A stretch of 64,000 nt of DNA, from positions 11,470,001 through 11,534,000 of the forward strand of contig OZ020254.1 in assembly GCA_963971285.1 (NCBI GenBank). The letters run 5' to 3'. Under the pieces are notes generated by a model, which did not search any database, was not told the origin of the DNA, and was given only the letters and a program-made list of their open reading frames with translations. The DNA comes from Astropecten irregularis (lineage: Eukaryota; Echinodermata; Asteroidea; Paxillosida; Astropectinidae). Below, one piece after another: positions 1-64,000 of this stretch. The first letter of the stretch is position 1; every line of letters begins with the position of its first letter. The translations under genes were made by a program, and so were the position numbers.

Positions 1-537
1 TTAGCTTTAAGTAGCGCATAGGCGTGTATACTGGGCATGAGGGATTTTATTTGTACCAATAACATGTGTAAATCGAATTGGTACATCGTCATAATTATTT
101 GCAGTATAGCTCTCTTGTAAATGTTTAACTAACTCTGAAATCCGTCATACAAAAGTATTCATGTTTTGATATAGTTGGTTCCATTCAGTTCGATTGTGAC
201 ATTCACAGATGAATGCCGCTATGATTAATGGGCATGGTGGACTTTGATTCACCGAAACGTCGAAACTGCCCCCCCCCCCCCCCCCGCCCCCCAACTCCAG
301 GTTAACAACGTGATTGGGAAACCCCCTACATGGCCCCGTCATATTAATTCACAGACTCTTTTGTCAGAAGGTCGAGCGCAATAGCTCGGTTGGTTGGCCC
401 GGTATTGTGGTCGCCGTGAGAACCGTATTTACCTGGCGCAACGTCGAATTCTATTGTGTCATTATTCATAATCCATGTCACTGGAATATGCAGCATACCA
501 ACACATCAATCCTCACAGATTTACCTAGATAACTAAC
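1..537. other. non-coding DNA, no recognised element
   Basis: No gene or repeat family could be recognised here. The only notable feature is a poly-C run at about 269-292, interrupted by one G. The short open frames on both strands lack splice context and recognisable similarity. Confidence 0.5.
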
Positions 538-1540
538 AGGGTATAAAGATGGGTGGTGGTAGAAACATATCGTTGACGACTGTTACTGTATCTGTCTTGA
601 TATTTTGTGCCCATGAATCTGTATTTCTTTGATAAAAACTAAAGTATGATATTAACTTTAAGGTGCCACACAGCACAAGAAAGCATTCCATTCACACGGG
701 AATAATCTCAAACAAAACCCACTCGTTTACTAGCTCGCACGATTGTAATAATTTATGGGATATTAAAGGTAGTATCATACTTTGATTTTATCAAAGAAAT
801 ACAGATTCGTGTGCATGGGCGAAAAAATCAAGGAAGATACAGTTACAGTCCGCTTTTTGAGAAAACAGCGAAAAAAGGCCACAGTATTTCTTAAGTGTTT
901 TCTCTTTTATTTTTGATCTTTTAAAGATCAAAAAGATTTTCGGTCGTTGTTTTACTAATTTCTGGATAAATACACCACTTCAGGCGGAAAACGTTTAACA
1001 GTATGTTTCTACCACCGCCACCTTCATAACCAGTAAGTTAAACGTAAATCTGTGAACATTTCTGTTTTGGTCTCTTACCAAAGTATGATACTACCTTTAA
1101 GGCACACAACACAAGAAAGCATTCCATTCACACGGAAATAATCTCAAACGAAACCCACTCGTTTACTACCTCGCACGATTGTAATAATTTATGGGATATT
1201 AAAGGTAATATCATACTCTGGTTTTTATCAAAGAAATACAGATTCGTGTGCATGGGCAAAAATATCAAGGAAGATACAATAACAGTCATCTGTGAAAATT
1301 TCAGTCCTTTACGTTGCCCGCTTTTTGAGAAAACAGCGGAAAAGTGTTTTCTCTTTTATTTTTGATATTTTAAAAGATCAACAAGATTTTCGGTCGTTGT
1401 TTTACTAATTTCTGGATAAATACACCACTTCAGGCAGAAAACTTGTAACAGTATGTTTCTACCACCGCCATCTTCATAGCCAGAATGTTATACGTAAATC
1501 TGTGAACATTTCTGGGCCTACTAATTTTAAAGGGATGGTA
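538..1540. repeat. tandemly duplicated MITE plus flank (family A)
   Basis: Two copies of a roughly 436 bp block lie in tandem; for example the word ACAAGAAAGCATTCC recurs at 675 and 1111. Each block carries about 95 bp of flanking DNA followed by a TTAA-bounded MITE with inverted ends AGGTAGTATCATACTTTG, first copy about 763-1100. A truncated reverse copy precedes them at 538-661. A third piece of the flank recurs at about 1905-1965. Each MITE has the internal palindrome GATCTTTTAAAGATC and no coding capacity. Confidence 0.8.
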
Positions 1541-2339
1541 CAGAACTGGTGTTTGCGACAAAACCGTTGCTGACAGTAAAAACACATTATGTAATCCACC
1601 ATATACCTTAACTGACAAACCTGTAGAAGTTTGAGGTCCATCAGCCATCTGGATCACGAGAAAATAGTGAAAACCCGTGTACGGAGAACTGCACATATTT
1701 CAACGAATGAATAAAACGCTTCGAAGTGATTCCAATCGGAAAATAGTTTCATTTATTTCTCAACGAATATGGCATTTCAGACAAAAACATTTCATGGGGT
1801 GTTTTCTCCTATCATCACCATTATACTGTGTAAGTTTTATGTGAATCTGTGATTATGAACTGTATTTTGTCTTACCAATTCTGTACCCTCCCTTTAAGGC
1901 CTCCCGAAACCCACTCGTATCCTAGCTCGCACGATTGTAATAATTCATGGGATATTAATGTATTAACGTACTCAAAGTACTTGAACGAATATTAAAATTA
2001 GTTGATAAATCGTTACGTGCTATGTTTGTTTGATGCTGATAACGAATGATATGCTTTGTGACTGCTATATGTAGGTTTCATATGTAATTTATTTGCACAA
2101 CATAATATCTGGATTTGTTTAGCGGTTTAGTGTCCGGGTGCTTGTCAGGTGCCATGCATGTTTGCGTATTCAGTTTGTTTACATGGTTATTATTATTCCG
2201 AATTATTTCAAATTCTAATGAAGACATTTTTGACTGAGCAAAACGAGTATCAACCGAGATACCAGTAGCACTTCTGCAAAACACGAAATACTCCAGTCCT
2301 AGAATACGTTTCCATATCCCCACGTATTTAAAGGTAGGC

Positions 2340-2880
2340 CTACAATACAATTACATGATTGGTAAAGGTCACAGGACAGCACTCATACTTTGTCTGAGCA
2401 AACATGTACATGAAATAATAAACCTGTGAAAATTTGAGCTCAATCGGACATCTGAGTCACGAGAAAATAGTAACAACCCGACTAAATTTGTCTTATAAAA
2501 CCAAAAGAATGGTTTTGATCTTAAAGGGTCTCCAATAATAATATTATGGCTTTAACATGTGCCAAAAAGCAACTGTTTTATGTTTCCTGTGATTCTACCC
2601 ACTTCCTCACACCATTTCAGGGTTAACAGGAGTTTTTTGTTTGTATGCTAATTGGAATTTCCATATTCACGAGCAAAACTGTTATGTCATCTGGGTAACT
2701 GAGAGCATTAACCCAATTGATTTGTGCACGAAAACATGAAGAATGTTTTTGATCTTACCTCGATATCAAAGCTGTTTTCGGTCTTTGTTTTACTAATTTC
2801 TGGATGAATACAGCATTTTAGGTGGAGATATTTTAACTGTATGTCTCTAACAGCACCATATTCATACCTTAAGTGAAAGG
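2340..2880. repeat. MITE family B copy
   Basis: This AT-rich element starts with ACATGATTGGTAAAGGTCAC and contains a GATCTTACCTCGATATC-type palindromic centre. The same sequence recurs at about 9644-9975, 58977-59353 and, in the opposite orientation and truncated, at 60204-60540. It shares its right half (the TTTACTAATTTCTGGAT... segment) with family A, so the two families are related. It is non-coding. Confidence 0.7.
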
Positions 2881-3187
2881 GGATAACTAAACCAACTCAA
2901 GTGAGGGTGTCCTTTATGTTTGTTCCAAAAATTGTTCGGACGAACGATCTTTGGAAAATACACTAAATCTTGATTTCCTTGAAGCAGGGACCATATAGGA
3001 TTTGCAAGGCCTACAAAAACATTTATTGTGTTTGAGACAGAAAATGGACTCAACAGTTCGTAAACAGTGCAAACAGTCACCATGGAAATCTTGGTTCTTC
3101 AGATGCTGGGTTTTTCAAGGAAATATAATAATAACAACAGCACCATGGTGGCGGTGAAATGTTAGCCCTTCTGTTTGTTTGTCTAAG

Positions 3188-3592
3188 TTTTGTTGTTGTT
3201 GTTGTTGTTGTTGTTCTTGTTGTTCTTGTTGTTCTTGTTGTGGTTCTTGTTGTTGTTCTTGTTGTTCTTGTTGTTCTTGTTGTTCTTGTTGTGGTTCTTG
3301 TTGTTGTTCTTGTTGTTGTTCTTGTTGTTGTTCTTGTTGTTGTTCTTGTTCTTGTTGTTGTTCTTGTTGTTGTTGTTATTCTTGTTGTTGTTGTTCTTGT
3401 TATTGTTCTTGTTGTTGTTCTTGTTGTTGTTCTTGTTGTTGTTCTTGTTGTTGTTCTTGTTGTTGTTCTTGTTCTTGTTCTTGTTCTTGTTCTTGTTGTT
3501 GTTCTTGTTCTTGTTCTTGTTGTTGTTCTTGTTGTTGTTCTTGTTCTTGTTGTTCTTGTTGTTGTTCTTGTTGTTGTTGTTGTTGTTCTTTT
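3188..3592. repeat. GTT/TTC compound microsatellite
   Basis: About 400 bp made almost only of GTTGTTCTT-type trinucleotide blocks. Long frames stay open in several registers on both strands (poly-Leu/Phe, Cys/Ser, Gln/Glu, Thr/Arg) simply because the sequence is periodic in three. There is no splice context and no homology, so none of these frames is taken as a gene. The length is probably variable between individuals. Confidence 0.95.
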
Positions 3593-4214
3593 TCGTTGAA
3601 TGCCTTCATAATTATGACGTCTCGAACGGATGGGGTATATTTTGTGAAAGATTTCTTGTAATGTTGCAATTTTCACATAATCATGATTGCTTGGGGAAAT
3701 TATATAAAAAAAAATATCTAAACAGTACCAAGAGTTGACAATGGAGAGTTTGTTTGTGGGGACGGTACGTGTTACAACAAGTTTCACAATAATTCAATAC
3801 AGAGGAACATAATTATACCTTTCTTTTCTTTTGTCAACCTGACATCAAACTATATAGGGGAATGGATCGCTTATTGTGTATTCATGCAAATCGTGCGTTC
3901 AAAGTTCAAAGCAGTGAGGTTGTGTATTTATTTTTCGATCACGACGTCATGCAGAAATTTTTGGGGGAAATTCTGGGCTGAGTTGCGACACTTAATTTTT
4001 TACTTCCTTGTGTGTATACACTGTATACTTAATTCAACTTTTTCTGACTGATCAAATTTCACACCATTTTGGAGTCCGTGAGGAATGCTACAACATTGCA
4101 GATCGGCACCCGCTCTTACATTTTCTTAAGATCAAGTCAGTAATTAATAATCCATTGCATGGTAAAAACTTACAAAAATTACTGAACCCCGTTTGTAGAA
4201 CTTGCGCGGCTTCA

Positions 4215-4322
4215 GGGATTTATAAAATCTCTTGCACACAAACAGTCTTCCTTCTCGCTGGTATAGCTGACTAACTTCTGTCCTTCCAAGAGGTGCGCGG
4301 AATACTATACGGAGAACGCAGA
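4215..4322 (+). promoter_or_regulatory. candidate core promoter and 5' UTR of the PLEKHS1-like gene
   Basis: A TATA-like TATAAAA lies at 4221-4227, about 95 bp upstream of the first ATG. A start site near 4250 would be expected from that spacing. The stretch from 3593 to 4214 shows nothing recognisable. This is inference from motif and position only. Confidence 0.35.
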
Positions 4323-4397
4323 ATGGATCAAGTTGGAGATATTCTTAAAGAAGGCTACCTCGGAGTCCAACGTGAGAAAGGCTCTCTTTTGAAATCT
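4323..4397 (+). CDS. PLEKHS1: PLEKHS1-like exon 1 (start)
   Basis: The ATG opens [20 protein letters not shown], the first strand of the PH domain. The exon ends at TCT before GTAAGT (phase 0), an excellent donor. The start is chosen because it is the first ATG of the frame that continues into the PH domain. Confidence 0.8.
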
Positions 4398-7300
4398 GTA
4401 AGTACAACTTACAGTGTATAAACTGTATATCAGTTGGGTAGAGTAAGTTATGGTTGATCGGTGCTTTTAGAACTGTGGGTTCAGACCGTGCTTTCACGGC
4501 ATTCACCCGGGTTGACATCACCAAACTCATCGTAACTATATACTATCAATCGTAGGACTTATGATGCATTGCAGCCACACGTATAGAAGTCGTAAGATAC
4601 GATGGGTTATCCTTCGTAACTCGAGTTACGATCGATCGTAGGGCTTTGTAAAAATTGGCCGCAGGTTTGACAAAGGTTTCATAAGGGTGATTTTTCGTTC
4701 AATCAACCTCGTAGGAAAAAATAGCATGTTGCTAATATTATGTTGAACCCTTATTCCACGGAAGTTTTGAGAATTTTAATAATTTTTGGGGGGTTGGGAT
4801 CGCAAATTCGAAGCCATTATTCAATGAGAAGGGTGATTATTGTCAGTCAATTAACAAGCTGCAAACATTAATTCTGTAAACATAAAATACACCTATAGGC
4901 CTACACGTCTACTCTTTTCGTTGCAAACCCAAATAACGAAATTCATTAACTCTTTAGCAAAAATATTGTCGTATAAGGTTTACTGGTATATATTGCGAGC
5001 TTTTGTTATGCATGCAATTTTTTCTTGATGATCTTTCTTTTGTTTTATCCCATTATTCTGTTAGAAATACAAGTCCAGATACTGGACGTTGTCGTGGAAA
5101 TCAGAGAAAAAACCAGTCCTGGAATGCTTCAAGGATAAGACCAAGACAACGCTGAAAGAGCGCATTCTCTCCAGCCAAGTGGAGAATGTGCAGGTGGTGA
5201 AACAAAAGCACGGCGACTTCATCTGCATCAGTTACGGGAAACGAGTCGTCCACCTGAGGGCCGCGAACAAAGAGCAGCGGGACGAGTGGTACTCGGCCCT
5301 CTGCGACTGGCTGGGACAGACGGTCGACGATCAGGAAGGCAAATTTAGACGCCGTGTGTTTACCGACTCGACCGATAGTCGGCCGCGCGCCAGCCCGAAC
5401 AAGGGGAAACGGGTCGACTCCTCCCCGGTCCCGTACGAGGCCACATACCTCCAAGATGAACTGAAGGCAATCCTGCAGACTAGAAAGGACGATGCTGCAA
5501 TACCACCTATCCAAGAAGAAAGCACACACGAATCAGGTAAATCATTCATTTGCTAACTTGCTTCACTAGTACTATCATACTTTGGTTAAATACCGAAACA
5601 GAAATCTTCATATATACCTGTAGCTTATACGGTATAAAGATGGTGATGGTATAGAAAACATATCGTTCAAGGTTTTTTTCTGCATGCTGTATTTATCAGG
5701 AAAAGAGTAAGACCAATGACCAAAAATCATTTTGAAGATCAGAAATAAATAACTTTTTCAAAAAATCAAAAACATTTTTTTTTTCAAATACCGTTGGTGT
5801 TTTTCACTGTTTTTCCAAAAAGCGGTCACCGTATGGGACTGGAAATTTTAAAGATGACTGTTGCTGTATCTGTGTTGATCGTTTTATTCATGAATCTGAT
5901 CCAAAAAAAAGTACATGATATTACCTTTAAGCAAGCTTTCATTGCTTGATAAAGTTGTTAAACTATACATGATACATCATAGTGGCGACAACTTGATGTC
6001 CAAATTCTGTTTTGTACCTGTGCTGCCAGACCCGTAGCTGCTTTTTTGAGCATCGGTAAAGAAGATCGAGTACATCTTAATATATATCTTCCACCTGATT
6101 CCAAGATTAAAATCCTCTATTGAATTGATTTGTTAGGTATATTTTATGTTTCACTTCACAGCTGTTTCCGCAGTGGGCATTGGGAATTTCTACGAAAATG
6201 TGCCTGTAGGAAACCGCTCATTACGAGGTCCAGCATCTACGACAGCAGACCCAATCTATGAAATACACTTGCCTCGCGAACCCATCGAACACGATGAGCG
6301 AGCTGTCCTGGGTATGCCTGGCTCTGTCAGCGACGAATTCAACAACCTCGACCGGGTCTCGTCGCAGCACGAGGCGGGACAGGACTGCAATCTCAACGTA
6401 AGGGACCGGGAGAGCGACGGCCACTCACGGACCAACAGTTTGGAAAGCAACGAGGATAACAACGAACCAGAGCCCGAGGTAAAGCTGCGGCCGGCGGGGG
6501 AGATCCCGACTGTACCCTTCTGCGTAGGGGAGGCCCACCAAAAGAAAATACGGTGAGTAATAAGCTTGAGAGTCTTTGATTGAATGTCTCCTCCCTATAA
6601 GGCCGAAAAAAAATTGCGTTGCCCTCAAGTGGAAAAATTAAAATTTTGGGTCGGTCGGTCGATTTTATTTTATTTGTTTTCTTTTCTTTGGCCGACTTTC
6701 AAACATTTAAGAATAAATACAGGATGTATGGTCACCAGGGCTTATAAATCAACGGTCTTGGGTCGTTTTGAGGAGACACGCTTTTTTACTGCTAAATCTT
6801 ACATTTTCTGTCAAAAATGGTGAGTTTTTATACTTTAGGACTCGGAGAAAAAAAAAACAAATCCCGACCCAAAGTTTTGGCATTTAACGGTCGGTCGCTG
6901 AGGGCAACACAACAATTTTTTTCGGCCTAATGTCCCCCATTGCCGAGACAAATTCACGCTTAACGCCGTGCTATTGCCGTGCCAAACTGGAAGATGTTAC
7001 ATCTTTTGAATTCGGCACGGTAGTAGCACGGCATCCAATACGGCGCCTGCCCCTCTTAAGACGTTGTTAATTCCTCGTTGTCATCGCGTCACTTTTACAG
7101 GCGGCTTCGTGAGGAACAGAGACAACCCCATGGAATCAGTAAGACCCTCAGCAAGATGTCCCTGATCTTTGGCGACCAGCAACGAATCCTGCTCATGGAG
7201 AACAAAGACGGCATATGGTAAGGAAAGTATAGCCTTTGGGCTTGCATATAGTGCATATCCCTCATATAAAAGGCAATCTGTCCAAGTTATTTAGCGATAC

Positions 7301-7886
7301 AGCCTCCCAGGCGCGGTTCTACGGGGGGGCTAGGGGGGCCCCAAATTTTTTTTGTCTAGCCCCCCAAAAAATGCAAGTGAAAAAAGAAATTCTTGAAAAT
7401 ACTGGATTTGTTCAGTTATTAAGCGGCAGTTACATAAAAACGCGTTGTGTGGGCTATAATGTGCATGTTTTTCGACCCCTAATAAGACATAGCAGAAGCG
7501 AGTGTTAGAAGAACCCAAAATATTGGGTCTTCTAGCCCCCCAAAAAAATAATGGCTCTTCTAGCCCCCCACAAATTTTGCCTCTAGAACCGCGCCTGCAG
7601 CCTCCCTTGGGCAATACAGTAACTGTATACAGTAATGTTTTTAATCAGAGTTATTCGTTCCCGTTCTTTATTTCCGTGTACCCAGGGTGATATGGGTGGA
7701 CCCGAAGCACATTCGCGGTTCCTTGAGGGTCGGGGACCAGATCATAAAGGTCAACAGCCAAATCCTACCATCGGCTAGTTTCGCCCTAGAAACCATTCGA
7801 AGCACAGATAGCGACGAGGTAAACTAAGAGTGTTTACTAAACGGAGGCCCAAGCTCTGACTCTGGCTCTGGCTCAGGCTGAGGCTG

Positions 7887-7922
<36 letters not shown>

Positions 7923-9540
7923 TGGCTCTGGCTCTGGCTCTGGCTCCGGTTCCATTTCGTGAATCCGTTCTAAAATAACGGGTATCGAAAAAGAGGCTTT
8001 TGGCTGCGGTTCGGAAGAAGGTTCTCTGATCTGAAAGGAAAAAAAGAGCTTCAGCTTCATTAAAAAACTACAAGTTATATTTTTAACATATGGATGACCA
8101 GAGCCTGAGCCTGAGCCTGAGCCTGAACCTCCGTTTCATAAACCCCCCTAAGCAGCGTCTCTTTCACGTCACTTGAAGAGCCAAATTTGTCCCCCAACTT
8201 GGACTCGTTGGTATTTCACGTGCTATTTTCATCACATTTCAACAGGTTTCCATTGTGGTCAAGCGGATTCCTCACGCTACAATCGTCATGATCGAACGGC
8301 CCTCGGAGTACGATGACTTGGGCATACGACTGGAGGGCAATGAGGTAATAATCTTTATAATAATAATCTTGGGACTTTCCCAGTCTCATACGGTGCCGAC
8401 TTTTTGAGAAAACAGTGAAAAACGCCCACGGATTTTTTTTTTTAATCTTGTCATCGTTATTTTTTTATCTTTTAAAGATCAAAAATATTTTCGGTCGTTG
8501 CTTATACTAATTTCTTGATAAATACAGCATTTCAGACGGAAAAATGTAACGGTATATTTACCATCACCATCTTTATACCCTGTAAGTTATGTGTTTTGGT
8601 TATCTTCCAAAGTATGATACTGCCTCTTATTAGAATATTTACAGTAGTGGATCTAGAGGTTTGGGTGTTTTTGTGGGGAGCGGGGCCGGGGATGTACATG
8701 TATTCCCGCTAGTACTACACAGAGTTTGAAAATATAAATGCAATTTGTTTAATAGTATGTATTAGATTGAATGATTATTTAAAGGGAGTATCGTACTTTG
8801 GTAAGATACCAAAACAGAAAGTTCACATATTTACGTATAACTTACAGGGTATGAAGATGATGCTGGTAGAAACCTACTGTTAAAATTTGTCGGCCTGAAA
8901 TTGTGTATTTATCCAGAAATTAGTAAAACAACGACCGAAAATCTTTTTGATCTTTTAAAAGATCAAACATAAAAGAGAAAAGACATAAGAAATACTGTGT
9001 CTGTTTTTCATTGTTTTCTCAAAAAGTGGGCACATGTAAAATGGGACTGAATTTTTCACAGATGACTGTTACTGTATCTGTCTTGATAATTCTGCCCATG
9101 AATCTGCATTTCTTTGACAAAAACCAAAGTATGATATTACCTTTAATGATGTTTGGTATTCAAATTCTAAATGTGTCGCATCTTTCTTTCTTTCTTCCCC
9201 TGACCCCTCTCCCTTCCCCTCCCCTCCCCTCCCCTCTCCCTGTATCTGTGGTTCTGTTCCTTCTCAGATCATCCAAGTTGATCCCGAAGGCTTGGCCTCA
9301 ACTCGGGGTAACCTCAAGCCTCAGACCACGGGGGTGTCCGGGTGCATGTGCAACTGGGCCATCACTGAGGTCAACACCAAACCGGTGGATCTCTTCGCCA
9401 GCTCGGAAGACGTCATGAAGATGCTTCGTCTGGCCTTGAAGGATGTCTCTTTGGTCCTCCAGCCGGTGGACTTCATCCAGTTGATGAGGGACAGGTTGAA
9501 GTGGGATGACTCTTCGCCATCACAAAAAGAATCACAGTAA
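4323..9540 (+). CDS. PLEKHS1: PH domain adaptor with two PDZ-like modules (PLEKHS1-like), 7 exons
   Basis: Joining exons 4323-4397, 5065-5536, 6162-6552, 7101-7217, 7686-7818, 8246-8344 and 9268-9540 keeps phase and gives 519 residues. Residues about 8-111 form a PH domain: KEGYLGVQ, then KSRYWTLSW, the basic beta strands, and a C-terminal helix with the near-invariant Trp in [14 protein letters not shown] domains bind phosphoinositides or membrane partners. A disordered linker follows with NFYENV, a Grb2 SH2-type YxN motif, and DPIYEI. Residues about 338-412 ([15 protein letters not shown]) look like a PDZ carboxylate-loop and strand region; a second, more divergent copy fills about 410-495. 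Human PLEKHS1, as I recall it, has the same order with a similar 'GDHLLAVN...GRIP' segment (here GDQIIKVN...KRIP). The usual length is near 460 residues. Family confidence is moderate; role as a signalling adaptor is inferred. Confidence 0.78.
5065..5536 (+). CDS. PLEKHS1: PLEKHS1-like exon 2 (PH domain)
   Basis: The acceptor is TTCTGTTAG before AAATACAAG. The exon encodes [15 protein letters not shown] through the PH C-terminal helix and into a basic, Ser/Pro-rich linker. It ends with a single G of a split codon before GTAAAT (phase 1). It is clearly richer in GC than the surrounding introns. Confidence 0.88.
5569..5930. repeat. MITE family A in intron 2 of the PLEKHS1-like gene
   Basis: Carries the ends ACTATCATACTTTGGTTAAA and CATGATATTACCTTTAA with the shared interior of family A. 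It is non-coding. Confidence 0.75.
6162..6552 (+). CDS. PLEKHS1: PLEKHS1-like exon 3 (linker with Tyr motifs)
   Basis: Encodes the disordered acidic linker with NFYENVPVG and DPIYEIHL, then many Asp/Glu/Ser residues. The donor is CGGTGAGT. There are two usable acceptors 12 bp apart (before 6162 and before 6174). Both preserve the frame, so two isoforms differing by four residues are possible. Confidence 0.82.
7101..7217 (+). CDS. PLEKHS1: PLEKHS1-like exon 4
   Basis: The acceptor is CACTTTTACAG and the donor GTAAGG. The exon encodes [20 protein letters not shown] and the first strand of PDZ-like module 1 ([12 protein letters not shown]). Its phase joins exactly to exons 3 and 5. Confidence 0.8.
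7300..7605. mobile_element. non-autonomous hAT-like element with 8 bp target duplication
   Basis: The element itself is 7308-7597, with inverted ends CAGGCGCGGTTCTA and TAGAACCGCGCCTG. It is flanked on both sides by CAGCCTCC (7300-7307 and 7598-7605), an exact 8 bp duplication as made by hAT-type transposases. It lies in intron 4 of the PLEKHS1-like gene and has no transposase. A second copy is at 15699-16386. Confidence 0.9.
7686..7818 (+). CDS. PLEKHS1: PLEKHS1-like exon 5 (PDZ-like core)
   Basis: The acceptor is GTGTACCCAG. The exon encodes [20 protein letters not shown] and the following helix, ending SDE before GTAAAC (phase 0). A GCCTGA-rich inverted-repeat element begins only about 13 bp after the exon end. 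Confidence 0.8.
7832..8143. repeat. inverted-repeat element with hexanucleotide (GGCTCA)n ends
   Basis: The left end GTTTACTAAACGGAGGC runs into about 100 bp of GGCTCA/GGCTCT hexamers; the right end has GAGCCT hexamers followed by ACCTCCGTTTCATAAAC. The interior word GGTTCTCTGATCTGAAAGG recurs in copies at 56502-56705 and, without ends, at about 54605-54710. It sits in intron 5 of the PLEKHS1-like gene. Confidence 0.75.
8246..8344 (+). CDS. PLEKHS1: PLEKHS1-like exon 6
   Basis: A 99 bp exon in phase 0 on both sides, between CATTTCAACAG and GTAATA. It encodes the last strand of PDZ-like module 1 ([11 protein letters not shown]) and the start of module 2 ([12 protein letters not shown]). Confidence 0.78.
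8365..8628. repeat. MITE family A fragment
   Basis: Contains the family interior, from TCATACGGTGCCGACTTTTT to CCAAAGTATGATACTGCC. The left end is missing. Confidence 0.65.
8779..9145. repeat. MITE family A, full length
   Basis: Starts TTAAAGGGAGTATCGTACTT and ends CAAAGTATGATATTACCTTTAA, so TTAA lies at both borders. The centre carries GATCTTTTAAAAGATC. It is in intron 6 of the PLEKHS1-like gene, about 120 bp before exon 7. Confidence 0.8.
9268..9540 (+). CDS. PLEKHS1: PLEKHS1-like exon 7 (stop)
   Basis: The acceptor TTCCTTCTCAG follows a pyrimidine-rich stretch. The exon encodes the rest of PDZ-like module 2 and ends SSPSQKESQ with TAA at 9538-9540. AATAAA-like words near 9714 fall inside a repeat, so the poly(A) site is uncertain. 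Confidence 0.82.
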   Translation: MIQVDPEGLASTRGNLKPQTTGVSGCMCNWAITEVNTKPVDLFASSEDVMKMLRLALKDVSLVLQPVDFIQLMRDRLKWDDSSPSQKESQ

Positions 9541-9643
9541 AATATTACCTGCCCTTATTTTACTATTCATAGTCTTCGTATACAATCTTCCTTGAGACGT
9601 CGAATCCATGGGCCAATTTCATAAAACTGCTAAAACCCAAAAT

Positions 9644-9975
9644 CTACTTAAAATGTATAATACATGATTGAGAAAAGACCTCACACTTTGTCTGATCCAT
9701 GCTTGTACATGAAATAATAAACCTGTGGAAATTGTAGCTCAATTGGACATTTGAGTCATGAAAAAAACCTGCGAAAACCCGACTCAATTCTCTTTATAAA
9801 ACATAAAGATTGGTTTTGATCTTACCCCGAGATCAAAACTGTTTTCTGTCTTTGTTTGACTAATTTATAGGTAAATATACCATTTCAGCCGGAAATATGT
9901 TAACGATATGTTTCCATCAGCACCATCTTCATATTTCTATTTGTGTATGTTACCAATACTGTACTGTACCTTTAA
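9644..9975. repeat. MITE family B copy downstream of the PLEKHS1-like gene
   Basis: Similar to the elements at 2340-2880 and 58977-59353, with the GATCTTACCCCGAGATC centre. It begins about 100 bp after the stop codon and may be part of the 3' UTR. Confidence 0.65.
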
Positions 9976-10029
9976 GCATGAAAAGTCTTCCTTGATCAAA
10001 CATAATTGTCAACCAAATGTTCATGTGAT

Positions 10030-10180
10030 GTTAGGAATCTGCTTTTGATTTGTATTCGGCCATTGATTGCTGAGCATAACATTCACAAGGAGTTTTGACT
10101 GGCATACTGATTTTATTTACCAAGGTTTTTGGTGCTTAAGCAAATTTTGGTGCTTAAGCAGCTCTATGAAATTAGCCCCT
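10030..10180. repeat. fragment of the CCAATTTCATAGAGCTGC family
   Basis: Ends in GCTTAAGCAGCTCTATGAAA followed by TTAGCCCC. The same end and interior (ATTTGTATTCGGCCATTG-like) recur at about 38095-38355, 39476-39742, 44618-44840 and 57662-57910. Confidence 0.65.
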
Positions 10181-10485
10181 GGGCACGTAATTGAACAATT
10201 TGCTATAACAATCCTCTTTTTGACATGTTTTCATCCCACAATAAAAATCATGTATTTCGACATTTCATCCTGCAATTCTTTTCAGATAGTTGGGTTCTTG
10301 TCTCTTATTCCACCCTTGTAAAACTTAATGAAATGAAATTATGTGTGGCACCTTGACTTGATGCCACTGCGCGTGCGCATTCAATAATTTAAGCTCGACT
10401 TTCAGAAAAAAAAATGTATACATGTATAACGCTTTCGGTATATGAGTGCTGGATTTTGATGCATTTTATAAAGAAACGTGAGTTA

Positions 10486-10938
10486 TACAGGGTGTCCCAG
10501 AAAAAAACACGTAACACGCTGTTGGGAACCATTATGTTAAAATTAAACAGTTAATCTTTTCAAGATTTAGTTATAAAACACTGATATCTTGGCTATCACC
10601 ATGTAGAATTTAAGCAAAATGGGGTAGAACTTTGCGAAAAGTTGAAATGAGTACTCTTTAAAGGCAAATTTTTAGTAATCCAGAATAAGTGGTCAATACA
10701 CACATAATGTGTATTGAAAGAAAGATGAAAATTGGGGTTTGAGGTTGGGTGAGTCAGTCTTAGTTTTTTCTCTCAATTACAGTCCAATTTTGCTCAAATT
10801 CTACATGGTGATAGCCAAGACATGGCTGTATCACATTATAAATATTGAAGTAGTAAGCAGTTTAATTTCCATATAATATTTCTCGACACAAAGTGTTGCG
10901 GTTTTTTTTTTTTTTTTTTGGGGGGGGGACACCCTGTA
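10486..10938. mobile_element. Tc1/mariner-like MITE
   Basis: Inverted ends CAGGGTGTCCC and GGGACACCCTG are bordered by TA on both sides, the target of Tc1/mariner transposases. A longer internal inverted repeat (CTATCACCATGTAGAATTTA at about 10594, reversed near 10800) makes most of the element palindromic. It has no transposase frame. Confidence 0.85.
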
Positions 10939-11223
10939 CTGTATAGGATTGTGTATTGTTGTATCCAGATTATGACTTTGAAAAAATACATTTATGCTTC
11001 TTTAGTGACATCATCAATTTGTGTGAGTGAAATATATTCAGTTATGATTCAATCAAGGGTGCCAACTTCAAGCGCTGAAAAAATATAAACTTCCATTTTT
11101 CATTATTTTAGACATTATTATAACGGCGTGACGTGACAAATTTATGCGACAAGTTTGCGCTAATGAATACTACTATGCTGGGAAATTTGTTTTCATTATC
11201 AACTCGGTTTATACATTGTATTT

Positions 11224-11452
11224 TACGGAGCTCTAGAAGTGCCATCCAACTTGTTGAGATACTGAGAAAATTATCTCGGGATGACGACATTATCACGAGG
11301 AGGACGTCGACATCTTGGTTTTAGGATGTCGTCATCCCGTGATGAATTACCACAGGATGTCGACATCTTGCTCGTGATATGTCATCTTTCTGTGATAATT
11401 TAGGATAATCTCAGGATCTCAACAAGTCGGATGGCACCTTTAGAGCTCCGTA
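11224..11452. mobile_element. TA-flanked palindromic MITE
   Basis: Inverted ends CGGAGCTCTAGAAGTGCCAT and ATGGCACCTTTAGAGCTCCG are bordered by TA on both sides. The interior has repeated GATGTCGACATC-like and GATGACGACAT words. It is non-coding. Confidence 0.8.
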
Positions 11453-12146
11453 TGTATTATAGTGTACATAATTATACGTACATTCTTATGCTCTACATTT
11501 GTATTCGGTATTCTATTTATTTTTATTCAATTTGATTTTATTAAACTTGAGGACTTTCCTCATACAATTATGTATTTTTCCGAACGGCTATAGTCATACT
11601 TGCAAGTGGCTTCATGATCCGTCCACAACCATTATAAAAATTAAGGAATGGATTAGTTAAATTTACACTTAGTTAAATTTACTTAGTTACATTTACAATG
11701 GTTTAACACGGGAGCGTAAAATGGGCTTTGGCGAACAAGTCATATCGCAGAATTATAGAGGGAACTATTGTCTTCCTAGCTGATTATATTAATGCTTGAA
11801 AAATATTACTTATGGCAAGGTATTGGATTTGTTATTTGTGTACATATGACGTAATTAAGATTTATGCATAATCACTGATTCAATCTTAATGAAACAAAAG
11901 TTCATTCCGACGACCTGACATAAAATCACAGGGTCTTAATTTACGAAATGAGGTTTTAGGCCAGGCTTGGGACTTATTTCGCTACCGCCATTTGAGGCCC
12001 ATAAAAAACGAGACGAAGAGATTGTGCACATGACGAAGCCAAAGAAAGGCTTCGCCATGAATCTCACGTCCTTCATTTCAATTATAGGACACAAAAATGG
12101 CTGTTGCAAAATAAATCCCAAACCTATCATTCAGTACATCTCATTG

Positions 12147-12560
12147 GAAGTGAACAAAGAAAAATTGACTGGAGCAGTATTTCAACCGGCGACCTCCTGA
12201 ATACCGTACAGGCGCTCTACCAACGTACTGAGCCACCCAGCCCTACGTTGGTGGTGACCCCAATAGTCAATTATATTTGTTCGTTTTGGCAGTCAGAAGC
12301 CATGAAACCACGCACACATACCGCCATAGCCCCAAGGATCGTTTCAATGATACACACAGCAATACTGCAACCTGGGAACGGTACATGGGGGATCACTCAA
12401 AGAGGATACGGCTTTTGTGGCTCAGTTGGTAGGGCGCCTGTACGATATTCAGGAGGTCGCCGGTTCGAATCCCGCTCCAGTCGATCTGTCTTTGTTCACT
12501 TTTCAATTACTTTAAAACTCAGTCAGTTTCCCTTGTGGTTATGTGATGATTCAGTATATC
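12147..12560. repeat. two tRNA-derived SINE pieces, head-out inverted
   Basis: The right half (about 12416-12490) is a sense tRNA-like head: TGGCTCAGTTGGTAGGGCGC (A box) and GGTTCGAATCCCGC (B box). The left half (about 12147-12235) is the same head in antisense. An almost identical left half plus tail is found at 56125-56385. No foldable, mature tRNA with a clean acceptor stem was seen. Confidence 0.8.
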
Positions 12561-13345
12561 TAGTATAAATCGGTACGTTGGGCTTTCTAGAGATACATAA
12601 TTCCATTATCTGAAAATTTCGAAGTCTAACATTATTATCTAAATCCATTGTCCGCTACATTGGAATGGACAACCACCGTGGGCTAATCAAATCTCGGTAA
12701 AAATAGTGTTCAAAACTTGTATATGCTATAAATTGTTCTAGATTTCAAGCTTCGGCCAGTGTGTTACACTTTATAGTTATTGCAATCTTTAATAATATTG
12801 TGGGTTTTTTGGTTAATAAGATGATGGTAATGTTGGACTTCATTTTCAGCAGCTGACAAAGTATAATATACTGCAGGCTTGGGTTTTTAATATTATTTTT
12901 GTATACATGTACATATAAACTGGTTTCTTGTCGCAGTATTGTCCAATAGGCGCATTGGTTTAATCATTCAAAATGCTTGAGATTTTGTTTATATATATAT
13001 ATATGAAAACAAAAAAAAACGATTTTAACAAAAACATAAACTATTTCAAAATCCAGACGATGGTTTTTAAATGACCTTGTATCGTTACATACTAAAGATA
13101 AAGTTGTTTCGTTGACTAGAAATTATCATGTGGATCGTTTTACGAAAACACAATGTAAGAATCGTTCATACTTTCGCATTTCGTCCGCACTTCTCGTAAG
13201 GTCTCAACGTTTCAACTAGCCTGCTAAATCATCATCGTCAGACTAACAATAATAATAGTAAATAATTATACTTTACTCAGAAACAGACGGAATAAGTCAA
13301 ACTAAATCCACGAGTTATATTCCCGCTTGTTGTTGTGACAACGGC

Positions 13346-13715
13346 TTAAAGGTAAAATCATACTTTGGTTTTTATCAAAGAAATACAGATTCATGGACAA
13401 AAATATAAAAACAGATACAATAACAGTCATCCGTGAGAAACTTTCAGTTCCATACGGTGCCCACTTTTTGAGAAAACAGTGAAAAACAGCCACAGTATTT
13501 CTTAAGTTTTTTCTCTTTAATTTTTGATCTTTTAAAAGATCAAAACAGATTTTCGGTCGTTGTTTTACTAATTTCTGGATAAATACACCATTTCAGACCG
13601 AAATATTTCAACGGTATGTTTCTACCACCACCATCTTTATACCCTTTAAGTTATACATATAAATCTGTGAAAATTTCTGTTTTGGTTTCTTACCAAAGTA
13701 TGATACTACCTTTAA
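13346..13715. repeat. MITE family A, full length
   Basis: TTAA-bounded copy: TTAAAGGTAAAATCATACTT to AAGTATGATACTACCTTTAA, with the central GATCTTTTAAAAGATC. This is one of the best-preserved copies in the window. Confidence 0.85.
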
Positions 13716-13977
13716 AGCCAATTTGATATAGTTGATTGTCGTTATACAGAACGGTGATAACGCATCTTTAGAGTTGAAAGCTGAAACATAACTCTCTGAT
13801 ATCTGGGTTCGTTTTGTGATGCCTGGAGTTTTAAAATTGGACTGTAAATCTTCTGGATTCTGACTTGAAAATCAAGACATTTGGAATAAAAGAAAACCAA
13901 AGAACATTATTTTGTTTGTATTCAGTTTGTTCGAGTTACATGCCGGTCATGGCAGTGCAACTATGCGTCAACGTCAA

Positions 13978-14409
13978 CAGGGTGAGTCAACAAGAAAATG
14001 CCCGAGATTGGTGATATTTTTTCAAAGCAAACAGATGACACTCAAACGTTCAGTAAAGCATGTATCTAACAAGCACTCTCTCCCGCTTATTAGTCAAAAA
14101 GAATGAAACAAATTGATCATTCCTAAGAGGAGTTACGGCCATTTTAATCAAGGGACTCGTTTTGCAAGCTGTCCATGGAATACTTGACAAAATATAAATT
14201 AATCGTTATTACCCTTGCTATTATTTATTCAGATGTTTAGATTCAGTCAAGCATTGACATTCTATGGACAGCTTGCAAAATGAGTACCTTTATTAAAATA
14301 GGCATAACTCCTCTTAGGAATGATCAATTTGTTTCATTCTTTTTTTTTCTTCTAAGTTTGTTTTGAAAAGCATCACCAATCCCGGACAACTTCTTTTTGA
14401 CCCACCCTG
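13978..14409. mobile_element. mariner-like MITE, CAGGGTGAGTCAA ends
   Basis: Left end CAGGGTGAGTCAACAAGAA; right end TTCTTTTTGACCCACCCTG followed by TA. Long internal inverted repeats (AAATTGATCATTCCTAAGAG and its reverse) surround a short centre. A second copy lies at 47566-48089. The left TA is not preserved. Confidence 0.75.
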
Positions 14410-14966
14410 TATGTACACAGAGACGGAAAAGGCCGGAGTTTTTTAGATTTCAAAACACATGTACATGATTGTATAGCTCCCGATCCACATAGAAAACATA
14501 CACACTCTAGTTTTAATTAAATTAGTGTACAATGGATTTTCACAAGATATAGTGTTATAGTAACGCGTTAAGTTTATTTTTGTCAATATGGAATTTCTAT
14601 TTCACAGATGAACTCTATACTTGTTTTAATCTGCCACAACAGTCAACGGCTGATTTGTTTCTTTTTGTAGTCTGGCGACCCCATCAGGAAGGCAAAATGA
14701 GCACCGTCATTAGTTTGTTTCTGTCGTTGGGGGCGTGTGTTCACTCGTATCCCTAATTGATCAATCCGTCACCACGGCTTCCCTGCCATGTCTCTAGACG
14801 GCGTTCTCGTCTGTGAAAGTAAATCTCTTAACTATCACCTGCTTCATTATGTGAAGTGAGTAGATTCACGATTTCTATCATCCAAATGCAATCTGAAACG
14901 GCTATCAGTCACGAGCAACCCTTGCCTTTATTATGTTTCTTACTTCTTCTTTTTTCTGTTCTCAGC

Positions 14967-15410
14967 GTCGATGTCATGCATGCACAACGTCTGCCAAAAC
15001 GTGGACGATGAACGAACTGTATACTTTTTGGCGGGAAATGGAACACGCTTGGCAACAATTCCTTCAAGTTTACCAAATGCCCTCAGCACAATGAGAAGTG
15101 AAAGGTATTTTCATACTTTGGTAGTAGTACACCGAAACAGAAATCTTCACAGATTTACCTAATTTATACGTTACATGGTATAAAGATTGTGATGGTATAG
15201 AAACATAATCTCTCTCTATGAAATGCTGTAAAAACCAACGAGCCAAACAGTTTTGTTCAGTTTTGTCGATGTCATCATGCACAACGTCTGCCAAAACGTG
15301 GACGATGAGCGAACGGTATATTTTTTGGCGGTAAATGGAACACGCCTGCCAACAATTCCTTCAATTTTACCAAAATGCCCTCAGCACAACGAGAAGTCAA
15401 AGGTAGTATC
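14967..15410. repeat. tandem duplication of about 297 bp
   Basis: The segment around CACAACGTCTGCCAAAACGT is present at about 14980 and again at about 15280, with the same downstream 130 bp and a family A MITE fragment after each. The open frame through this DNA is disrupted differently in each copy, so it is not called as a gene. Confidence 0.75.
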
Positions 15411-15690
15411 ATACTTTGGTAGCATACCGAAACAGAAATCTTCACAGATTTACCTAATAGTATACGTTACAAGGTATAAACATTATGATGGTAGAATACA
15501 ATAAACTTCCTCTATGAAATGCTGTATTTATCCAGAAAATAGTACATGAAAAAACCAACGAGCCAAACAGTTTTGTTCATAGGGAGATGAAAACACCCTG
15601 TGACGAGATTTTGAAAATAACGTAAAATTTCTCACTGTTTTCTCAAAAAGTGGGCATTTTGATGGACTAGACATTTCACAGATGACTGTT

Positions 15691-16394
15691 ACTGTAAGCA
15701 GGCGCGGTTCTACGGGGGGCTAGGGGGGCTGTAGCCCCCCCCCCCCCCCAAATTTTGTCTAGCCCCCCCAAAAAAATGCAAGTGAAAATAAAAATTCTTG
15801 AAAATACTGGATTTTTTCAGTTATTAAAGGGATTGCATACGTTTGGTAATTTGAGCCTAATGTTTGTTTCAAACCAATATAATTGAATATATATACCATA
15901 AAACTAACCTGTGAAAGTTTCAATTCAAAAGGTGGTAGCGTTTTTGAGATTTTGGCGACAAACTAGAGAGGTTATTTCACGCCAGAGAACAGTTAGTCAA
16001 TAGCTGAGAAGCGTTACGGCCATAACGCTTCTCAGATTCATAATTTTTGGAGATAAAAAGTGACATATTTTTCCATAACCGCGGTACTTCGAATTGAACG
16101 TTTCTCAATATGCATTATACTATCCAAAGCAGCTGTACTTCTCACCAAGTAAGTTTTTATTGCCATAAATTTTCAGAGTCATTACCAAACGTATGCAATG
16201 CCTTTAAGCGCCAATTACATAAAAAAAACGCGTTGTGTGGGCTATAATGTGCATGTTTTTCGACCCCTAATAAGACATAGCAGTAGCGAGTGTTAGAAGA
16301 ACCCAAAATATTGGGTCTTCTAGCCCTCCCAAAAAAATAATGGCTCTTCTAGCCCCCAAAAAATATTGACTCTAGAACCGCTCCTGACTGTAAG
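15691..16394. mobile_element. hAT-like element with 8 bp target duplication, carrying a nested TTAA element
   Basis: The element is 15699-16386, with ends CAGGCGCGGTTCTA and TCTAGAACCGCTCCTG, flanked by ACTGTAAG on both sides (15691-15698 and 16387-16394). It is the same family as 7308-7597. It interrupts a family A MITE, whose sequence resumes after 16394. Confidence 0.9.
15824..16207. mobile_element. TTAA-target MITE nested in the hAT-like element
   Basis: The body 15828-16203 has inverted ends AGGGATTGCATACGTTTGGT and ACCAAACGTATGCAATGCCT. TTAA lies on each side. The sister copy at 7419-7422 shows a single TTAA at the same place, which proves the duplication. The interior has a strong hairpin, TGAGAAGCGTTACGGCC and its reverse. 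Confidence 0.92.
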
Positions 16395-16557
16395 TTTCTT
16401 AATTGCCCACGAATCTAAATTATTTTCTAAGAAAATACCGTTAATGTGTGTATAATGAGAGTTACAATAGGATGAATATATAGATGGTTGATCCAGCATC
16501 AAAAGATGCCGGTTATAATGTATAAGACCCGGAGTGTTTAAAGTATGGTCTTTGCCG

Positions 16558-17769
16558 TCACGTCCGGCGGCTCTTCCTGCATCGCAAAAGTTTTTTGAAC
16601 GCATGACGAAACTCCCGGTTGAAGACGGTGTAGATGACGGGGTTGACCGAGGAGTTACACCAGCCTACCCAGGTAAAGACGCGGTGCATGGTCGGCAGGG
16701 TCAGGCAGAGGGGTCGCTTGAGATTGACCGAGCACAACGTGTTGAAGATGGTGTGGCTGGTGAAGAACGGGAGCCAGCAGACTATGAAGGCGCCCACCAC
16801 GATACCGATGGTCCGGGCAGCCTTGCGCTCGCGCGCCAGCGAGATCCGCGTCTGAACTTCGGCCCTGGTGGACACCATTGCCGTCACCGGCTCAACGTCG
16901 TGTAGTTGAACCGCGATCGGCGGTGGTTGCGGAGTCGGCCGCGCCGGTGACGGCCTTCCTGTCGACCGTCCACCCTCCAAGGTGTCCGCGTCCGGCGTGC
17001 GGCATACCGGACTCGATCGAATCCCGTCCTGACCCTGCGGGGAAGGAAACTGCGAGGCTTCCTGGTACGAGCGGGCAATGGTGCTATTAGCCACGGTCCA
17101 CACGGAGGCAAGGTTCAAGACTCGCCTGGCCCTTCTCTTGGCGGCGTTATAGATCTTGAAGTAAACCAGAAGTATGACCGCGCAGGGGATGTAGAAAGAG
17201 ATGAGGGAGGAGCACCAGGCGTAGGCATAGGTGACATCGTTGCTGATGCACCGTTCGTCTCTGACCTCGATCAGGAAGAAGGCAGGGGCTGCCACGAGGG
17301 CCGAGAGTCCCCATACCACGGCGATGCGCCCGACAGCCATGCGGGGCGTCCTCCGCGTCATGTAGTGGATGGGCGACGTGATAGCGCTGAACCGGTCCAC
17401 GGAGATGGCGCACAGGTGAAGAATGGACGCGGTGGATAGCATGATATCCAGGGCGCTCCAGGTCTTGCACAGAGCATCCTGGAGGAACCACATCCCTCCA
17501 GTGTACTCCATGTACAGGGCAAAGGGCATGATGATCGCGCACACCAAGACATCGGCAACTGCCAACGAGATGATGTAGGAGTTGGCCACCGTCCGCAGGC
17601 CTCTGAACTGCGTCACCGCCAAGCAGACTAAGATGTTCCCCAGAATCCCGATCAAAATGACAAAGATTAGCACGGCTATCCCGATCGCAGATGGTGGTGG
17701 TTGTATCGGATCGGGCTGGATGGCCTGTGAGCTCTGGTTCTCGTTTTCCATCAGGTCCTGTTCGTCCAT
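16558..17769 (-). CDS. aminergic G protein-coupled receptor, dopamine D2/alpha2-adrenergic-like
   Basis: A single uninterrupted frame of 403 residues encodes a class A receptor with seven hydrophobic segments. Key residues: N45 (1.50), D73 (2.50), C101 and C174 (disulphide), W104, D108 (3.32, amine anchor), DRF at 125-127 in place of DRY, S187, S188 and S191 (5.42, 5.43, 5.46, catechol contacts), CWLPFF at 331-336 with H339 (6.55), and NPVIY at 376-380. N11 is a possible glycosylation site. Loop 3 (about 211-313) is long, Pro/Ser-rich and basic at both ends, typical of Gi-coupled D2 and alpha2 receptors. The tail is short with C397 as a possible palmitoylation site. Position 370 (7.43) is Trp instead of the usual Tyr. 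The start is the first ATG before TM1. It is probably activated by a catecholamine or related monoamine at the plasma membrane; the exact ligand cannot be read from sequence. It faces FANK1 divergently. Confidence 0.93.
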   Translation of the reverse strand: MDEQDLMENENQSSQAIQPDPIQPPPSAIGIAVLIFVILIGILGNILVCLAVTQFRGLRTVANSYIISLAVADVLVCAIIMPFALYMEYTGGMWFLQDALCKTWSALDIMLSTASILHLCAISVDRFSAITSPIHYMTRRTPRMAVGRIAVVWGLSALVAAPAFFLIEVRDERCISNDVTYAYAWCSSLISFYIPCAVILLVYFKIYNAAKRRARRVLNLASVWTVANSTIARSYQEASQFPSPQGQDGIRSSPVCRTPDADTLEGGRSTGRPSPARPTPQPPPIAVQLHDVEPVTAMVSTRAEVQTRISLARERKAARTIGIVVGAFIVCWLPFFTSHTIFNTLCSVNLKRPLCLTLPTMHRVFTWVGWCNSSVNPVIYTVFNREFRHAFKKLLRCRKSRRT

Positions 17770-19137
17770 GATGATGACTATCCAAGTACAATCAGCGCAA
17801 AATCGTCCTTAATGCCCACGGCTTATGAATCCCTGCAGAGGGATACTTCAGTCTGTACTTAACAGCAGAGTCAGCTAATAAGAGTCAAGCTCCGTGCGGA
17901 TCATCAGCCCCGCCTGCCCTAAATCCTAACTCACTGCGAGACGTTGTGCCGATCCGTGCGCATTAGCTTAGTCTTCAACTGGCATTACCCAATACCCCTA
18001 TAGCTCGCTCGTAGACTGACATCATCTGTCATCTCAAGATAGCTGGCAAGGGACAATCTCCGATCACCGGCTCTGCATCACCGTCTACTAGTATTCCACC
18101 GCCGTACGTCCCACAAAACTGCCCTATTAAACTGAAATCGTCGTGCCTGTCGCGAAAGACCTGTTTACCGTTCGAAACTAGATGTGCGGACCACTTACAT
18201 GATACTTTATCTTCTTGCATCGCCCTCACGTCGCTTGAAAGGGATAATCAATTTAATTTCATGGCAAATTGCTCCGACCCGTTTTATTGTTAATTATTCA
18301 AGTGTCCATTTCGCCCAAACTGTCTTGAACGTGCCTGTTATGCCTTTATACAGCCGCTGCAGACAATACAATCGTCTTCCACCCAGTGTTAATAATTGAA
18401 CGACTTCCAAGCGGAAAATTAACTCGGAATACCGGTGTTACTATAATTTACGTCGCCGTGAGATGCGAAAAAACGACGGCGTGGGCTTGGAGTGGAATCT
18501 GGGCAGTCGGTTCGGCACGGGAACACTGTTGTCAGAAGTAATTTTCGGTCATTCAAACTCTGCTTCTCAAATATTATTGCTCCCATTAGATAAGATTTAT
18601 TGCTTGACCATTTATGTCATGTGTATGACGCATAATGAGTCGTGCTTGTTCCATTACCGTATTGATTTGCACCGCTGGCTCCTTTGATTTGAACAAAAAG
18701 AGCAGCCGTCACTCTTTATCATCCTGCACAGTTTTACCTCATTCCTAATTGGTACCGGAACTACGGTATTATTTGAGCGAGTTGTTCCAATTGCGTGGAT
18801 CCGGAAGTATGTTTACTTGCAAGTCATGTCCTCAATAAAGTCGATCTCTCTCTTTCTCTCAGATACAAAAAGTATTGTGGTCCGTAAGTTGGATGAATCT
18901 ACTTGTAAGTCGCACACTGGAGTCTATCCCTTTCGGTGGTTCTCTACCACGGAGTTCATCATATCTTGGATCCGGAAGTCTGGCATTACTTACAAGTGCC
19001 CAACAGGTGACCACTGATGCTACTCCGTCAGCAGTTCTCGAACCAATTGCATGCTTCGCAGAAAACTCCTGGACAAACTTTTAATTTGGAACTAAGTGGA
19101 GTTCAAAATGGTGCGAACAGCACATCATGTTGGCATG
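17770..19137. other. upstream region of the receptor gene, no gene recognised
   Basis: Contains the presumed 5' UTR and promoter of the minus-strand receptor. No TATA box stands out in the first 150 bp. A short motif is repeated with changes at about 18799-18812 and 18968-18981 (GGATCCGGAAGT). No repeat family or coding exon could be supported. Confidence 0.4.
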
Positions 19138-19435
19138 GGGTTCTGTGGCCTAGTGGTCTTGCGTGTTGAAGTCAAGGTCTTGCGATCACTCTAGTGTGAG
19201 TTCGAATCCAGCCATGGGCTAGTGGTGCTTGCATCCTTGGGCAAGACGATGTCACACGTCGCCTCTCTTCACCTAGGGGGGTATACCTGCCAGGGTAGAG
19301 ATGGCTTTGTGGTTTGATTAGCCTCTGTGCATCTTATGGTAGCCGGGGCTGTATACTCCCCAGGGAGTTGAGATGGTTTCAGGAATGTAAATTATGGTTC
19401 GATAACCAAGGCTAATACAGTGTAAATATATTTTG
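19138..19435 (+). repeat. tRNA-derived SINE with conserved central domain
   Basis: The head has an A box-like TGGCCTAGTGGTCTTG and a B box GAGTTCGAATCC. The body CTTGGGCAAGACGATGTCAC, then CTCTCTTCACC and TACCTGCCAGGG resembles the conserved central domains of deuterostome SINEs. The family name is from general resemblance only. No poly(A) tail is obvious. Confidence 0.7.
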
Positions 19436-19849
19436 CAATGCTCAGTAGAGTTTATTAATGTAGTATAACTTCGCAATACAATGTCCTATATCATCATCTT
19501 CATGCAGTGGGTGACTGTGTTGCTGTATAGTGTTCAGCATCTCGTGATTATGAATGTAAATAAGAAACATGTATAGCCCCGCCCCTCCCCACTTTTGACT
19601 TGTAAAAGATATAGAGATATAGACTCATTAACTCCACGAAAATTTCAAAGAAAACACACAGTGTAGATGTTATCTCCCGCACCCTGGCGTCATTTTATGC
19701 AATGAGACACGATGTGTTTTCTGACAAAATTACTTTGTTCCGTTAATTCCGTTAATTACTTTCCCACACGTATCTTTCCTCACAACGGACTTCACCGGAG
19801 CGCTTATTATAAACCTTTATAATTATACTGCAGTTTTTAATTGCATAGG

Positions 19850-19866
19850 TGACGTCGCTGACGTCA
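19850..19866. promoter_or_regulatory. double CRE motif
   Basis: TGACGTCGCTGACGTCA contains one perfect palindromic CRE (TGACGTCA) and a second overlapping-type half (TGACGTC) spaced by two bases. It lies between the divergent receptor and FANK1 start codons. CREB/ATF binding is an inference. Confidence 0.4.
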
Positions 19867-20574
19867 CCATACAATGTTTGATGACATTTTCAATTAGCAC
19901 ACTTAGATACCGCGGTCGGCTGGAATCCTATTGTTGTGTTATAATGAGCCAGTATAGGACTGAAAACTGTAAAAATTGATTAGACTCCTGCAAGGCTACT
20001 TTCTGGGAACCTATTTTTATACTTGACCACTGGTCAGTAATTTTTATATCAAATTACTCCGTGCAGAAGAAAATACAGTCTAGTGCAGTTCGGCCCTTGT
20101 ATGGTAGAACAGCCTGACTTGAAAAATGACATGTTGAGATAATCGGGTTTAAACTTTTGAACACTTACCATTTTTAAGAAAATAAATCAGTTGGGAAAGG
20201 AAATATTATTCATGTATTTTAAAATGAGGAATGTTTCATTTTGCATTACAGCAAGTTTGGGGCGAAAATGCTTCACCGGTTTTTGAAATATGATAAATTG
20301 TGTGTTTACTAAATACGCGGTTGATTTACTTGATTTACTTGAAAACTGAACATTCGAAATTGGTTGGCAAACTACTGTATCTCGAGTTATATTCCACTTA
20401 ATCCTGTAGACGTTATTCATGGATCTATTTTGGACTTGGGTTGTTTTGCCAAGAAAGGAATAATGGGCACCCGACGTCCGTTTCTGTAATCTCAGGGGTT
20501 TTTTTCCTTGGCAAAACAGCCTATGATCTTCAAGTTAAACTAATTTGCAAATTAGGCTTGCCCTTCACCGGCGT

Positions 20575-20700
20575 TGATGAGCACTGTATATATACTCAGT
20601 GCTTGTGAGAGCACGTGAAAAAATCACATACTGGCTCAGGTGGGATTCGAACCCACCGGACCTCCTGCTTACTAGTGCAGATTCCAAACTAATTTACCAT
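20575..20700 (-). repeat. tRNA-like repeat fragment (antisense)
   Basis: Reads TGGCTCAGGTGGGATTCGAA, the reverse of a B box in GGTTCGAATCCCACCTGAGCC-type context. The same sequence is in the fold-back element at 52164-52600. It is not a complete tRNA. Confidence 0.65.
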
Positions 20701-21059
20701 TAATGCTAAAAACAAGAAGTTGATTTAATAGCCAAAGCTGTCTATCTTTGACTTACACTGATTAACCAAACATACAGGTAATGTGTAAACCCCTTATGTC
20801 AAAGATAACCTGTTTGCCGTACACAAGTAGGGTGAATGCACAAAAAGAATGTGAGATAGGCCATTCCATTTTCAAATCCATACGTCGTATGCCTTTCAAA
20901 CGTTCAGAAATGAAAATAGCGCCCTCAAGTTACGCAAAAAGACTCTTATTTTACAGTCTGTATTCAATTTTGTTCATTCCCAATATTATTTTATTGGCCG
21001 ATGTTCGAAGAATGAAACTCTGGGTTAATGTTAGAGACTAGGTGACTTGAGTTGCTGAT

Positions 21060-21350
21060 CTCATGCAACGGAAAAGATAACGTTAATAAATATCAAGACA
21101 AATACAGTAACGGATACATACAAGATACATTGAAAAACACCCACAGAATTTTTAATTTCTTTTCACCGTTATTTTTTATCTTTAAAAGACCAAAATTGTT
21201 TTTGGTCATTGGTTTTACTCTTTTCTGGATACATACAGCATTTCAGACGGAAATATTGTAACGTTATGTTTCTACCATCACCATCTTCATACCCTGTAAG
21301 TATTAGGAGGTAAAACTGTGAAAGACTTCTGTTTCGGTAATCAGTTGCCT
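21060..21350. repeat. MITE family A fragment
   Basis: Contains the family interior with TTTCTACCATCACCATCTTC and the CCTGTAAGT end. It lies about 430 bp before the FANK1 start codon. Confidence 0.65.
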
Positions 21351-21539
21351 TTAATTTTGTCCGCTTCTCAAAATAGTGTAGCGCCCTCTCTTGGTCGTTA
21401 AAGTTGGACGTACAATAACTCGGTAACTTAACTAAAACGATCCATTTTATGAGTGAGCGGTGTCTGGTTGGTCGTAAAAATTGGTTTCTAGCTAGTTATG
21501 ACATAATTTGAAGTAGAGGACATAGGTCTGGCTGATTGT

Positions 21540-21782
21540 TGACAGTATCTACGGCATTTTACAGAGCTTCAGTCGTGGTGTCACCTCAAGATTTAACGTC
21601 TGTCACTCTGCCAGGTCCGGAGATTCGTGTACCGTTGCATGCACAGTGTGTTGAATACGACGTTACCAACGTGCATTGAATGATCGTGCAAATTTGCAGT
21701 GACTGAATTAGACAGTTGGAATCGTGAGGTGTCACTGGCTGGTCAGGTTTATATCCAGTAACTGAAGTGAATATCTACTGCC
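21540..21782 (+). promoter_or_regulatory. candidate FANK1 promoter and 5' UTR
   Basis: This is unique, repeat-free sequence of balanced composition directly upstream of the predicted start codon. No TATA box is seen. The transcription start cannot be placed from sequence. Confidence 0.35.
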
Positions 21783-21789
21783 ATGTCAG
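21783..21789 (+). CDS. FANK1: FANK1 exon 1, coding part of 7 bp
   Basis: ATGTCAG is followed by the donor GTTAGT. Joined to exon 2 it gives [12 protein letters not shown], which matches the human start (M-P-P-S-K-P-H-P-P-V-V as I recall). The phase fits exactly. The exon is found by phase and homology, so a cDNA could still place the start elsewhere. Confidence 0.7.
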
Positions 21790-24700
21790 GTTAGTATGGA
21801 ATTGTGTTGTTCGTATCAATTTTTCCACAAGGGTTATCATTTTTATTTTCATAGGCCTATGACATGTACAATAATAATTGTCAATAATTTTAACTTTTCT
21901 CAGCTAATGTTTCTACAGTATTGGCCTACGTTTTTAATGTTGGTTACATTTTATATATACATGTATGGTGTCCTCTTCAACATGTTCAATAATTAGGTAC
22001 TTATGCCGAATGCTGGTCAACTCGTACGCTGACTAACTCTAACTCATAGTCATACGCCCCAACTTGTAAGCAAACCAACTCGTACGCCTCATCTCGTATG
22101 CCCCAACTCGTACGCCAACCAACTCGTACGCCAACCAACTCGAACGCCAGCAGTATATTTTGTGGTAACGGTTTACAAGCAGGTCCGATACCTATAAAGG
22201 GAATAAAAACAACTTAAAGTTTCTACTTTTCTAAAAATGAAACTTTTTAATTTCAGCAAATTGTTCCCGAGTCCTTAAATCTCCAGATAGAAGAATTTTG
22301 TGCAACATTTCAGAGTAAAAATATAATTTTCTTACCTGTTTGTTGCAAACTTCAAAACAGCCTGTCAGCAATTTTTTCTAGTCTGGCTAGTCAAGTTTAG
22401 TCTGGTACCTTCAACCAACGTATTGAAAGTCCACACAATGAGAGACATTAGACCATATTTTCGTCTGCGCGTCTGCGGCCGTTACGTGCGCTCATTACCG
22501 TTTTTACCCCATAATTTCCCTCAAAAATCAAAGCCCTGCCCTCTTTCCACAAATGTAACCTTGTTAATATTATTGAAGAGGACACCACAGTTTCTTTATA
22601 AAAAGTTTTATTTATAGGTATACCTATAAATTATAGGATACCTATAAATTTCCTTTATAGGTATCGGACCTGCTTGAAAACCGTTACCTATTTTGTAATA
22701 ATGAAATACATGTAAATGATTTTGTTTGAGGGACTGGATCCCTTTTTTTGTTGTATGCACCGTATGGGATTGGTATTCTTGTGTGAGAGGATTTTGAGTG
22801 TGGGAAGCTTTTTTTTCCATCTTTTTTTGTGTGTAGACAATGTTATAATTTACATTATCTCTTTTAGAATTATGTTCAAGTGAGCAGTCTTAAAAGCGCC
22901 ATTCGGCATGTTTCATGTGTTTGGGTTGATGTACAGACTCGTATACATAAATTTCTTTTGTTTTTTATTATCACAAACGACATCCAGCTTGTTTCCTTTA
23001 TATACGTTTATTTTCACAAACGACATTAACAAAATCCGATCTACTGAAGAAAAAACGTCCAACATTTACAAACTACAGGCTTTAATTATACATGTGGTGT
23101 ACGAATTGGTTGGCGTACGAATTGGTTGGCGTACGAGTTGGGTGGCATATGAGTTGGTTGGCGTACGAGTTGGGTGGCATATGAGTTGGTTGGCGTACGA
23201 GTTGGTCAGTGTACGAGTTGGTCAGTTTACGAGTTGACCAAAGGGCGTACGAGTTGGTTGGCGTGCGAGTTGGTTAGCGTACAAGTTGGTCAGCGTACGA
23301 CTTGACCAGCTTGGCTTAGCCCTAGTCCTGACTTACTGGGCCGTTAGAGCTCCTGTTAAACAATTTTGTTCTTCATCGGTCGACCTATGAAGTCAGAAAT
23401 CGTTAAAAAGGAGCTCGAATGGCTCAGTAAGTACAAGTGGGACTAACTTACAGTATGCCCTACATCATTGTAGCAAGGTTAGATTTGTGGAAAGATGGCA
23501 GGACTTTGAATTTTAGGGAAATTATAAATGCCAGAATGCGGTAAAACATTCGGTAGTTTGTGATTACATGGCGTCTCACGACTGACAGGCTGTGTTGAAG
23601 TTCGTAACAAGCAGATATTACCGATAAGGAAATTGTATGTACTGTACACCTGTACATGTATGTACATGTATGTATGTATGTACAGTGTTTACACTAAAAT
23701 ATTGTCATTCAATCTAGGGTTGTCAGGACCCAGTAGAAATATCATTTCTGAACAACAGTAGAAGATATTTTGTCTGAGAATAATCCCTGTGGATTAATGG
23801 ATACGAACCCCGGAATTGCTTTGTTGAAGTTTTATCATGTTTATTTAATTTTCCCTGACAAAAACATTGTTATGAATGTGAAACTTAATGAAGTAAATCA
23901 TGATTGAATTCAATACACTGTTGTCATGGTTGTTAATCATGTTAAATACATGTTATATACATGCACATGTATCCTTGCTTATAAGTTTAATCAAACACTG
24001 TACACGTATGCAACAGCCTTGGAGTGTACACAATCTACAGTCCACTAACTTTTAGTACCAGTAGTTGTGTAAGGTGCTAGGCAACATGCACTGTAACTTA
24101 AGGACAGTACAATAAATGTACTGTACATGTAGTGCAATATTATTTGTGCATGAAAATTAAGGGGTAAAATGGTACATGTATTTGAAGAAGATGTGACGTT
24201 TCACAAACGAAACTCTTTAAGCCATTTTCCTACTTTTAAAAAAGTGGCCTAAACCTTGTGTACAGTTATGTACATATAGGCCTACATGTATCATCATGAT
24301 TGTAATCCTTGGTCCCTCAAACTCATAATGACATGTCATTATGTGTGGACCTTATCATCATTCTGAGAAAATGACAGACCAAGGGTCGCGATCATCGCAA
24401 CTGTTGTATTTAATTACATGTAACATGTAAATACAAACATCATGGTTTGAGGGTGACAGTTGATTCTACATGTATCTCCCGAGGACTTTGTCAACTTCCA
24501 ACACCGAGGGAAGCTAGAATCAACTGTCCACCCGAAATATACCATGTGATAGGCCCTATTTGTTTTACTATACCTCATAAATATTCACAATTTTTTTGAG
24601 ATCGGTATCAGTAAGTGCAGCAAAATGTTTGTGTTTGTGAACTGCCATTAACTTCATGTAGGTCGAGGGTCACGACGGATTTGTAATAATTAAGGCCTAC

Positions 24701-26037
24701 TAACAGTGAATTCAGATGAATGTTGAAATCTTTGGCAATTTTGAGGGGAAAATATCACAATGCAGGCAGTGTTATTGCTAGCCCACTTTGAGTGCCGGAT
24801 TATTATGAAGCTCTCGCCCCTCACGGCCGGGGTTCAGAAGATATGTAATACACAGGCATGCAACTTTTCCTCGGATCAGCTGATTTCCTCTTTATTCATT
24901 TTACGCTTAATGCTATTAAAATGTTGAAAACACTTAACAAAGTTTGGTAAAGATTGGAATTTCCTCTTTTTTTGTTAAGTCCAAGTTGCATGCCTGAATA
25001 CACCATGTACATGGTAGCTATTATGCAAGCATTTCAGCAATATTCTGTTTTGTTATTGGGGATCTGGTTAATCTAAACAGTCAAAATCTTACTTTTCAGT
25101 GGAAAAACACAACAATGAAACATCAATTTGTGGTTTTCAAGATTCTTTGTTCCGGTCGGTTGGTGTGTGCCGGCGTGAGATTTTTCATTTCAGTGCCGGC
25201 CGGAAAGGCTGAGTGCTGGATGCCAACCAGCGTGGCTAGAACACTGAACATGCTGAATGCAAGTTATTAACTGTTTGTGTTAATGGTACAAATAATACAA
25301 TTCAGACTAAATGTACACGTACATGTATATTTTGTTTGTTAACGGTGAAAGACTGGTCTTCCTTTCCCACAGCCCCAAAGAAGCCAGACCCACCGGTAGT
25401 CGGCAAAGTCACCCATCACACCATTGAGCTTCTATGGCACGAGGCAGGAAAAAGTGATAAAGTAGATAAAGGAGACGGCAGGCTACGCTATGCGATTCAA
25501 GAGGCTGATAAAATCCAAGGATGGGGGAACGTTTACACGTATGTACAGTACTGCTGTTTGTCAACTTTTTTTCAAACAAGTTTATATCAATAGTTCATAT
25601 TCCATTTCAATGCAAACAGTTTCGTTCTCTTGTACATGTACATGTTGTAATTGGTGAAAGTCTGTATTCAGCTTTGATATCCAGTTTTGGGCACATTGTG
25701 ATGAAAATATCGTGACATTCGATATTATCATGGTGACGTAATTTTTTTTCTTATTTGTTTTATTGTAAGCATGCATGGAGAGCAATTGTACATTGTACAG
25801 TGTTCAGGTGTTGTATACACTTTTCTCAAATTGCATCACAGGCAGACAGGTGAAACATCAAGTTACAGGGGTACATACAAATCTAGAAAAGTCTCAGGTT
25901 AGGTGTTCGGGTTCAAGCCGAACACCTATTGTAATTGTTCGAGTTTTTAGGTGTTCGGGTTCAAACCGAACACCTATTGTTATTGTTCGAGTTTTTTAGG
26001 TGTTCGGGTTCAAACCGAACACCTATTGTTATTGTTC

Positions 26038-26071
<34 letters not shown>

Positions 26072-29000
26072 CATTTTTCTTCTTCCCAAACTTGTCAGCA
26101 CGACTTCTATATGACAGTTACAAGATATTGACTTGAAACTTGGTTATAAACGGAAGGATTTGGGCACATAAAATGTATTTAGCTAAAAGATAGAGCAGGT
26201 CTTGCGCTTTCATAAAATATAAACGATGACGTCATACGGGCTGTATAGCGCCCTCTATGGTGGATTAAAGATATACAGTGATTACGTAATCCAAAAGTAA
26301 ACAACGGATATACGCCAAATTTGGTGAGTGTAAAGAACTAATGCACCTTGACATATGTGTGAAGTTTGAAATCTGTGACGTCATTCAACCGGAAGTTATG
26401 CATTTTTAAAGGAAACATGATGTAATTATTCAAATACTGTTTATTCGGTAATTGCATGACGCACATCGGTGCAAATAGCAAATTTTTTACATGGTACGCA
26501 TTTGATGATTTCTGCAAATTTATTTTCAGTTGTTTGTTGTTAACTATAAACCGGAAGTTATTGTCCGGGCAATTTTACGTTATTTAAAGGTGACACCATT
26601 CCCTATACGCTATCAGTCGGTTTACATATAATACGAATACACTGAACTCAGCATGATCAGTATTTGCTCAGTCACACAGTTGAAGTGTATTTATATATGC
26701 CACACATGCGTTCCAACAGACATTCTCATAACAGTTCCAGTACGAAATGAGACCCCGAACACCTAGTGGTTGTTCCCACAACCACAATGTCTAGTTTTTA
26801 GGTGTTCGGGTTCAAACCGAACACCTATTGTTATTGTTCGAGTTTTTAGGTGTTCGGGTTCAAGCCGAACACCTATTGTTATTGTTCGAGTTTTTTTTTT
26901 TTTTTTTCTTTTTTTTATTTTTCTTCTTCCCAAACTTGTCAGCAGGACTTCTATATGACAGTTACAAGATATCGACATGAAACTTGGTGGGAACTTCGGT
27001 CATGATGTAAAGTTGTATTTAGAAGATTGACGTCATGATGACGTCATCGGGTATCAAATTACAAGCGTTTTTATGAAAAACTTTGGTGCTTTATAACTTG
27101 AGAACCACATGACCTACGATTTTGATATTGACATATGTTACTCAACACGTGAATCTCAACAATTAACATATTTAGTGTTGTGTACAAATGACCTTCACTT
27201 CCGGTGTTACCGGAAGTTGAAGTTTGACTCAAAATAACTCGAAAACGGAAGGATTTGGGCACATAAAACCTCTCTGGGTAAAAGATAGAGTAGGTCTTAA
27301 GCTTTCAGAAAATATAAACCATGACGTCATACACGCTGTATAGCGCCCTCTACGGTGGACTAAAGATATACAGTGATTACGTAATCCAAAAGTAAACAAC
27401 GGATTTCCGCCAAATTTGGTGAGTGTGAAGCACTAATGCACTTCGACCTATGTGTGAAGTTTGAAATTTGTGACGTCATTCAACCGGAAGTTATGCGGTT
27501 TTAAAGGAAACATGATGTTATTATTCAAATACTGTTTATTCAGTAATTACATGACGTACATCAGTGCAAATTGCAAATTGTTTACATCGTACGCATTCGA
27601 TGATTTCTGCAAATTTTCAGTTGTTTGTGATGAACTAACCGGAAGTTATCGTCCGGGCAATTTTACATTATTTAAAGGTGACACCATTTTCTATACGCTA
27701 TCAGTCAGTGTACATAATACGAATACACTGTGCAATCAGCATGATCAGTATTTGCTCCGTCACACAGTTTAAGTGTATTTCAACGCCCCACATGCGTTCC
27801 AACAGATATTCTCATAATAGTTCCAGTACGAATTGAGACCCCGAACACCTAGTGGTTGTTCCCACAACCACAATGTCTAGTTTTTTTTTTTTTTTTTTTT
27901 TTTTTTCATTTTTCTTCTTCCCAAACTTGTCAGCACGACTTCTATATGACAGTTACAAGATATTGACTTGAAACTTGGTGGGAACTTCGGTCATGATGCC
28001 AAGTTGTATTTAGAAGATTGACGTCATGATGACGTCATCGGGTATCAAATTACGCGCGTTTTTAGGAAAAACTTTGGTGCTCTATAACTTGAGAACCACA
28101 TGACCTACGATTTTGATATTGACATATGTTACTCAACACGTGCATCTCAACAATTAATGTATTCAGTGTTGTGTACAAATGACCTTCACTTCCGGTGTTA
28201 CCGGAAGTTGAAGTTTGACTCAAAATAACTCGAAAACGGAAGGATTTGGGCACATAAAACCTCTCTGGGTAAATGATAGAGTAGGTCTTAAGCTTTTAGA
28301 AAATATAAACGATGACGTCATACGGGCTGTATAGCGCCCTCTATGGTGGATTAAAGATATACAGTGATTACGTTATCCAAAAGTAAACAACGGATTTACG
28401 CCAAATTTGGTGAGTGTGAAGCACTAATGCACCTTGACATATGTGTGAAGTTTGAAATCTGTGACGTCATTCAACCGGAAGTTATGCATTTTTAAAGGAA
28501 ACATGATGTAATTATTCAAATACTGTTTATTGGGTAATTACATGACGTACATCGGTGCAAATTGCATATTGTTTACATGGTACGCATTTGATGATTTCTG
28601 CAAATATATTTTCAGTTGTTTGTGGTTAAATATAAACCGGAAGTTATCGTCCGGACAATTTTACGTTATTTAAAGGTGACACCATTCTCTATACGCTATC
28701 AGTCAGTTTACATATAATACGAATACACTGCACTCAGCATGATCAGTATTTGCTCAGTCACACAGTTTAAGTGTATTTATATATGCCACACATGCGTTCC
28801 AACAGACATTCTCATAACAACAGTTCCAGTACGAAATGAGACCCCGAACACCTAGTGGTTGTTCCCACAACCACAATGTCTAGTTTTTTTTTTTTTTCCA
28901 TTTTTTTTCTTCCCAAACTTGTCAGCAGGACTTCTATATGACAGTTTCAAGATATCGACTTGAAACTTGGTGGGAACTTCGGTCATGATGCCAAGTTGTA

Positions 29001-32000
29001 TTTAGAAGATTGACGTCATGATGACGTCATCGGGTATCAAATTACACGCGTTTTTAGGAAAAACTTTGGTGCCCTATAACTTAAGAACCACATGACCTAC
29101 GATTTTGATATTAACATATGTTACTCAACACGAAAATTTCAACAATTAATTTATTCAGTGATGTGTACAAATGACCTCCACTTCCGGTGTTACCGGAAGT
29201 TGAAGTTTGACTCAAAATAACTCGAAAACGGAAGGATTTGGGCACAAAAAACCTCAATGGGTCAAAGATAGAGAAGGTCTTGGGCTTTCAGAAAACATAA
29301 ACGATGACGTCATACGGGCTATATAGCGCCCTCTACGGTTGATTAAAGATATACAGTGATTACGTAATCCGAAAGTGAACAATGAATTTCCGCCACCGAG
29401 CGGTTGTTGGTGTGAAGCTCTATTGCACCCTGACATGTTTGTGAAGTTTCAAATCTGTGACGTCATTTAACCGGAAGTTAAAGGGAAATATATGTAATTA
29501 TTCAAATACTGTTTACTCAGTAATTACATGACGTACATCGGTGAAAATTGTAAAATATATACATCGTATGCATTCAATGACTTTTGTAAATGTTCAGTTA
29601 GCTATGATGAACTGACCGGAAGTTATTGTCCAGCCAATGTTATGTATATTTAAAGGTGACGCAATTTTCTATACTCTATCAGTCAGTGTACGAATACAGC
29701 AATCAGCATGATCAGTATTTGTTCAGTCACGCAGTTTAAGTGTACATGTATTTCGATATGCCATTATATGAGGTACGATTGATCACATACGTTCCAACAT
29801 GTTCACATAATTAACAGTCTCACTACGAAATAACACCCCGAACACCTAGTGGTTGTTCCCACAACCACAATGTCTAGTTCATTTGTAATTTTGTCCAACT
29901 TTCAAAAGAAGAGTTGTCATCTGAACACAGTCAGGTCTGTGCTTGTGCACCAGGCAGGCCGTGGCATGAAGAATGTAATTTTTGGAAGGGCTTGGTCAGT
30001 TTTTCCCTTCAGTAATTAAGTCTACCATGAGTTTGATAGAAACCGAAAAGTCTCCGGAATTTGCCAGGAAAATGGACTAGGCAATAGCCAGATCACTGAC
30101 ACCTGACTGGGGCAATGACCTGGGGCATCGAGGAAATGACCAGTGGCACTCCGCACTGAGGCAATAATTAGCGGGTGCTGAGGCAATGGCCAGGGGCACC
30201 GAGGAAATGACCAGGGGCACCAAGGCAATGACCAGGGGCACTGAGGCAATGACCAGCCTGGGCACTGAAGCAATGACCAGTCACCAGAGGCACTGAGGCA
30301 ATGACCAGGGGCACTTTGCAAGCCTGGAATGTAACGGAGGCCATGGCCTTCATTGCCAGGTTTCTTGGCCTTGGTGCCCCTTTCAAATATTTCCACACAG
30401 ATATTATGATTTGCCAAATGGAAGTGCCCCTTGAAATGGAAAAGTGGCCTTGCCCCTTTCAGAACCAAATTCCAGGCCTGAATATGGCAATGACCAGTGG
30501 GTGCTGAGGCAATGACCAGGGGCAATATGGCAATGATCAGAGGCACTAAGGCAATGGGCTCTGAATCTGAGACAATGACCATGGGCTCTGAAGCAATTGA
30601 TGGTAAACTGTATGCTTGTAAAAGTGCTCAGTGACACTGACATGGTGACCAGTCATGCCAGGGTCTCTGAGGCCAATTCGCCACTGATTCCGTCCTGAAG
30701 CTCCTAGCTTGTCAGGCTTGCACACCCTGTACACCTGTGTTATTGAATAGAAACTCTTGGCAACTAGCTCCACAACCACCACACTGCAAACACGATCCCT
30801 GATTGCCTTCTAGACCACTCCACCACAAGACAATTGGTTAATCCATCGCTGGACAAAACAGATTCTCCTAAGGCTGTAAACGGTTCTTTTCACTCCCAAG
30901 ACCTTGTTTTCAAAACAAGAAGCCCTTCTCCTCTTTCCCAATCGAGCGTCAACACGCCTCTCCCCTTATGTCATCAACATCTCTCCCCCTTGCTGAATGC
31001 ATCCTCTCCTTGGAGCATCATTGTCTAAGGAAATAGGGTACCCCGACCACAAAAGACTCATCTCTGGAGTAGAAGCCTTGCTGGTGTCATGCTCTGGCAA
31101 TTGTTGATTGAATGTCGTTAACCAGTTTTATAACGAGGTCGGGCAGTTTTGGTGTCTAGCCGGAGACGGTTTTGTCCAAGCAAAACCAAGCCAAGCCAAG
31201 CCAGGCCATGCCAACCAAGCGTGGGTCTAGTAAGGCCTTGTCTCCCCACTGTTACCCCTGGCCATTGTTTGGTCAATGTAGGCCTATCTCTTCAGGAGGT
31301 CCCACTCATTGTCCATCTTGACTCTGTCCATGGACAGTCCAGTCACTGTCAGCAGGGAGTAGAACCAACTCCAGAAACACAGTAGGCCCCTACTTGGCGT
31401 ATTGTCACAACTACAAAGGTTTCATTGAACGTGGACACATCAAACCCAACTTGCATTCTACTAACTGTCACAAGCTCCCTCAGACTCGTATTCGTTCTGC
31501 TTTTATGTAACAAACCAAGAACTTTATAGATACTAGGATACCACCCTACTGTGACCACTCAAAAGAATGATAATGACTAAAATGACTGTATGTAAATTGC
31601 CTGTTGATGCTAAGAACTGGACTAATGGAAAAACAATATTTGGTCGTAAATAGGGCTAAATCACCTATGTATGAAGCACAGTTGTAAGATCACTGCATGT
31701 ACTGTACATTATATACTGTACATGTACAGTGTACGTGTACACGTACAGTTTTTACTTACATGTATACTAGCTATATGCTGTCTCTCTGTCTGACCACTTT
31801 CATTATTGTCAGAAAAAGTTTCTAGCATTCCTGCTAAAAAAAACAGAACACCTAAATGTTTGTCCATATTTGATTCACAAACTACAGACTACAATGTCTG
31901 TATGATACAGGGGGTTGGTGGAAACAGTTAAAGCATTTACGGCTGTTGTACAACATTAATTAAGGTGACAGAGCAGATAATTCGATTTGACAACATAGAA

Positions 32001-35000
32001 TAAAAACAAACAGGTGAAATTTTCATAGGAAACAGTATAAAAAAAAATGAACATTAACAATTCTTACGACAATACGACTTTGTACAGTAGTCCCATGAGT
32101 TTGCTCACCATGACTCCAATGTACATGTATTCATGTACACCTTTGTCAAATTGTAATATGATTTATACATTTGTTTCCTAAACATTCCTTTATTCATATG
32201 TAGTTGTACCAGTTGAAAAATGAATAGGCTGATTCACTGGATAAGTAGGAAATTGTAATGTCATCTTTAAAGATGAAATGAACGATAATGTTTGTTTGAC
32301 AGACATTCTTGTATTGTACAAGTATAGGCCCTATTCTTGTCACGATTCAATGCAGACTTTTAATATGAATTCCAAAAGAACAAACATGCCTATATAACTA
32401 ACATGTACATCCAAATGGTGTTCCACTCTATAGATATTTCTTCCCCAAGTAGAAGCACTTTACTCAGTGCGACAAATTGAAAGAGAATAATTTCAGGGGG
32501 GTTTCCAAATTTCAAAGAACTGTGTTTCCTCCATGTTCATTTAAACAATTTATGTGTATGTGTAATCCAGCAGATTTTCCCCCAGGAAGTAAAGCTCATA
32601 ATGTGCATGTACACTGCACAGTGTGCACACTATTACAAAGTCTGGTTTCTACAGTTCTATACAAAGATGTTTTGGTCTGTTGATTTGTGATTTTGCAAAT
32701 TTAGTCACACAAATTATAATGCATTCTGGAATTCAAACTAAATGTAAGTTATTAAAGGTAATGTATGTATGTACATGTACATTAACTTAATCATACTTTG
32801 TTTTTTTGCCAAAGAAATGCAGATTCATTCAGATTCAGGGCAAAAATGTCTGTCCATGTTACAAACGTGACATCTTGAAGATGATCCTCTGTAATATCTT
32901 GAGTACTTTGAAATCTATCAAACTTTTTGGCTGGCCAAGTTCTTACAAGAATATGGGATGTAGTTAAAGAGAAAACATGGCAAATTACTTGATGTATCAA
33001 CTGTGCTAGGCTCCCTCTATATCATGTATATATGAATAGCGCTCCGCACTAATGACGTCATACGAGTGATTTGGCCAGCACGCGCATGATACTGTATGTG
33101 CAAAGTTCCTGGATGTCAGACAAACATTGATCGACTCACACACGTAGTGTACACCATGCATGCACACAAGCACACCCACCACACGTTTGCATGGTTGCAA
33201 TGTTTGTCTGAGATTCGGTGTGCTATTTTTAGCGCAAGTGCAGAGTGCTATTGAATGTATGCATTAGTGTGGACAGACCCAGATTCAGATTCAGCATGTT
33301 CAGGGCAAAAATACCTTGATATCTTCATTTCATTATTTATCAACCTTTACCATGTTTACATGTACATAATATGTATACATGTAGAGCCTTGTCAATCGTG
33401 GTCTCTTTCCCAATCCTGCACACACGTTCGACATTAGTTCCAAGTCTTGGCTGCGATGTAGGTTAATCTAGTCATTAATTTGCCAAACGCCGCCGAACCC
33501 TGGCTTTTGCAAACCAATATTGACTGTGGAATGATGTCAATTGATCCATTGTCAGGTGCTGTCTCGGGGTCTATACCTCCCAGATCGTGCCACAAATTAT
33601 GTACCGGTACCCATCGTTTCCCGGCAACAGCCACAAAGTACAAAGAGTATTGGCTGATCATTGGTTGTCAATTAGCTGAAGTGGTCTCCGAAATGTGTCA
33701 AATTGCTCGCCAAATGATAGGTCTAACAAGTACATCATGTATCCTTCAGCTATGTACATGACTGAGCAGTTTTTGTGTGTATGTTTTTCTTTAGTTTTGT
33801 GAGTTAAAGGGAGCATTATATAGGATTTGCAAAGATGTGCGTTTTGGTTGAATTTGGTACTTAACCTGCTTAAACAGAAGTGAAGGTCTTAAACTTCCTT
33901 ACAACGTACAGATGTTGTTTCATGTTTTATATGTACCTTTTTTTACACTTTGTTCATCTGGATAGCAGATATGCGGCCAAAGTAATCTTGCCCCCCATCC
34001 AAATCCTTCATGGTTACACCACATTTTCAAAATGCTACTAAATTGTTCGAATGAACGATCTTTTTAAACGACACAAAATCACCTTGAAAAACCCAGTATC
34101 TGATGAACCAAGATTTCTCATGGTGACTGTTTGCACTGCTTCTGAACTGTTTTCTGTCTCAAACTCAATCATTTCTTTGGAGGCCTTGCAAAGCCTGAAC
34201 GTTGCCTTTAACCTTTTTTGGGTGACATATTTTGAACCGTTATTTGTTTAGCAAGGTATTGTATCAAACTGTTTGTTCATTGAATTCATTCAGCGCTTGG
34301 CTTTGTGGTCCCACATGGCAGCAAAACTCACTTCAGTGTTGCCCATACCACCATTGCCCAGACCCATTCCCAGATTGCAGCCTGCTTTTTATTGGACCGC
34401 TGGTTGCTAGACCTTTGCTAATCAAACCCAAAGCAACCAGTAAATGCTGACAGTTACATGTATGCCTATGACTTGATAAAATACTGTACAGGCAGGTTAA
34501 AAAAACAAGAGTAGTTTGAGAAAGGTACTGGGTGCTATAGGATCCATATATTCCAGGTCATTATTTTGGTTGACGAGCAGTTTGCAGCAGTTTATTACTT
34601 GGTCATTCCACACTAATGGTTACAAAAAGTGTGACATTTACAGGGAACCAAGGACAGAAGTTGATACATCAAGTAATTTGCCATGTTTTCTCTTTCACTA
34701 CATCCCATATAGTCCTACTATACTTGTACATGTAGGAACTTGGCCAGCCAAAAAGTTTGATACATTTCTAATACTTTATAGTATTCAATATACTGTATTA
34801 TAGGGGATCATCTTCAAGATGTTATGTTCATGACATGGACGGACATTTCATCATATAAAGTGTTTGGAATTTATTGAAAATGTGGCTTCATGGCTTCTGA
34901 CTGCCAAACAAACATAGATTTTATAATTGACTATAAGGGACACCATCAACATCTAGGGCTGGGTAGCTCAGTTGGCATGGTTGGTAAAGCACACTGGCAC

Positions 35001-38000
35001 TGTGTTCCAGCTGGTTCGAATCCTGCTCCAGTGAATTTTTACAAGTAGGCCTAATAAACTGAGCAGGTACAGTACATGTACATTGTATTGCAAACGTTTT
35101 ATCAGCCCAAATAATGACCTGAAATTGATTAAATGTTGGAGTATATACATGTACATGGAGGGCCTGATGCGTTCCAATCCTAGCAGGATCGAAACGAAAA
35201 AGATCCTGCTACAGCTACATGTAATGTAGGATCAAAATGTGCCAGGCCTTAATTCCTACATGTGTATGCTGTATGTCATGTTCATGTATGTGTAACTCAA
35301 ACCATGGAGTATTGGGTAAACCTATCAGTTTTCCTGCGTTCACTTTCAATGACTTGACATTAACTAGTCAGCTTCCCTTGTGGTTATTTGACGACTTACA
35401 GAGAAATTAAAAACAAATACTCAGGTCTCAGTATCACCATGAATGAGGGTCTCTCCCTTCCTTCATGTTATCACAAACCATACATGTAGACAGACTTAGC
35501 CTATTTAGCCCTGTCTGCACTGGACTTTTTTTCGGGGATTTCACTGAGCTGATGGGTAGGCCTATGTAAATGGAAAATGAGCAAATATTAGCGGTGTCCG
35601 CACTTGGACTTTCCACTCGGGTAGCTTATATGGTGTACATGTACATGCAACTGTGCACACACGGAGGAATTACCGAACTGTCAATACCATGAATACTAGG
35701 CTCATGAGGGTACCCGACTCGCACTGTCCGCACTGGACTTTTCGTCTCAGGAAGAGTGTCTCATGAATTCTTCCTGAGCAGAAGTTGGCTGGTAGAATTG
35801 CCTGAATGGGTCGGGAAAAGTAACTGAGACTGAGAGGAAAACTTCCCGGGACGTCCGTACTGGACTTATAATGGGTAAAGTTACCAGCGTCTCAGTTAAT
35901 ACTTTTCCCAAAATAAGTCCAGCGCGGACAGGGCTTAAGGACAAACCTGGCTATTTTCAATTTTAGGTACATGGGGTCTTGGTTAAATTGGAATAACCAC
36001 ATGCATGGACCATGTGGACCGTTAGCATACAGACATGACAGAAGAGGGCTTACCTGCCTTATTTAGGGATAAGCCAGTGTACTGCTAAATAGATCCATAA
36101 ATCAGGATTAAGAAAGGATAATCTGAGGGGAATTAAAGGATTCTAAGAAGGGGAAGAAAGAGGTGGAGCTTTATGTATACCCCAGTACACGTTAATACCC
36201 TCCCCCTTCCCTAAAAACACCCAACAGTCTGTGTACTGTGGTCAATAATTATGGTGGTTGGCAGTGCTGCCTGCTGTGCAGTTATCTGTAGAGGAACCAC
36301 CAAATCAGAGGACATCTTGTGCATCTTGAGCAAATTCATCTCTTGCGAGTGCAGACTGGCGCTAAAGATTTTGTAAATTAGGAAATGATCTGGACAGAAC
36401 TTGGAAACTTATTTTGTACAAAACATAATTTAAGAAATCCAAAAGCAAGGACCTCATTGGTGCACTCAATTTTCTTACACACACTTTTAGGAGGGTACAC
36501 TGTAGCTGTTTTGTACCTAATTGGGAGTCAGGTTGGTGTCTACGGTTCTTTCCTCGCCTTTCACCTCTAGAGGCCTGGGTTTGAGTACGGCTCGGTCCAC
36601 AAGTGGATTGGGTTTTCAGTCCCTACTTGATTCTGTGGGTTTTACCCAGAATATTACTCTGGGGTTTTCCTCCCACCGCTACAACTGTACCTTCTTCTCA
36701 TCATCTTTCCATGAAAGGTTTCATCAGGCTTTTGAGCTACAGTGCCTATAGGGCGCTTTTGAGGAATCCTAGGTTTTATAACCAGAAATAGATAATAAAT
36801 AAGTAAATAAATACTGAACATCATAAATAAGATTTGAAGCTATACACGGTGGAAGTACGAAACGAACAGAGCACACTGTTTGGATTGTCGAGATAATACC
36901 ACCGGTTCTTCTCAGAACCACAGACTCTCACAGAAGAGATTACATGGTGTCACCGCAAACCTACCTTACTTTTACCATGGAGAAATTTCTCCATGCTTTT
37001 ACATACATGTGTAGGCCCTACATCATGCAGTAAAGCCTTATACAATAATGTACACAGGGCTCAAAATACCCGCTAGACCGTGGACTGAGTCTAGTGATTT
37101 CAGTGTCGATCTAGTAAAGTGTGTACTGCACTAGTCCGGCTGTCTAGTGATTTCAGTGTCGATCTAGTAATGTGTGTACTGCACTAGTCCGGCTGTCTAG
37201 TGATTTTGTTTTCCTTGCACAATTGAAATGGTGCCTAAATTGATGATTTTTGACACAATATTCCATACAATTAGGTGTTTCCTACTGTATGTGTGTGAAT
37301 GCCACAGGTCTAGTGAAAACAAGTTCAGGTCTAGTAAAATGCTTCAATTACTAGACCTGCTGTCCTGGTACATGTACAAACTGGACTTTTTGGGGTAAAC
37401 CTCACCGGGACCTGGAGACTATGTTTGATCTTATCCCCATTTTAAGTCCAGTCTGAATGCCGAGGAAACTTTCCTCTCAGTCATGTCAGTTACAGTTTTT
37501 CACTGTTTTCTAAAAAAATTGGGTGCTGTATGGGACTGGGAATTTCACAGATTTGACAGATGACTGACATTGTATCTTTCTTGATATCTTTGACAAAGAC
37601 CAAAGTATAATATTACCTTTAATTGATTGAGTCTCTCAACTCATGGTTGGCAGACCACTTGAGAGCTACAGTGTATGTTGTCAATGTATAGGCCTACATC
37701 CTGACCAATGCCTGCAGCACCTGCTTCACAAAAATGGTCGTCAAAATCGGTTAAATAGGATAATTTGCAAAGTGTGAAGGAAGTCTACGCAGCTGGCGGA
37801 ATTTCCTCTTAGTGAATTGCGCATTTTCCTGAATTTGTTTGGCATTTTACAAAAGGTGATTTATTTGTTTGTTTGTTTTCGAGATTGGCAGTGTATCGCT
37901 GTAGATTTAGACTTGTGTGCTCTTAAAGACCTTTTCTTACCAAAATTTATTTGAGTCATTTTTTTGTCTCACATGTGTCAGGTGCTTACCTGTAATACTT

Positions 38001-41000
38001 GGAGGGGGGGGGCAATTTCAATGGGGCATGTGCCCCGGCACCACTTTTTAGGGTGCACAAAAAATGCAAACATTTGGCAAAGAAAAAGAAGAAAGTTAGC
38101 TGGGGCCAATTTCACGGCCCTGCTCAGCACAAACATTTGCTAACCATGAAATTTCTATCTTCATAAAAACATGATTATAAAACACCTACATTTCCATGTC
38201 TTGTCTGCTTGTGTATCACTTTCGATTGTTCTTTGGCTGTTGTTTTCTGACCATGAATATCAAATAGAATTTTTAATGGTGGTTTGTTAAATTGAGCAAG
38301 ACATTTTGTGCTTAGCAATTTTTTTGTGCTTAACATCTCCATGAAATTGGCCCCTGTACTGTTGAAGGTATCATGGTTATTGGAATCTAATCTAATGAAT
38401 AAACATTTAGACAGATTGCAATTTCAAATTATCTGAATTTTTTTCCATTGCCATCTGAAAATGGAATTAGGGGACCGTGCAGTTTTAGCGCTGTTTCACA
38501 TGTACCTTGATACGCCTCTGCCTATATGCGTCTTCATCAATATTTTTTCTTTCCCTTGAATTTGTTCCTTTTTAAAAATCTTTTCTTTTCCGTTTTTTTT
38601 TTTTTTGTTCAGTGGCTACGCAACCAGCAATGTTTTCCCGGGCTTAGAGTCCAACACGTTATACAAGTACAGGCTGCGTGTCTTCAACAGCCATGGCAGC
38701 AGTGAATACAGCCGACTCGTTACCGTTTCCACAACAAGTATGTACATGACGTTTCTGTCAAACTCTGCTTCATTCTATTTTATTGATTAATGTCTGCAGG
38801 TTTAAATAAAAAACAAGTCCATATAATGCAAATAACAAAATACAATGTATAGTTCTACACTGATGAGAAATAAAGCAAATTATTTAAATATTTTGATAAA
38901 AATAGAAATTATGACTTCATTCTGATTATACATAGATTATGTCAGTGCTGTGTCCGGTCAGTCCGAGTCCGAGACCGAGTCTGAGTCTGGCACATGTACA
39001 AAAAATGTACAAAATCAATCAAAATCACATAGGCCTGTATCAATTTGCCTTTGTTTTCAACACCAAGTTGAAATACCGGCCTCGGTACAAATTTGCTTTA
39101 AGAAATCTGTTTTTGACATTGCAAAAAGCTCACTGACTTTGCAGTAAGAAATAAAGATGGCATATATATACACTCAAAACTGGTGAAATTTGCCGGTCTT
39201 GAGCCGGACTCGACCCGAGTCATCGAGTCACAGAGCCCGAGTCCGAGACCAAGTCCGAGTCATGAAACTCCGAGTCCGAGTCCAAGTCCGAGTCCGAGAC
39301 CAAGTCCAGCAAAAGCGGTCTCAAGACCGGTCCTGAGTCCAAGATTGGACTCGAGTCTCACAGCACTGAATTAAGTGGTTGTAAATACAGTACATGTATT
39401 TAATATTCAAACACACACACATGTTTTGCATACTGTCCAAGGACAAGGCATCGTCTTTTCAAGGCATCGTACCTGGGGCCAATTTCATAGACATGATAGA
39501 GCTGCTTAAATTCCAAATCTGCTTTTAGCATGAAACGTCTTCCTTGATCAAACAGGATTACCATCCAAATTTGTATTTACTGCATTTGACTTGTATTCAA
39601 CCATTGTTTTTCATTTCATTTCATTGTTGGCTGAGTATAACATTCTCAAGGAGTTTTAGTGGCTGGCATACTGATTTGATTTTATAGGTTTTTGGTGTTT
39701 AAGCAAACTTTGGTTCTTAAGCATCTCTATGAAATTGCCCCCAGTACTTTAATACACTCCTTGGACTAAGCACATGTGCAATGGGAGACTTTGGAGAATC
39801 GGTCTTCAAGTCAACAGCGCACGCGCACGCAATTGTGAGCATGCGCGCACTGTTTTGTGCGTGAAGACCGATTCTCCAAAGTCTCCCATTATTGTAAGTC
39901 CATGAACAACAGCAACAACTTTGAACAAAAGAGGTCTGTTAAAGTCAGAGTTTTTATGACCAAGTCAAATTTTCACAAGTCAAGTCAAGTCGCAATTAAT
40001 AAGTCAAATTTTCTCAAGTCAAGTCTCGAGTCATTTTGGTCCCGCAAGTCAAGTCAAGTCACAAGTCACTGTGTCTGCGTCAAGTCAGCAAGTCAAGTCA
40101 CAAGTCACAAAGATTGGTGACTCGAGTCGGACTTGAGTCCAAGTCACTGACTCGAGTCAACAACTCTGGTTAATAATATACTCGTCATACTGGACTCCCA
40201 CAATGTACACAAAAGCGAAACAAATGGGAGACTTTTAAGAACCGGTCTTCAAGTCAACATCGCACGTGCAAGCAATTGTGAGCATGCGCGCTCTTTTTTG
40301 CGCGTGCGCTGTTGTATGGTTGTGCGTGCGCGTGCGCTGTTGACTTGAAGACCGGTTCTCAAAAGTCTCCCATTGCTGATACCTGAAAGACAGGACACTA
40401 AAATAACACAACAAACAACATAACAAACAACAAGAACAGTTTCAAACTTTCGGTCCTAAAAAAGAAGACTTGGCATAAATTTGGTTTTTGGATTTCTCTT
40501 CTCCTCAGAGGAGCCACTGAATGGAGACCAGCTGCACAAAGCTGTCTCACTGACGCAGGATGTAGATCGAGTGGCAGAGATCCTGGAGACCGGGGATGTC
40601 TGGGTGGACGTACCGGACACGTATGGCTTCACTCCTCTCATGGCTGCCTCGCAGAAGGGCAACATCGAGTAAGCTCCCTCACTTGTTTCCCTTTGATCAC
40701 CCTAAAAAATAATGTCTGTGGAACATTTCGCACACACTGTGTGATCTGGGATTGCTTGAAACTTCTCCATATCCTCAGGGCTGGAAATAAGGTTTGGTGA
40801 GGGCAAGGCCAAATGGCCTTGGTAATTTTCAAATTTTGGGGGCACCAAGGCCATTGGGAAGGGCACGAAGGCCAAACACTTTTTAGCTGTAGGGCACCAA
40901 GGCAAAAATTAAAAACTGAAGTTTTATAGAGTGACCGTTAACCAATACAGCCTTCTTTTGAACCTCACTCAAATATACTTGATACCGTAATCTAATTGTA

Positions 41001-44000
41001 ATGCAAACATTTCTTTCCATTAAATGTTGTAAAAAAAAATGTATGTCAAAATTATAGACTTTCTGAGTCATATCGGTGTTTTGTTTTGTTTTGTTTTGTT
41101 TGAAAACCGGCCGTCGGGAATTGCGGTGAGCCAGGCTCCCGATGTCCCAATGAAATCATACATGTGCATACACATGTGCATTTATATGTACATGTACATG
41201 TACACATGTACAAAACCGCAGTAGTACGACTTTTTATATTTCTTTCTCGTTGACAATTAAAAGAAATTAACATAAAAAAAACCCAGAGCTGTTTTGGAAG
41301 ACCGAAACAGCTATAGTTGAACGGAGAAAATAACATTCGATCGTATACATAGGCCTACTTTGCGGGGACGCATAAAGTACGTCGAAACCCGTGCAGCAAT
41401 CATGTTGAGAGCTGAGCCATATCTGAATTCCGCCTCCAGGTTGTCATACATAGCACTTAATTAAAGGATCGCTGGAGCCGAAACCAGACTACGCGCTCAG
41501 TACAGTGCACGTGGTCGGACTGTCATTGAACGAAAGCATGGTGTAATCATGGTGTAATGCACGTAAAGATTCTCTACGTTCAGAAAGCCACGGCCACACG
41601 TGCAAACTTGAGTTTCGGAAGGGGATTTGCCTTCCATCATTATAACGGCATCATATGCACGACATTATTGAACATAAATAGTGTTTTTGGGAAGGTTATC
41701 TTAGTTTGTCTATTCATTTTTCTCGCCATCCAGCCTGGAATCCGAAGAGGATTTTACTCGCCCGTCCCACCGTACGCGTCATGTTCTAGTCTCACCGTAA
41801 TACTTCTCACTCGCATTTGGTGACCGTGCGTCAGCTAATTTCAAATTCAAACCAGAAATAAATAGGGCTAACTTTCTGCTCATCCTATCGCTAATATACT
41901 CACTGCTTGAAAATGTTGCCAAATTTCTTGTTTCGGCTGCTGCAGCCTGAATTTCTGCAATTTTCCGTCGTTTTACACGATCTTTTTGAGGCTGGAAGTA
42001 CCGCACGTATGTACTTAAACTTCATGTACATGTACATGTACAATTATTGTACACTACACACAGTGTTACACGTACATGTACATGTAAACTGTACCGTCTT
42101 CGCTTACGTTACGTACCCGTTGTACGTTCGTTATAGTACCCGCGGACCATGCTGGGCCGGGCGGCGCACCGCGGCTCCCGGCCCGGTGTTCGGACATCGT
42201 CTACTCGATCGGACACGGACACGGCCGTTTGTCGTTATGCTGCGACGGAGTGGTGAATTTCATTTAAAGAAAAAGGGCACGACGGACAAAGTAAAAGGGC
42301 ACTACGGCCTTTGTGGCCTTCGATGATAGTTATTTTTGGAGGGCACCACGGCCATCAACGAAAATACGACGGCCATGGCTGCCGTGGCCGTCGATTATTT
42401 CCAGCCCTGTATCCTGTTTCATCTTAAGGGATTTTCACAATATCCAAAATCATGGGATTGAAACCGAATCGAACCCAGAGATTTGTTTCAACCCTTTTCA
42501 CACTTAGACAGTTTCAACCTTGAGCAAACCCGCATCGGATGGCAAAACCAGATCGAAATCAACCCTGGTCCCTACCAAATCTCAACTCGGTTCCAAACTG
42601 CATTTTCACCAAACGTTCACCAAAAAACGTAGTGTGAACTCTACGTAGTTGCATCTCTATGATCCGGTTCAAAAACTTGCGTGGCGGATACGGGTTGGTT
42701 TAATCATGGATCAAAAAGGCGATAGTGTGAAAAGGCCTACAGAGTACAAACCAAGTAGTGAAAATCAATCCCCTCCCCCACCTGCCACCTCACTCACAAA
42801 CCCACCCCCACCCCCAGGGTGGAACTCATCCTACAGCCCAGGTATAGTTTGACAGTTTGAATTTGCAAAATTTGCAGCAAACCGTCAACTACGCCGCTTT
42901 GAATGCGGTTTGGTTTACATGATATACAATTTGTCATTTATTAGGAGTATTTAAGCATGATAAGCTGTCTTTCCAAGAACATATTCCTTTTTTGCTATTT
43001 TGGAGACTCCTTGTTTTTGTATGCAGTTTGAATAAACCTAGAAGATTAAATGTATCGCATGTTATATATAATGACGTGACTGTAGTATGGACACCCAGTG
43101 CCTATTGTGTTTCAGTGCAATGCGTATTATAATCATGGACCCAATAGGGCTGTGGTTTTGGCGGGGTTTTTTTCTTCTCCAACATATCTTGATTGAAACC
43201 TTGCTCCGTTAATTGCAGCGAGTTAAATTCCCTCACACTTAATTAAAATTGAATTTGCCAAGCAGCACTGGCCGGGGCAGTTTCACATTACTAGACCACT
43301 AGTTTGTAACTATCACCGTTGACATGTTTGACTGCACATCGCTCTTGTCAAATCAGGTTAAATGCTTGACCTGTAAAAAGAAAACTGAGCGGAAACAACT
43401 TTAGCAGATTAATTTGTGTTTCACCACTGGCTAAAAGAAATAAAAAGGTCTCCAAAATTATAATTTGTCGGGGAAATGGCGGAAGGTTCGTCATCGTAGC
43501 AGTTCAAGTTGAAAGTTATGACTGGTTCAACGTTTGGATACAAAATGGTCGCTCATTAATGCATTTATCCATGTGAGCTTGCAGTGTTTTCGGAAATGTG
43601 TCCACTTTAGGCATGTTGAACAGTTCAATCATAGAGCTACATGTACATGTACAGTATGAACAGAGAACGGGCTTCAGTTGGCCCCAACCATTTCTCCATC
43701 TTTTGGGAGATTATAATGCCCAACACCAGGGGTCGATTTCACAAGGCCGATCGATCGTAACTTTTCGTAAGTTTTCAATGGATAACCCATTCTCCGTAGG
43801 CCAGTGCAAGCAATGCATCATAAGTCCTACGATTTATAGTAAGTTTGATGAGTTTGGAGAAATTTCATAATCTGCAGACAAAAAAATATTGCACCCTAGC
43901 TGGTACATGTACATGTACTATTACATGTAGATATTATAATGTACATGTACATTGTTCTTCACACCTTATACAACCCAACACAAATGCTGTACAGTCATGA

Positions 44001-47000
44001 CAGTATGCTGTCAGATGTTATAAGATAAGATAAGATTTTTTTAACCATTATGTCTGTATTTGTATAATACAAATACAGTATCTATCAGTCTCTGTACATT
44101 GTACTCAAACTGTGGCTCACATACACCCATACATGTATGTATACACGTGTACTGTACAGTGTACAGTATGTACCATTTGTACAATGGCATACATTGATCT
44201 AGCTGGAACCATGCAGTTATATTTAGCAGTCAACCTCCCCCCCCCAAAAAAAAAAAAATCACCTACATGTACCCCTATGCCCCTCCCCCATACTTGGCCC
44301 ACCCCCTTTCCACTGCCACCAAGAACTACTATTGTACTACTGTAATTTCATACCTTCCAAAGAAAAACTGAAATTCTGTGCTTGGCACAATTGGCAGATA
44401 AAGGCTTGGGTTTTCTCTGCTGATGAAGGGCATTGCAATAGCGCTCCGCACTTGCGCTAAAAATAGCACCGGATCTCAGACAAACATTTGCAATCATGCA
44501 AACGTGCGTGCGTGTGCATGTACACTACGTGTGTGAGACAATGTTTGTCTGACATCCGGGAATTTTAGGACGTCATTAGTGCGGAGCACTACTAAAAATG
44601 GAACCGTGTACGTTACCAGGGGCCAATTTCATAGAGCTGCTGAAGCAAAACAAGTCTTCCTTGATCAAACAGAATTACCATCCAAATTTTCATGTGATGT
44701 TTACTGTTTTTGACTTGTATTCAGCCATTGTTTGCCGAGCATAACATTCAGTTTTGGCATTTTGAGTTTTGGCTGGCATACTGATTTTATTTACTAAAGT
44801 TTTTGGTGCTTAAGCAGTTAAGCAGCTCTATGAAATTGATCCATGAGAGCATTTCAGCAGACAACAACGCAATGACAAAGAGGTCTTTCAGACCATCTTT
44901 TTTAAGTGCTGTTACAGCAAATCTGGGGGAGGGGGGAGATGAGAGGGGGTCATTTTAAATTTTAAAATCATTTGAAAATAACAGATTTTGCTTGAGGACA
45001 GTTTTGTTTTCTTCATGAATGATTTAACCAGCAGAACAACACAAACAATAGACATTGCATTCAATGTTTTCATACAGGGCCATATCTCAAACATGTACAA
45101 TGGGTATGTAAAAGACTTACATAATTTCAGATACCAGTAATAAAACAGTGTACAATGTAGTACTCATGTATACACCTGTACATATGTACATGTTTGCCTG
45201 ACTGAACTCCGCTGAGCAGCATCAGTCCACAATCCACATCACCTGACATTTAACAAACATAGGACGTCCACTTGTCGGCCTTGCCCCAATCCCGCCCACT
45301 CCCCCTCAGCCCTGTCCAACCCTCTCACCTGATAAGTATTTGCTTTTACCGTGGACAGTTTTATATAGTGCTTGTTTAGAGAGCATGCAAATATTACTAG
45401 AGCTCTGCAAGTGAAGAATTCCTTCAGTGTTAAGGCATGGAGCTATTGAAACACTTCCATGGTTAAAGGTAGTTTTCATACTTTGGTAGCACACCGAAAC
45501 AGAAATCTACACAGATTTACCTATAACTTACAGAGTGTACAGATGGTGATGGTAGAAACATACATGTACAGTTAAAATATTTCTGCCTGCACTGCTGTAT
45601 TTATCCAGGAAAGAGTCGAACCAGTGACCAACATTATGGTTGATCTTTTAAAGATCAAAAATAAAAGAGAAAAGACTTTATAAGAAATACCATACATGTA
45701 CATGTAGCTGTTTTCTTAAAAAGGTTGGCTTGATTCATATGGGACATACTGTAAGTACTGAACTGTATCTTCCTTGATATTTTTGCAAATTTTCCTTTGA
45801 CAAAAACCAAAGCATGATATTACCTTTAACATGAGCCACCGTGGCTTACACTAGCCAGTTTGCCAGCAGAGATGATCGGTTCCAACATGTCCAAGGGTTG
45901 GGACTTTGGCATGTTTGGTAATAGAATAATAGCCATCGTTAACTTACAAATAAGGGGGAAAAACTCTTACACAAGCTTATCTGAAATTCATATGATGCTT
46001 GGAGTTAGGACATGTAGGAAGGCCTGATGTTAATGTGGATTATCGGAGTTTATGGAAGGATCCAATCCAAAAAATTCAAGGGAACAAATTTTCTCAAATT
46101 TTGTTGTATTTTTGCATAATTATTACCCTCTGGTATATTTTTGTTTTCAACGAATTAAAAATTTAAGAGACCAATTACCAAAGTGAAATTTGTATTTTTT
46201 AGTGTATTTTTTCTATGTGAAATTTTGGATTTCTGTTTGCATTTATCATGTGTAATCGAAAAACCATGTATAAAAAATAACCAGGCATGGATTTGGATTT
46301 GGATACTACACTTTACTTTCCGAAAATCAGTCATTCATATTCCTTTCATATTACTTTTTGACAGGTATCTTTTGGATTGTTAGGCTTGAAAATTAAATGT
46401 TACGATAAATGGTCATTTCCACAGTTTTGGGACATTTTGTAACTTAACATGCTTAGGCATGTTAGGGGCCGTCCGTACGCACGGAGGGGGGAGGGGAGCG
46501 GTTGATACCGATGCGTACGCCATCCGTACGCCATCCGTACTCCATGCGTACAGGGGGGAGGAAAAATTTGCATAATCATTTCGCGCGAAAAGAGAGGGAA
46601 ACAAACGAGAAAAAACACCAGGATTTATTTGTTTTTTCCTTTTTTTCTTATTCAATATGATAAAAAATTGTAAAATACATCTGTAAATGTATAAAAAACC
46701 TGTTACACTTTAGTCATTCATTTCAAAATTTGAAAGTGACGTCCCAATAACGGTACCGGCCCGGATTATTGTGACATATTAATGATGCTAAAGCAAGGGA
46801 CCATGAGAAGTGAAAAACCTAATGTGAAATGCGTATGCGTACAGGGGGGGGGGGGGGGGGGTGGGACCATTGCGTACGCCTTGCGTACAGGGGGGGAGGG
46901 GGGGATAAAAAAAGTTGGCATTTCGTGCGTACGTACTTTATGGACCGCCCCTTATACCATTTTTTGGCATGCATTTCAAGGAACCATTATGTGGTATACT

Positions 47001-50000
47001 TGCTGATTCCAATAAGACATTTTTAAATCTCTGTCTTTCAAGAATGATCAATCAAGGAATACAGGTCAAAGTCACTTAATAGGTAACTTTAATACGTTAC
47101 CATGGAATTGCTCTAAATATGTAGATCCTATGAAGAATCTTTATCAGAACCTCCCCCACCCAATGGTCTGTTTATGAAACTCTTCCAGTTTCAGTAAACG
47201 TTTTTCCGTCCACCTTTGAATGATTCCACACAGGATGATTGAGACGCTACTGAGATACGGATCAGACGTGAACGCGGTCAACGGCAGCGGCAAGAACAGT
47301 CTCATGCTGGCCTGCTTCGCCGGTCACCTCCCTGTGGTCAAGCTGCTGCGGTCCTACAAGGCCACCTATGACAGCAGGGACAAGGGCGGGTCCACGGCGC
47401 TGCACTGGGCGGTGGATGGTGGCAACGTGGCACTGATCCAGACCATGATAGCTGATGGAGCTTCGGTATGTCAATTTTCCATCTGAAGGAAAAATCCTAA
47501 GATGAATTAAATTAGCCCCTTGTTATTACACGACCAGCGATTGTACGTACATACATGTATACACACAGGGAGTCAAACAGAAGTTTACTGGGATTGGGGA
47601 TTTTTTTCAAAGAAATGACACTTAAAAGTTCAGTAAAGCATTTATTTAACAAGCACTCTCTCCTGCTTATTACAAAGGAAGAATGAAACAAATTGATCAT
47701 TCCTAAGCAAATGCTAAGAGGACTTGTGTCTATTTTCATAAAGATGTACTCATTTTGCAAGCTGTCCATCACTCCATGGAATGTTAATGATTGACTGATT
47801 CGAAACATCTGAGTATTGAGTAAGTAGCAAACAGTATTAAGAGTCATTTTAGCTACGCACAGCTAAAATGTTGACTTTACATTTGTTACATGTATGTCAA
47901 GTATTCCATGGACAGCTTGCTAAAATGAGTACCTTTATTATTTGACATAACTCCTCAGGAATGATCAAATTTTTTTTTTTTTCTAATACACAGGAGAATG
48001 CTTGTTAAATGTATGCTTTACTGAACTTTTGAGTGCCATGTTTTGAAAAACATCACCAAACTCGGTCAACTTCTTTTTGACTCGCCCTGTACATGCTGTA
48101 TGTATGTAAATAGGATCTTGGATTGAGTGACTGAAGATACCAGTTAGCATACTTGTGAGGCTTGCCATGAGGGAGAGTGTGAGGCCCATATTCATGGTTT
48201 CTATTTGACTATAGACTTCTTTCATTGCAAATAAACACCCCAAGTATGAACATTGAATATGTTGAATGTGCGTTGCGTGTGTGTAAACGCAGAGAGTATG
48301 AACATGTGATATACTGTAGCAACAGTGTCTATAGTCTGGAAAATTCAGGTATTGATGTTTACATGTACATACAGTGAAATAATTCAGTGTACCTGGTATT
48401 GAAAGGTACAGTACAGGATTGGTAACAAACCAAAACAGAGATGTTCACAGATTTACCTATAACTTACATGGTATAACGATGGACATGATAGAAACCCTAC
48501 TGCTAAAATATTTTTGCCTGAAATGCTACATTTGGTAATAGAAAAGTGTAAAACAAATTATTTACGCATGTGGATCGGTTTGCGGAAACACCATTACCGG
48601 TATATAAGAATCGGTCATACTTTCGCACTTCTTTTTTGTTCACACTTCTTGTAAGGTCTCAACGTTTCAACTAGCCTGCTCTAGTCCTCATCAGGAGACC
48701 GATGAGGACTAGAGCAGGCTAGTCGAAACGTTGAGACCTTACGAGAAGGGCAAAAGTACGAACGATTCTTACATTGTGATTCCGCAAACCAATCCACACG
48801 TACTGTCACTATGCAAAGCCTCAAATCTTTCTTAAATAATTTACGTCTCGGTGAGATCAAAAACATTCTTTATGTTTTTATAAGAAAAGCGGAGTTGGTA
48901 GTTTTGGCTATTTTTGCTGTTCTGTGATCTTTACCAATCATGTATTATACATTTAGTCTTGAAAGTAGGCCTGGGCGATTAACTTGATTAATCGATTAAT
49001 CGCGATTACATTCCTGTGTCGATTACTCGATTAGTAAATTCTGAACTACTTGATTAATCGTGCCAGCACGATTAGTGCCTTCGAGTTGCGATTAATTCCA
49101 TGAGTTACTACTTTTCTCAGTCGATCAATAGCCACGCCGTGTGTGTTGCATGGAGCAGCGCAGCAAGCTCGCTGGCAAGCTTGCGGGCTGAAGCTTGCGG
49201 GCAAGCTCGCGGGCAAGCTCAAAATCATGTGGGCAGCAAGCTTGCGAGCTGAAGCTTGCTGGCAAGCTTGCACTCACTCATTTGCATATTTGGAACCTTG
49301 TCGCAAGCTTTCCTGCAAGCTCGTGGGCAAGCTTAAAATCAAGCCGGCAGCAAGCTTGCAGGCTGAAGCTTGCTGCAAGCTTGCAGGAAAGCTTGCATGC
49401 AAGCTTGCACTCATTTGCATATTTGGAACCTTGCGGCAAGCTTGCGGGCTAGCTTGCAGACCAGCTTGCCGCAAGCTTGCACAGATTTTTGTGAGGGGCT
49501 GCATAGACTTGATGACAAGTCGTTAGACATTCGTGTTTTGTCCGTCCGTCCGTCAAAATTAGGTACAAATTACAATCATTGTGCATCATGCATCGTTCGT
49601 ATAGTGAGGCAACGCAATCTTGATTCAATAGGGGTCGAGGGTGTATATATATGTACCACGGTCGCGTCCCTGCATGTTGGACATTATGCAGGACGTACAC
49701 AGTGTAATATGAACGCTCACACCGTACCCCTGGTGTAGCGGTAAAATTACCGACTTGATATCAAGTCTGCCTGCTGCACGTGCACCGGAAGCCCGCCCAA
49801 TTTTGACAGCACCATGACAACATTTATAACACTGCAATTGGCCAGTAGCCCTTCTAATAATACTGCCTTATATGGTCAAAGTGGATGAGGCATGAATGAG
49901 GGCTATACCATTTCGCTGTTTATTGAGGTACATTTAGTTTTGTTACATTTTCAATGAATACTATTTGTTTCACTTAGTAATCAAACGAAAGGTTGTCGCA

Positions 50001-53000
50001 CATAAACATGAGTTATTGGATACATACAGTTTAAAAGTGTCGGGGTAAATTTTTATTCAATCCTGACAGCTGACAATGAAGTTTTTCTCAATTTCCTAGG
50101 CCCACGTGTTCACAATGGATTCGGCTACCATGGCCGGCCAGCGAGGCTTGGCACATGGCGTGATTGCACTCAACAACTCGAGTACGGGCGCTACTCGATT
50201 AGACATACTGTATTGTATCGTATCAAATGATAATCGTGAAGTGAACATGTGGAGTAATCGTGAATTGTAAAATAATCGCGATGTGTTTAGTAATCGTGAA
50301 CTGTATAATAATCGTGTTCACTGTTCAGTAATCGTGAACTGTATAATAATCGTGTTCACTGTTCAGCCTACATGGGGTGTACATTGTGTCATCGTGTACT
50401 ATCGTTGACCTGTATATGCATGTATGGGACCACGTCTGTGTGTACCTACGTGAGGCAGTAACTGCATGCCTTGTCGGCCAACACTCCTTGAAATTGCATT
50501 ATACCTTGTCAGAACAAAAAAAGCAGTGCTCAATGCCTCGGAAATCGGAACTGATCGCTGTTGAAACTTGTAAGAATCAATGCATTACGCTAGTGCAGTT
50601 TACTGCAGTGCCGCTATGATGAAAACAAGGTACGTGCTGCTTGTATAGTCACTTCCGGGTAATCGCGATTAATCGATTAATCGCGATTATTTCCTCCGCG
50701 ATTAATCGATTAGTGAAAAGCACTAATCGCCCAGGCCTACTTGAAAGGCTAGTTCTCATTCTGCATTGTTTGTTCCACCCATGCAGGTACATGAGAAAGA
50801 CCACGGATCAGGCTGGACCCCATTGCTACGCTGTGCTGCTATGGCCGGTGACTCCAAGGTAGCCAGGGTGCTCGTTAATGCCGGGGCAGAGGTCAACATC
50901 AAAGACAATGACGGGAAGACGGCCCTCATGGTATTAACCTTTGACCTCTTTCATTTTCCTGTAGATGCATATCTTCTGATTTTGTTTACTACAGGTATAA
51001 ATAAACTCCTGCAAACTGCTCATCAGCCAAAACATGCAAAATGACCTGAAATATATATCAAATGCTTGGACTTAGGAGGGCCTGACACATTTCGATCCTA
51101 GCAAGATCTTTCTCAAAGGCCTTCGAGAAAGATCCTGATAGGATCAGGCCCTCCTACTAAGCTCCAAAATTTTGTTTATTGTCGAATGTTGGGCCTGAGA
51201 TGAGACAACCTTTGCCATTTTTCAATTTTGCATACCTCATAATTTTTGCATATTTATATTAAACTTTCTGTCTTGTTCTAGTTCAACTATCAACCAGTTT
51301 GAACCAGCAACATATTTTGAATAATTTGTATATTAAGATATCCCTAAGTCATGATGAGTGGGAAAAAAAATGCAGTGGTTGCACATTCCTCATATTTTAT
51401 TAAGGCACATAAAAACCACTTGAAAAAATATACACCTTAAACAACATATAGCACCTTGAAAAATTTGAATCACCGTAAAAAATGCCATGAAAGCGATACA
51501 AAAAGTCTCTAGAGTGTAATTATATAGTTGTGTAGCCTTTGAGAAAAAAATCTGCCAACACGAAAATGTCAGGCTTTCCAAAATAATTTTAAATTCCGAG
51601 ACTGAAATTCACTGCAAGGGACACCAAGGGCCTGTTTGTTTCAGGCACGTGATCAGTGATCCTGCTGCTCCAGATCTGGCCATTTTAGCGTATCCTGCAT
51701 GATCACTGATCATCGCGTGCCTGAAACAAACAGGCCCTAAGACAGGCCTTGAATTTAGTTCTGAAAAGGGCAAGGCCACTTTTCCGTTACAAGGGCCACT
51801 CTCATTTGAAAATCATAATGTCTATGGAAATGTTTGAAGGGGGCACGAAGGCCAAGAACCAGGGCAACGAAGGCTGTGGCCTCCGTTAAATTCAAAGCTT
51901 GCTAAGACTGTGGTTTTGTTTTGTGATGCAGATCGCAAGTCTGAACGGACACGTGTCTCTGGTCCAGCTTCTGGTCGAGAAAGGTGCTGACCCGACCGTA
52001 CGGACTGAGTTTGGAATGTCTGCAGTGGAAATGGCGCAGTCATTTGACCGAAAGGTAAGTTATGAAGACCTCCCCCCTCCCCCACATGTGTATAGATAAA
52101 GAGGGCGTATATATAATGATATAGGCCATATAATTCTAATAGTGTTTTCATGTCATACTGCTTGGCAAGCGAGCTAGCTGGGATCAGCAGAGTGAATCGA
52201 ATCCCTTATCGGTGGGCACCGCAGTTAATCAGTTATTATTAATTTATTTGTTGAGGAGATTAAGCAAACAATTTATAGCCCTTCCACAGGTGGTCGTGGG
52301 TTCGAATCCCACCTGAGCCAGCGCACAATTTTTTCATGTGTGCTTAAAATGCACTTGGTGAAGTGCTTATCTACCTTGTTGAAGGGCAATAAATCTCCTC
52401 AACAAGTAAATTAATAATAACTGATTAATTACGGCGCCCGCCGATAAGGGATTCGATTCACTCTGCTGACCCCAGCAAGCTCGGTGGCCTATAGCGGTAT
52501 GGCATCTGCACTAGTAAGCAGGAGGTCGTGAGTTTGAATCCCACCTGAGCCAGCACATGATTTTTTCTAAGTACTTTAAGTAGTGAAGTGCTTATCTAAA
52601 TTATCAAAATTATCTAAGTGCTAAATTGTTTGCGTAAGTGTTTTTCGTTTGTTGAGAAGTGAATATAGACAGAATCAAACAACCATCATAGAGTTCTAAC
52701 AAACTTTGCCGTGCATATATTGGAATGATATATTTAGTGACAAATGATCAAGGGATTTCTATTTGGGCTTGGTATAATCAGGGATTAAGGTTGGGCAGCG
52801 TTCCAAGGATTATAATCTATAATCTGGATCCCTTATCTTAAGATTATCCCAAAGTTAAACGTCACTGACAATCAAAAGAAAATTATGAAATGCTGGATTG
52901 TTGGGCTTGTGCTAAAGCATCCTTTTTGATGTCACTGCATCTTCTTTTTTTTCTGTTTTGTGATTCACAAATGCTCATTGATTGGCATCTATGCTAATAA

Positions 53001-56000
53001 AGGTGGTACATGTACATGTGTCATACATGTACTTTGATGGGAAACCAAAACAGAAATCTTCACAGATTTATGTATAACTTACAGGGTATGAAGAGAGACC
53101 TGGTACAAACGTACTGTTAACATTTTTCTGCCTGAAATGCTGTAATTATCCAGAAATTAGGAAAACAAAAGATTGAAAACAGATTTGATCTCAGAGATCA
53201 AAACCTCAGAACAGTGGCGTCACCAAGGGGGGGCCAGGGGGGGGGCACGTGCCCCCCCTGGAAAACCTTGTGCCCCCCCGCGTGCACCCCCATTTGAGAT
53301 TTGGATTGGTGAAAAAAATATAATATAATATTGTAGTGCCCCCAACAATTGCTAGTGCCCCCCTTGTGCCCCCCCCAGACTCAAAAGTCTGGTGACGCCA
53401 CTGCCTCAGAATTACAATTACTTTACAATTTGGAGAATTTCAACAGTTTGTCGCTGTGTTCTACTGTTTCCAATGATCAATTGAAATGGAAATTTGACAG
53501 GTTTGTTTTTATTTTATGACAAATCAAATTATGAACACACTGCAGCTGTTTTGTCAACTTTAACAAAGTATGATAGTACCTTTAAAGATATATTCATACC
53601 AACTACACTCACACACACCCACTCACTCTCCTGAGGACAGCCATAGTACATGTACACTGGCCGGAACATCGAGATCATTATTCTCACCGGTTCTTTTCAG
53701 AACCACACATTCATAAAGAGATTGTACATGGTGTCTCCGCAAGCTTACTTTATAACATTATTCCACCATGCAAAGCTTCAAACCATAAATCATCAAATTC
53801 AGTTCAACCTGACAGTTAAAAAAACATAGATTGAAGTTTGAAATTGACCTTTACAAGATGAAGTACAGAATGAAGTATAGATGCAGAAAAGTTTATATAT
53901 TTTTGAGTTCTATTCGCCAGAAATATTCATAAGTTTTTTGAATCTAAAATCTTATGCATGTTCTCATTTCATTTGTTGGATAATTTGTTTGTTCTTAACA
54001 AACAATCTTTCAGATTACTGTATGTAGCTGTGCCTTTTGTTTTTAATCATTAATGGGATAGATGTAATTTTTTATTAATTAGTTTCTGTAAATAGTTAGG
54101 TAAACATCAAATAACCAAATCGATTGCCTCAATATTCAGAGAATAATTTCCAACTCTAGAACAAAAATGCGCCTGACACTGTTCCCGTGCCGCCATTGTA
54201 ATGCAAGCTCGGCTGCGTTGTCGTAGTACAAGTCATGCTATAGTTGTATTTTTGGGAATGAAATCGAGTATTAATTTGGGCAAAACTTAAATAATCCTGT
54301 AGGCAACATCCACGGCTACAATTTGTACAAGTTTCAGATCGAATGCCTCGATATTCGGAGAGTTATTTCCAACTCTAGCACAAAAATGAACCAAAATACT
54401 GCTCCCCGGTCGCCATTGTAATGAAAGCTTGGCTGCGTTTTCGTAGTACAAGTCATGCTATACTTGGATTATTGGGAATGAAACCGAGTATTAATTTCGG
54501 CAAAACTGAAATAATCCTGTAGGGAACATCCACCGCTACAATTTGTACAAGTTTCAGATTGATTGCCTCAATATTGAGAGAATAATTTCCAACTCTAGAA
54601 CAAAAATGTATAAATTCCAAAATAGAGACTTTCGGCTGCAGTTCAGAAGTAGATTCTCTGGTTTGAAAGAGAAAGAGCTTCTGCTTCAATGAAAAACCAG
54701 AGCTCATAATTTTGAGTTTTGAGAAGGGTCCCTGTACAGTCCACCCGATTTTGTAACGATTGATTCAAGTGCAACAATTACTTGTAGGCTGAAGTCTCCC
54801 ACGCTTGTACAGATTTGGTTCTAGGCAGTCCCCTACTCTGGATTTACGACATTTTTTTATTTGTTTTTACGAGAGCTCTCCTAAAGTCTCCTTTTATGTA
54901 ACCTGTAGTAATTCATGTCTCTTTAATATCAAGAAAGACTTCAGAACCCTGGTAACCCTGTCAGCACTGTTACAGGTGGTGCACTTACCATGCACCATTT
55001 TGAAACGGGATACTCAATCAAACATGTCACATGTTTCTCTAGCTCCCTTCAGAATTCATGGTTTTTGGGGGGTCAAGGTTTTGTCTTGATTTACCGCTAT
55101 CAAGGTTATGAATGATTGAAAAAAAAACAGAAACGACCTTGGATTTCACACTTTTTCCCATTTTTTTTAATTTGATAATTTCTGGTGCTATGTACCATGA
55201 TAAGAGGTCAAAGGTCAATGTCATTAAGTGCACTGTGCAGAGCTAGTTTGGAGGACAAAGTGGGAATAAAATGTTCACATGCTCCATAAATATGCATTGT
55301 GCACATTATTGTATATATGTATAATAGTGTCTGCAGGTACAGTATATATGAACTGGGTGCTGTGAAACTTAAAATCTATAGCCTCCCAAAATCCAGCAGC
55401 CAGAGTCGCCAGGTTTGGATGATTGAGTGCCATAGGGTATAGCTGGCCTGGTTTTCATGAAACTCACATGTACTGATCAAATGGGGTACAGTGTACTTGG
55501 TTCAGTCTCGTTGTCAATACATGTACATGTATGTCCCATTGGTCAATTGAAGTTATGAAAGAGACAATAATGTGCATTGTTCGTGACTCCCAAATACAGG
55601 TCCAAGGTGTACATGTATGCTACGAGTTTCTTTCCACGTACTGCTTCACTCTGGAACTCCTTACCTGCATCCTGTTTCCCTGCTGTATATAATTTGTCTA
55701 AGTTCAAGTGCAATGTGAATAGGCTTCTGTTATCTTAATTCTGTGCGCTTTCTTTTCCTTTCTCTTTCTTTTTTAGCCTTCACCTCGAGTGGCCTTTGTG
55801 CCTTGTGTTGGGTGACTTCCATAAAAAATTTTTTTTTTTTAATTGGGCTGTGGACAAATTAATGCTTGATGTCAAGTGTCTAATCCAACTGCAAACTGAT
55901 ACATAGGACCAATGGGACATACGTAGGACCAATGGGACGCACGTACATGTGTAGGACCATTGGGACGCACATAGGACCAATGGAACATATATGACCAACA

Positions 56001-56916
56001 ATATGTCCCTGTGGCACTTAAGTTATGCACTTTATAAGCCTCAAGCACCACACTAACTAACATGACTTAAGTTGGGCGCTTAAGGATATACATGTATTCA
56101 CAAATCAGCTAAGTACCCCAAATTATTGAAAAGTGAACAAAGAAAAATTTACTGGGATGGGGGAGTGGGATTCGTACCGGCGACCTCCTGAATTACCGTA
56201 CAGGCGCTCTACCAACTGAGCCATCCAGCCCGACGTTGGTGGTGACCCCAATAGTCAATTATCTTTGTTCGTTTGGCAGTCAGAAGCCATGAAACCATGC
56301 ACACACCGCCATACCCCAAGGATCATTTCACCGATATGCGCAGCCTTGCTGCAACCTGGGAACGGTACATGGGGATCACTCAATTATCTTAGAACCCCAG
56401 TCAAATCTCTTCTGTGTTTACAGATCAAGTTTTTAATTAAGATCATCACCTCTGTTGCCCCCTTTTTGACCTTAGTGACCCCTTGAAATGTTTTCATACG
56501 GCGTTTACGAAACGGAGGCTCAGACTCAGGCTCCAGCTCTGTCATCCATATACTGAAAATATAGTTTGTGGTTCTTCATTGAAGCTAAAACACTGTTATC
56601 TTTTTCAGACCAGAGAATATACCTCCGAACCGCAGCCAGAAGCAACTATTTATTTAAAAATGGTTATACAAAATGGAGCCTGAGCCTGAGCCTCCGTTTT
56701 GAAATGCCCACAGATTAGCCAATGGGGTGTCCCGTTTGCAATTCAAATGCAGTCCCGCCCTTTCAAGAACCAAATTTCAGACCTGTATTTCAAAAATGTC
56801 TAATTTATTATTTTTTTTATACCATGCTTGTTTTATAACATTTTTAGAGAGTCATGAAGTACTACTCGGAAATTCTAGAGAAGGGTAAACTGAAGAAAAA
56901 CATCATCCGCAGCTGA
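21783..56916 (+). CDS. FANK1: FANK1, fibronectin type III and ankyrin repeat protein, 8 exons
   Basis: Exons 21783-21789, 25373-25538, 38613-38737, 40509-40668, 47234-47465, 50787-50930, 51932-52054 and 56848-56916 join in phase into 1,026 bp, 341 residues; human FANK1 is about 345. Residues about 4-98 are one FN3 domain ([18 protein letters not shown], then [20 protein letters not shown]). Residues about 105-310 are roughly six ankyrin repeats, with [45 protein letters not shown] and TALMIASLNGH. The tail is basic ([11 protein letters not shown]). The motif KVTHHTIEL is nearly identical to my memory of human FANK1. In mammals the gene is testis-enriched, expressed around meiosis and early spermatid stages; a role in germ cells here is inference. 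The unusually long introns, 35 kb in total, are filled with transposons. Confidence 0.95.
22011..23312. repeat. fold-back element with inverted minisatellite arms
   Basis: The left arm (22011-22150) repeats CAACTCGTACGCCAAC-type units; the right arm (23095-23312) repeats the reverse, GGCGTACGAGTTGGTT. The outermost words GCTGGTCAACTCGTACGC and GCGTACGACTTGACCAGC are inverted copies of each other. It is in FANK1 intron 1 and holds the separate element 22164-22688. Confidence 0.75.
22156..22696. mobile_element. 525 bp element with exact 8 bp target duplication
   Basis: The element 22164-22688 has inverted ends GGTAACGGTTTACAAGCAGG and CCTGCTTGAAAACCGTTACC. It is flanked by TATTTTGT on both sides (22156-22163, 22689-22696). 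An 8 bp duplication suits hAT or Merlin-type transposases. It has no coding capacity. Confidence 0.88.
25373..25538 (+). CDS. FANK1: FANK1 exon 2 (FN3 first half)
   Basis: The acceptor is CCTTTCCCACAG. The exon encodes [20 protein letters not shown] to GWGNVYT and ends in phase 2 before GTATGT. Confidence 0.93.
25901..26040. repeat. three tandem hairpin units of 48-49 bp
   Basis: Units start at 25901, 25949 and 25998. Each is AGGTGTTCGG, a 7-base loop GTTCAAA or GTTCAAG, CCGAACACCT, then a spacer ATTGTTATTGTTCGAG and T-run. Two more units lie at 26800 and 26848. They form the left head of the array that follows. Confidence 0.9.
26041..26794. mobile_element. Helitron-like tandem unit 1 (internally deleted)
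   Basis: Begins with a T-run and CTTCTTCCCAAACTTGTCAG and ends with the 3' hairpin GTGGTTGTTCCCACAACCAC followed by AATGTCTAG. Compared with the next units it lacks about 255 bp between CTTGAAACTTGG and AAACGGAAGG. Confidence 0.75.
26800..27880. mobile_element. Helitron-like tandem unit 2 with two hairpin heads
   Basis: Two hairpin heads (26800-26890) precede a body of about 990 bp. It ends with the same stem-loop and CTAG followed by T. The body contains the TGACGTCA-rich and ACCGGAAGT-rich segments described for the array. Confidence 0.75.
27881..28883. mobile_element. Helitron-like tandem unit 3
   Basis: A body of about 1,003 bp joined directly to unit 2 at CTAG/T without hairpin heads. 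It is about 90% identical by eye to unit 2 and ends with the same hairpin and CTAG. Confidence 0.75.
28884..29877. mobile_element. Helitron-like tandem unit 4, more diverged
   Basis: A body of about 994 bp directly joined to unit 3. It shows more substitutions and small gaps in its right half than units 2 and 3, and ends with the hairpin and CTAG at 29874-29877. Confidence 0.72.
30095..30600. repeat. minisatellite, GGCAATGACCAGGGGCAC units
   Basis: Units of about 24 bp, GGGGCACTGAGGCAATGACC, are repeated at 30095-30320 and again at 30485-30600, separated by unrelated DNA. The 186-codon minus-strand frame here is a product of the repeat, not a gene. Confidence 0.85.
30601..32800. other. FANK1 intron 2, no recognised element
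   Basis: Apart from short CCAAG/CCATG repeats near 31185-31215 and several TACATGTACATG stretches (31700-31760), nothing could be assigned to a gene or repeat family. Confidence 0.4.
32810..33000. repeat. dispersed repeat, inverted relative to 34615-34860
   Basis: The words AACTTTTTGGCTGGCCAAGT and AATTACTTGATGTATCAACT recur in reverse order and orientation at 34665-34760. The two copies are about 1.7 kb apart and may derive from one family or from an inverted duplication. Confidence 0.6.
33036..33252. mobile_element. MITE with AATAGCGCTCCGCACT end
   Basis: The left end AATAGCGCTCCGCACT and right end AGTGCAGAGTGCTATT are inverted copies. Internally GTCAGACAAACATTG is paired with CAATGTTTGTCTGAG. 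A second copy in the other orientation is at 44437-44592. Confidence 0.75.
34040..34260. repeat. dispersed repeat shared with 2870-3120
   Basis: The word AAAACCCAGTATCTGATGAA and the following 120 bp match the reverse complement of 2960-3120 (CCAAGATTT, CATGGTGACTGTTTGCACTG). It is non-coding. Confidence 0.6.
34955..35035 (+). repeat. tRNA-derived SINE head
   Basis: GGGTAGCTCAGTTGGCATGG resembles an A box and GGTTCGAATCCTGCTCCAG a B box. The spacing is longer than in a real tRNA and the acceptor stem does not pair. A tail similar to other copies appears at about 35340-35400. Confidence 0.7.
35505..35937. mobile_element. Harbinger-like MITE with TTA duplication
   Basis: Element 35508-35934 with inverted ends GCCCTGTCTGCACTGGACTT and AAGTCCAGCGCGGACAGGGC, bordered by TTA on both sides. 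A TTA/TAA target is typical of PIF/Harbinger. Several internal copies of CGCACTGGACTT are present. Confidence 0.75.
36520..36812 (+). repeat. SINE with AAATA tail
   Basis: A B box-like GGGTTTGAGTAC is followed by a body with GTGGATTGGGTTTTCAGTCC and GGGGTTTTCCTCCCACC, a pattern common in invertebrate deuterostome SINEs, and a tail of AATAAATAAGTAAATAAATA. The structure is complete enough to call the class, but not the family. Confidence 0.75.
36880..36995 (+). other. histone-type 3' stem-loop in a dispersed repeat, copy 1
   Basis: GGTTCT-TCTC-AGAACC at 36904-36919 is followed by ACA and, after about 15 bases, the purine-rich AGAAGAGATT. That layout matches the 3' processing signal of replication-dependent histone mRNAs (stem-loop plus U7-pairing element). 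No histone coding sequence lies upstream. Confidence 0.65.
37055..37372. repeat. repeat starting CAGGGCTCAAAATA with internal 59 bp duplication
   Basis: The start CAGGGCTCAAAATACCCGC resembles termini of known hAT families. Internally TCTAGTGATTTCAGTGTCGA and the following bases occur twice in tandem (about 37092 and 37145). The right end is unclear, near CTGCTGTCCTGG. Confidence 0.55.
38095..38355. repeat. CCAATTTCATAGAGCTGC family copy
   Basis: Starts GGGGCCAATTTCACGG and ends TCCATGAAATTGGCCCC. It is closest to the copy at 57662-57910. It lies about 260 bp before FANK1 exon 3. Confidence 0.7.
38613..38737 (+). CDS. FANK1: FANK1 exon 3 (FN3 second half)
   Basis: A run of 16 T bases with one T-rich tail forms the polypyrimidine tract before TTCAG. 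The exon encodes [20 protein letters not shown] to TVSTT. It ends in phase 1 before GTATGT. Intron 2 is about 13 kb. Confidence 0.93.
38940..39375. repeat. inverted-repeat element with GAGTCC/GAGTCT hexamers
   Basis: The left end TCAGTGCTGTG and right end CACAGCACTGA are inverted. Both arms carry long runs of CCGAGTCCGAGACCGAGT-type hexamers, so the arms are themselves minisatellites. The design is the same as the GGCTCA element at 7832-8143. Confidence 0.75.
39476..39742. repeat. CCAATTTCATAGAGCTGC family copy
   Basis: Ends GGGGCCAATTTCATAGAC and TCTATGAAATTGCCCCC are inverted. The interior shares CTTCCTTGATCAAACAG with 9990-10180 and 44618-44840. Confidence 0.75.
39780..39890. mobile_element. 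small hairpin MITE, AATGGGAGACTTTGG ends
   Basis: About 35 bp perfect or near-perfect inverted ends (AATGGGAGACTTTGGAGAAT and its reverse) surround a GCGCACGCGCACGC-rich centre. A second copy is at 40223-40374. Confidence 0.85.
39920..40170. repeat. AAGTC-rich simple repeat
   Basis: Dozens of interspersed CAAGTCAAGTC words. It has inverted-looking ends (AACAGCAACAACTTTG, and CAACAACTCTGG) but no clean element border. Confidence 0.7.
40223..40374. mobile_element. small hairpin MITE, second copy
   Basis: Inverted ends AATGGGAGACTTTTAAGAAC and GTTCTCAAAAGTCTCCCATT with a TGCGCGTGCGC-rich centre. It lies about 135 bp before FANK1 exon 4. Confidence 0.85.
40509..40668 (+). CDS. FANK1: FANK1 exon 4 (first ankyrin repeats)
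   Basis: The acceptor is TTCTCCTCAG. The exon encodes [20 protein letters not shown] and [16 protein letters not shown], and ends in phase 2 before GTAAGC. Confidence 0.93.
40776..42409. mobile_element. 1.6 kb non-autonomous DNA transposon
   Basis: The inverted ends CAGGGCTGGAAATAA and TTATTTCCAGCCCTG are perfect over 14-15 bp, with a shared TATCCT immediately outside. Subterminal AAGGCCAAATGGCC and GACGGCCATGGC repeats are present at both ends. The interior has GC-rich stretches (42130-42260) but no transposase frame. It lies wholly in FANK1 intron 4, about 110 bp after exon 4. Confidence 0.8.
43725..43875. repeat. repeat shared in inverted orientation with 4505-4665
   Basis: GATCGATCGTAACTTTTCGT and AGTCCTACGATT here match ACGATCGATCGTAGG and CAATCGTAGGACTTATGATG in the other orientation at 4545-4645. 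It is non-coding. Confidence 0.65.
44437..44592. mobile_element. MITE with AATAGCGCTCCGCACT end, copy 2
   Basis: Starts AATAGCGCTCCGCACTTGCG and ends AGTGCGGAGCACTA. It is shorter than the copy at 33036-33252. Confidence 0.75.
44618..44840. repeat. CCAATTTCATAGAGCTGC family copy
   Basis: GGGGCCAATTTCATAGAGCT at the left and AGCAGCTCTATGAAATTGAT at the right are inverted copies. Confidence 0.75.
45463..45829. repeat. MITE family A, full length
   Basis: TTAA at both borders, with ends AGGTAGTTTTCATACTTTGG and CCAAAGCATGATATTACCT. The centre holds GATCTTTTAAAGATC. Confidence 0.8.
46462..46954. mobile_element. Harbinger-like element with TTA duplication
   Basis: Element 46465-46951, ends GGGGCCGTCCGTACGC and GGACCGCCCC, flanked by TTA on both sides. 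Both arms carry G-runs and GCGTACGCC/GTACGCAAGG words. GGGGCCGTCC ends with TTA targets are typical of Harbinger-type MITEs. Confidence 0.75.
47234..47465 (+). CDS. FANK1: FANK1 exon 5 (ankyrin repeats)
   Basis: The largest exon (232 bp), from TTCCACACAG to GTATGT. It encodes [20 protein letters not shown], then two full ankyrin repeats with [12 protein letters not shown] and [11 protein letters not shown]. It is much richer in GC than its flanks. Confidence 0.95.
47566..48089. mobile_element. mariner-like MITE, second copy
   Basis: Same family as 13978-14409: left CAGGGAGTCAAACAGAAG, right CTTCTTTTTGACTCGCCCTG followed by TA. It lies in FANK1 intron 5, about 100 bp after exon 5. Confidence 0.75.
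48640..48755. repeat. long near-perfect hairpin
   Basis: The arms, from about AAGGTCTCAACGTTTCAACT to CTAGTCCTCATC, are inverted around a short AGGAGACC loop (48694-48701). A single-arm copy is at about 13190-13250. Confidence 0.8.
48958..50747. mobile_element. complete 1,774 bp non-autonomous hAT element
   Basis: The element 48966-50739 has perfect 16 bp inverted ends TAGGCCTGGGCGATTA and TAATCGCCCAGGCCTA. It is flanked by CTTGAAAG at 48958-48965 and 50740-50747, an exact 8 bp duplication that fits the hAT target pattern nTnnnnAn. Subterminal ATTAATCGATTAATCGCG repeats occur at both ends. The interior has an AAGCTTGC minisatellite and an AATCGTGAACTGTATAAT repeat (50230-50365) but no transposase. 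It inserted in FANK1 intron 5. Confidence 0.93.
49155..49490. repeat. AAGCTTGC minisatellite inside the hAT element
   Basis: About 14 AAGCTT (HindIII) sites occur in 330 bp. Larger units of about 133 bp repeat the segment CTCATTTGCATATTTGGAAC (about 49275 and 49408). The open frames across it are repeat products. Confidence 0.88.
50787..50930 (+). CDS. FANK1: FANK1 exon 6 (ankyrin repeat)
   Basis: A 144 bp exon, phase 0 on both sides, encoding [20 protein letters not shown] through [10 protein letters not shown] 1,774 bp hAT element ends 47 bp before it, so the acceptor region left by the host is short (TTCTGCATTGTTTGTTCCAC, then ATGCAG). Confidence 0.94.
51060..51165. repeat. short inverted-repeat sequence, GGAGGGCCTGA
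   Basis: AGGAGGGCCTGACACATTTC at the left and AGGATCAGGCCCTCCTAC at the right flank a hairpin centre (AAGATCTTTCTC). A related piece is at 35155-35240. Confidence 0.65.
51628..51737. mobile_element. 110 bp palindromic MITE
   Basis: Ends GGGCCTGTTTGTTTCAGGCA and TGCCTGAAACAAACAGGCCC are inverted; the centre continues to pair (GATCAGTGATC). It lies about 190 bp before FANK1 exon 7. Confidence 0.8.
51932..52054 (+). CDS. FANK1: FANK1 exon 7 (last ankyrin repeat)
   Basis: A 123 bp phase 0 exon between TTGTGATGCAG and GTAAGT, encoding [20 protein letters not shown] to MAQSFDRK. Confidence 0.94.
52164..52600. repeat. fold-back element with tRNA-like core
   Basis: Arms of about 90 bp (52164-52262, and 52390-52480) are inverted and about 90% identical by eye: CAGAGTGAATCGAATCCC in the left arm is mirrored in the right. 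The core carries GGGTTCGAATCCCACCTGAG. A second tRNA-like piece (GAGTTTGAATCCCACCTGAG) follows at about 52530. Confidence 0.75.
53010..53585. repeat. MITE family A/B copy, interrupted
   Basis: Starts near GGTGGTACATGTAC and ends AAAGTATGATAGTACCTTTAA. It is interrupted by the hAT-like element at 53212-53403. Confidence 0.65.
53204..53411. mobile_element. 192 bp hAT-like MITE with 8 bp duplication
   Basis: The element 53212-53403 has ends CAGTGGCGTCACCA and TGGTGACGCCACTG and is flanked by CCTCAGAA on both sides. The interior is C-rich and G-rich. It inserted into a family A/B MITE. Confidence 0.92.
53660..53795 (+). other. histone-type 3' stem-loop in a dispersed repeat, copy 2
   Basis: GGTTCT-TTTC-AGAACC (53689-53704) followed by ACACA and the U7-type AAAGAG at 53715-53720. 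The stem and the UUUC loop are exact for the canonical histone signal, with A-T pairs replacing G-C in the stem. The surrounding 100 bp match copy 1 at 36880-36995. Confidence 0.7.
54115..54615. repeat. tandem repeat of about 218 bp, 2.2 copies
   Basis: The words ATAATTTCCAACTCTAGAAC or close variants occur at about 54143, 54363 and 54584, with the whole unit repeated between. It merges into a copy of the 7832-8143 element interior. Confidence 0.8.
55900..55995. repeat. minisatellite, AGGACCAATGGGACG units
   Basis: Four units of about 21-27 bp, each with a CCAAT pentamer (one changed to CCATT). Confidence 0.8.
56125..56385 (-). repeat. tRNA-derived SINE, antisense
   Basis: The head reads in reverse (GTACCGGCGACCTCCTGAAT, then CTCTACCAACTGAGCCATCC) and the tail to CTGGGAACGGTACATGGGG matches 12147-12400. 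This copy lets the original SINE be aligned. Confidence 0.85.
56502..56705. repeat. GGCTCA-ended inverted-repeat element, copy 2
   Basis: Ends GTTTACGAAACGGAGGCTCA and TGAGCCTGAGCCTCCGTTTT. It is shorter than the copy at 7832-8143. It is about 140 bp before FANK1 exon 8. Confidence 0.78.
56848..56916 (+). CDS. FANK1: FANK1 exon 8 (C-terminus and stop)
   Basis: The acceptor ACATTTTTAG leads to [20 protein letters not shown], then RS and TGA at 56914-56916. A lysine-rich C-terminus also ends human FANK1. There is no canonical AATAAA in the first 300 bp; the first clear one downstream is at about 58625. Confidence 0.88.
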   Translation, partial: RVMKYYSEILEKGKLKKNIIRS

Positions 56917-57661
56917 TCAGTCAAGAAGTCGTTGATGCTTCCATCAAGCAAGTCCCACCGAAGAATTTGTCCACATAATTGGTGCCCACCATCAGATGGA
57001 AATTTGCATTCCCTAGAAGGCAAGCACCAGTTAGCGCTCTGCGGTGTACGTACTCAATCAATCAACCTCAAATATTTACCGTGGACTTTGTACCCATCCG
57101 ATTATTAAGCAGTTGACAAGAGCCAACCTACTGAAAAGAAAAATTACAATGGTGGTTTATGGGTTTAAGATTATAAACTAAGTCTGTTAGTGGCATTCAG
57201 AAAGGTGTTGTTTTATAAACTCGGCATTAAACTTATTTTATTTTTGTAGTCATGTTATTCAGCAAATTTTGTAAACAGGAATTACATATGTATATTTTGA
57301 TTTATTTAGCGATTGATTGATTTTTTTTTTTTGTTACTTGAATGAAACAAAATTAATCTGTTGTTATAACTGAGCAATTTGTAGATAATGTTCTATGTCT
57401 TGCATAAATCTTTTTGTTGCAGTCTTTAATTTAATGGTTTTCCTGGTCATTTTCGGTAAATGAGCAGCCAATTTCATTTTCACGCATTCGTGTTGACGTT
57501 ATTTTGCCTCCTCGGTTGAAACCATCACTCGATTTCACTTTGATGAATCCATATTTATATAGCATTGCATTCAATTAAATTCAACAGTCGTTCAGTTTAG
57601 CCATGCAAAATCGGCCTTCAGTTTAGCAGGGTATTAACTGCAAACAAAGATTTCTACCTGT

Positions 57662-57910
57662 GGGGCCAATTTCATATAGCTGTTAAGCACAAAGATTTGC
57701 TTAGCACAAAATGTCTTACCCAATAAAACAAAGTTAACAAACCACTGTTAAAGATTCATTTGATATTCATGGTCAGTCAACAACAGCCAAAGAACAATCA
57801 CAAGCAATACAAAAAACATGGAAATTTTGTTGTTAACCCCGTTTTTATTGAGACAGAAATGTATTGCTTAGCAAATTTGTGTGCGAAGCAGGGCCGTGAA
57901 ATTGGCCTCA
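57662..57910. repeat. CCAATTTCATAGAGCTGC family copy in the FANK1 downstream region
   Basis: GGGGCCAATTTCATATAGCT at the left and CGTGAAATTGGCCTC at the right are inverted. It is in DNA downstream of the FANK1 stop codon. Confidence 0.7.
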
Positions 57911-58976
57911 GATCATTACTTAGGTTTTTGTTTTCAAACAACCAATTTCACAAAATGAGCAAACAAATGCAGACCTCTTTACACCTTTATTTGTTTATTT
58001 CATTGTATCTTTTGTAATTTTTCCCATTTCTCCTCCTTTATTCAGTTATTTCTAAATTTCTTTGACTATTTTGAGGTGCCTTGCAGTTTCACGGGAAATG
58101 GAGTGACGCAGCGTTGAAATTGTCCGCTGATCTGCTGAAAATGACCGGGAAACCTATACTTAAAGTTCATCCACTTTTACTCGGATATGTGAAGGATATT
58201 TCTGTATCAAAGTATGGGGACCCCCTTGTACAAAATATCTGCAGTTTTCTATCCACAATCTCATATATACAGAATGGTGTTAAAAAATATGGACAGATGT
58301 GCACGATCAGATAGCCCATACGTATTTCGGAAAAATTTTCAAATTACTGCCCGGGATTTTTTTTTTAAATACATTGGCCTCATTATCAGTCCCCGGTCAA
58401 ATATAGTTCAGCTTTTATGGAGGGAGCTTGGGGTAAACAATTGGGGAAAACAATCGTTGAATACGGCCCGACATTTTTTATAGCCAAATATGTACCAGGC
58501 GGACGTAATCGGTGCCAATGCAGATGTGATCGGGGCTCACAGATTGCAGTCTGCTTGAAAATGCTGATCTATTCAAATGCAATTCAATGTGGTAATGTGC
58601 CGCAATGAGCGAATGTTTTGCGACAATAAAGCTTTATTGAACCTCTTGTTCCAAACAAGTAACCCCATTCAATGTATTTCAAGGGAAATAACAAGGCAAT
58701 CATAAATATTCTCATGTCTTGAGGTGAACAGAACAGTATAGATGCCTCCCATTCAGATCCTTGCTTAAATACTTGTACTAGTATTACTGCTCATTATCTT
58801 TTGGGTGTTTATTAATTGAATACAAGAAATGAGGCAATGCACACATCTGGTGACATGTATTTAAATAAAATTTTTGCTTTTTTTTTGCTTTTTTTCTTCA
58901 AATCTTGAATTTATTGTTCTTGCACAGTTACACTCTTAAGATCCATTGTACAACAATATTTGTGTAGAATAGACCA
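57911..58976. other. unassigned sequence downstream of FANK1
   Basis: Several overlapping short frames (58081-58314, 58214-58483) show no recognised domain. A clear AATAAA lies at about 58625, a possible distal poly(A) signal for FANK1 or an unrecognised transcript. Confidence 0.35.
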
Positions 58977-59353
58977 TTAAAGGTATGAAACTGTACATGA
59001 TTGGTAACGGTTACGGAACAGCACTCACACTTTGTCTGTTCCATCCAATAGGTGCATGAAATAATGAATCTGTGAAAATTTGAGGTCAATCAGACAAATG
59101 AGTCAGGACAAAACAGCAAAAACCTGGTTCAATATTTCTTATAAAACAGAAAAAATTGTTTTGATCTTACCTCAAGATCAAAACTGTTTTCGGTCGTTGT
59201 TTTACTAATTTCTGGATAAATACACCATTTTTGGCAGATATATTTTAATGGTTTAATGGTATGGTTCTACCAGCACCATCTTCATATCCTGAAAGTTATA
59301 CCTAAATCTGTGAACATTTCAATTTGGGTATGTTACCAATTATACTGTACTTT
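58977..59353. repeat. MITE family B, near full length
   Basis: Starts TTAAAGGTATGAAACTGTAC and continues with the family sequence to TACCAATTATACTGTACTTTA. It has the GATCTTACCTCAAGATC centre. Confidence 0.75.
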
Positions 59354-60203
59354 ATATATTTAATTGTACACATGACTGACCTTAATTGGCTTGTTTATGT
59401 ATGGTAATGTGCTTTCATATCGTCAGCCTAATCAAATGATAATTGCCTAAATAGTCATTTTTGCCCAAAATTTAGTTTTTGATCTGTGTTATAGGAGCTA
59501 CCTATAGATGGTTGAAGTGACCAGGTCAGTACAAAACTCTAAAGTGTGGAAGGTTGAAAAGGAAGTTAAGCATGTTAACTTGGGCAAATGAGGTGTGTGT
59601 TTTTTTGTTTTTTTTTGAAGTATTAAAATGACTTGGGCTTAGGCAATTGTCTCCTTTAGGAAAATGCACATTTTGTTTTTGTTTTTCGGTGTGCCACAGT
59701 TTAACAAAAACAAATTCCAAACTAGCCAAATTCATGATCATACATGGTCTTTTACATGTATTTGCTCAGAAGTGTAATAAGAAAAATTGTTTCTAGAAAT
59801 TTGGGCTCATTAATTACTGTATATTTTGTTACCGTTGTAAATAATTGAAGTGTTATTGGAAAATCCGTCCAATGTAGAAACAAAAACAATTATAAGAATT
59901 CCACAAGTTATGGTTAATAATTAAAAGAACTTATGCAGTTGATGTCAACAAAATAATATGTTTTTCCTTGTAGATACTGAGTTATTGCTCTTTAAAGCTT
60001 TTTTCAGTGGTCAAATTTAGATAAAAAAACTTGTGTGTATTTTATTATGTTTTGTTTTCTAATGTTGCAGTACATGTATATGTGATGTCATTCATGTACA
60101 AGTTCCAATAAAATTTCAGTGAATATTAGGTTCTGCTATGAAGGACCTCAATTAAAAACTTGTGATCAAGTGTATTTTTGTTGTGAGATATTTGTGAGAA
60201 GTA

Positions 60204-60545
60204 TTAAAGTTTAAGTACAAGATTGGTGACATACCCAAACAGACATTTTCACAGATTTATGTATAACTTTCAGGGTATGAAGATGGTGATGGTAGAAACA
60301 TTTTGCCTGAAAATTGTGTCTTTATGTATCCAGAAATTAGTCAAACAAATACCGAAAACAGTTTTGATCTTGGGGTAAGATCGAAACCATTCTTTATGTT
60401 TCATAAGAAAAATGGAATCAGGTTTTCGTTATTTTCTCGGGACTCAGATGTTCGCGGATTGAGCTCAAATTTCCACAGGTTTATGATGTCATTTGTGCTG
60501 TTCTGTGACCTTTACCAATCATGTTTTTATAGCAATAAGAGATAT
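60204..60545. repeat. MITE family B fragment, opposite orientation
   Basis: Contains the family words GATCTTGGGGTAAGATC and TTTGTGCTGTTCTGTGACCT with the ACCAATCATG end. The other end is eroded. Confidence 0.7.
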
Positions 60546-61139
60546 TTCTTGACAAGCAGAGCATTGTTTGCAAATTGATCCTTTTCCATTCTTTACTCGA
60601 GGTAACAATTTGCAACAATTTCGAATTGAATGACAGCTCCACTCCAGAACTTTGCACCAATGAAAGTTTGATGTTGCAGTGCCCTGACCAAAATTTTAAC
60701 CAATAAGAATGCTCGATTTGGGTTGCATGTAAAATAGTTCATTTTGTTTGTTCAAGGGTATTCAATTTTATAGATCTTGGATACTGGGATTAGATACATT
60801 AAAATGGCCTGATTAACCCCAACATCGAATTCATTTGACCGGGGAAGAAAAATTAATCCAGATATTTAAAAACAAAATCGCATTGAGGCAATAATCAGCA
60901 TGAAAAAATATAAACAGCGCCATCTGTCGCCCGAACTTAGTAAATTTTACTGAACGGCTGTTGCATGATTTCATTATATTAATTATAGAGCCTGTAAACA
61001 AAAGAAATTGAGTTAACGAGTCATTACTGCTATTCATCACACAAAACTAAGCTCTCCCTTTATTTTTATTGGCAATAATTTGAAGGGGTAAACAGATTAT
61101 GCAACAATTCAGAAAGAATGTCTCAAATAGAAAGAAACA

Positions 61140-61260
61140 GGAATTGGCCGTTTGACTTGTACGCATGCGCATTTTCAATTTCAACGGAAAGCGCCATATT
61201 TGATTGAAAGTTGGTTTTGATTTTCTGTAAAAAACACCGCGTTTATTCTAAAATTAAAGG
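61140..61260 (+). promoter_or_regulatory. candidate promoter and non-coding first exon of the last gene
   Basis: ACGCATGCGCATT at 61161 is one base from the NRF-1 consensus, and AGCGCCATATTTG at about 61190 contains a YY1-type core. The sequence ends in AAAG before GTAGGT at 61260, a good donor. This looks like a TATA-less housekeeping promoter. It is inferred from motifs and a splice site only. Confidence 0.45.
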
Positions 61261-61374
61261 TAGGTTTTTCGTTTTTATACCACATGTTAAAACTATTTGG
61301 CATGTTTCTGTGTTCTGTCTACTTTTCTGTCAGTGATTTATGTTGTTTCGGCTTTAAATTTGAAGTGATTGACC

Positions 61375-61572
61375 ATGCAGACCAAAACTGCAAACGAACT
61401 TAGGCCGAACGTCAGACGTAATGCACGTAAACAAATGACAACAAACGAGGGGAAAGCCCTTGAATTGACAAAACCAACCGTAGGCCCTGTGACGGTGACT
61501 TACACCCCGTATCAAGATGTCTACAAAAGTACAATTGTCTTTTACCATTCCAAACTTAATTTCTACAGTTAG
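61375..61572 (+). CDS. possible small coding exon or uORF, unassigned
   Basis: The ATG has an A at -3 and opens MQTKTANELRPNVRRNARKQ, followed by a frame to 61572. It is basic at the start and has no recognised domain. It may be an alternative first exon of the downstream gene or chance. No clear donor ends it. Confidence 0.2.
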   Translation: MQTKTANELRPNVRRNARKQMTTNEGKALELTKPTVGPVTVTYTPYQDVYKSTIVFYHSKLNFYS

Positions 61573-61998
61573 AGAGTTAGTTACGCTAATTTTTCTGTTA
61601 GAATGCCTATTATTAATTCTGGAATTAAATTTTGAATGCTGAGTGTTTTCACGGGGATCATTGTAACGTTAGCTGGTTAGGCCTACTAAAGTTCGGGACA
61701 GTCTGTTTTTATCATTTTGTTCAAACTCAAAGATGCCAACCTAAAAAAGTGTAAAACCTCAGTTAATGCTCTGTCAATGATGCTCACCATATTTTGAGTG
61801 AATTCAGATCAATAAATGCCACAAAAAAATGTGACTTTCTTATCTGACTTCCACTTCCAGACACTGCAGCTGACACGCCAGAACAAGTGTCAACTGTCAA
61901 CATCATGTTTAATTACCAATAGGCCTACCAATCATGACTGGGTTGTGTTGCAGTGGTTAGTTTTACCCCATAATTTCCCTCATTTATCAAAACCCTGG

Positions 61999-62085
61999 GA
62001 AAGAATTCCACTGACGGCCATGACGGAAACATGGTTATTTCAAATAACCCTGTTTCCGTCATGGCCGTCAGTGGAATTCTTTCCA
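61999..62085. repeat. near-perfect 87 bp hairpin inserted in a repeat
   Basis: GGAAAGAATTCCACTGACGG through GGTTATTT is mirrored almost without mismatch to TTCTTTCC. The flanks TTTTACCCCATAATTTCCCT and CCTGCCCTCTTTCC are joined directly in the sister sequence at about 22505-22550, which lacks the hairpin. Confidence 0.88.
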
Positions 62086-62939
62086 AATCCTGCCCTCTTT
62101 CCACAAAATTAATGACAGAGTAATCTACATTACTAGTATGGCTAAAAGTATTATATCAGTATCGTAGTATTAAAGCCAGGCAAGTTTGTAGGTTTAAAAT
62201 TAAGTTTCCGTTCTGTTATTATATTTTATAAGCCTACTGAGTGATACTGATAGGGCCTTCTTTAGAAACATTCTATGCTATTGTAGTATTGTTAATGTTA
62301 GTATTATTAACCAATGCCAAGTTTGTTGTTATTTTAACAGTACTGAGTAGGCATGGTAGGTAACTTTGTGTGTTAAATGTTTACCACGATTAGATAGTCA
62401 GATAGTCATACTAATTACTAGTGGTCGGGCTTACTTAGTGGAAATTAAATGGCACCAGGAACTATATCATACATCTGTACATACATGTGTAATGTTAAAA
62501 TATCCACTGTCCCTGACTAGTCTGTACAGTATCTGTACATCTGACTACACGTTATGCTTATTTTGCTGGACTTACATGTACTTTAATACAGGCCAGTCAT
62601 GCCAGTTGCTACAATTTCATTCCCATTGTTTCTCTATTTGCTTTGACTTTGAATCTAATAATACATGTTGTAATAAGACTACGTATATAACCTTGTGACC
62701 CCTGACCTCTGACCTGTACCACCATTACATGTGTATCAGTATCAGTATCAGTATGACATGAACATGAAAGCACTCCATAGTATCCAGTATTATGTGTCTC
62801 TGTATTTCATTTTACCTGCCTTGCTTTATCACACATGTATGCTTCCAACATGTCCAATCAAGTGATCAATCCATTTTAAATAATTCAATGTTTGTACTTT
62901 GTTTACATTCTATCTCAGCTCAGGGTTTGACTTGAGTTG

Positions 62940-63250
62940 ATGTGTATGAGCTTTGTTAAAACAATGCCAGCAGCTATGGACGTCACCCCAACCCAGCGGG
63001 GCACCTCTGTGTTCAGGCATCCCAGTGCCACCACGACGAGCGTCACCACCTCCAACACGCCTACTGACTTCATCTCCCCTTCCACCTCCTCCCGACGCCA
63101 CCCATCCCATCTGACGAGTCAGTCGTCCCTTCACGGTCACCATGTCACTGTGCCTGAGAATGACGATGCTGCGGAGCGTCGGCAGAGGAGAAGGTCTAAG
63201 GTCCTGGAGCTACAGAGACAGTTTCAGAGCCCCGGAACCCCTAGCGACAG
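62940..63250 (+). CDS. first coding exon of an unidentified gene (partial)
   Basis: The frame opens at ATG 62940 or, more likely by Kozak context (ACAATGCC), at ATG 62964 (MPAAMDVTPTQRGTSVFRHP). It ends with AG of a split codon before GTGAAT. The acceptor TTCTATCTCAG or the CTCAG five bases on lies upstream. The 95-103 residues are rich in Ser, Thr and Pro with several S/T-P sites, and end with a basic, helix-like stretch (ERRQRRRSKVLELQRQFQ). I do not recognise the family. The gene continues beyond the right edge; no further exon could be supported in 63251-64000. Confidence 0.6.
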
Positions 63251-64000
63251 GTGAATATTGCAAGCCAAAAGTTTTTCATTCTTGAGCGTGAGTATGGTTA
63301 TGTTCAAGTGCAGTACTCCGGAGACCGAAAAAGGTCTAGTACCCTTTGCGGTCACAGCGGGAGGTAAACATTTCATCCCAAACCTCTTGTGTCCATACTA
63401 CACAGGGTTAAACTGAAAACAGTCTACATGTACATGTATCTCTGGTGTTTACAGGTCACTCGTTTTGCATAACCCTGAAACCGAACTTCCCTTAATTCAC
63501 AAGTATTGACATAAATCACTGGTGAGTTATGCACCCGCTCAACAAAGGTCTCTCTCAACCAGATGTGGTTGAGATAGACCGTTCATACATGTATGTCTTA
63601 ATGCCCATTTGTAGACCGGTCTACGTAGTCAACAGGTCTAAGTTTTCGATCGTAGACCGTTCAGACACAAGTAGGTACTGTAGACCCTTTTCAGTTTAAA
63701 CCGAAGATGGACCACTTTTAGTACCGTGTCTGAATGCCCCATTCTGCTTTTATCTTGTTCATGGAACAGTCTTGATCAAGGCATTGGTCATTATTAAACC
63801 CTAACCCATTTCCATACCACACATGGTTTTTCCCTGTGGCAAGTGTGATATTCTGCTGCATACCATGATGCTTTATGATCCAGTCCCCCTGTAGAGACCT
63901 TAGTAATGTGTGGTAAGCAGCTTGTCCTGTGTGCTACGTGTAGCTGCGAAGGGGTTAGCCCTGACTTAATATGGTTAAACAAGGATTATCATCTTGAGTA

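Follow-up and report, generated by a model that had tools for sequence, protein, structure and literature searches.

Gene content of the window

The window, the whole 64,000-nucleotide stretch of Astropecten irregularis DNA that was analysed, corresponds to C18:11470001-11534000 in an assembly of 475.7 Mb and 168 contigs. C18 is 20.4 Mb long and represents 4.3% of the assembly, and the analysis covers this one genome. A PH and PDZ-like gene, a D2-like receptor and FANK1 lie together within 53 kb of the window (Table 1).

Table 1 Features of the window and loci of related families on C18. Positions without a contig name are counted from the first nucleotide of the window.
Feature	Position	Strand	Description
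PH + tandem PDZ-like gene	4323..9540	+	spliced, with scored splice joins; 7 exons
Exons of the PH + PDZ-like gene	4323-4397, 5065-5536, 6162-6552, 7101-7217, 7686-7818, 8246-8344, 9268-9540	+	
D2-like dopamine-type receptor	16558..17808	-	one open frame, 416 aa, stop to stop
FANK1	25363..52054	+	six exons, consistent splice joins; first and last exon ends unsettled
FANK1 FN3 exons	25363-25538, 38613-38737	+	
FANK1 ankyrin exons	40509-40668, 47234-47465, 50787-50930, 51932-52054	+	
Open frame with inferred first NCAPH coding exon	62931..63251	+	Cnd2 E 0.0025, below cut-off
EBF	C18:0.61-0.71 Mb		5 of 5 matches on C18
BCCIP	C18:6.60 Mb		2 of 2 matches on C18
TACC	C18:19.27 Mb		3 of 3 matches on C18
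DCLRE1A-like (DRMBL)	C18:20.33 Mb		DCLRE1A/SNM1A by comparison with a provisional human stretch
Noto, Tlx, NK7, NK6	C18:1.47-1.63 Mb		provisional names
NK1, Hmx, Hhex	C18:6.26-6.38 Mb		provisional names
Emx, Vax	C18:10.71-10.86 Mb		provisional names
NK3, NK4, Lbx, Msx	C18:13.37-13.69 Mb		provisional names

FANK1 was confirmed at the sequence level, as the earlier note had proposed. The six exons are co-linear with human FANK1, with 54% identity over 317 aa (E 1e-124) to a provisional human reference sequence, and they encode FN3 followed by ankyrin repeats. Pfam was applied to three of the four ankyrin exons; two were above the cut-off, and 40460-40669 was below. No exon was established beyond 52054, short of the end at 56916 in the earlier note; a weak candidate lies near 56850. 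Copies of one 48-base tandem unit occur at two places (25899-26045 and 26793-26895) within the large intron of FANK1.

NCAPH (condensin complex subunit 2) probably begins at 62931 and continues beyond the window, judging from the open frame there and from a genome search for Cnd2, in which all six matches fell at C18:11535390-11554185 (+), just past the window end at 11534000.

Pfam scans with X at stops covered the intergenic parts outside 25.4-56.9 kb. No further gene domain was detected at 1-4322 on both strands, apart from a weak Dapper match, at 9541-16557 on the minus strand, at 17809-25364 on both strands, or at 56917-64000 on the plus strand. The last of these scans missed the NCAPH exon, which shows that short exons can escape this approach. 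A 398-base TTG-type triplet array (33 copies of a 12-mer) was observed at 3190-3587, about 0.7 kb before the PH and PDZ-like gene.

The PH and PDZ-like gene

The gene described in the earlier note as PLEKHS1-like is a real gene; its product of 519 aa consists of a PH domain, a long middle and two PDZ-like stretches. The PLEKHS1 name was not established. The PH domain is in exon 5065-5536 and the PDZ-like stretches are in exons 7686-9540, on weak domain matches: Pfam gave PH_10 at 1.6e-5, PF00169 at 2e-4 and PDZ at 0.005, all below the curated cut-offs. When the protein was searched against its own genome, all seven matches were its own exons, hence the gene is found once.

Human PLEKHS1, as a provisional reference sequence, gave 21.9 bits (E 0.04) in BLASTP. 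In a shuffle test against the same reference, the PH domain scored z 3.3 (p 0.009), the first PDZ z 5.6 (p 0.001) and the second PDZ z 1.4 (p 0.10); these signals may reflect generic resemblance among PH or PDZ domains. Human PLEKHS1 presumably has a PH domain at its N terminus and a PDZ-like stretch at its C terminus, with a long linker between them. Going by the weak domain matches, the gene in the window may have a similar layout, but nothing in the human reference corresponds to its second PDZ-like stretch. The predicted structure of the second PDZ-like exon (pLDDT 48.7) was useless as a model. The best solved-structure match was the tandem PDZ of Mint1/X11 (E 0.008); it runs from the first PDZ across the linker into the beginning of the second PDZ. 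Since PTB and PH domains have a common fold and the PDZ-like part matches Mint1/X11, it is possible that the gene is distantly related to the Mint proteins.

The receptor in the window is D2-like

The receptor matched Pfam 7tm_1 at 7e-63, which places it in class A. Among solved structures, D3, D2 and D4 were the best matches, followed by alpha2A and 5-HT1. The alignment contains LDIMLSTAS, with the TM3 aspartate, and CSSLISF, with the TM5 serines, which we take together to be the catecholamine motif.

In the second tree, whose reference letters were copied from solved structures, the window receptor was paired with the receptor at C18:11.37 Mb at 100/96. The pair fell in the D2 group (95/92) with D2, D3, D4 and the receptor at C18:15.49 Mb. 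The 15.49 Mb receptor is nearer to D2, D3 and D4, and the window pair stands outside the group formed by these four. When the pair was moved to alpha2, p-AU was 0.077 in the second set and 0.22 in the first, so that on these alignments an alpha2 placement would be disfavoured but not formally rejected. The paired receptor, at C18:11369616-11370569, precedes the window receptor by about 117 kb on the opposite strand and is 36% identical to it; the two are probably an old pair and not a recent tandem copy.

By its sequence, the window receptor is confirmed as a D2-like dopamine-type receptor. The catecholamine-type receptor of the earlier note was thus borne out, and the receptor tree by which that note had left the choice between alpha2/beta and D2 to be made came down on the side of D2. 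A role as the counterpart of ADRB1 or ADRA2A was rejected because the alpha2-like gene is another one, at C18:2.56 Mb (99/98 in the second tree), 9 Mb from the window.

Monoamine receptors are concentrated on C18

The first look at 7tm_1 gave 1168 candidates in the genome, of which 147 were scored and 69 read (the window, 8 loci and 60 fetched). Reading depth was uneven: all 17 matches on C18 were read, down to 146 bits, and the other contigs only to 160 bits. Three matches above 160 bits at C16:9.14-9.21 Mb, beside locus L046, were left out. The first tree contained 22 genome rows picked by eye from the alignment; for the second tree four rows were dropped, including the clade member at C10:20.71 Mb.

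The monoamine clade of the first tree (97/97) held 14 genome receptors: 11 are on C18, while C10, C11 and C22 have one apiece. The binomial P is 3e-13; in these statistics the gene share is approximated by the base share and the genes are treated as independent. When neighbours within 0.5 Mb were merged, 7 of 10 groups were still on C18 (P 3e-8). The receptor at C18:15.49 Mb was included because C18 had been read to 146 bits; without it, under a uniform score cut-off, the count is 10 of 13 (P 5e-12). In contrast, only 6 of the other 133 scored 7tm_1 matches are on C18, or 4.5%, about its base share. In the second tree, with its other set of rows, support for the clade drops to 92/92. Amine-like receptors at C10:8.79 and C1:30.12 Mb and the muscarinic-like receptors are outside the clade and off C18.

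Besides the D2-like and alpha2-like receptors, the second tree placed a C18 receptor as 5-HT1-like (95/90) and the one at C18:12.26 Mb with D5 (93/90). Those at C18:19.90 and 20.01 Mb form a group without a vertebrate reference, the best solved-structure match of the former being alpha1A. The receptors at 12.10, 12.31 and 0.43 Mb were unplaced in both trees.

Homeobox genes and families with human 10q members on C18

Homeobox matches in the genome numbered 100, with 14 on C18. Fifty were fetched and 48 gave a readable homeodomain, including all 14 of C18. Thirteen of the C18 homeoboxes were given provisional names by their homeodomain sequence; one, at 6.225 Mb, was left unnamed. The named genes form four groups spread over 12 Mb of C18 (Table 1). 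For nine of these families, PMC2211742 lists a human member at 10q23-26. Compared with the NK homeobox linkage, whose human places come from the same source, Tlx, Lbx, NK1, NK3, NK4, Hmx, NK6, Msx, Emx, Vax, Hhex and Noto, under their provisional names, are on one chromosome here.

Two other homeobox groups were seen elsewhere in the genome, again under provisional names. A run of Hox-type homeoboxes is located at C14:15.45-15.82 Mb (loci L070-L072, L074, L075, L078 and L084), and C14 seems to be the Hox chromosome, separate from C18. At C8:22.95-23.13 Mb (L086, L095 and L115), an Msx-like homeobox is found together with two of Nkx2 type, an arrangement that resembles nkx2.1/nkx2.2/msx in the pharyngeal cluster of PMC11175523.

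Five families with human 10q25-26 members (EBF, BCCIP, TACC, DRMBL and TCF) were fixed before searching. In human, EBF, TACC and BCCIP are at 10q25-26. Four of the five families have a C18 locus, with a P of 2e-5 that is somewhat too small because DRMBL has two loci, the second being on C1; without the C18 locus DRMBL would not have been scored as a success. Two of the 14 control genomes also gave a TACC_C match, below its cut-off. The matches of EBF and of BCCIP are each at one place, suggesting that this genome lacks the vertebrate duplications.

TCF was found on C28 and not on C18. The earlier note puts human FANK1 at 10q26 and ADRA2A at 10q25. For PLEKHS1 and ADRB1 its statement is matched by PMC4880969, in which PLEKHS1, DCLRE1A, NHLRC2 and ADRB1 are together on human chromosome 10 and TCF7L2 is within the same 2-Mb stretch as PLEKHS1. 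TCF/LEF is assigned to the chordate linkage group CLGQ in PMC9303524. The location of TCF on C28 agrees with this assignment and points to human 10q25 as a mixture; the human neighbourhood of PLEKHS1 probably mixes two ancestral groups. This suggests that the DCLRE1A-ADRB1 side of human 10q25, and not TCF7L2, belongs to the ancestral chromosome.

Discussion

The human 4/5/8/10 paralogon, partly continued on chromosome 2, includes two adrenergic receptor subfamilies and FGFR, according to PMC2453138. Families of this paralogon on C18 are the NKL homeobox genes, EBF, TACC, DCLRE1A-like, BCCIP and the alpha2-like receptor, with TCF absent. As in the human 4/5/8(2,7)/10 arrangement of that source, receptors of the adrenergic type are linked with NK-type homeobox genes and with the 10q/2q genes DCLRE1A-like and NCAPH. 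The sea star differs in having them on a single chromosome, and the vertebrate duplications are apparently absent. NCAPH fits a common chromosomal descent, given that human ADRA2B and NCAPH are both at 2q11 with seven genes between them in PMC4757728. Shared ancestry of C18 with the human 4/5/8(2)/10 paralogon is well supported.

FANK1, the receptor and NCAPH are identified genes located on C18. The window around them is probably an ordinary stretch of a chromosome that descended largely intact from the ancestral chromosome that became the 4/5/8(2)/10 paralogon. Under such a history, genes would have stayed on one chromosome because exchange between chromosomes was rare, and rearrangement within the chromosome would have scrambled their order. 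The monoamine receptors (alpha2-like, D1-like, D2-like, 5-HT1-like and others) and the NK-type homeobox genes would both have been on the ancestral chromosome, and FANK1, NCAPH and the PH and PDZ gene would be members of the same set.

A different explanation is a microsyntenic block, with the PH and PDZ gene, the receptor and FANK1 side by side since before the vertebrates, perhaps under shared regulation. The spacing of 53 kb here and the closeness of human PLEKHS1 to ADRB1 in PMC4880969 speak for it, but the receptor is neither ADRB1-like nor alpha2-like, the PLEKHS1 orthology of the PH and PDZ gene is unproven, and the partners BCCIP, DCLRE1A-like and alpha2-like are scattered over C18. 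We regard such a block as improbable. Nothing here marks the 53-kb packing as old, with related genes found across 20 Mb of C18; we infer that the association is ancestral and the packing incidental. The pre-vertebrate linkage block of the earlier note accordingly stands for the chromosome as a whole, with the NK set, EBF, BCCIP, TACC, DCLRE1A-like, NCAPH and the receptors on C18, and finds no support as a 53-kb unit.

The concentration of receptors on C18 could also be due to recent local duplication instead of old linkage. Neighbour groups exist at 11.37/11.49 (sisters at 100/98 in the first tree), 12.10/12.26/12.31 and 19.90/20.01 Mb, and the three unplaced receptors would agree with this origin. 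However, merging the neighbours left most groups on C18, and the C18 receptors join different vertebrate subtypes (D2-like, alpha2, 5-HT1-like and D5), so the duplications behind them predate the split from vertebrates. Recent duplication is quite improbable as the main cause.

A chance meeting of the three genes, on a C18 with no special relation to human chromosome 10, is disfavoured and highly improbable. Little can be concluded from a window of three genes alone when the identity of one is loose, and TCF is elsewhere, but nine NK-type families with a 10q member are on C18 together with EBF, BCCIP, TACC and the DCLRE1A-like gene, and four of the five families fixed in advance have a locus there.

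Descent from the ancestral paralogon chromosome is thus the preferred reading, and the adrenergic part of the link to this human chromosome group was already known from vertebrates (PMC2453138). The D2-like receptors found on the same chromosome go beyond the earlier picture. In human, DRD2 is on chromosome 11 and DRD3 on chromosome 3, and PMC4595791 saw no synteny between D1 and D2 in vertebrates. Narrow open-literature searches of titles and abstract starts returned nothing on monoamine receptors located together with the NK genes on one chromosome, and a similar search on FANK1 and synteny returned none on FANK1 linkage by title.

It can be proposed, tentatively and with the chances slightly against it, that D1-like, D2-like, alpha2-like and 5-HT1-like receptors arose and stayed on the ancestral NK homeobox chromosome and that the vertebrate DRD2, DRD3 and DRD4 left it later. 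If this is true, the lack of D1-D2 synteny reported for vertebrates in PMC4595791 would be a derived state. With most of the monoamine-clade receptors read, the D2-like ones included, sharing C18 with NK homeobox genes and other relatives of human 10q genes, the origin of the monoamine receptor family becomes testable by simple chromosome comparison.
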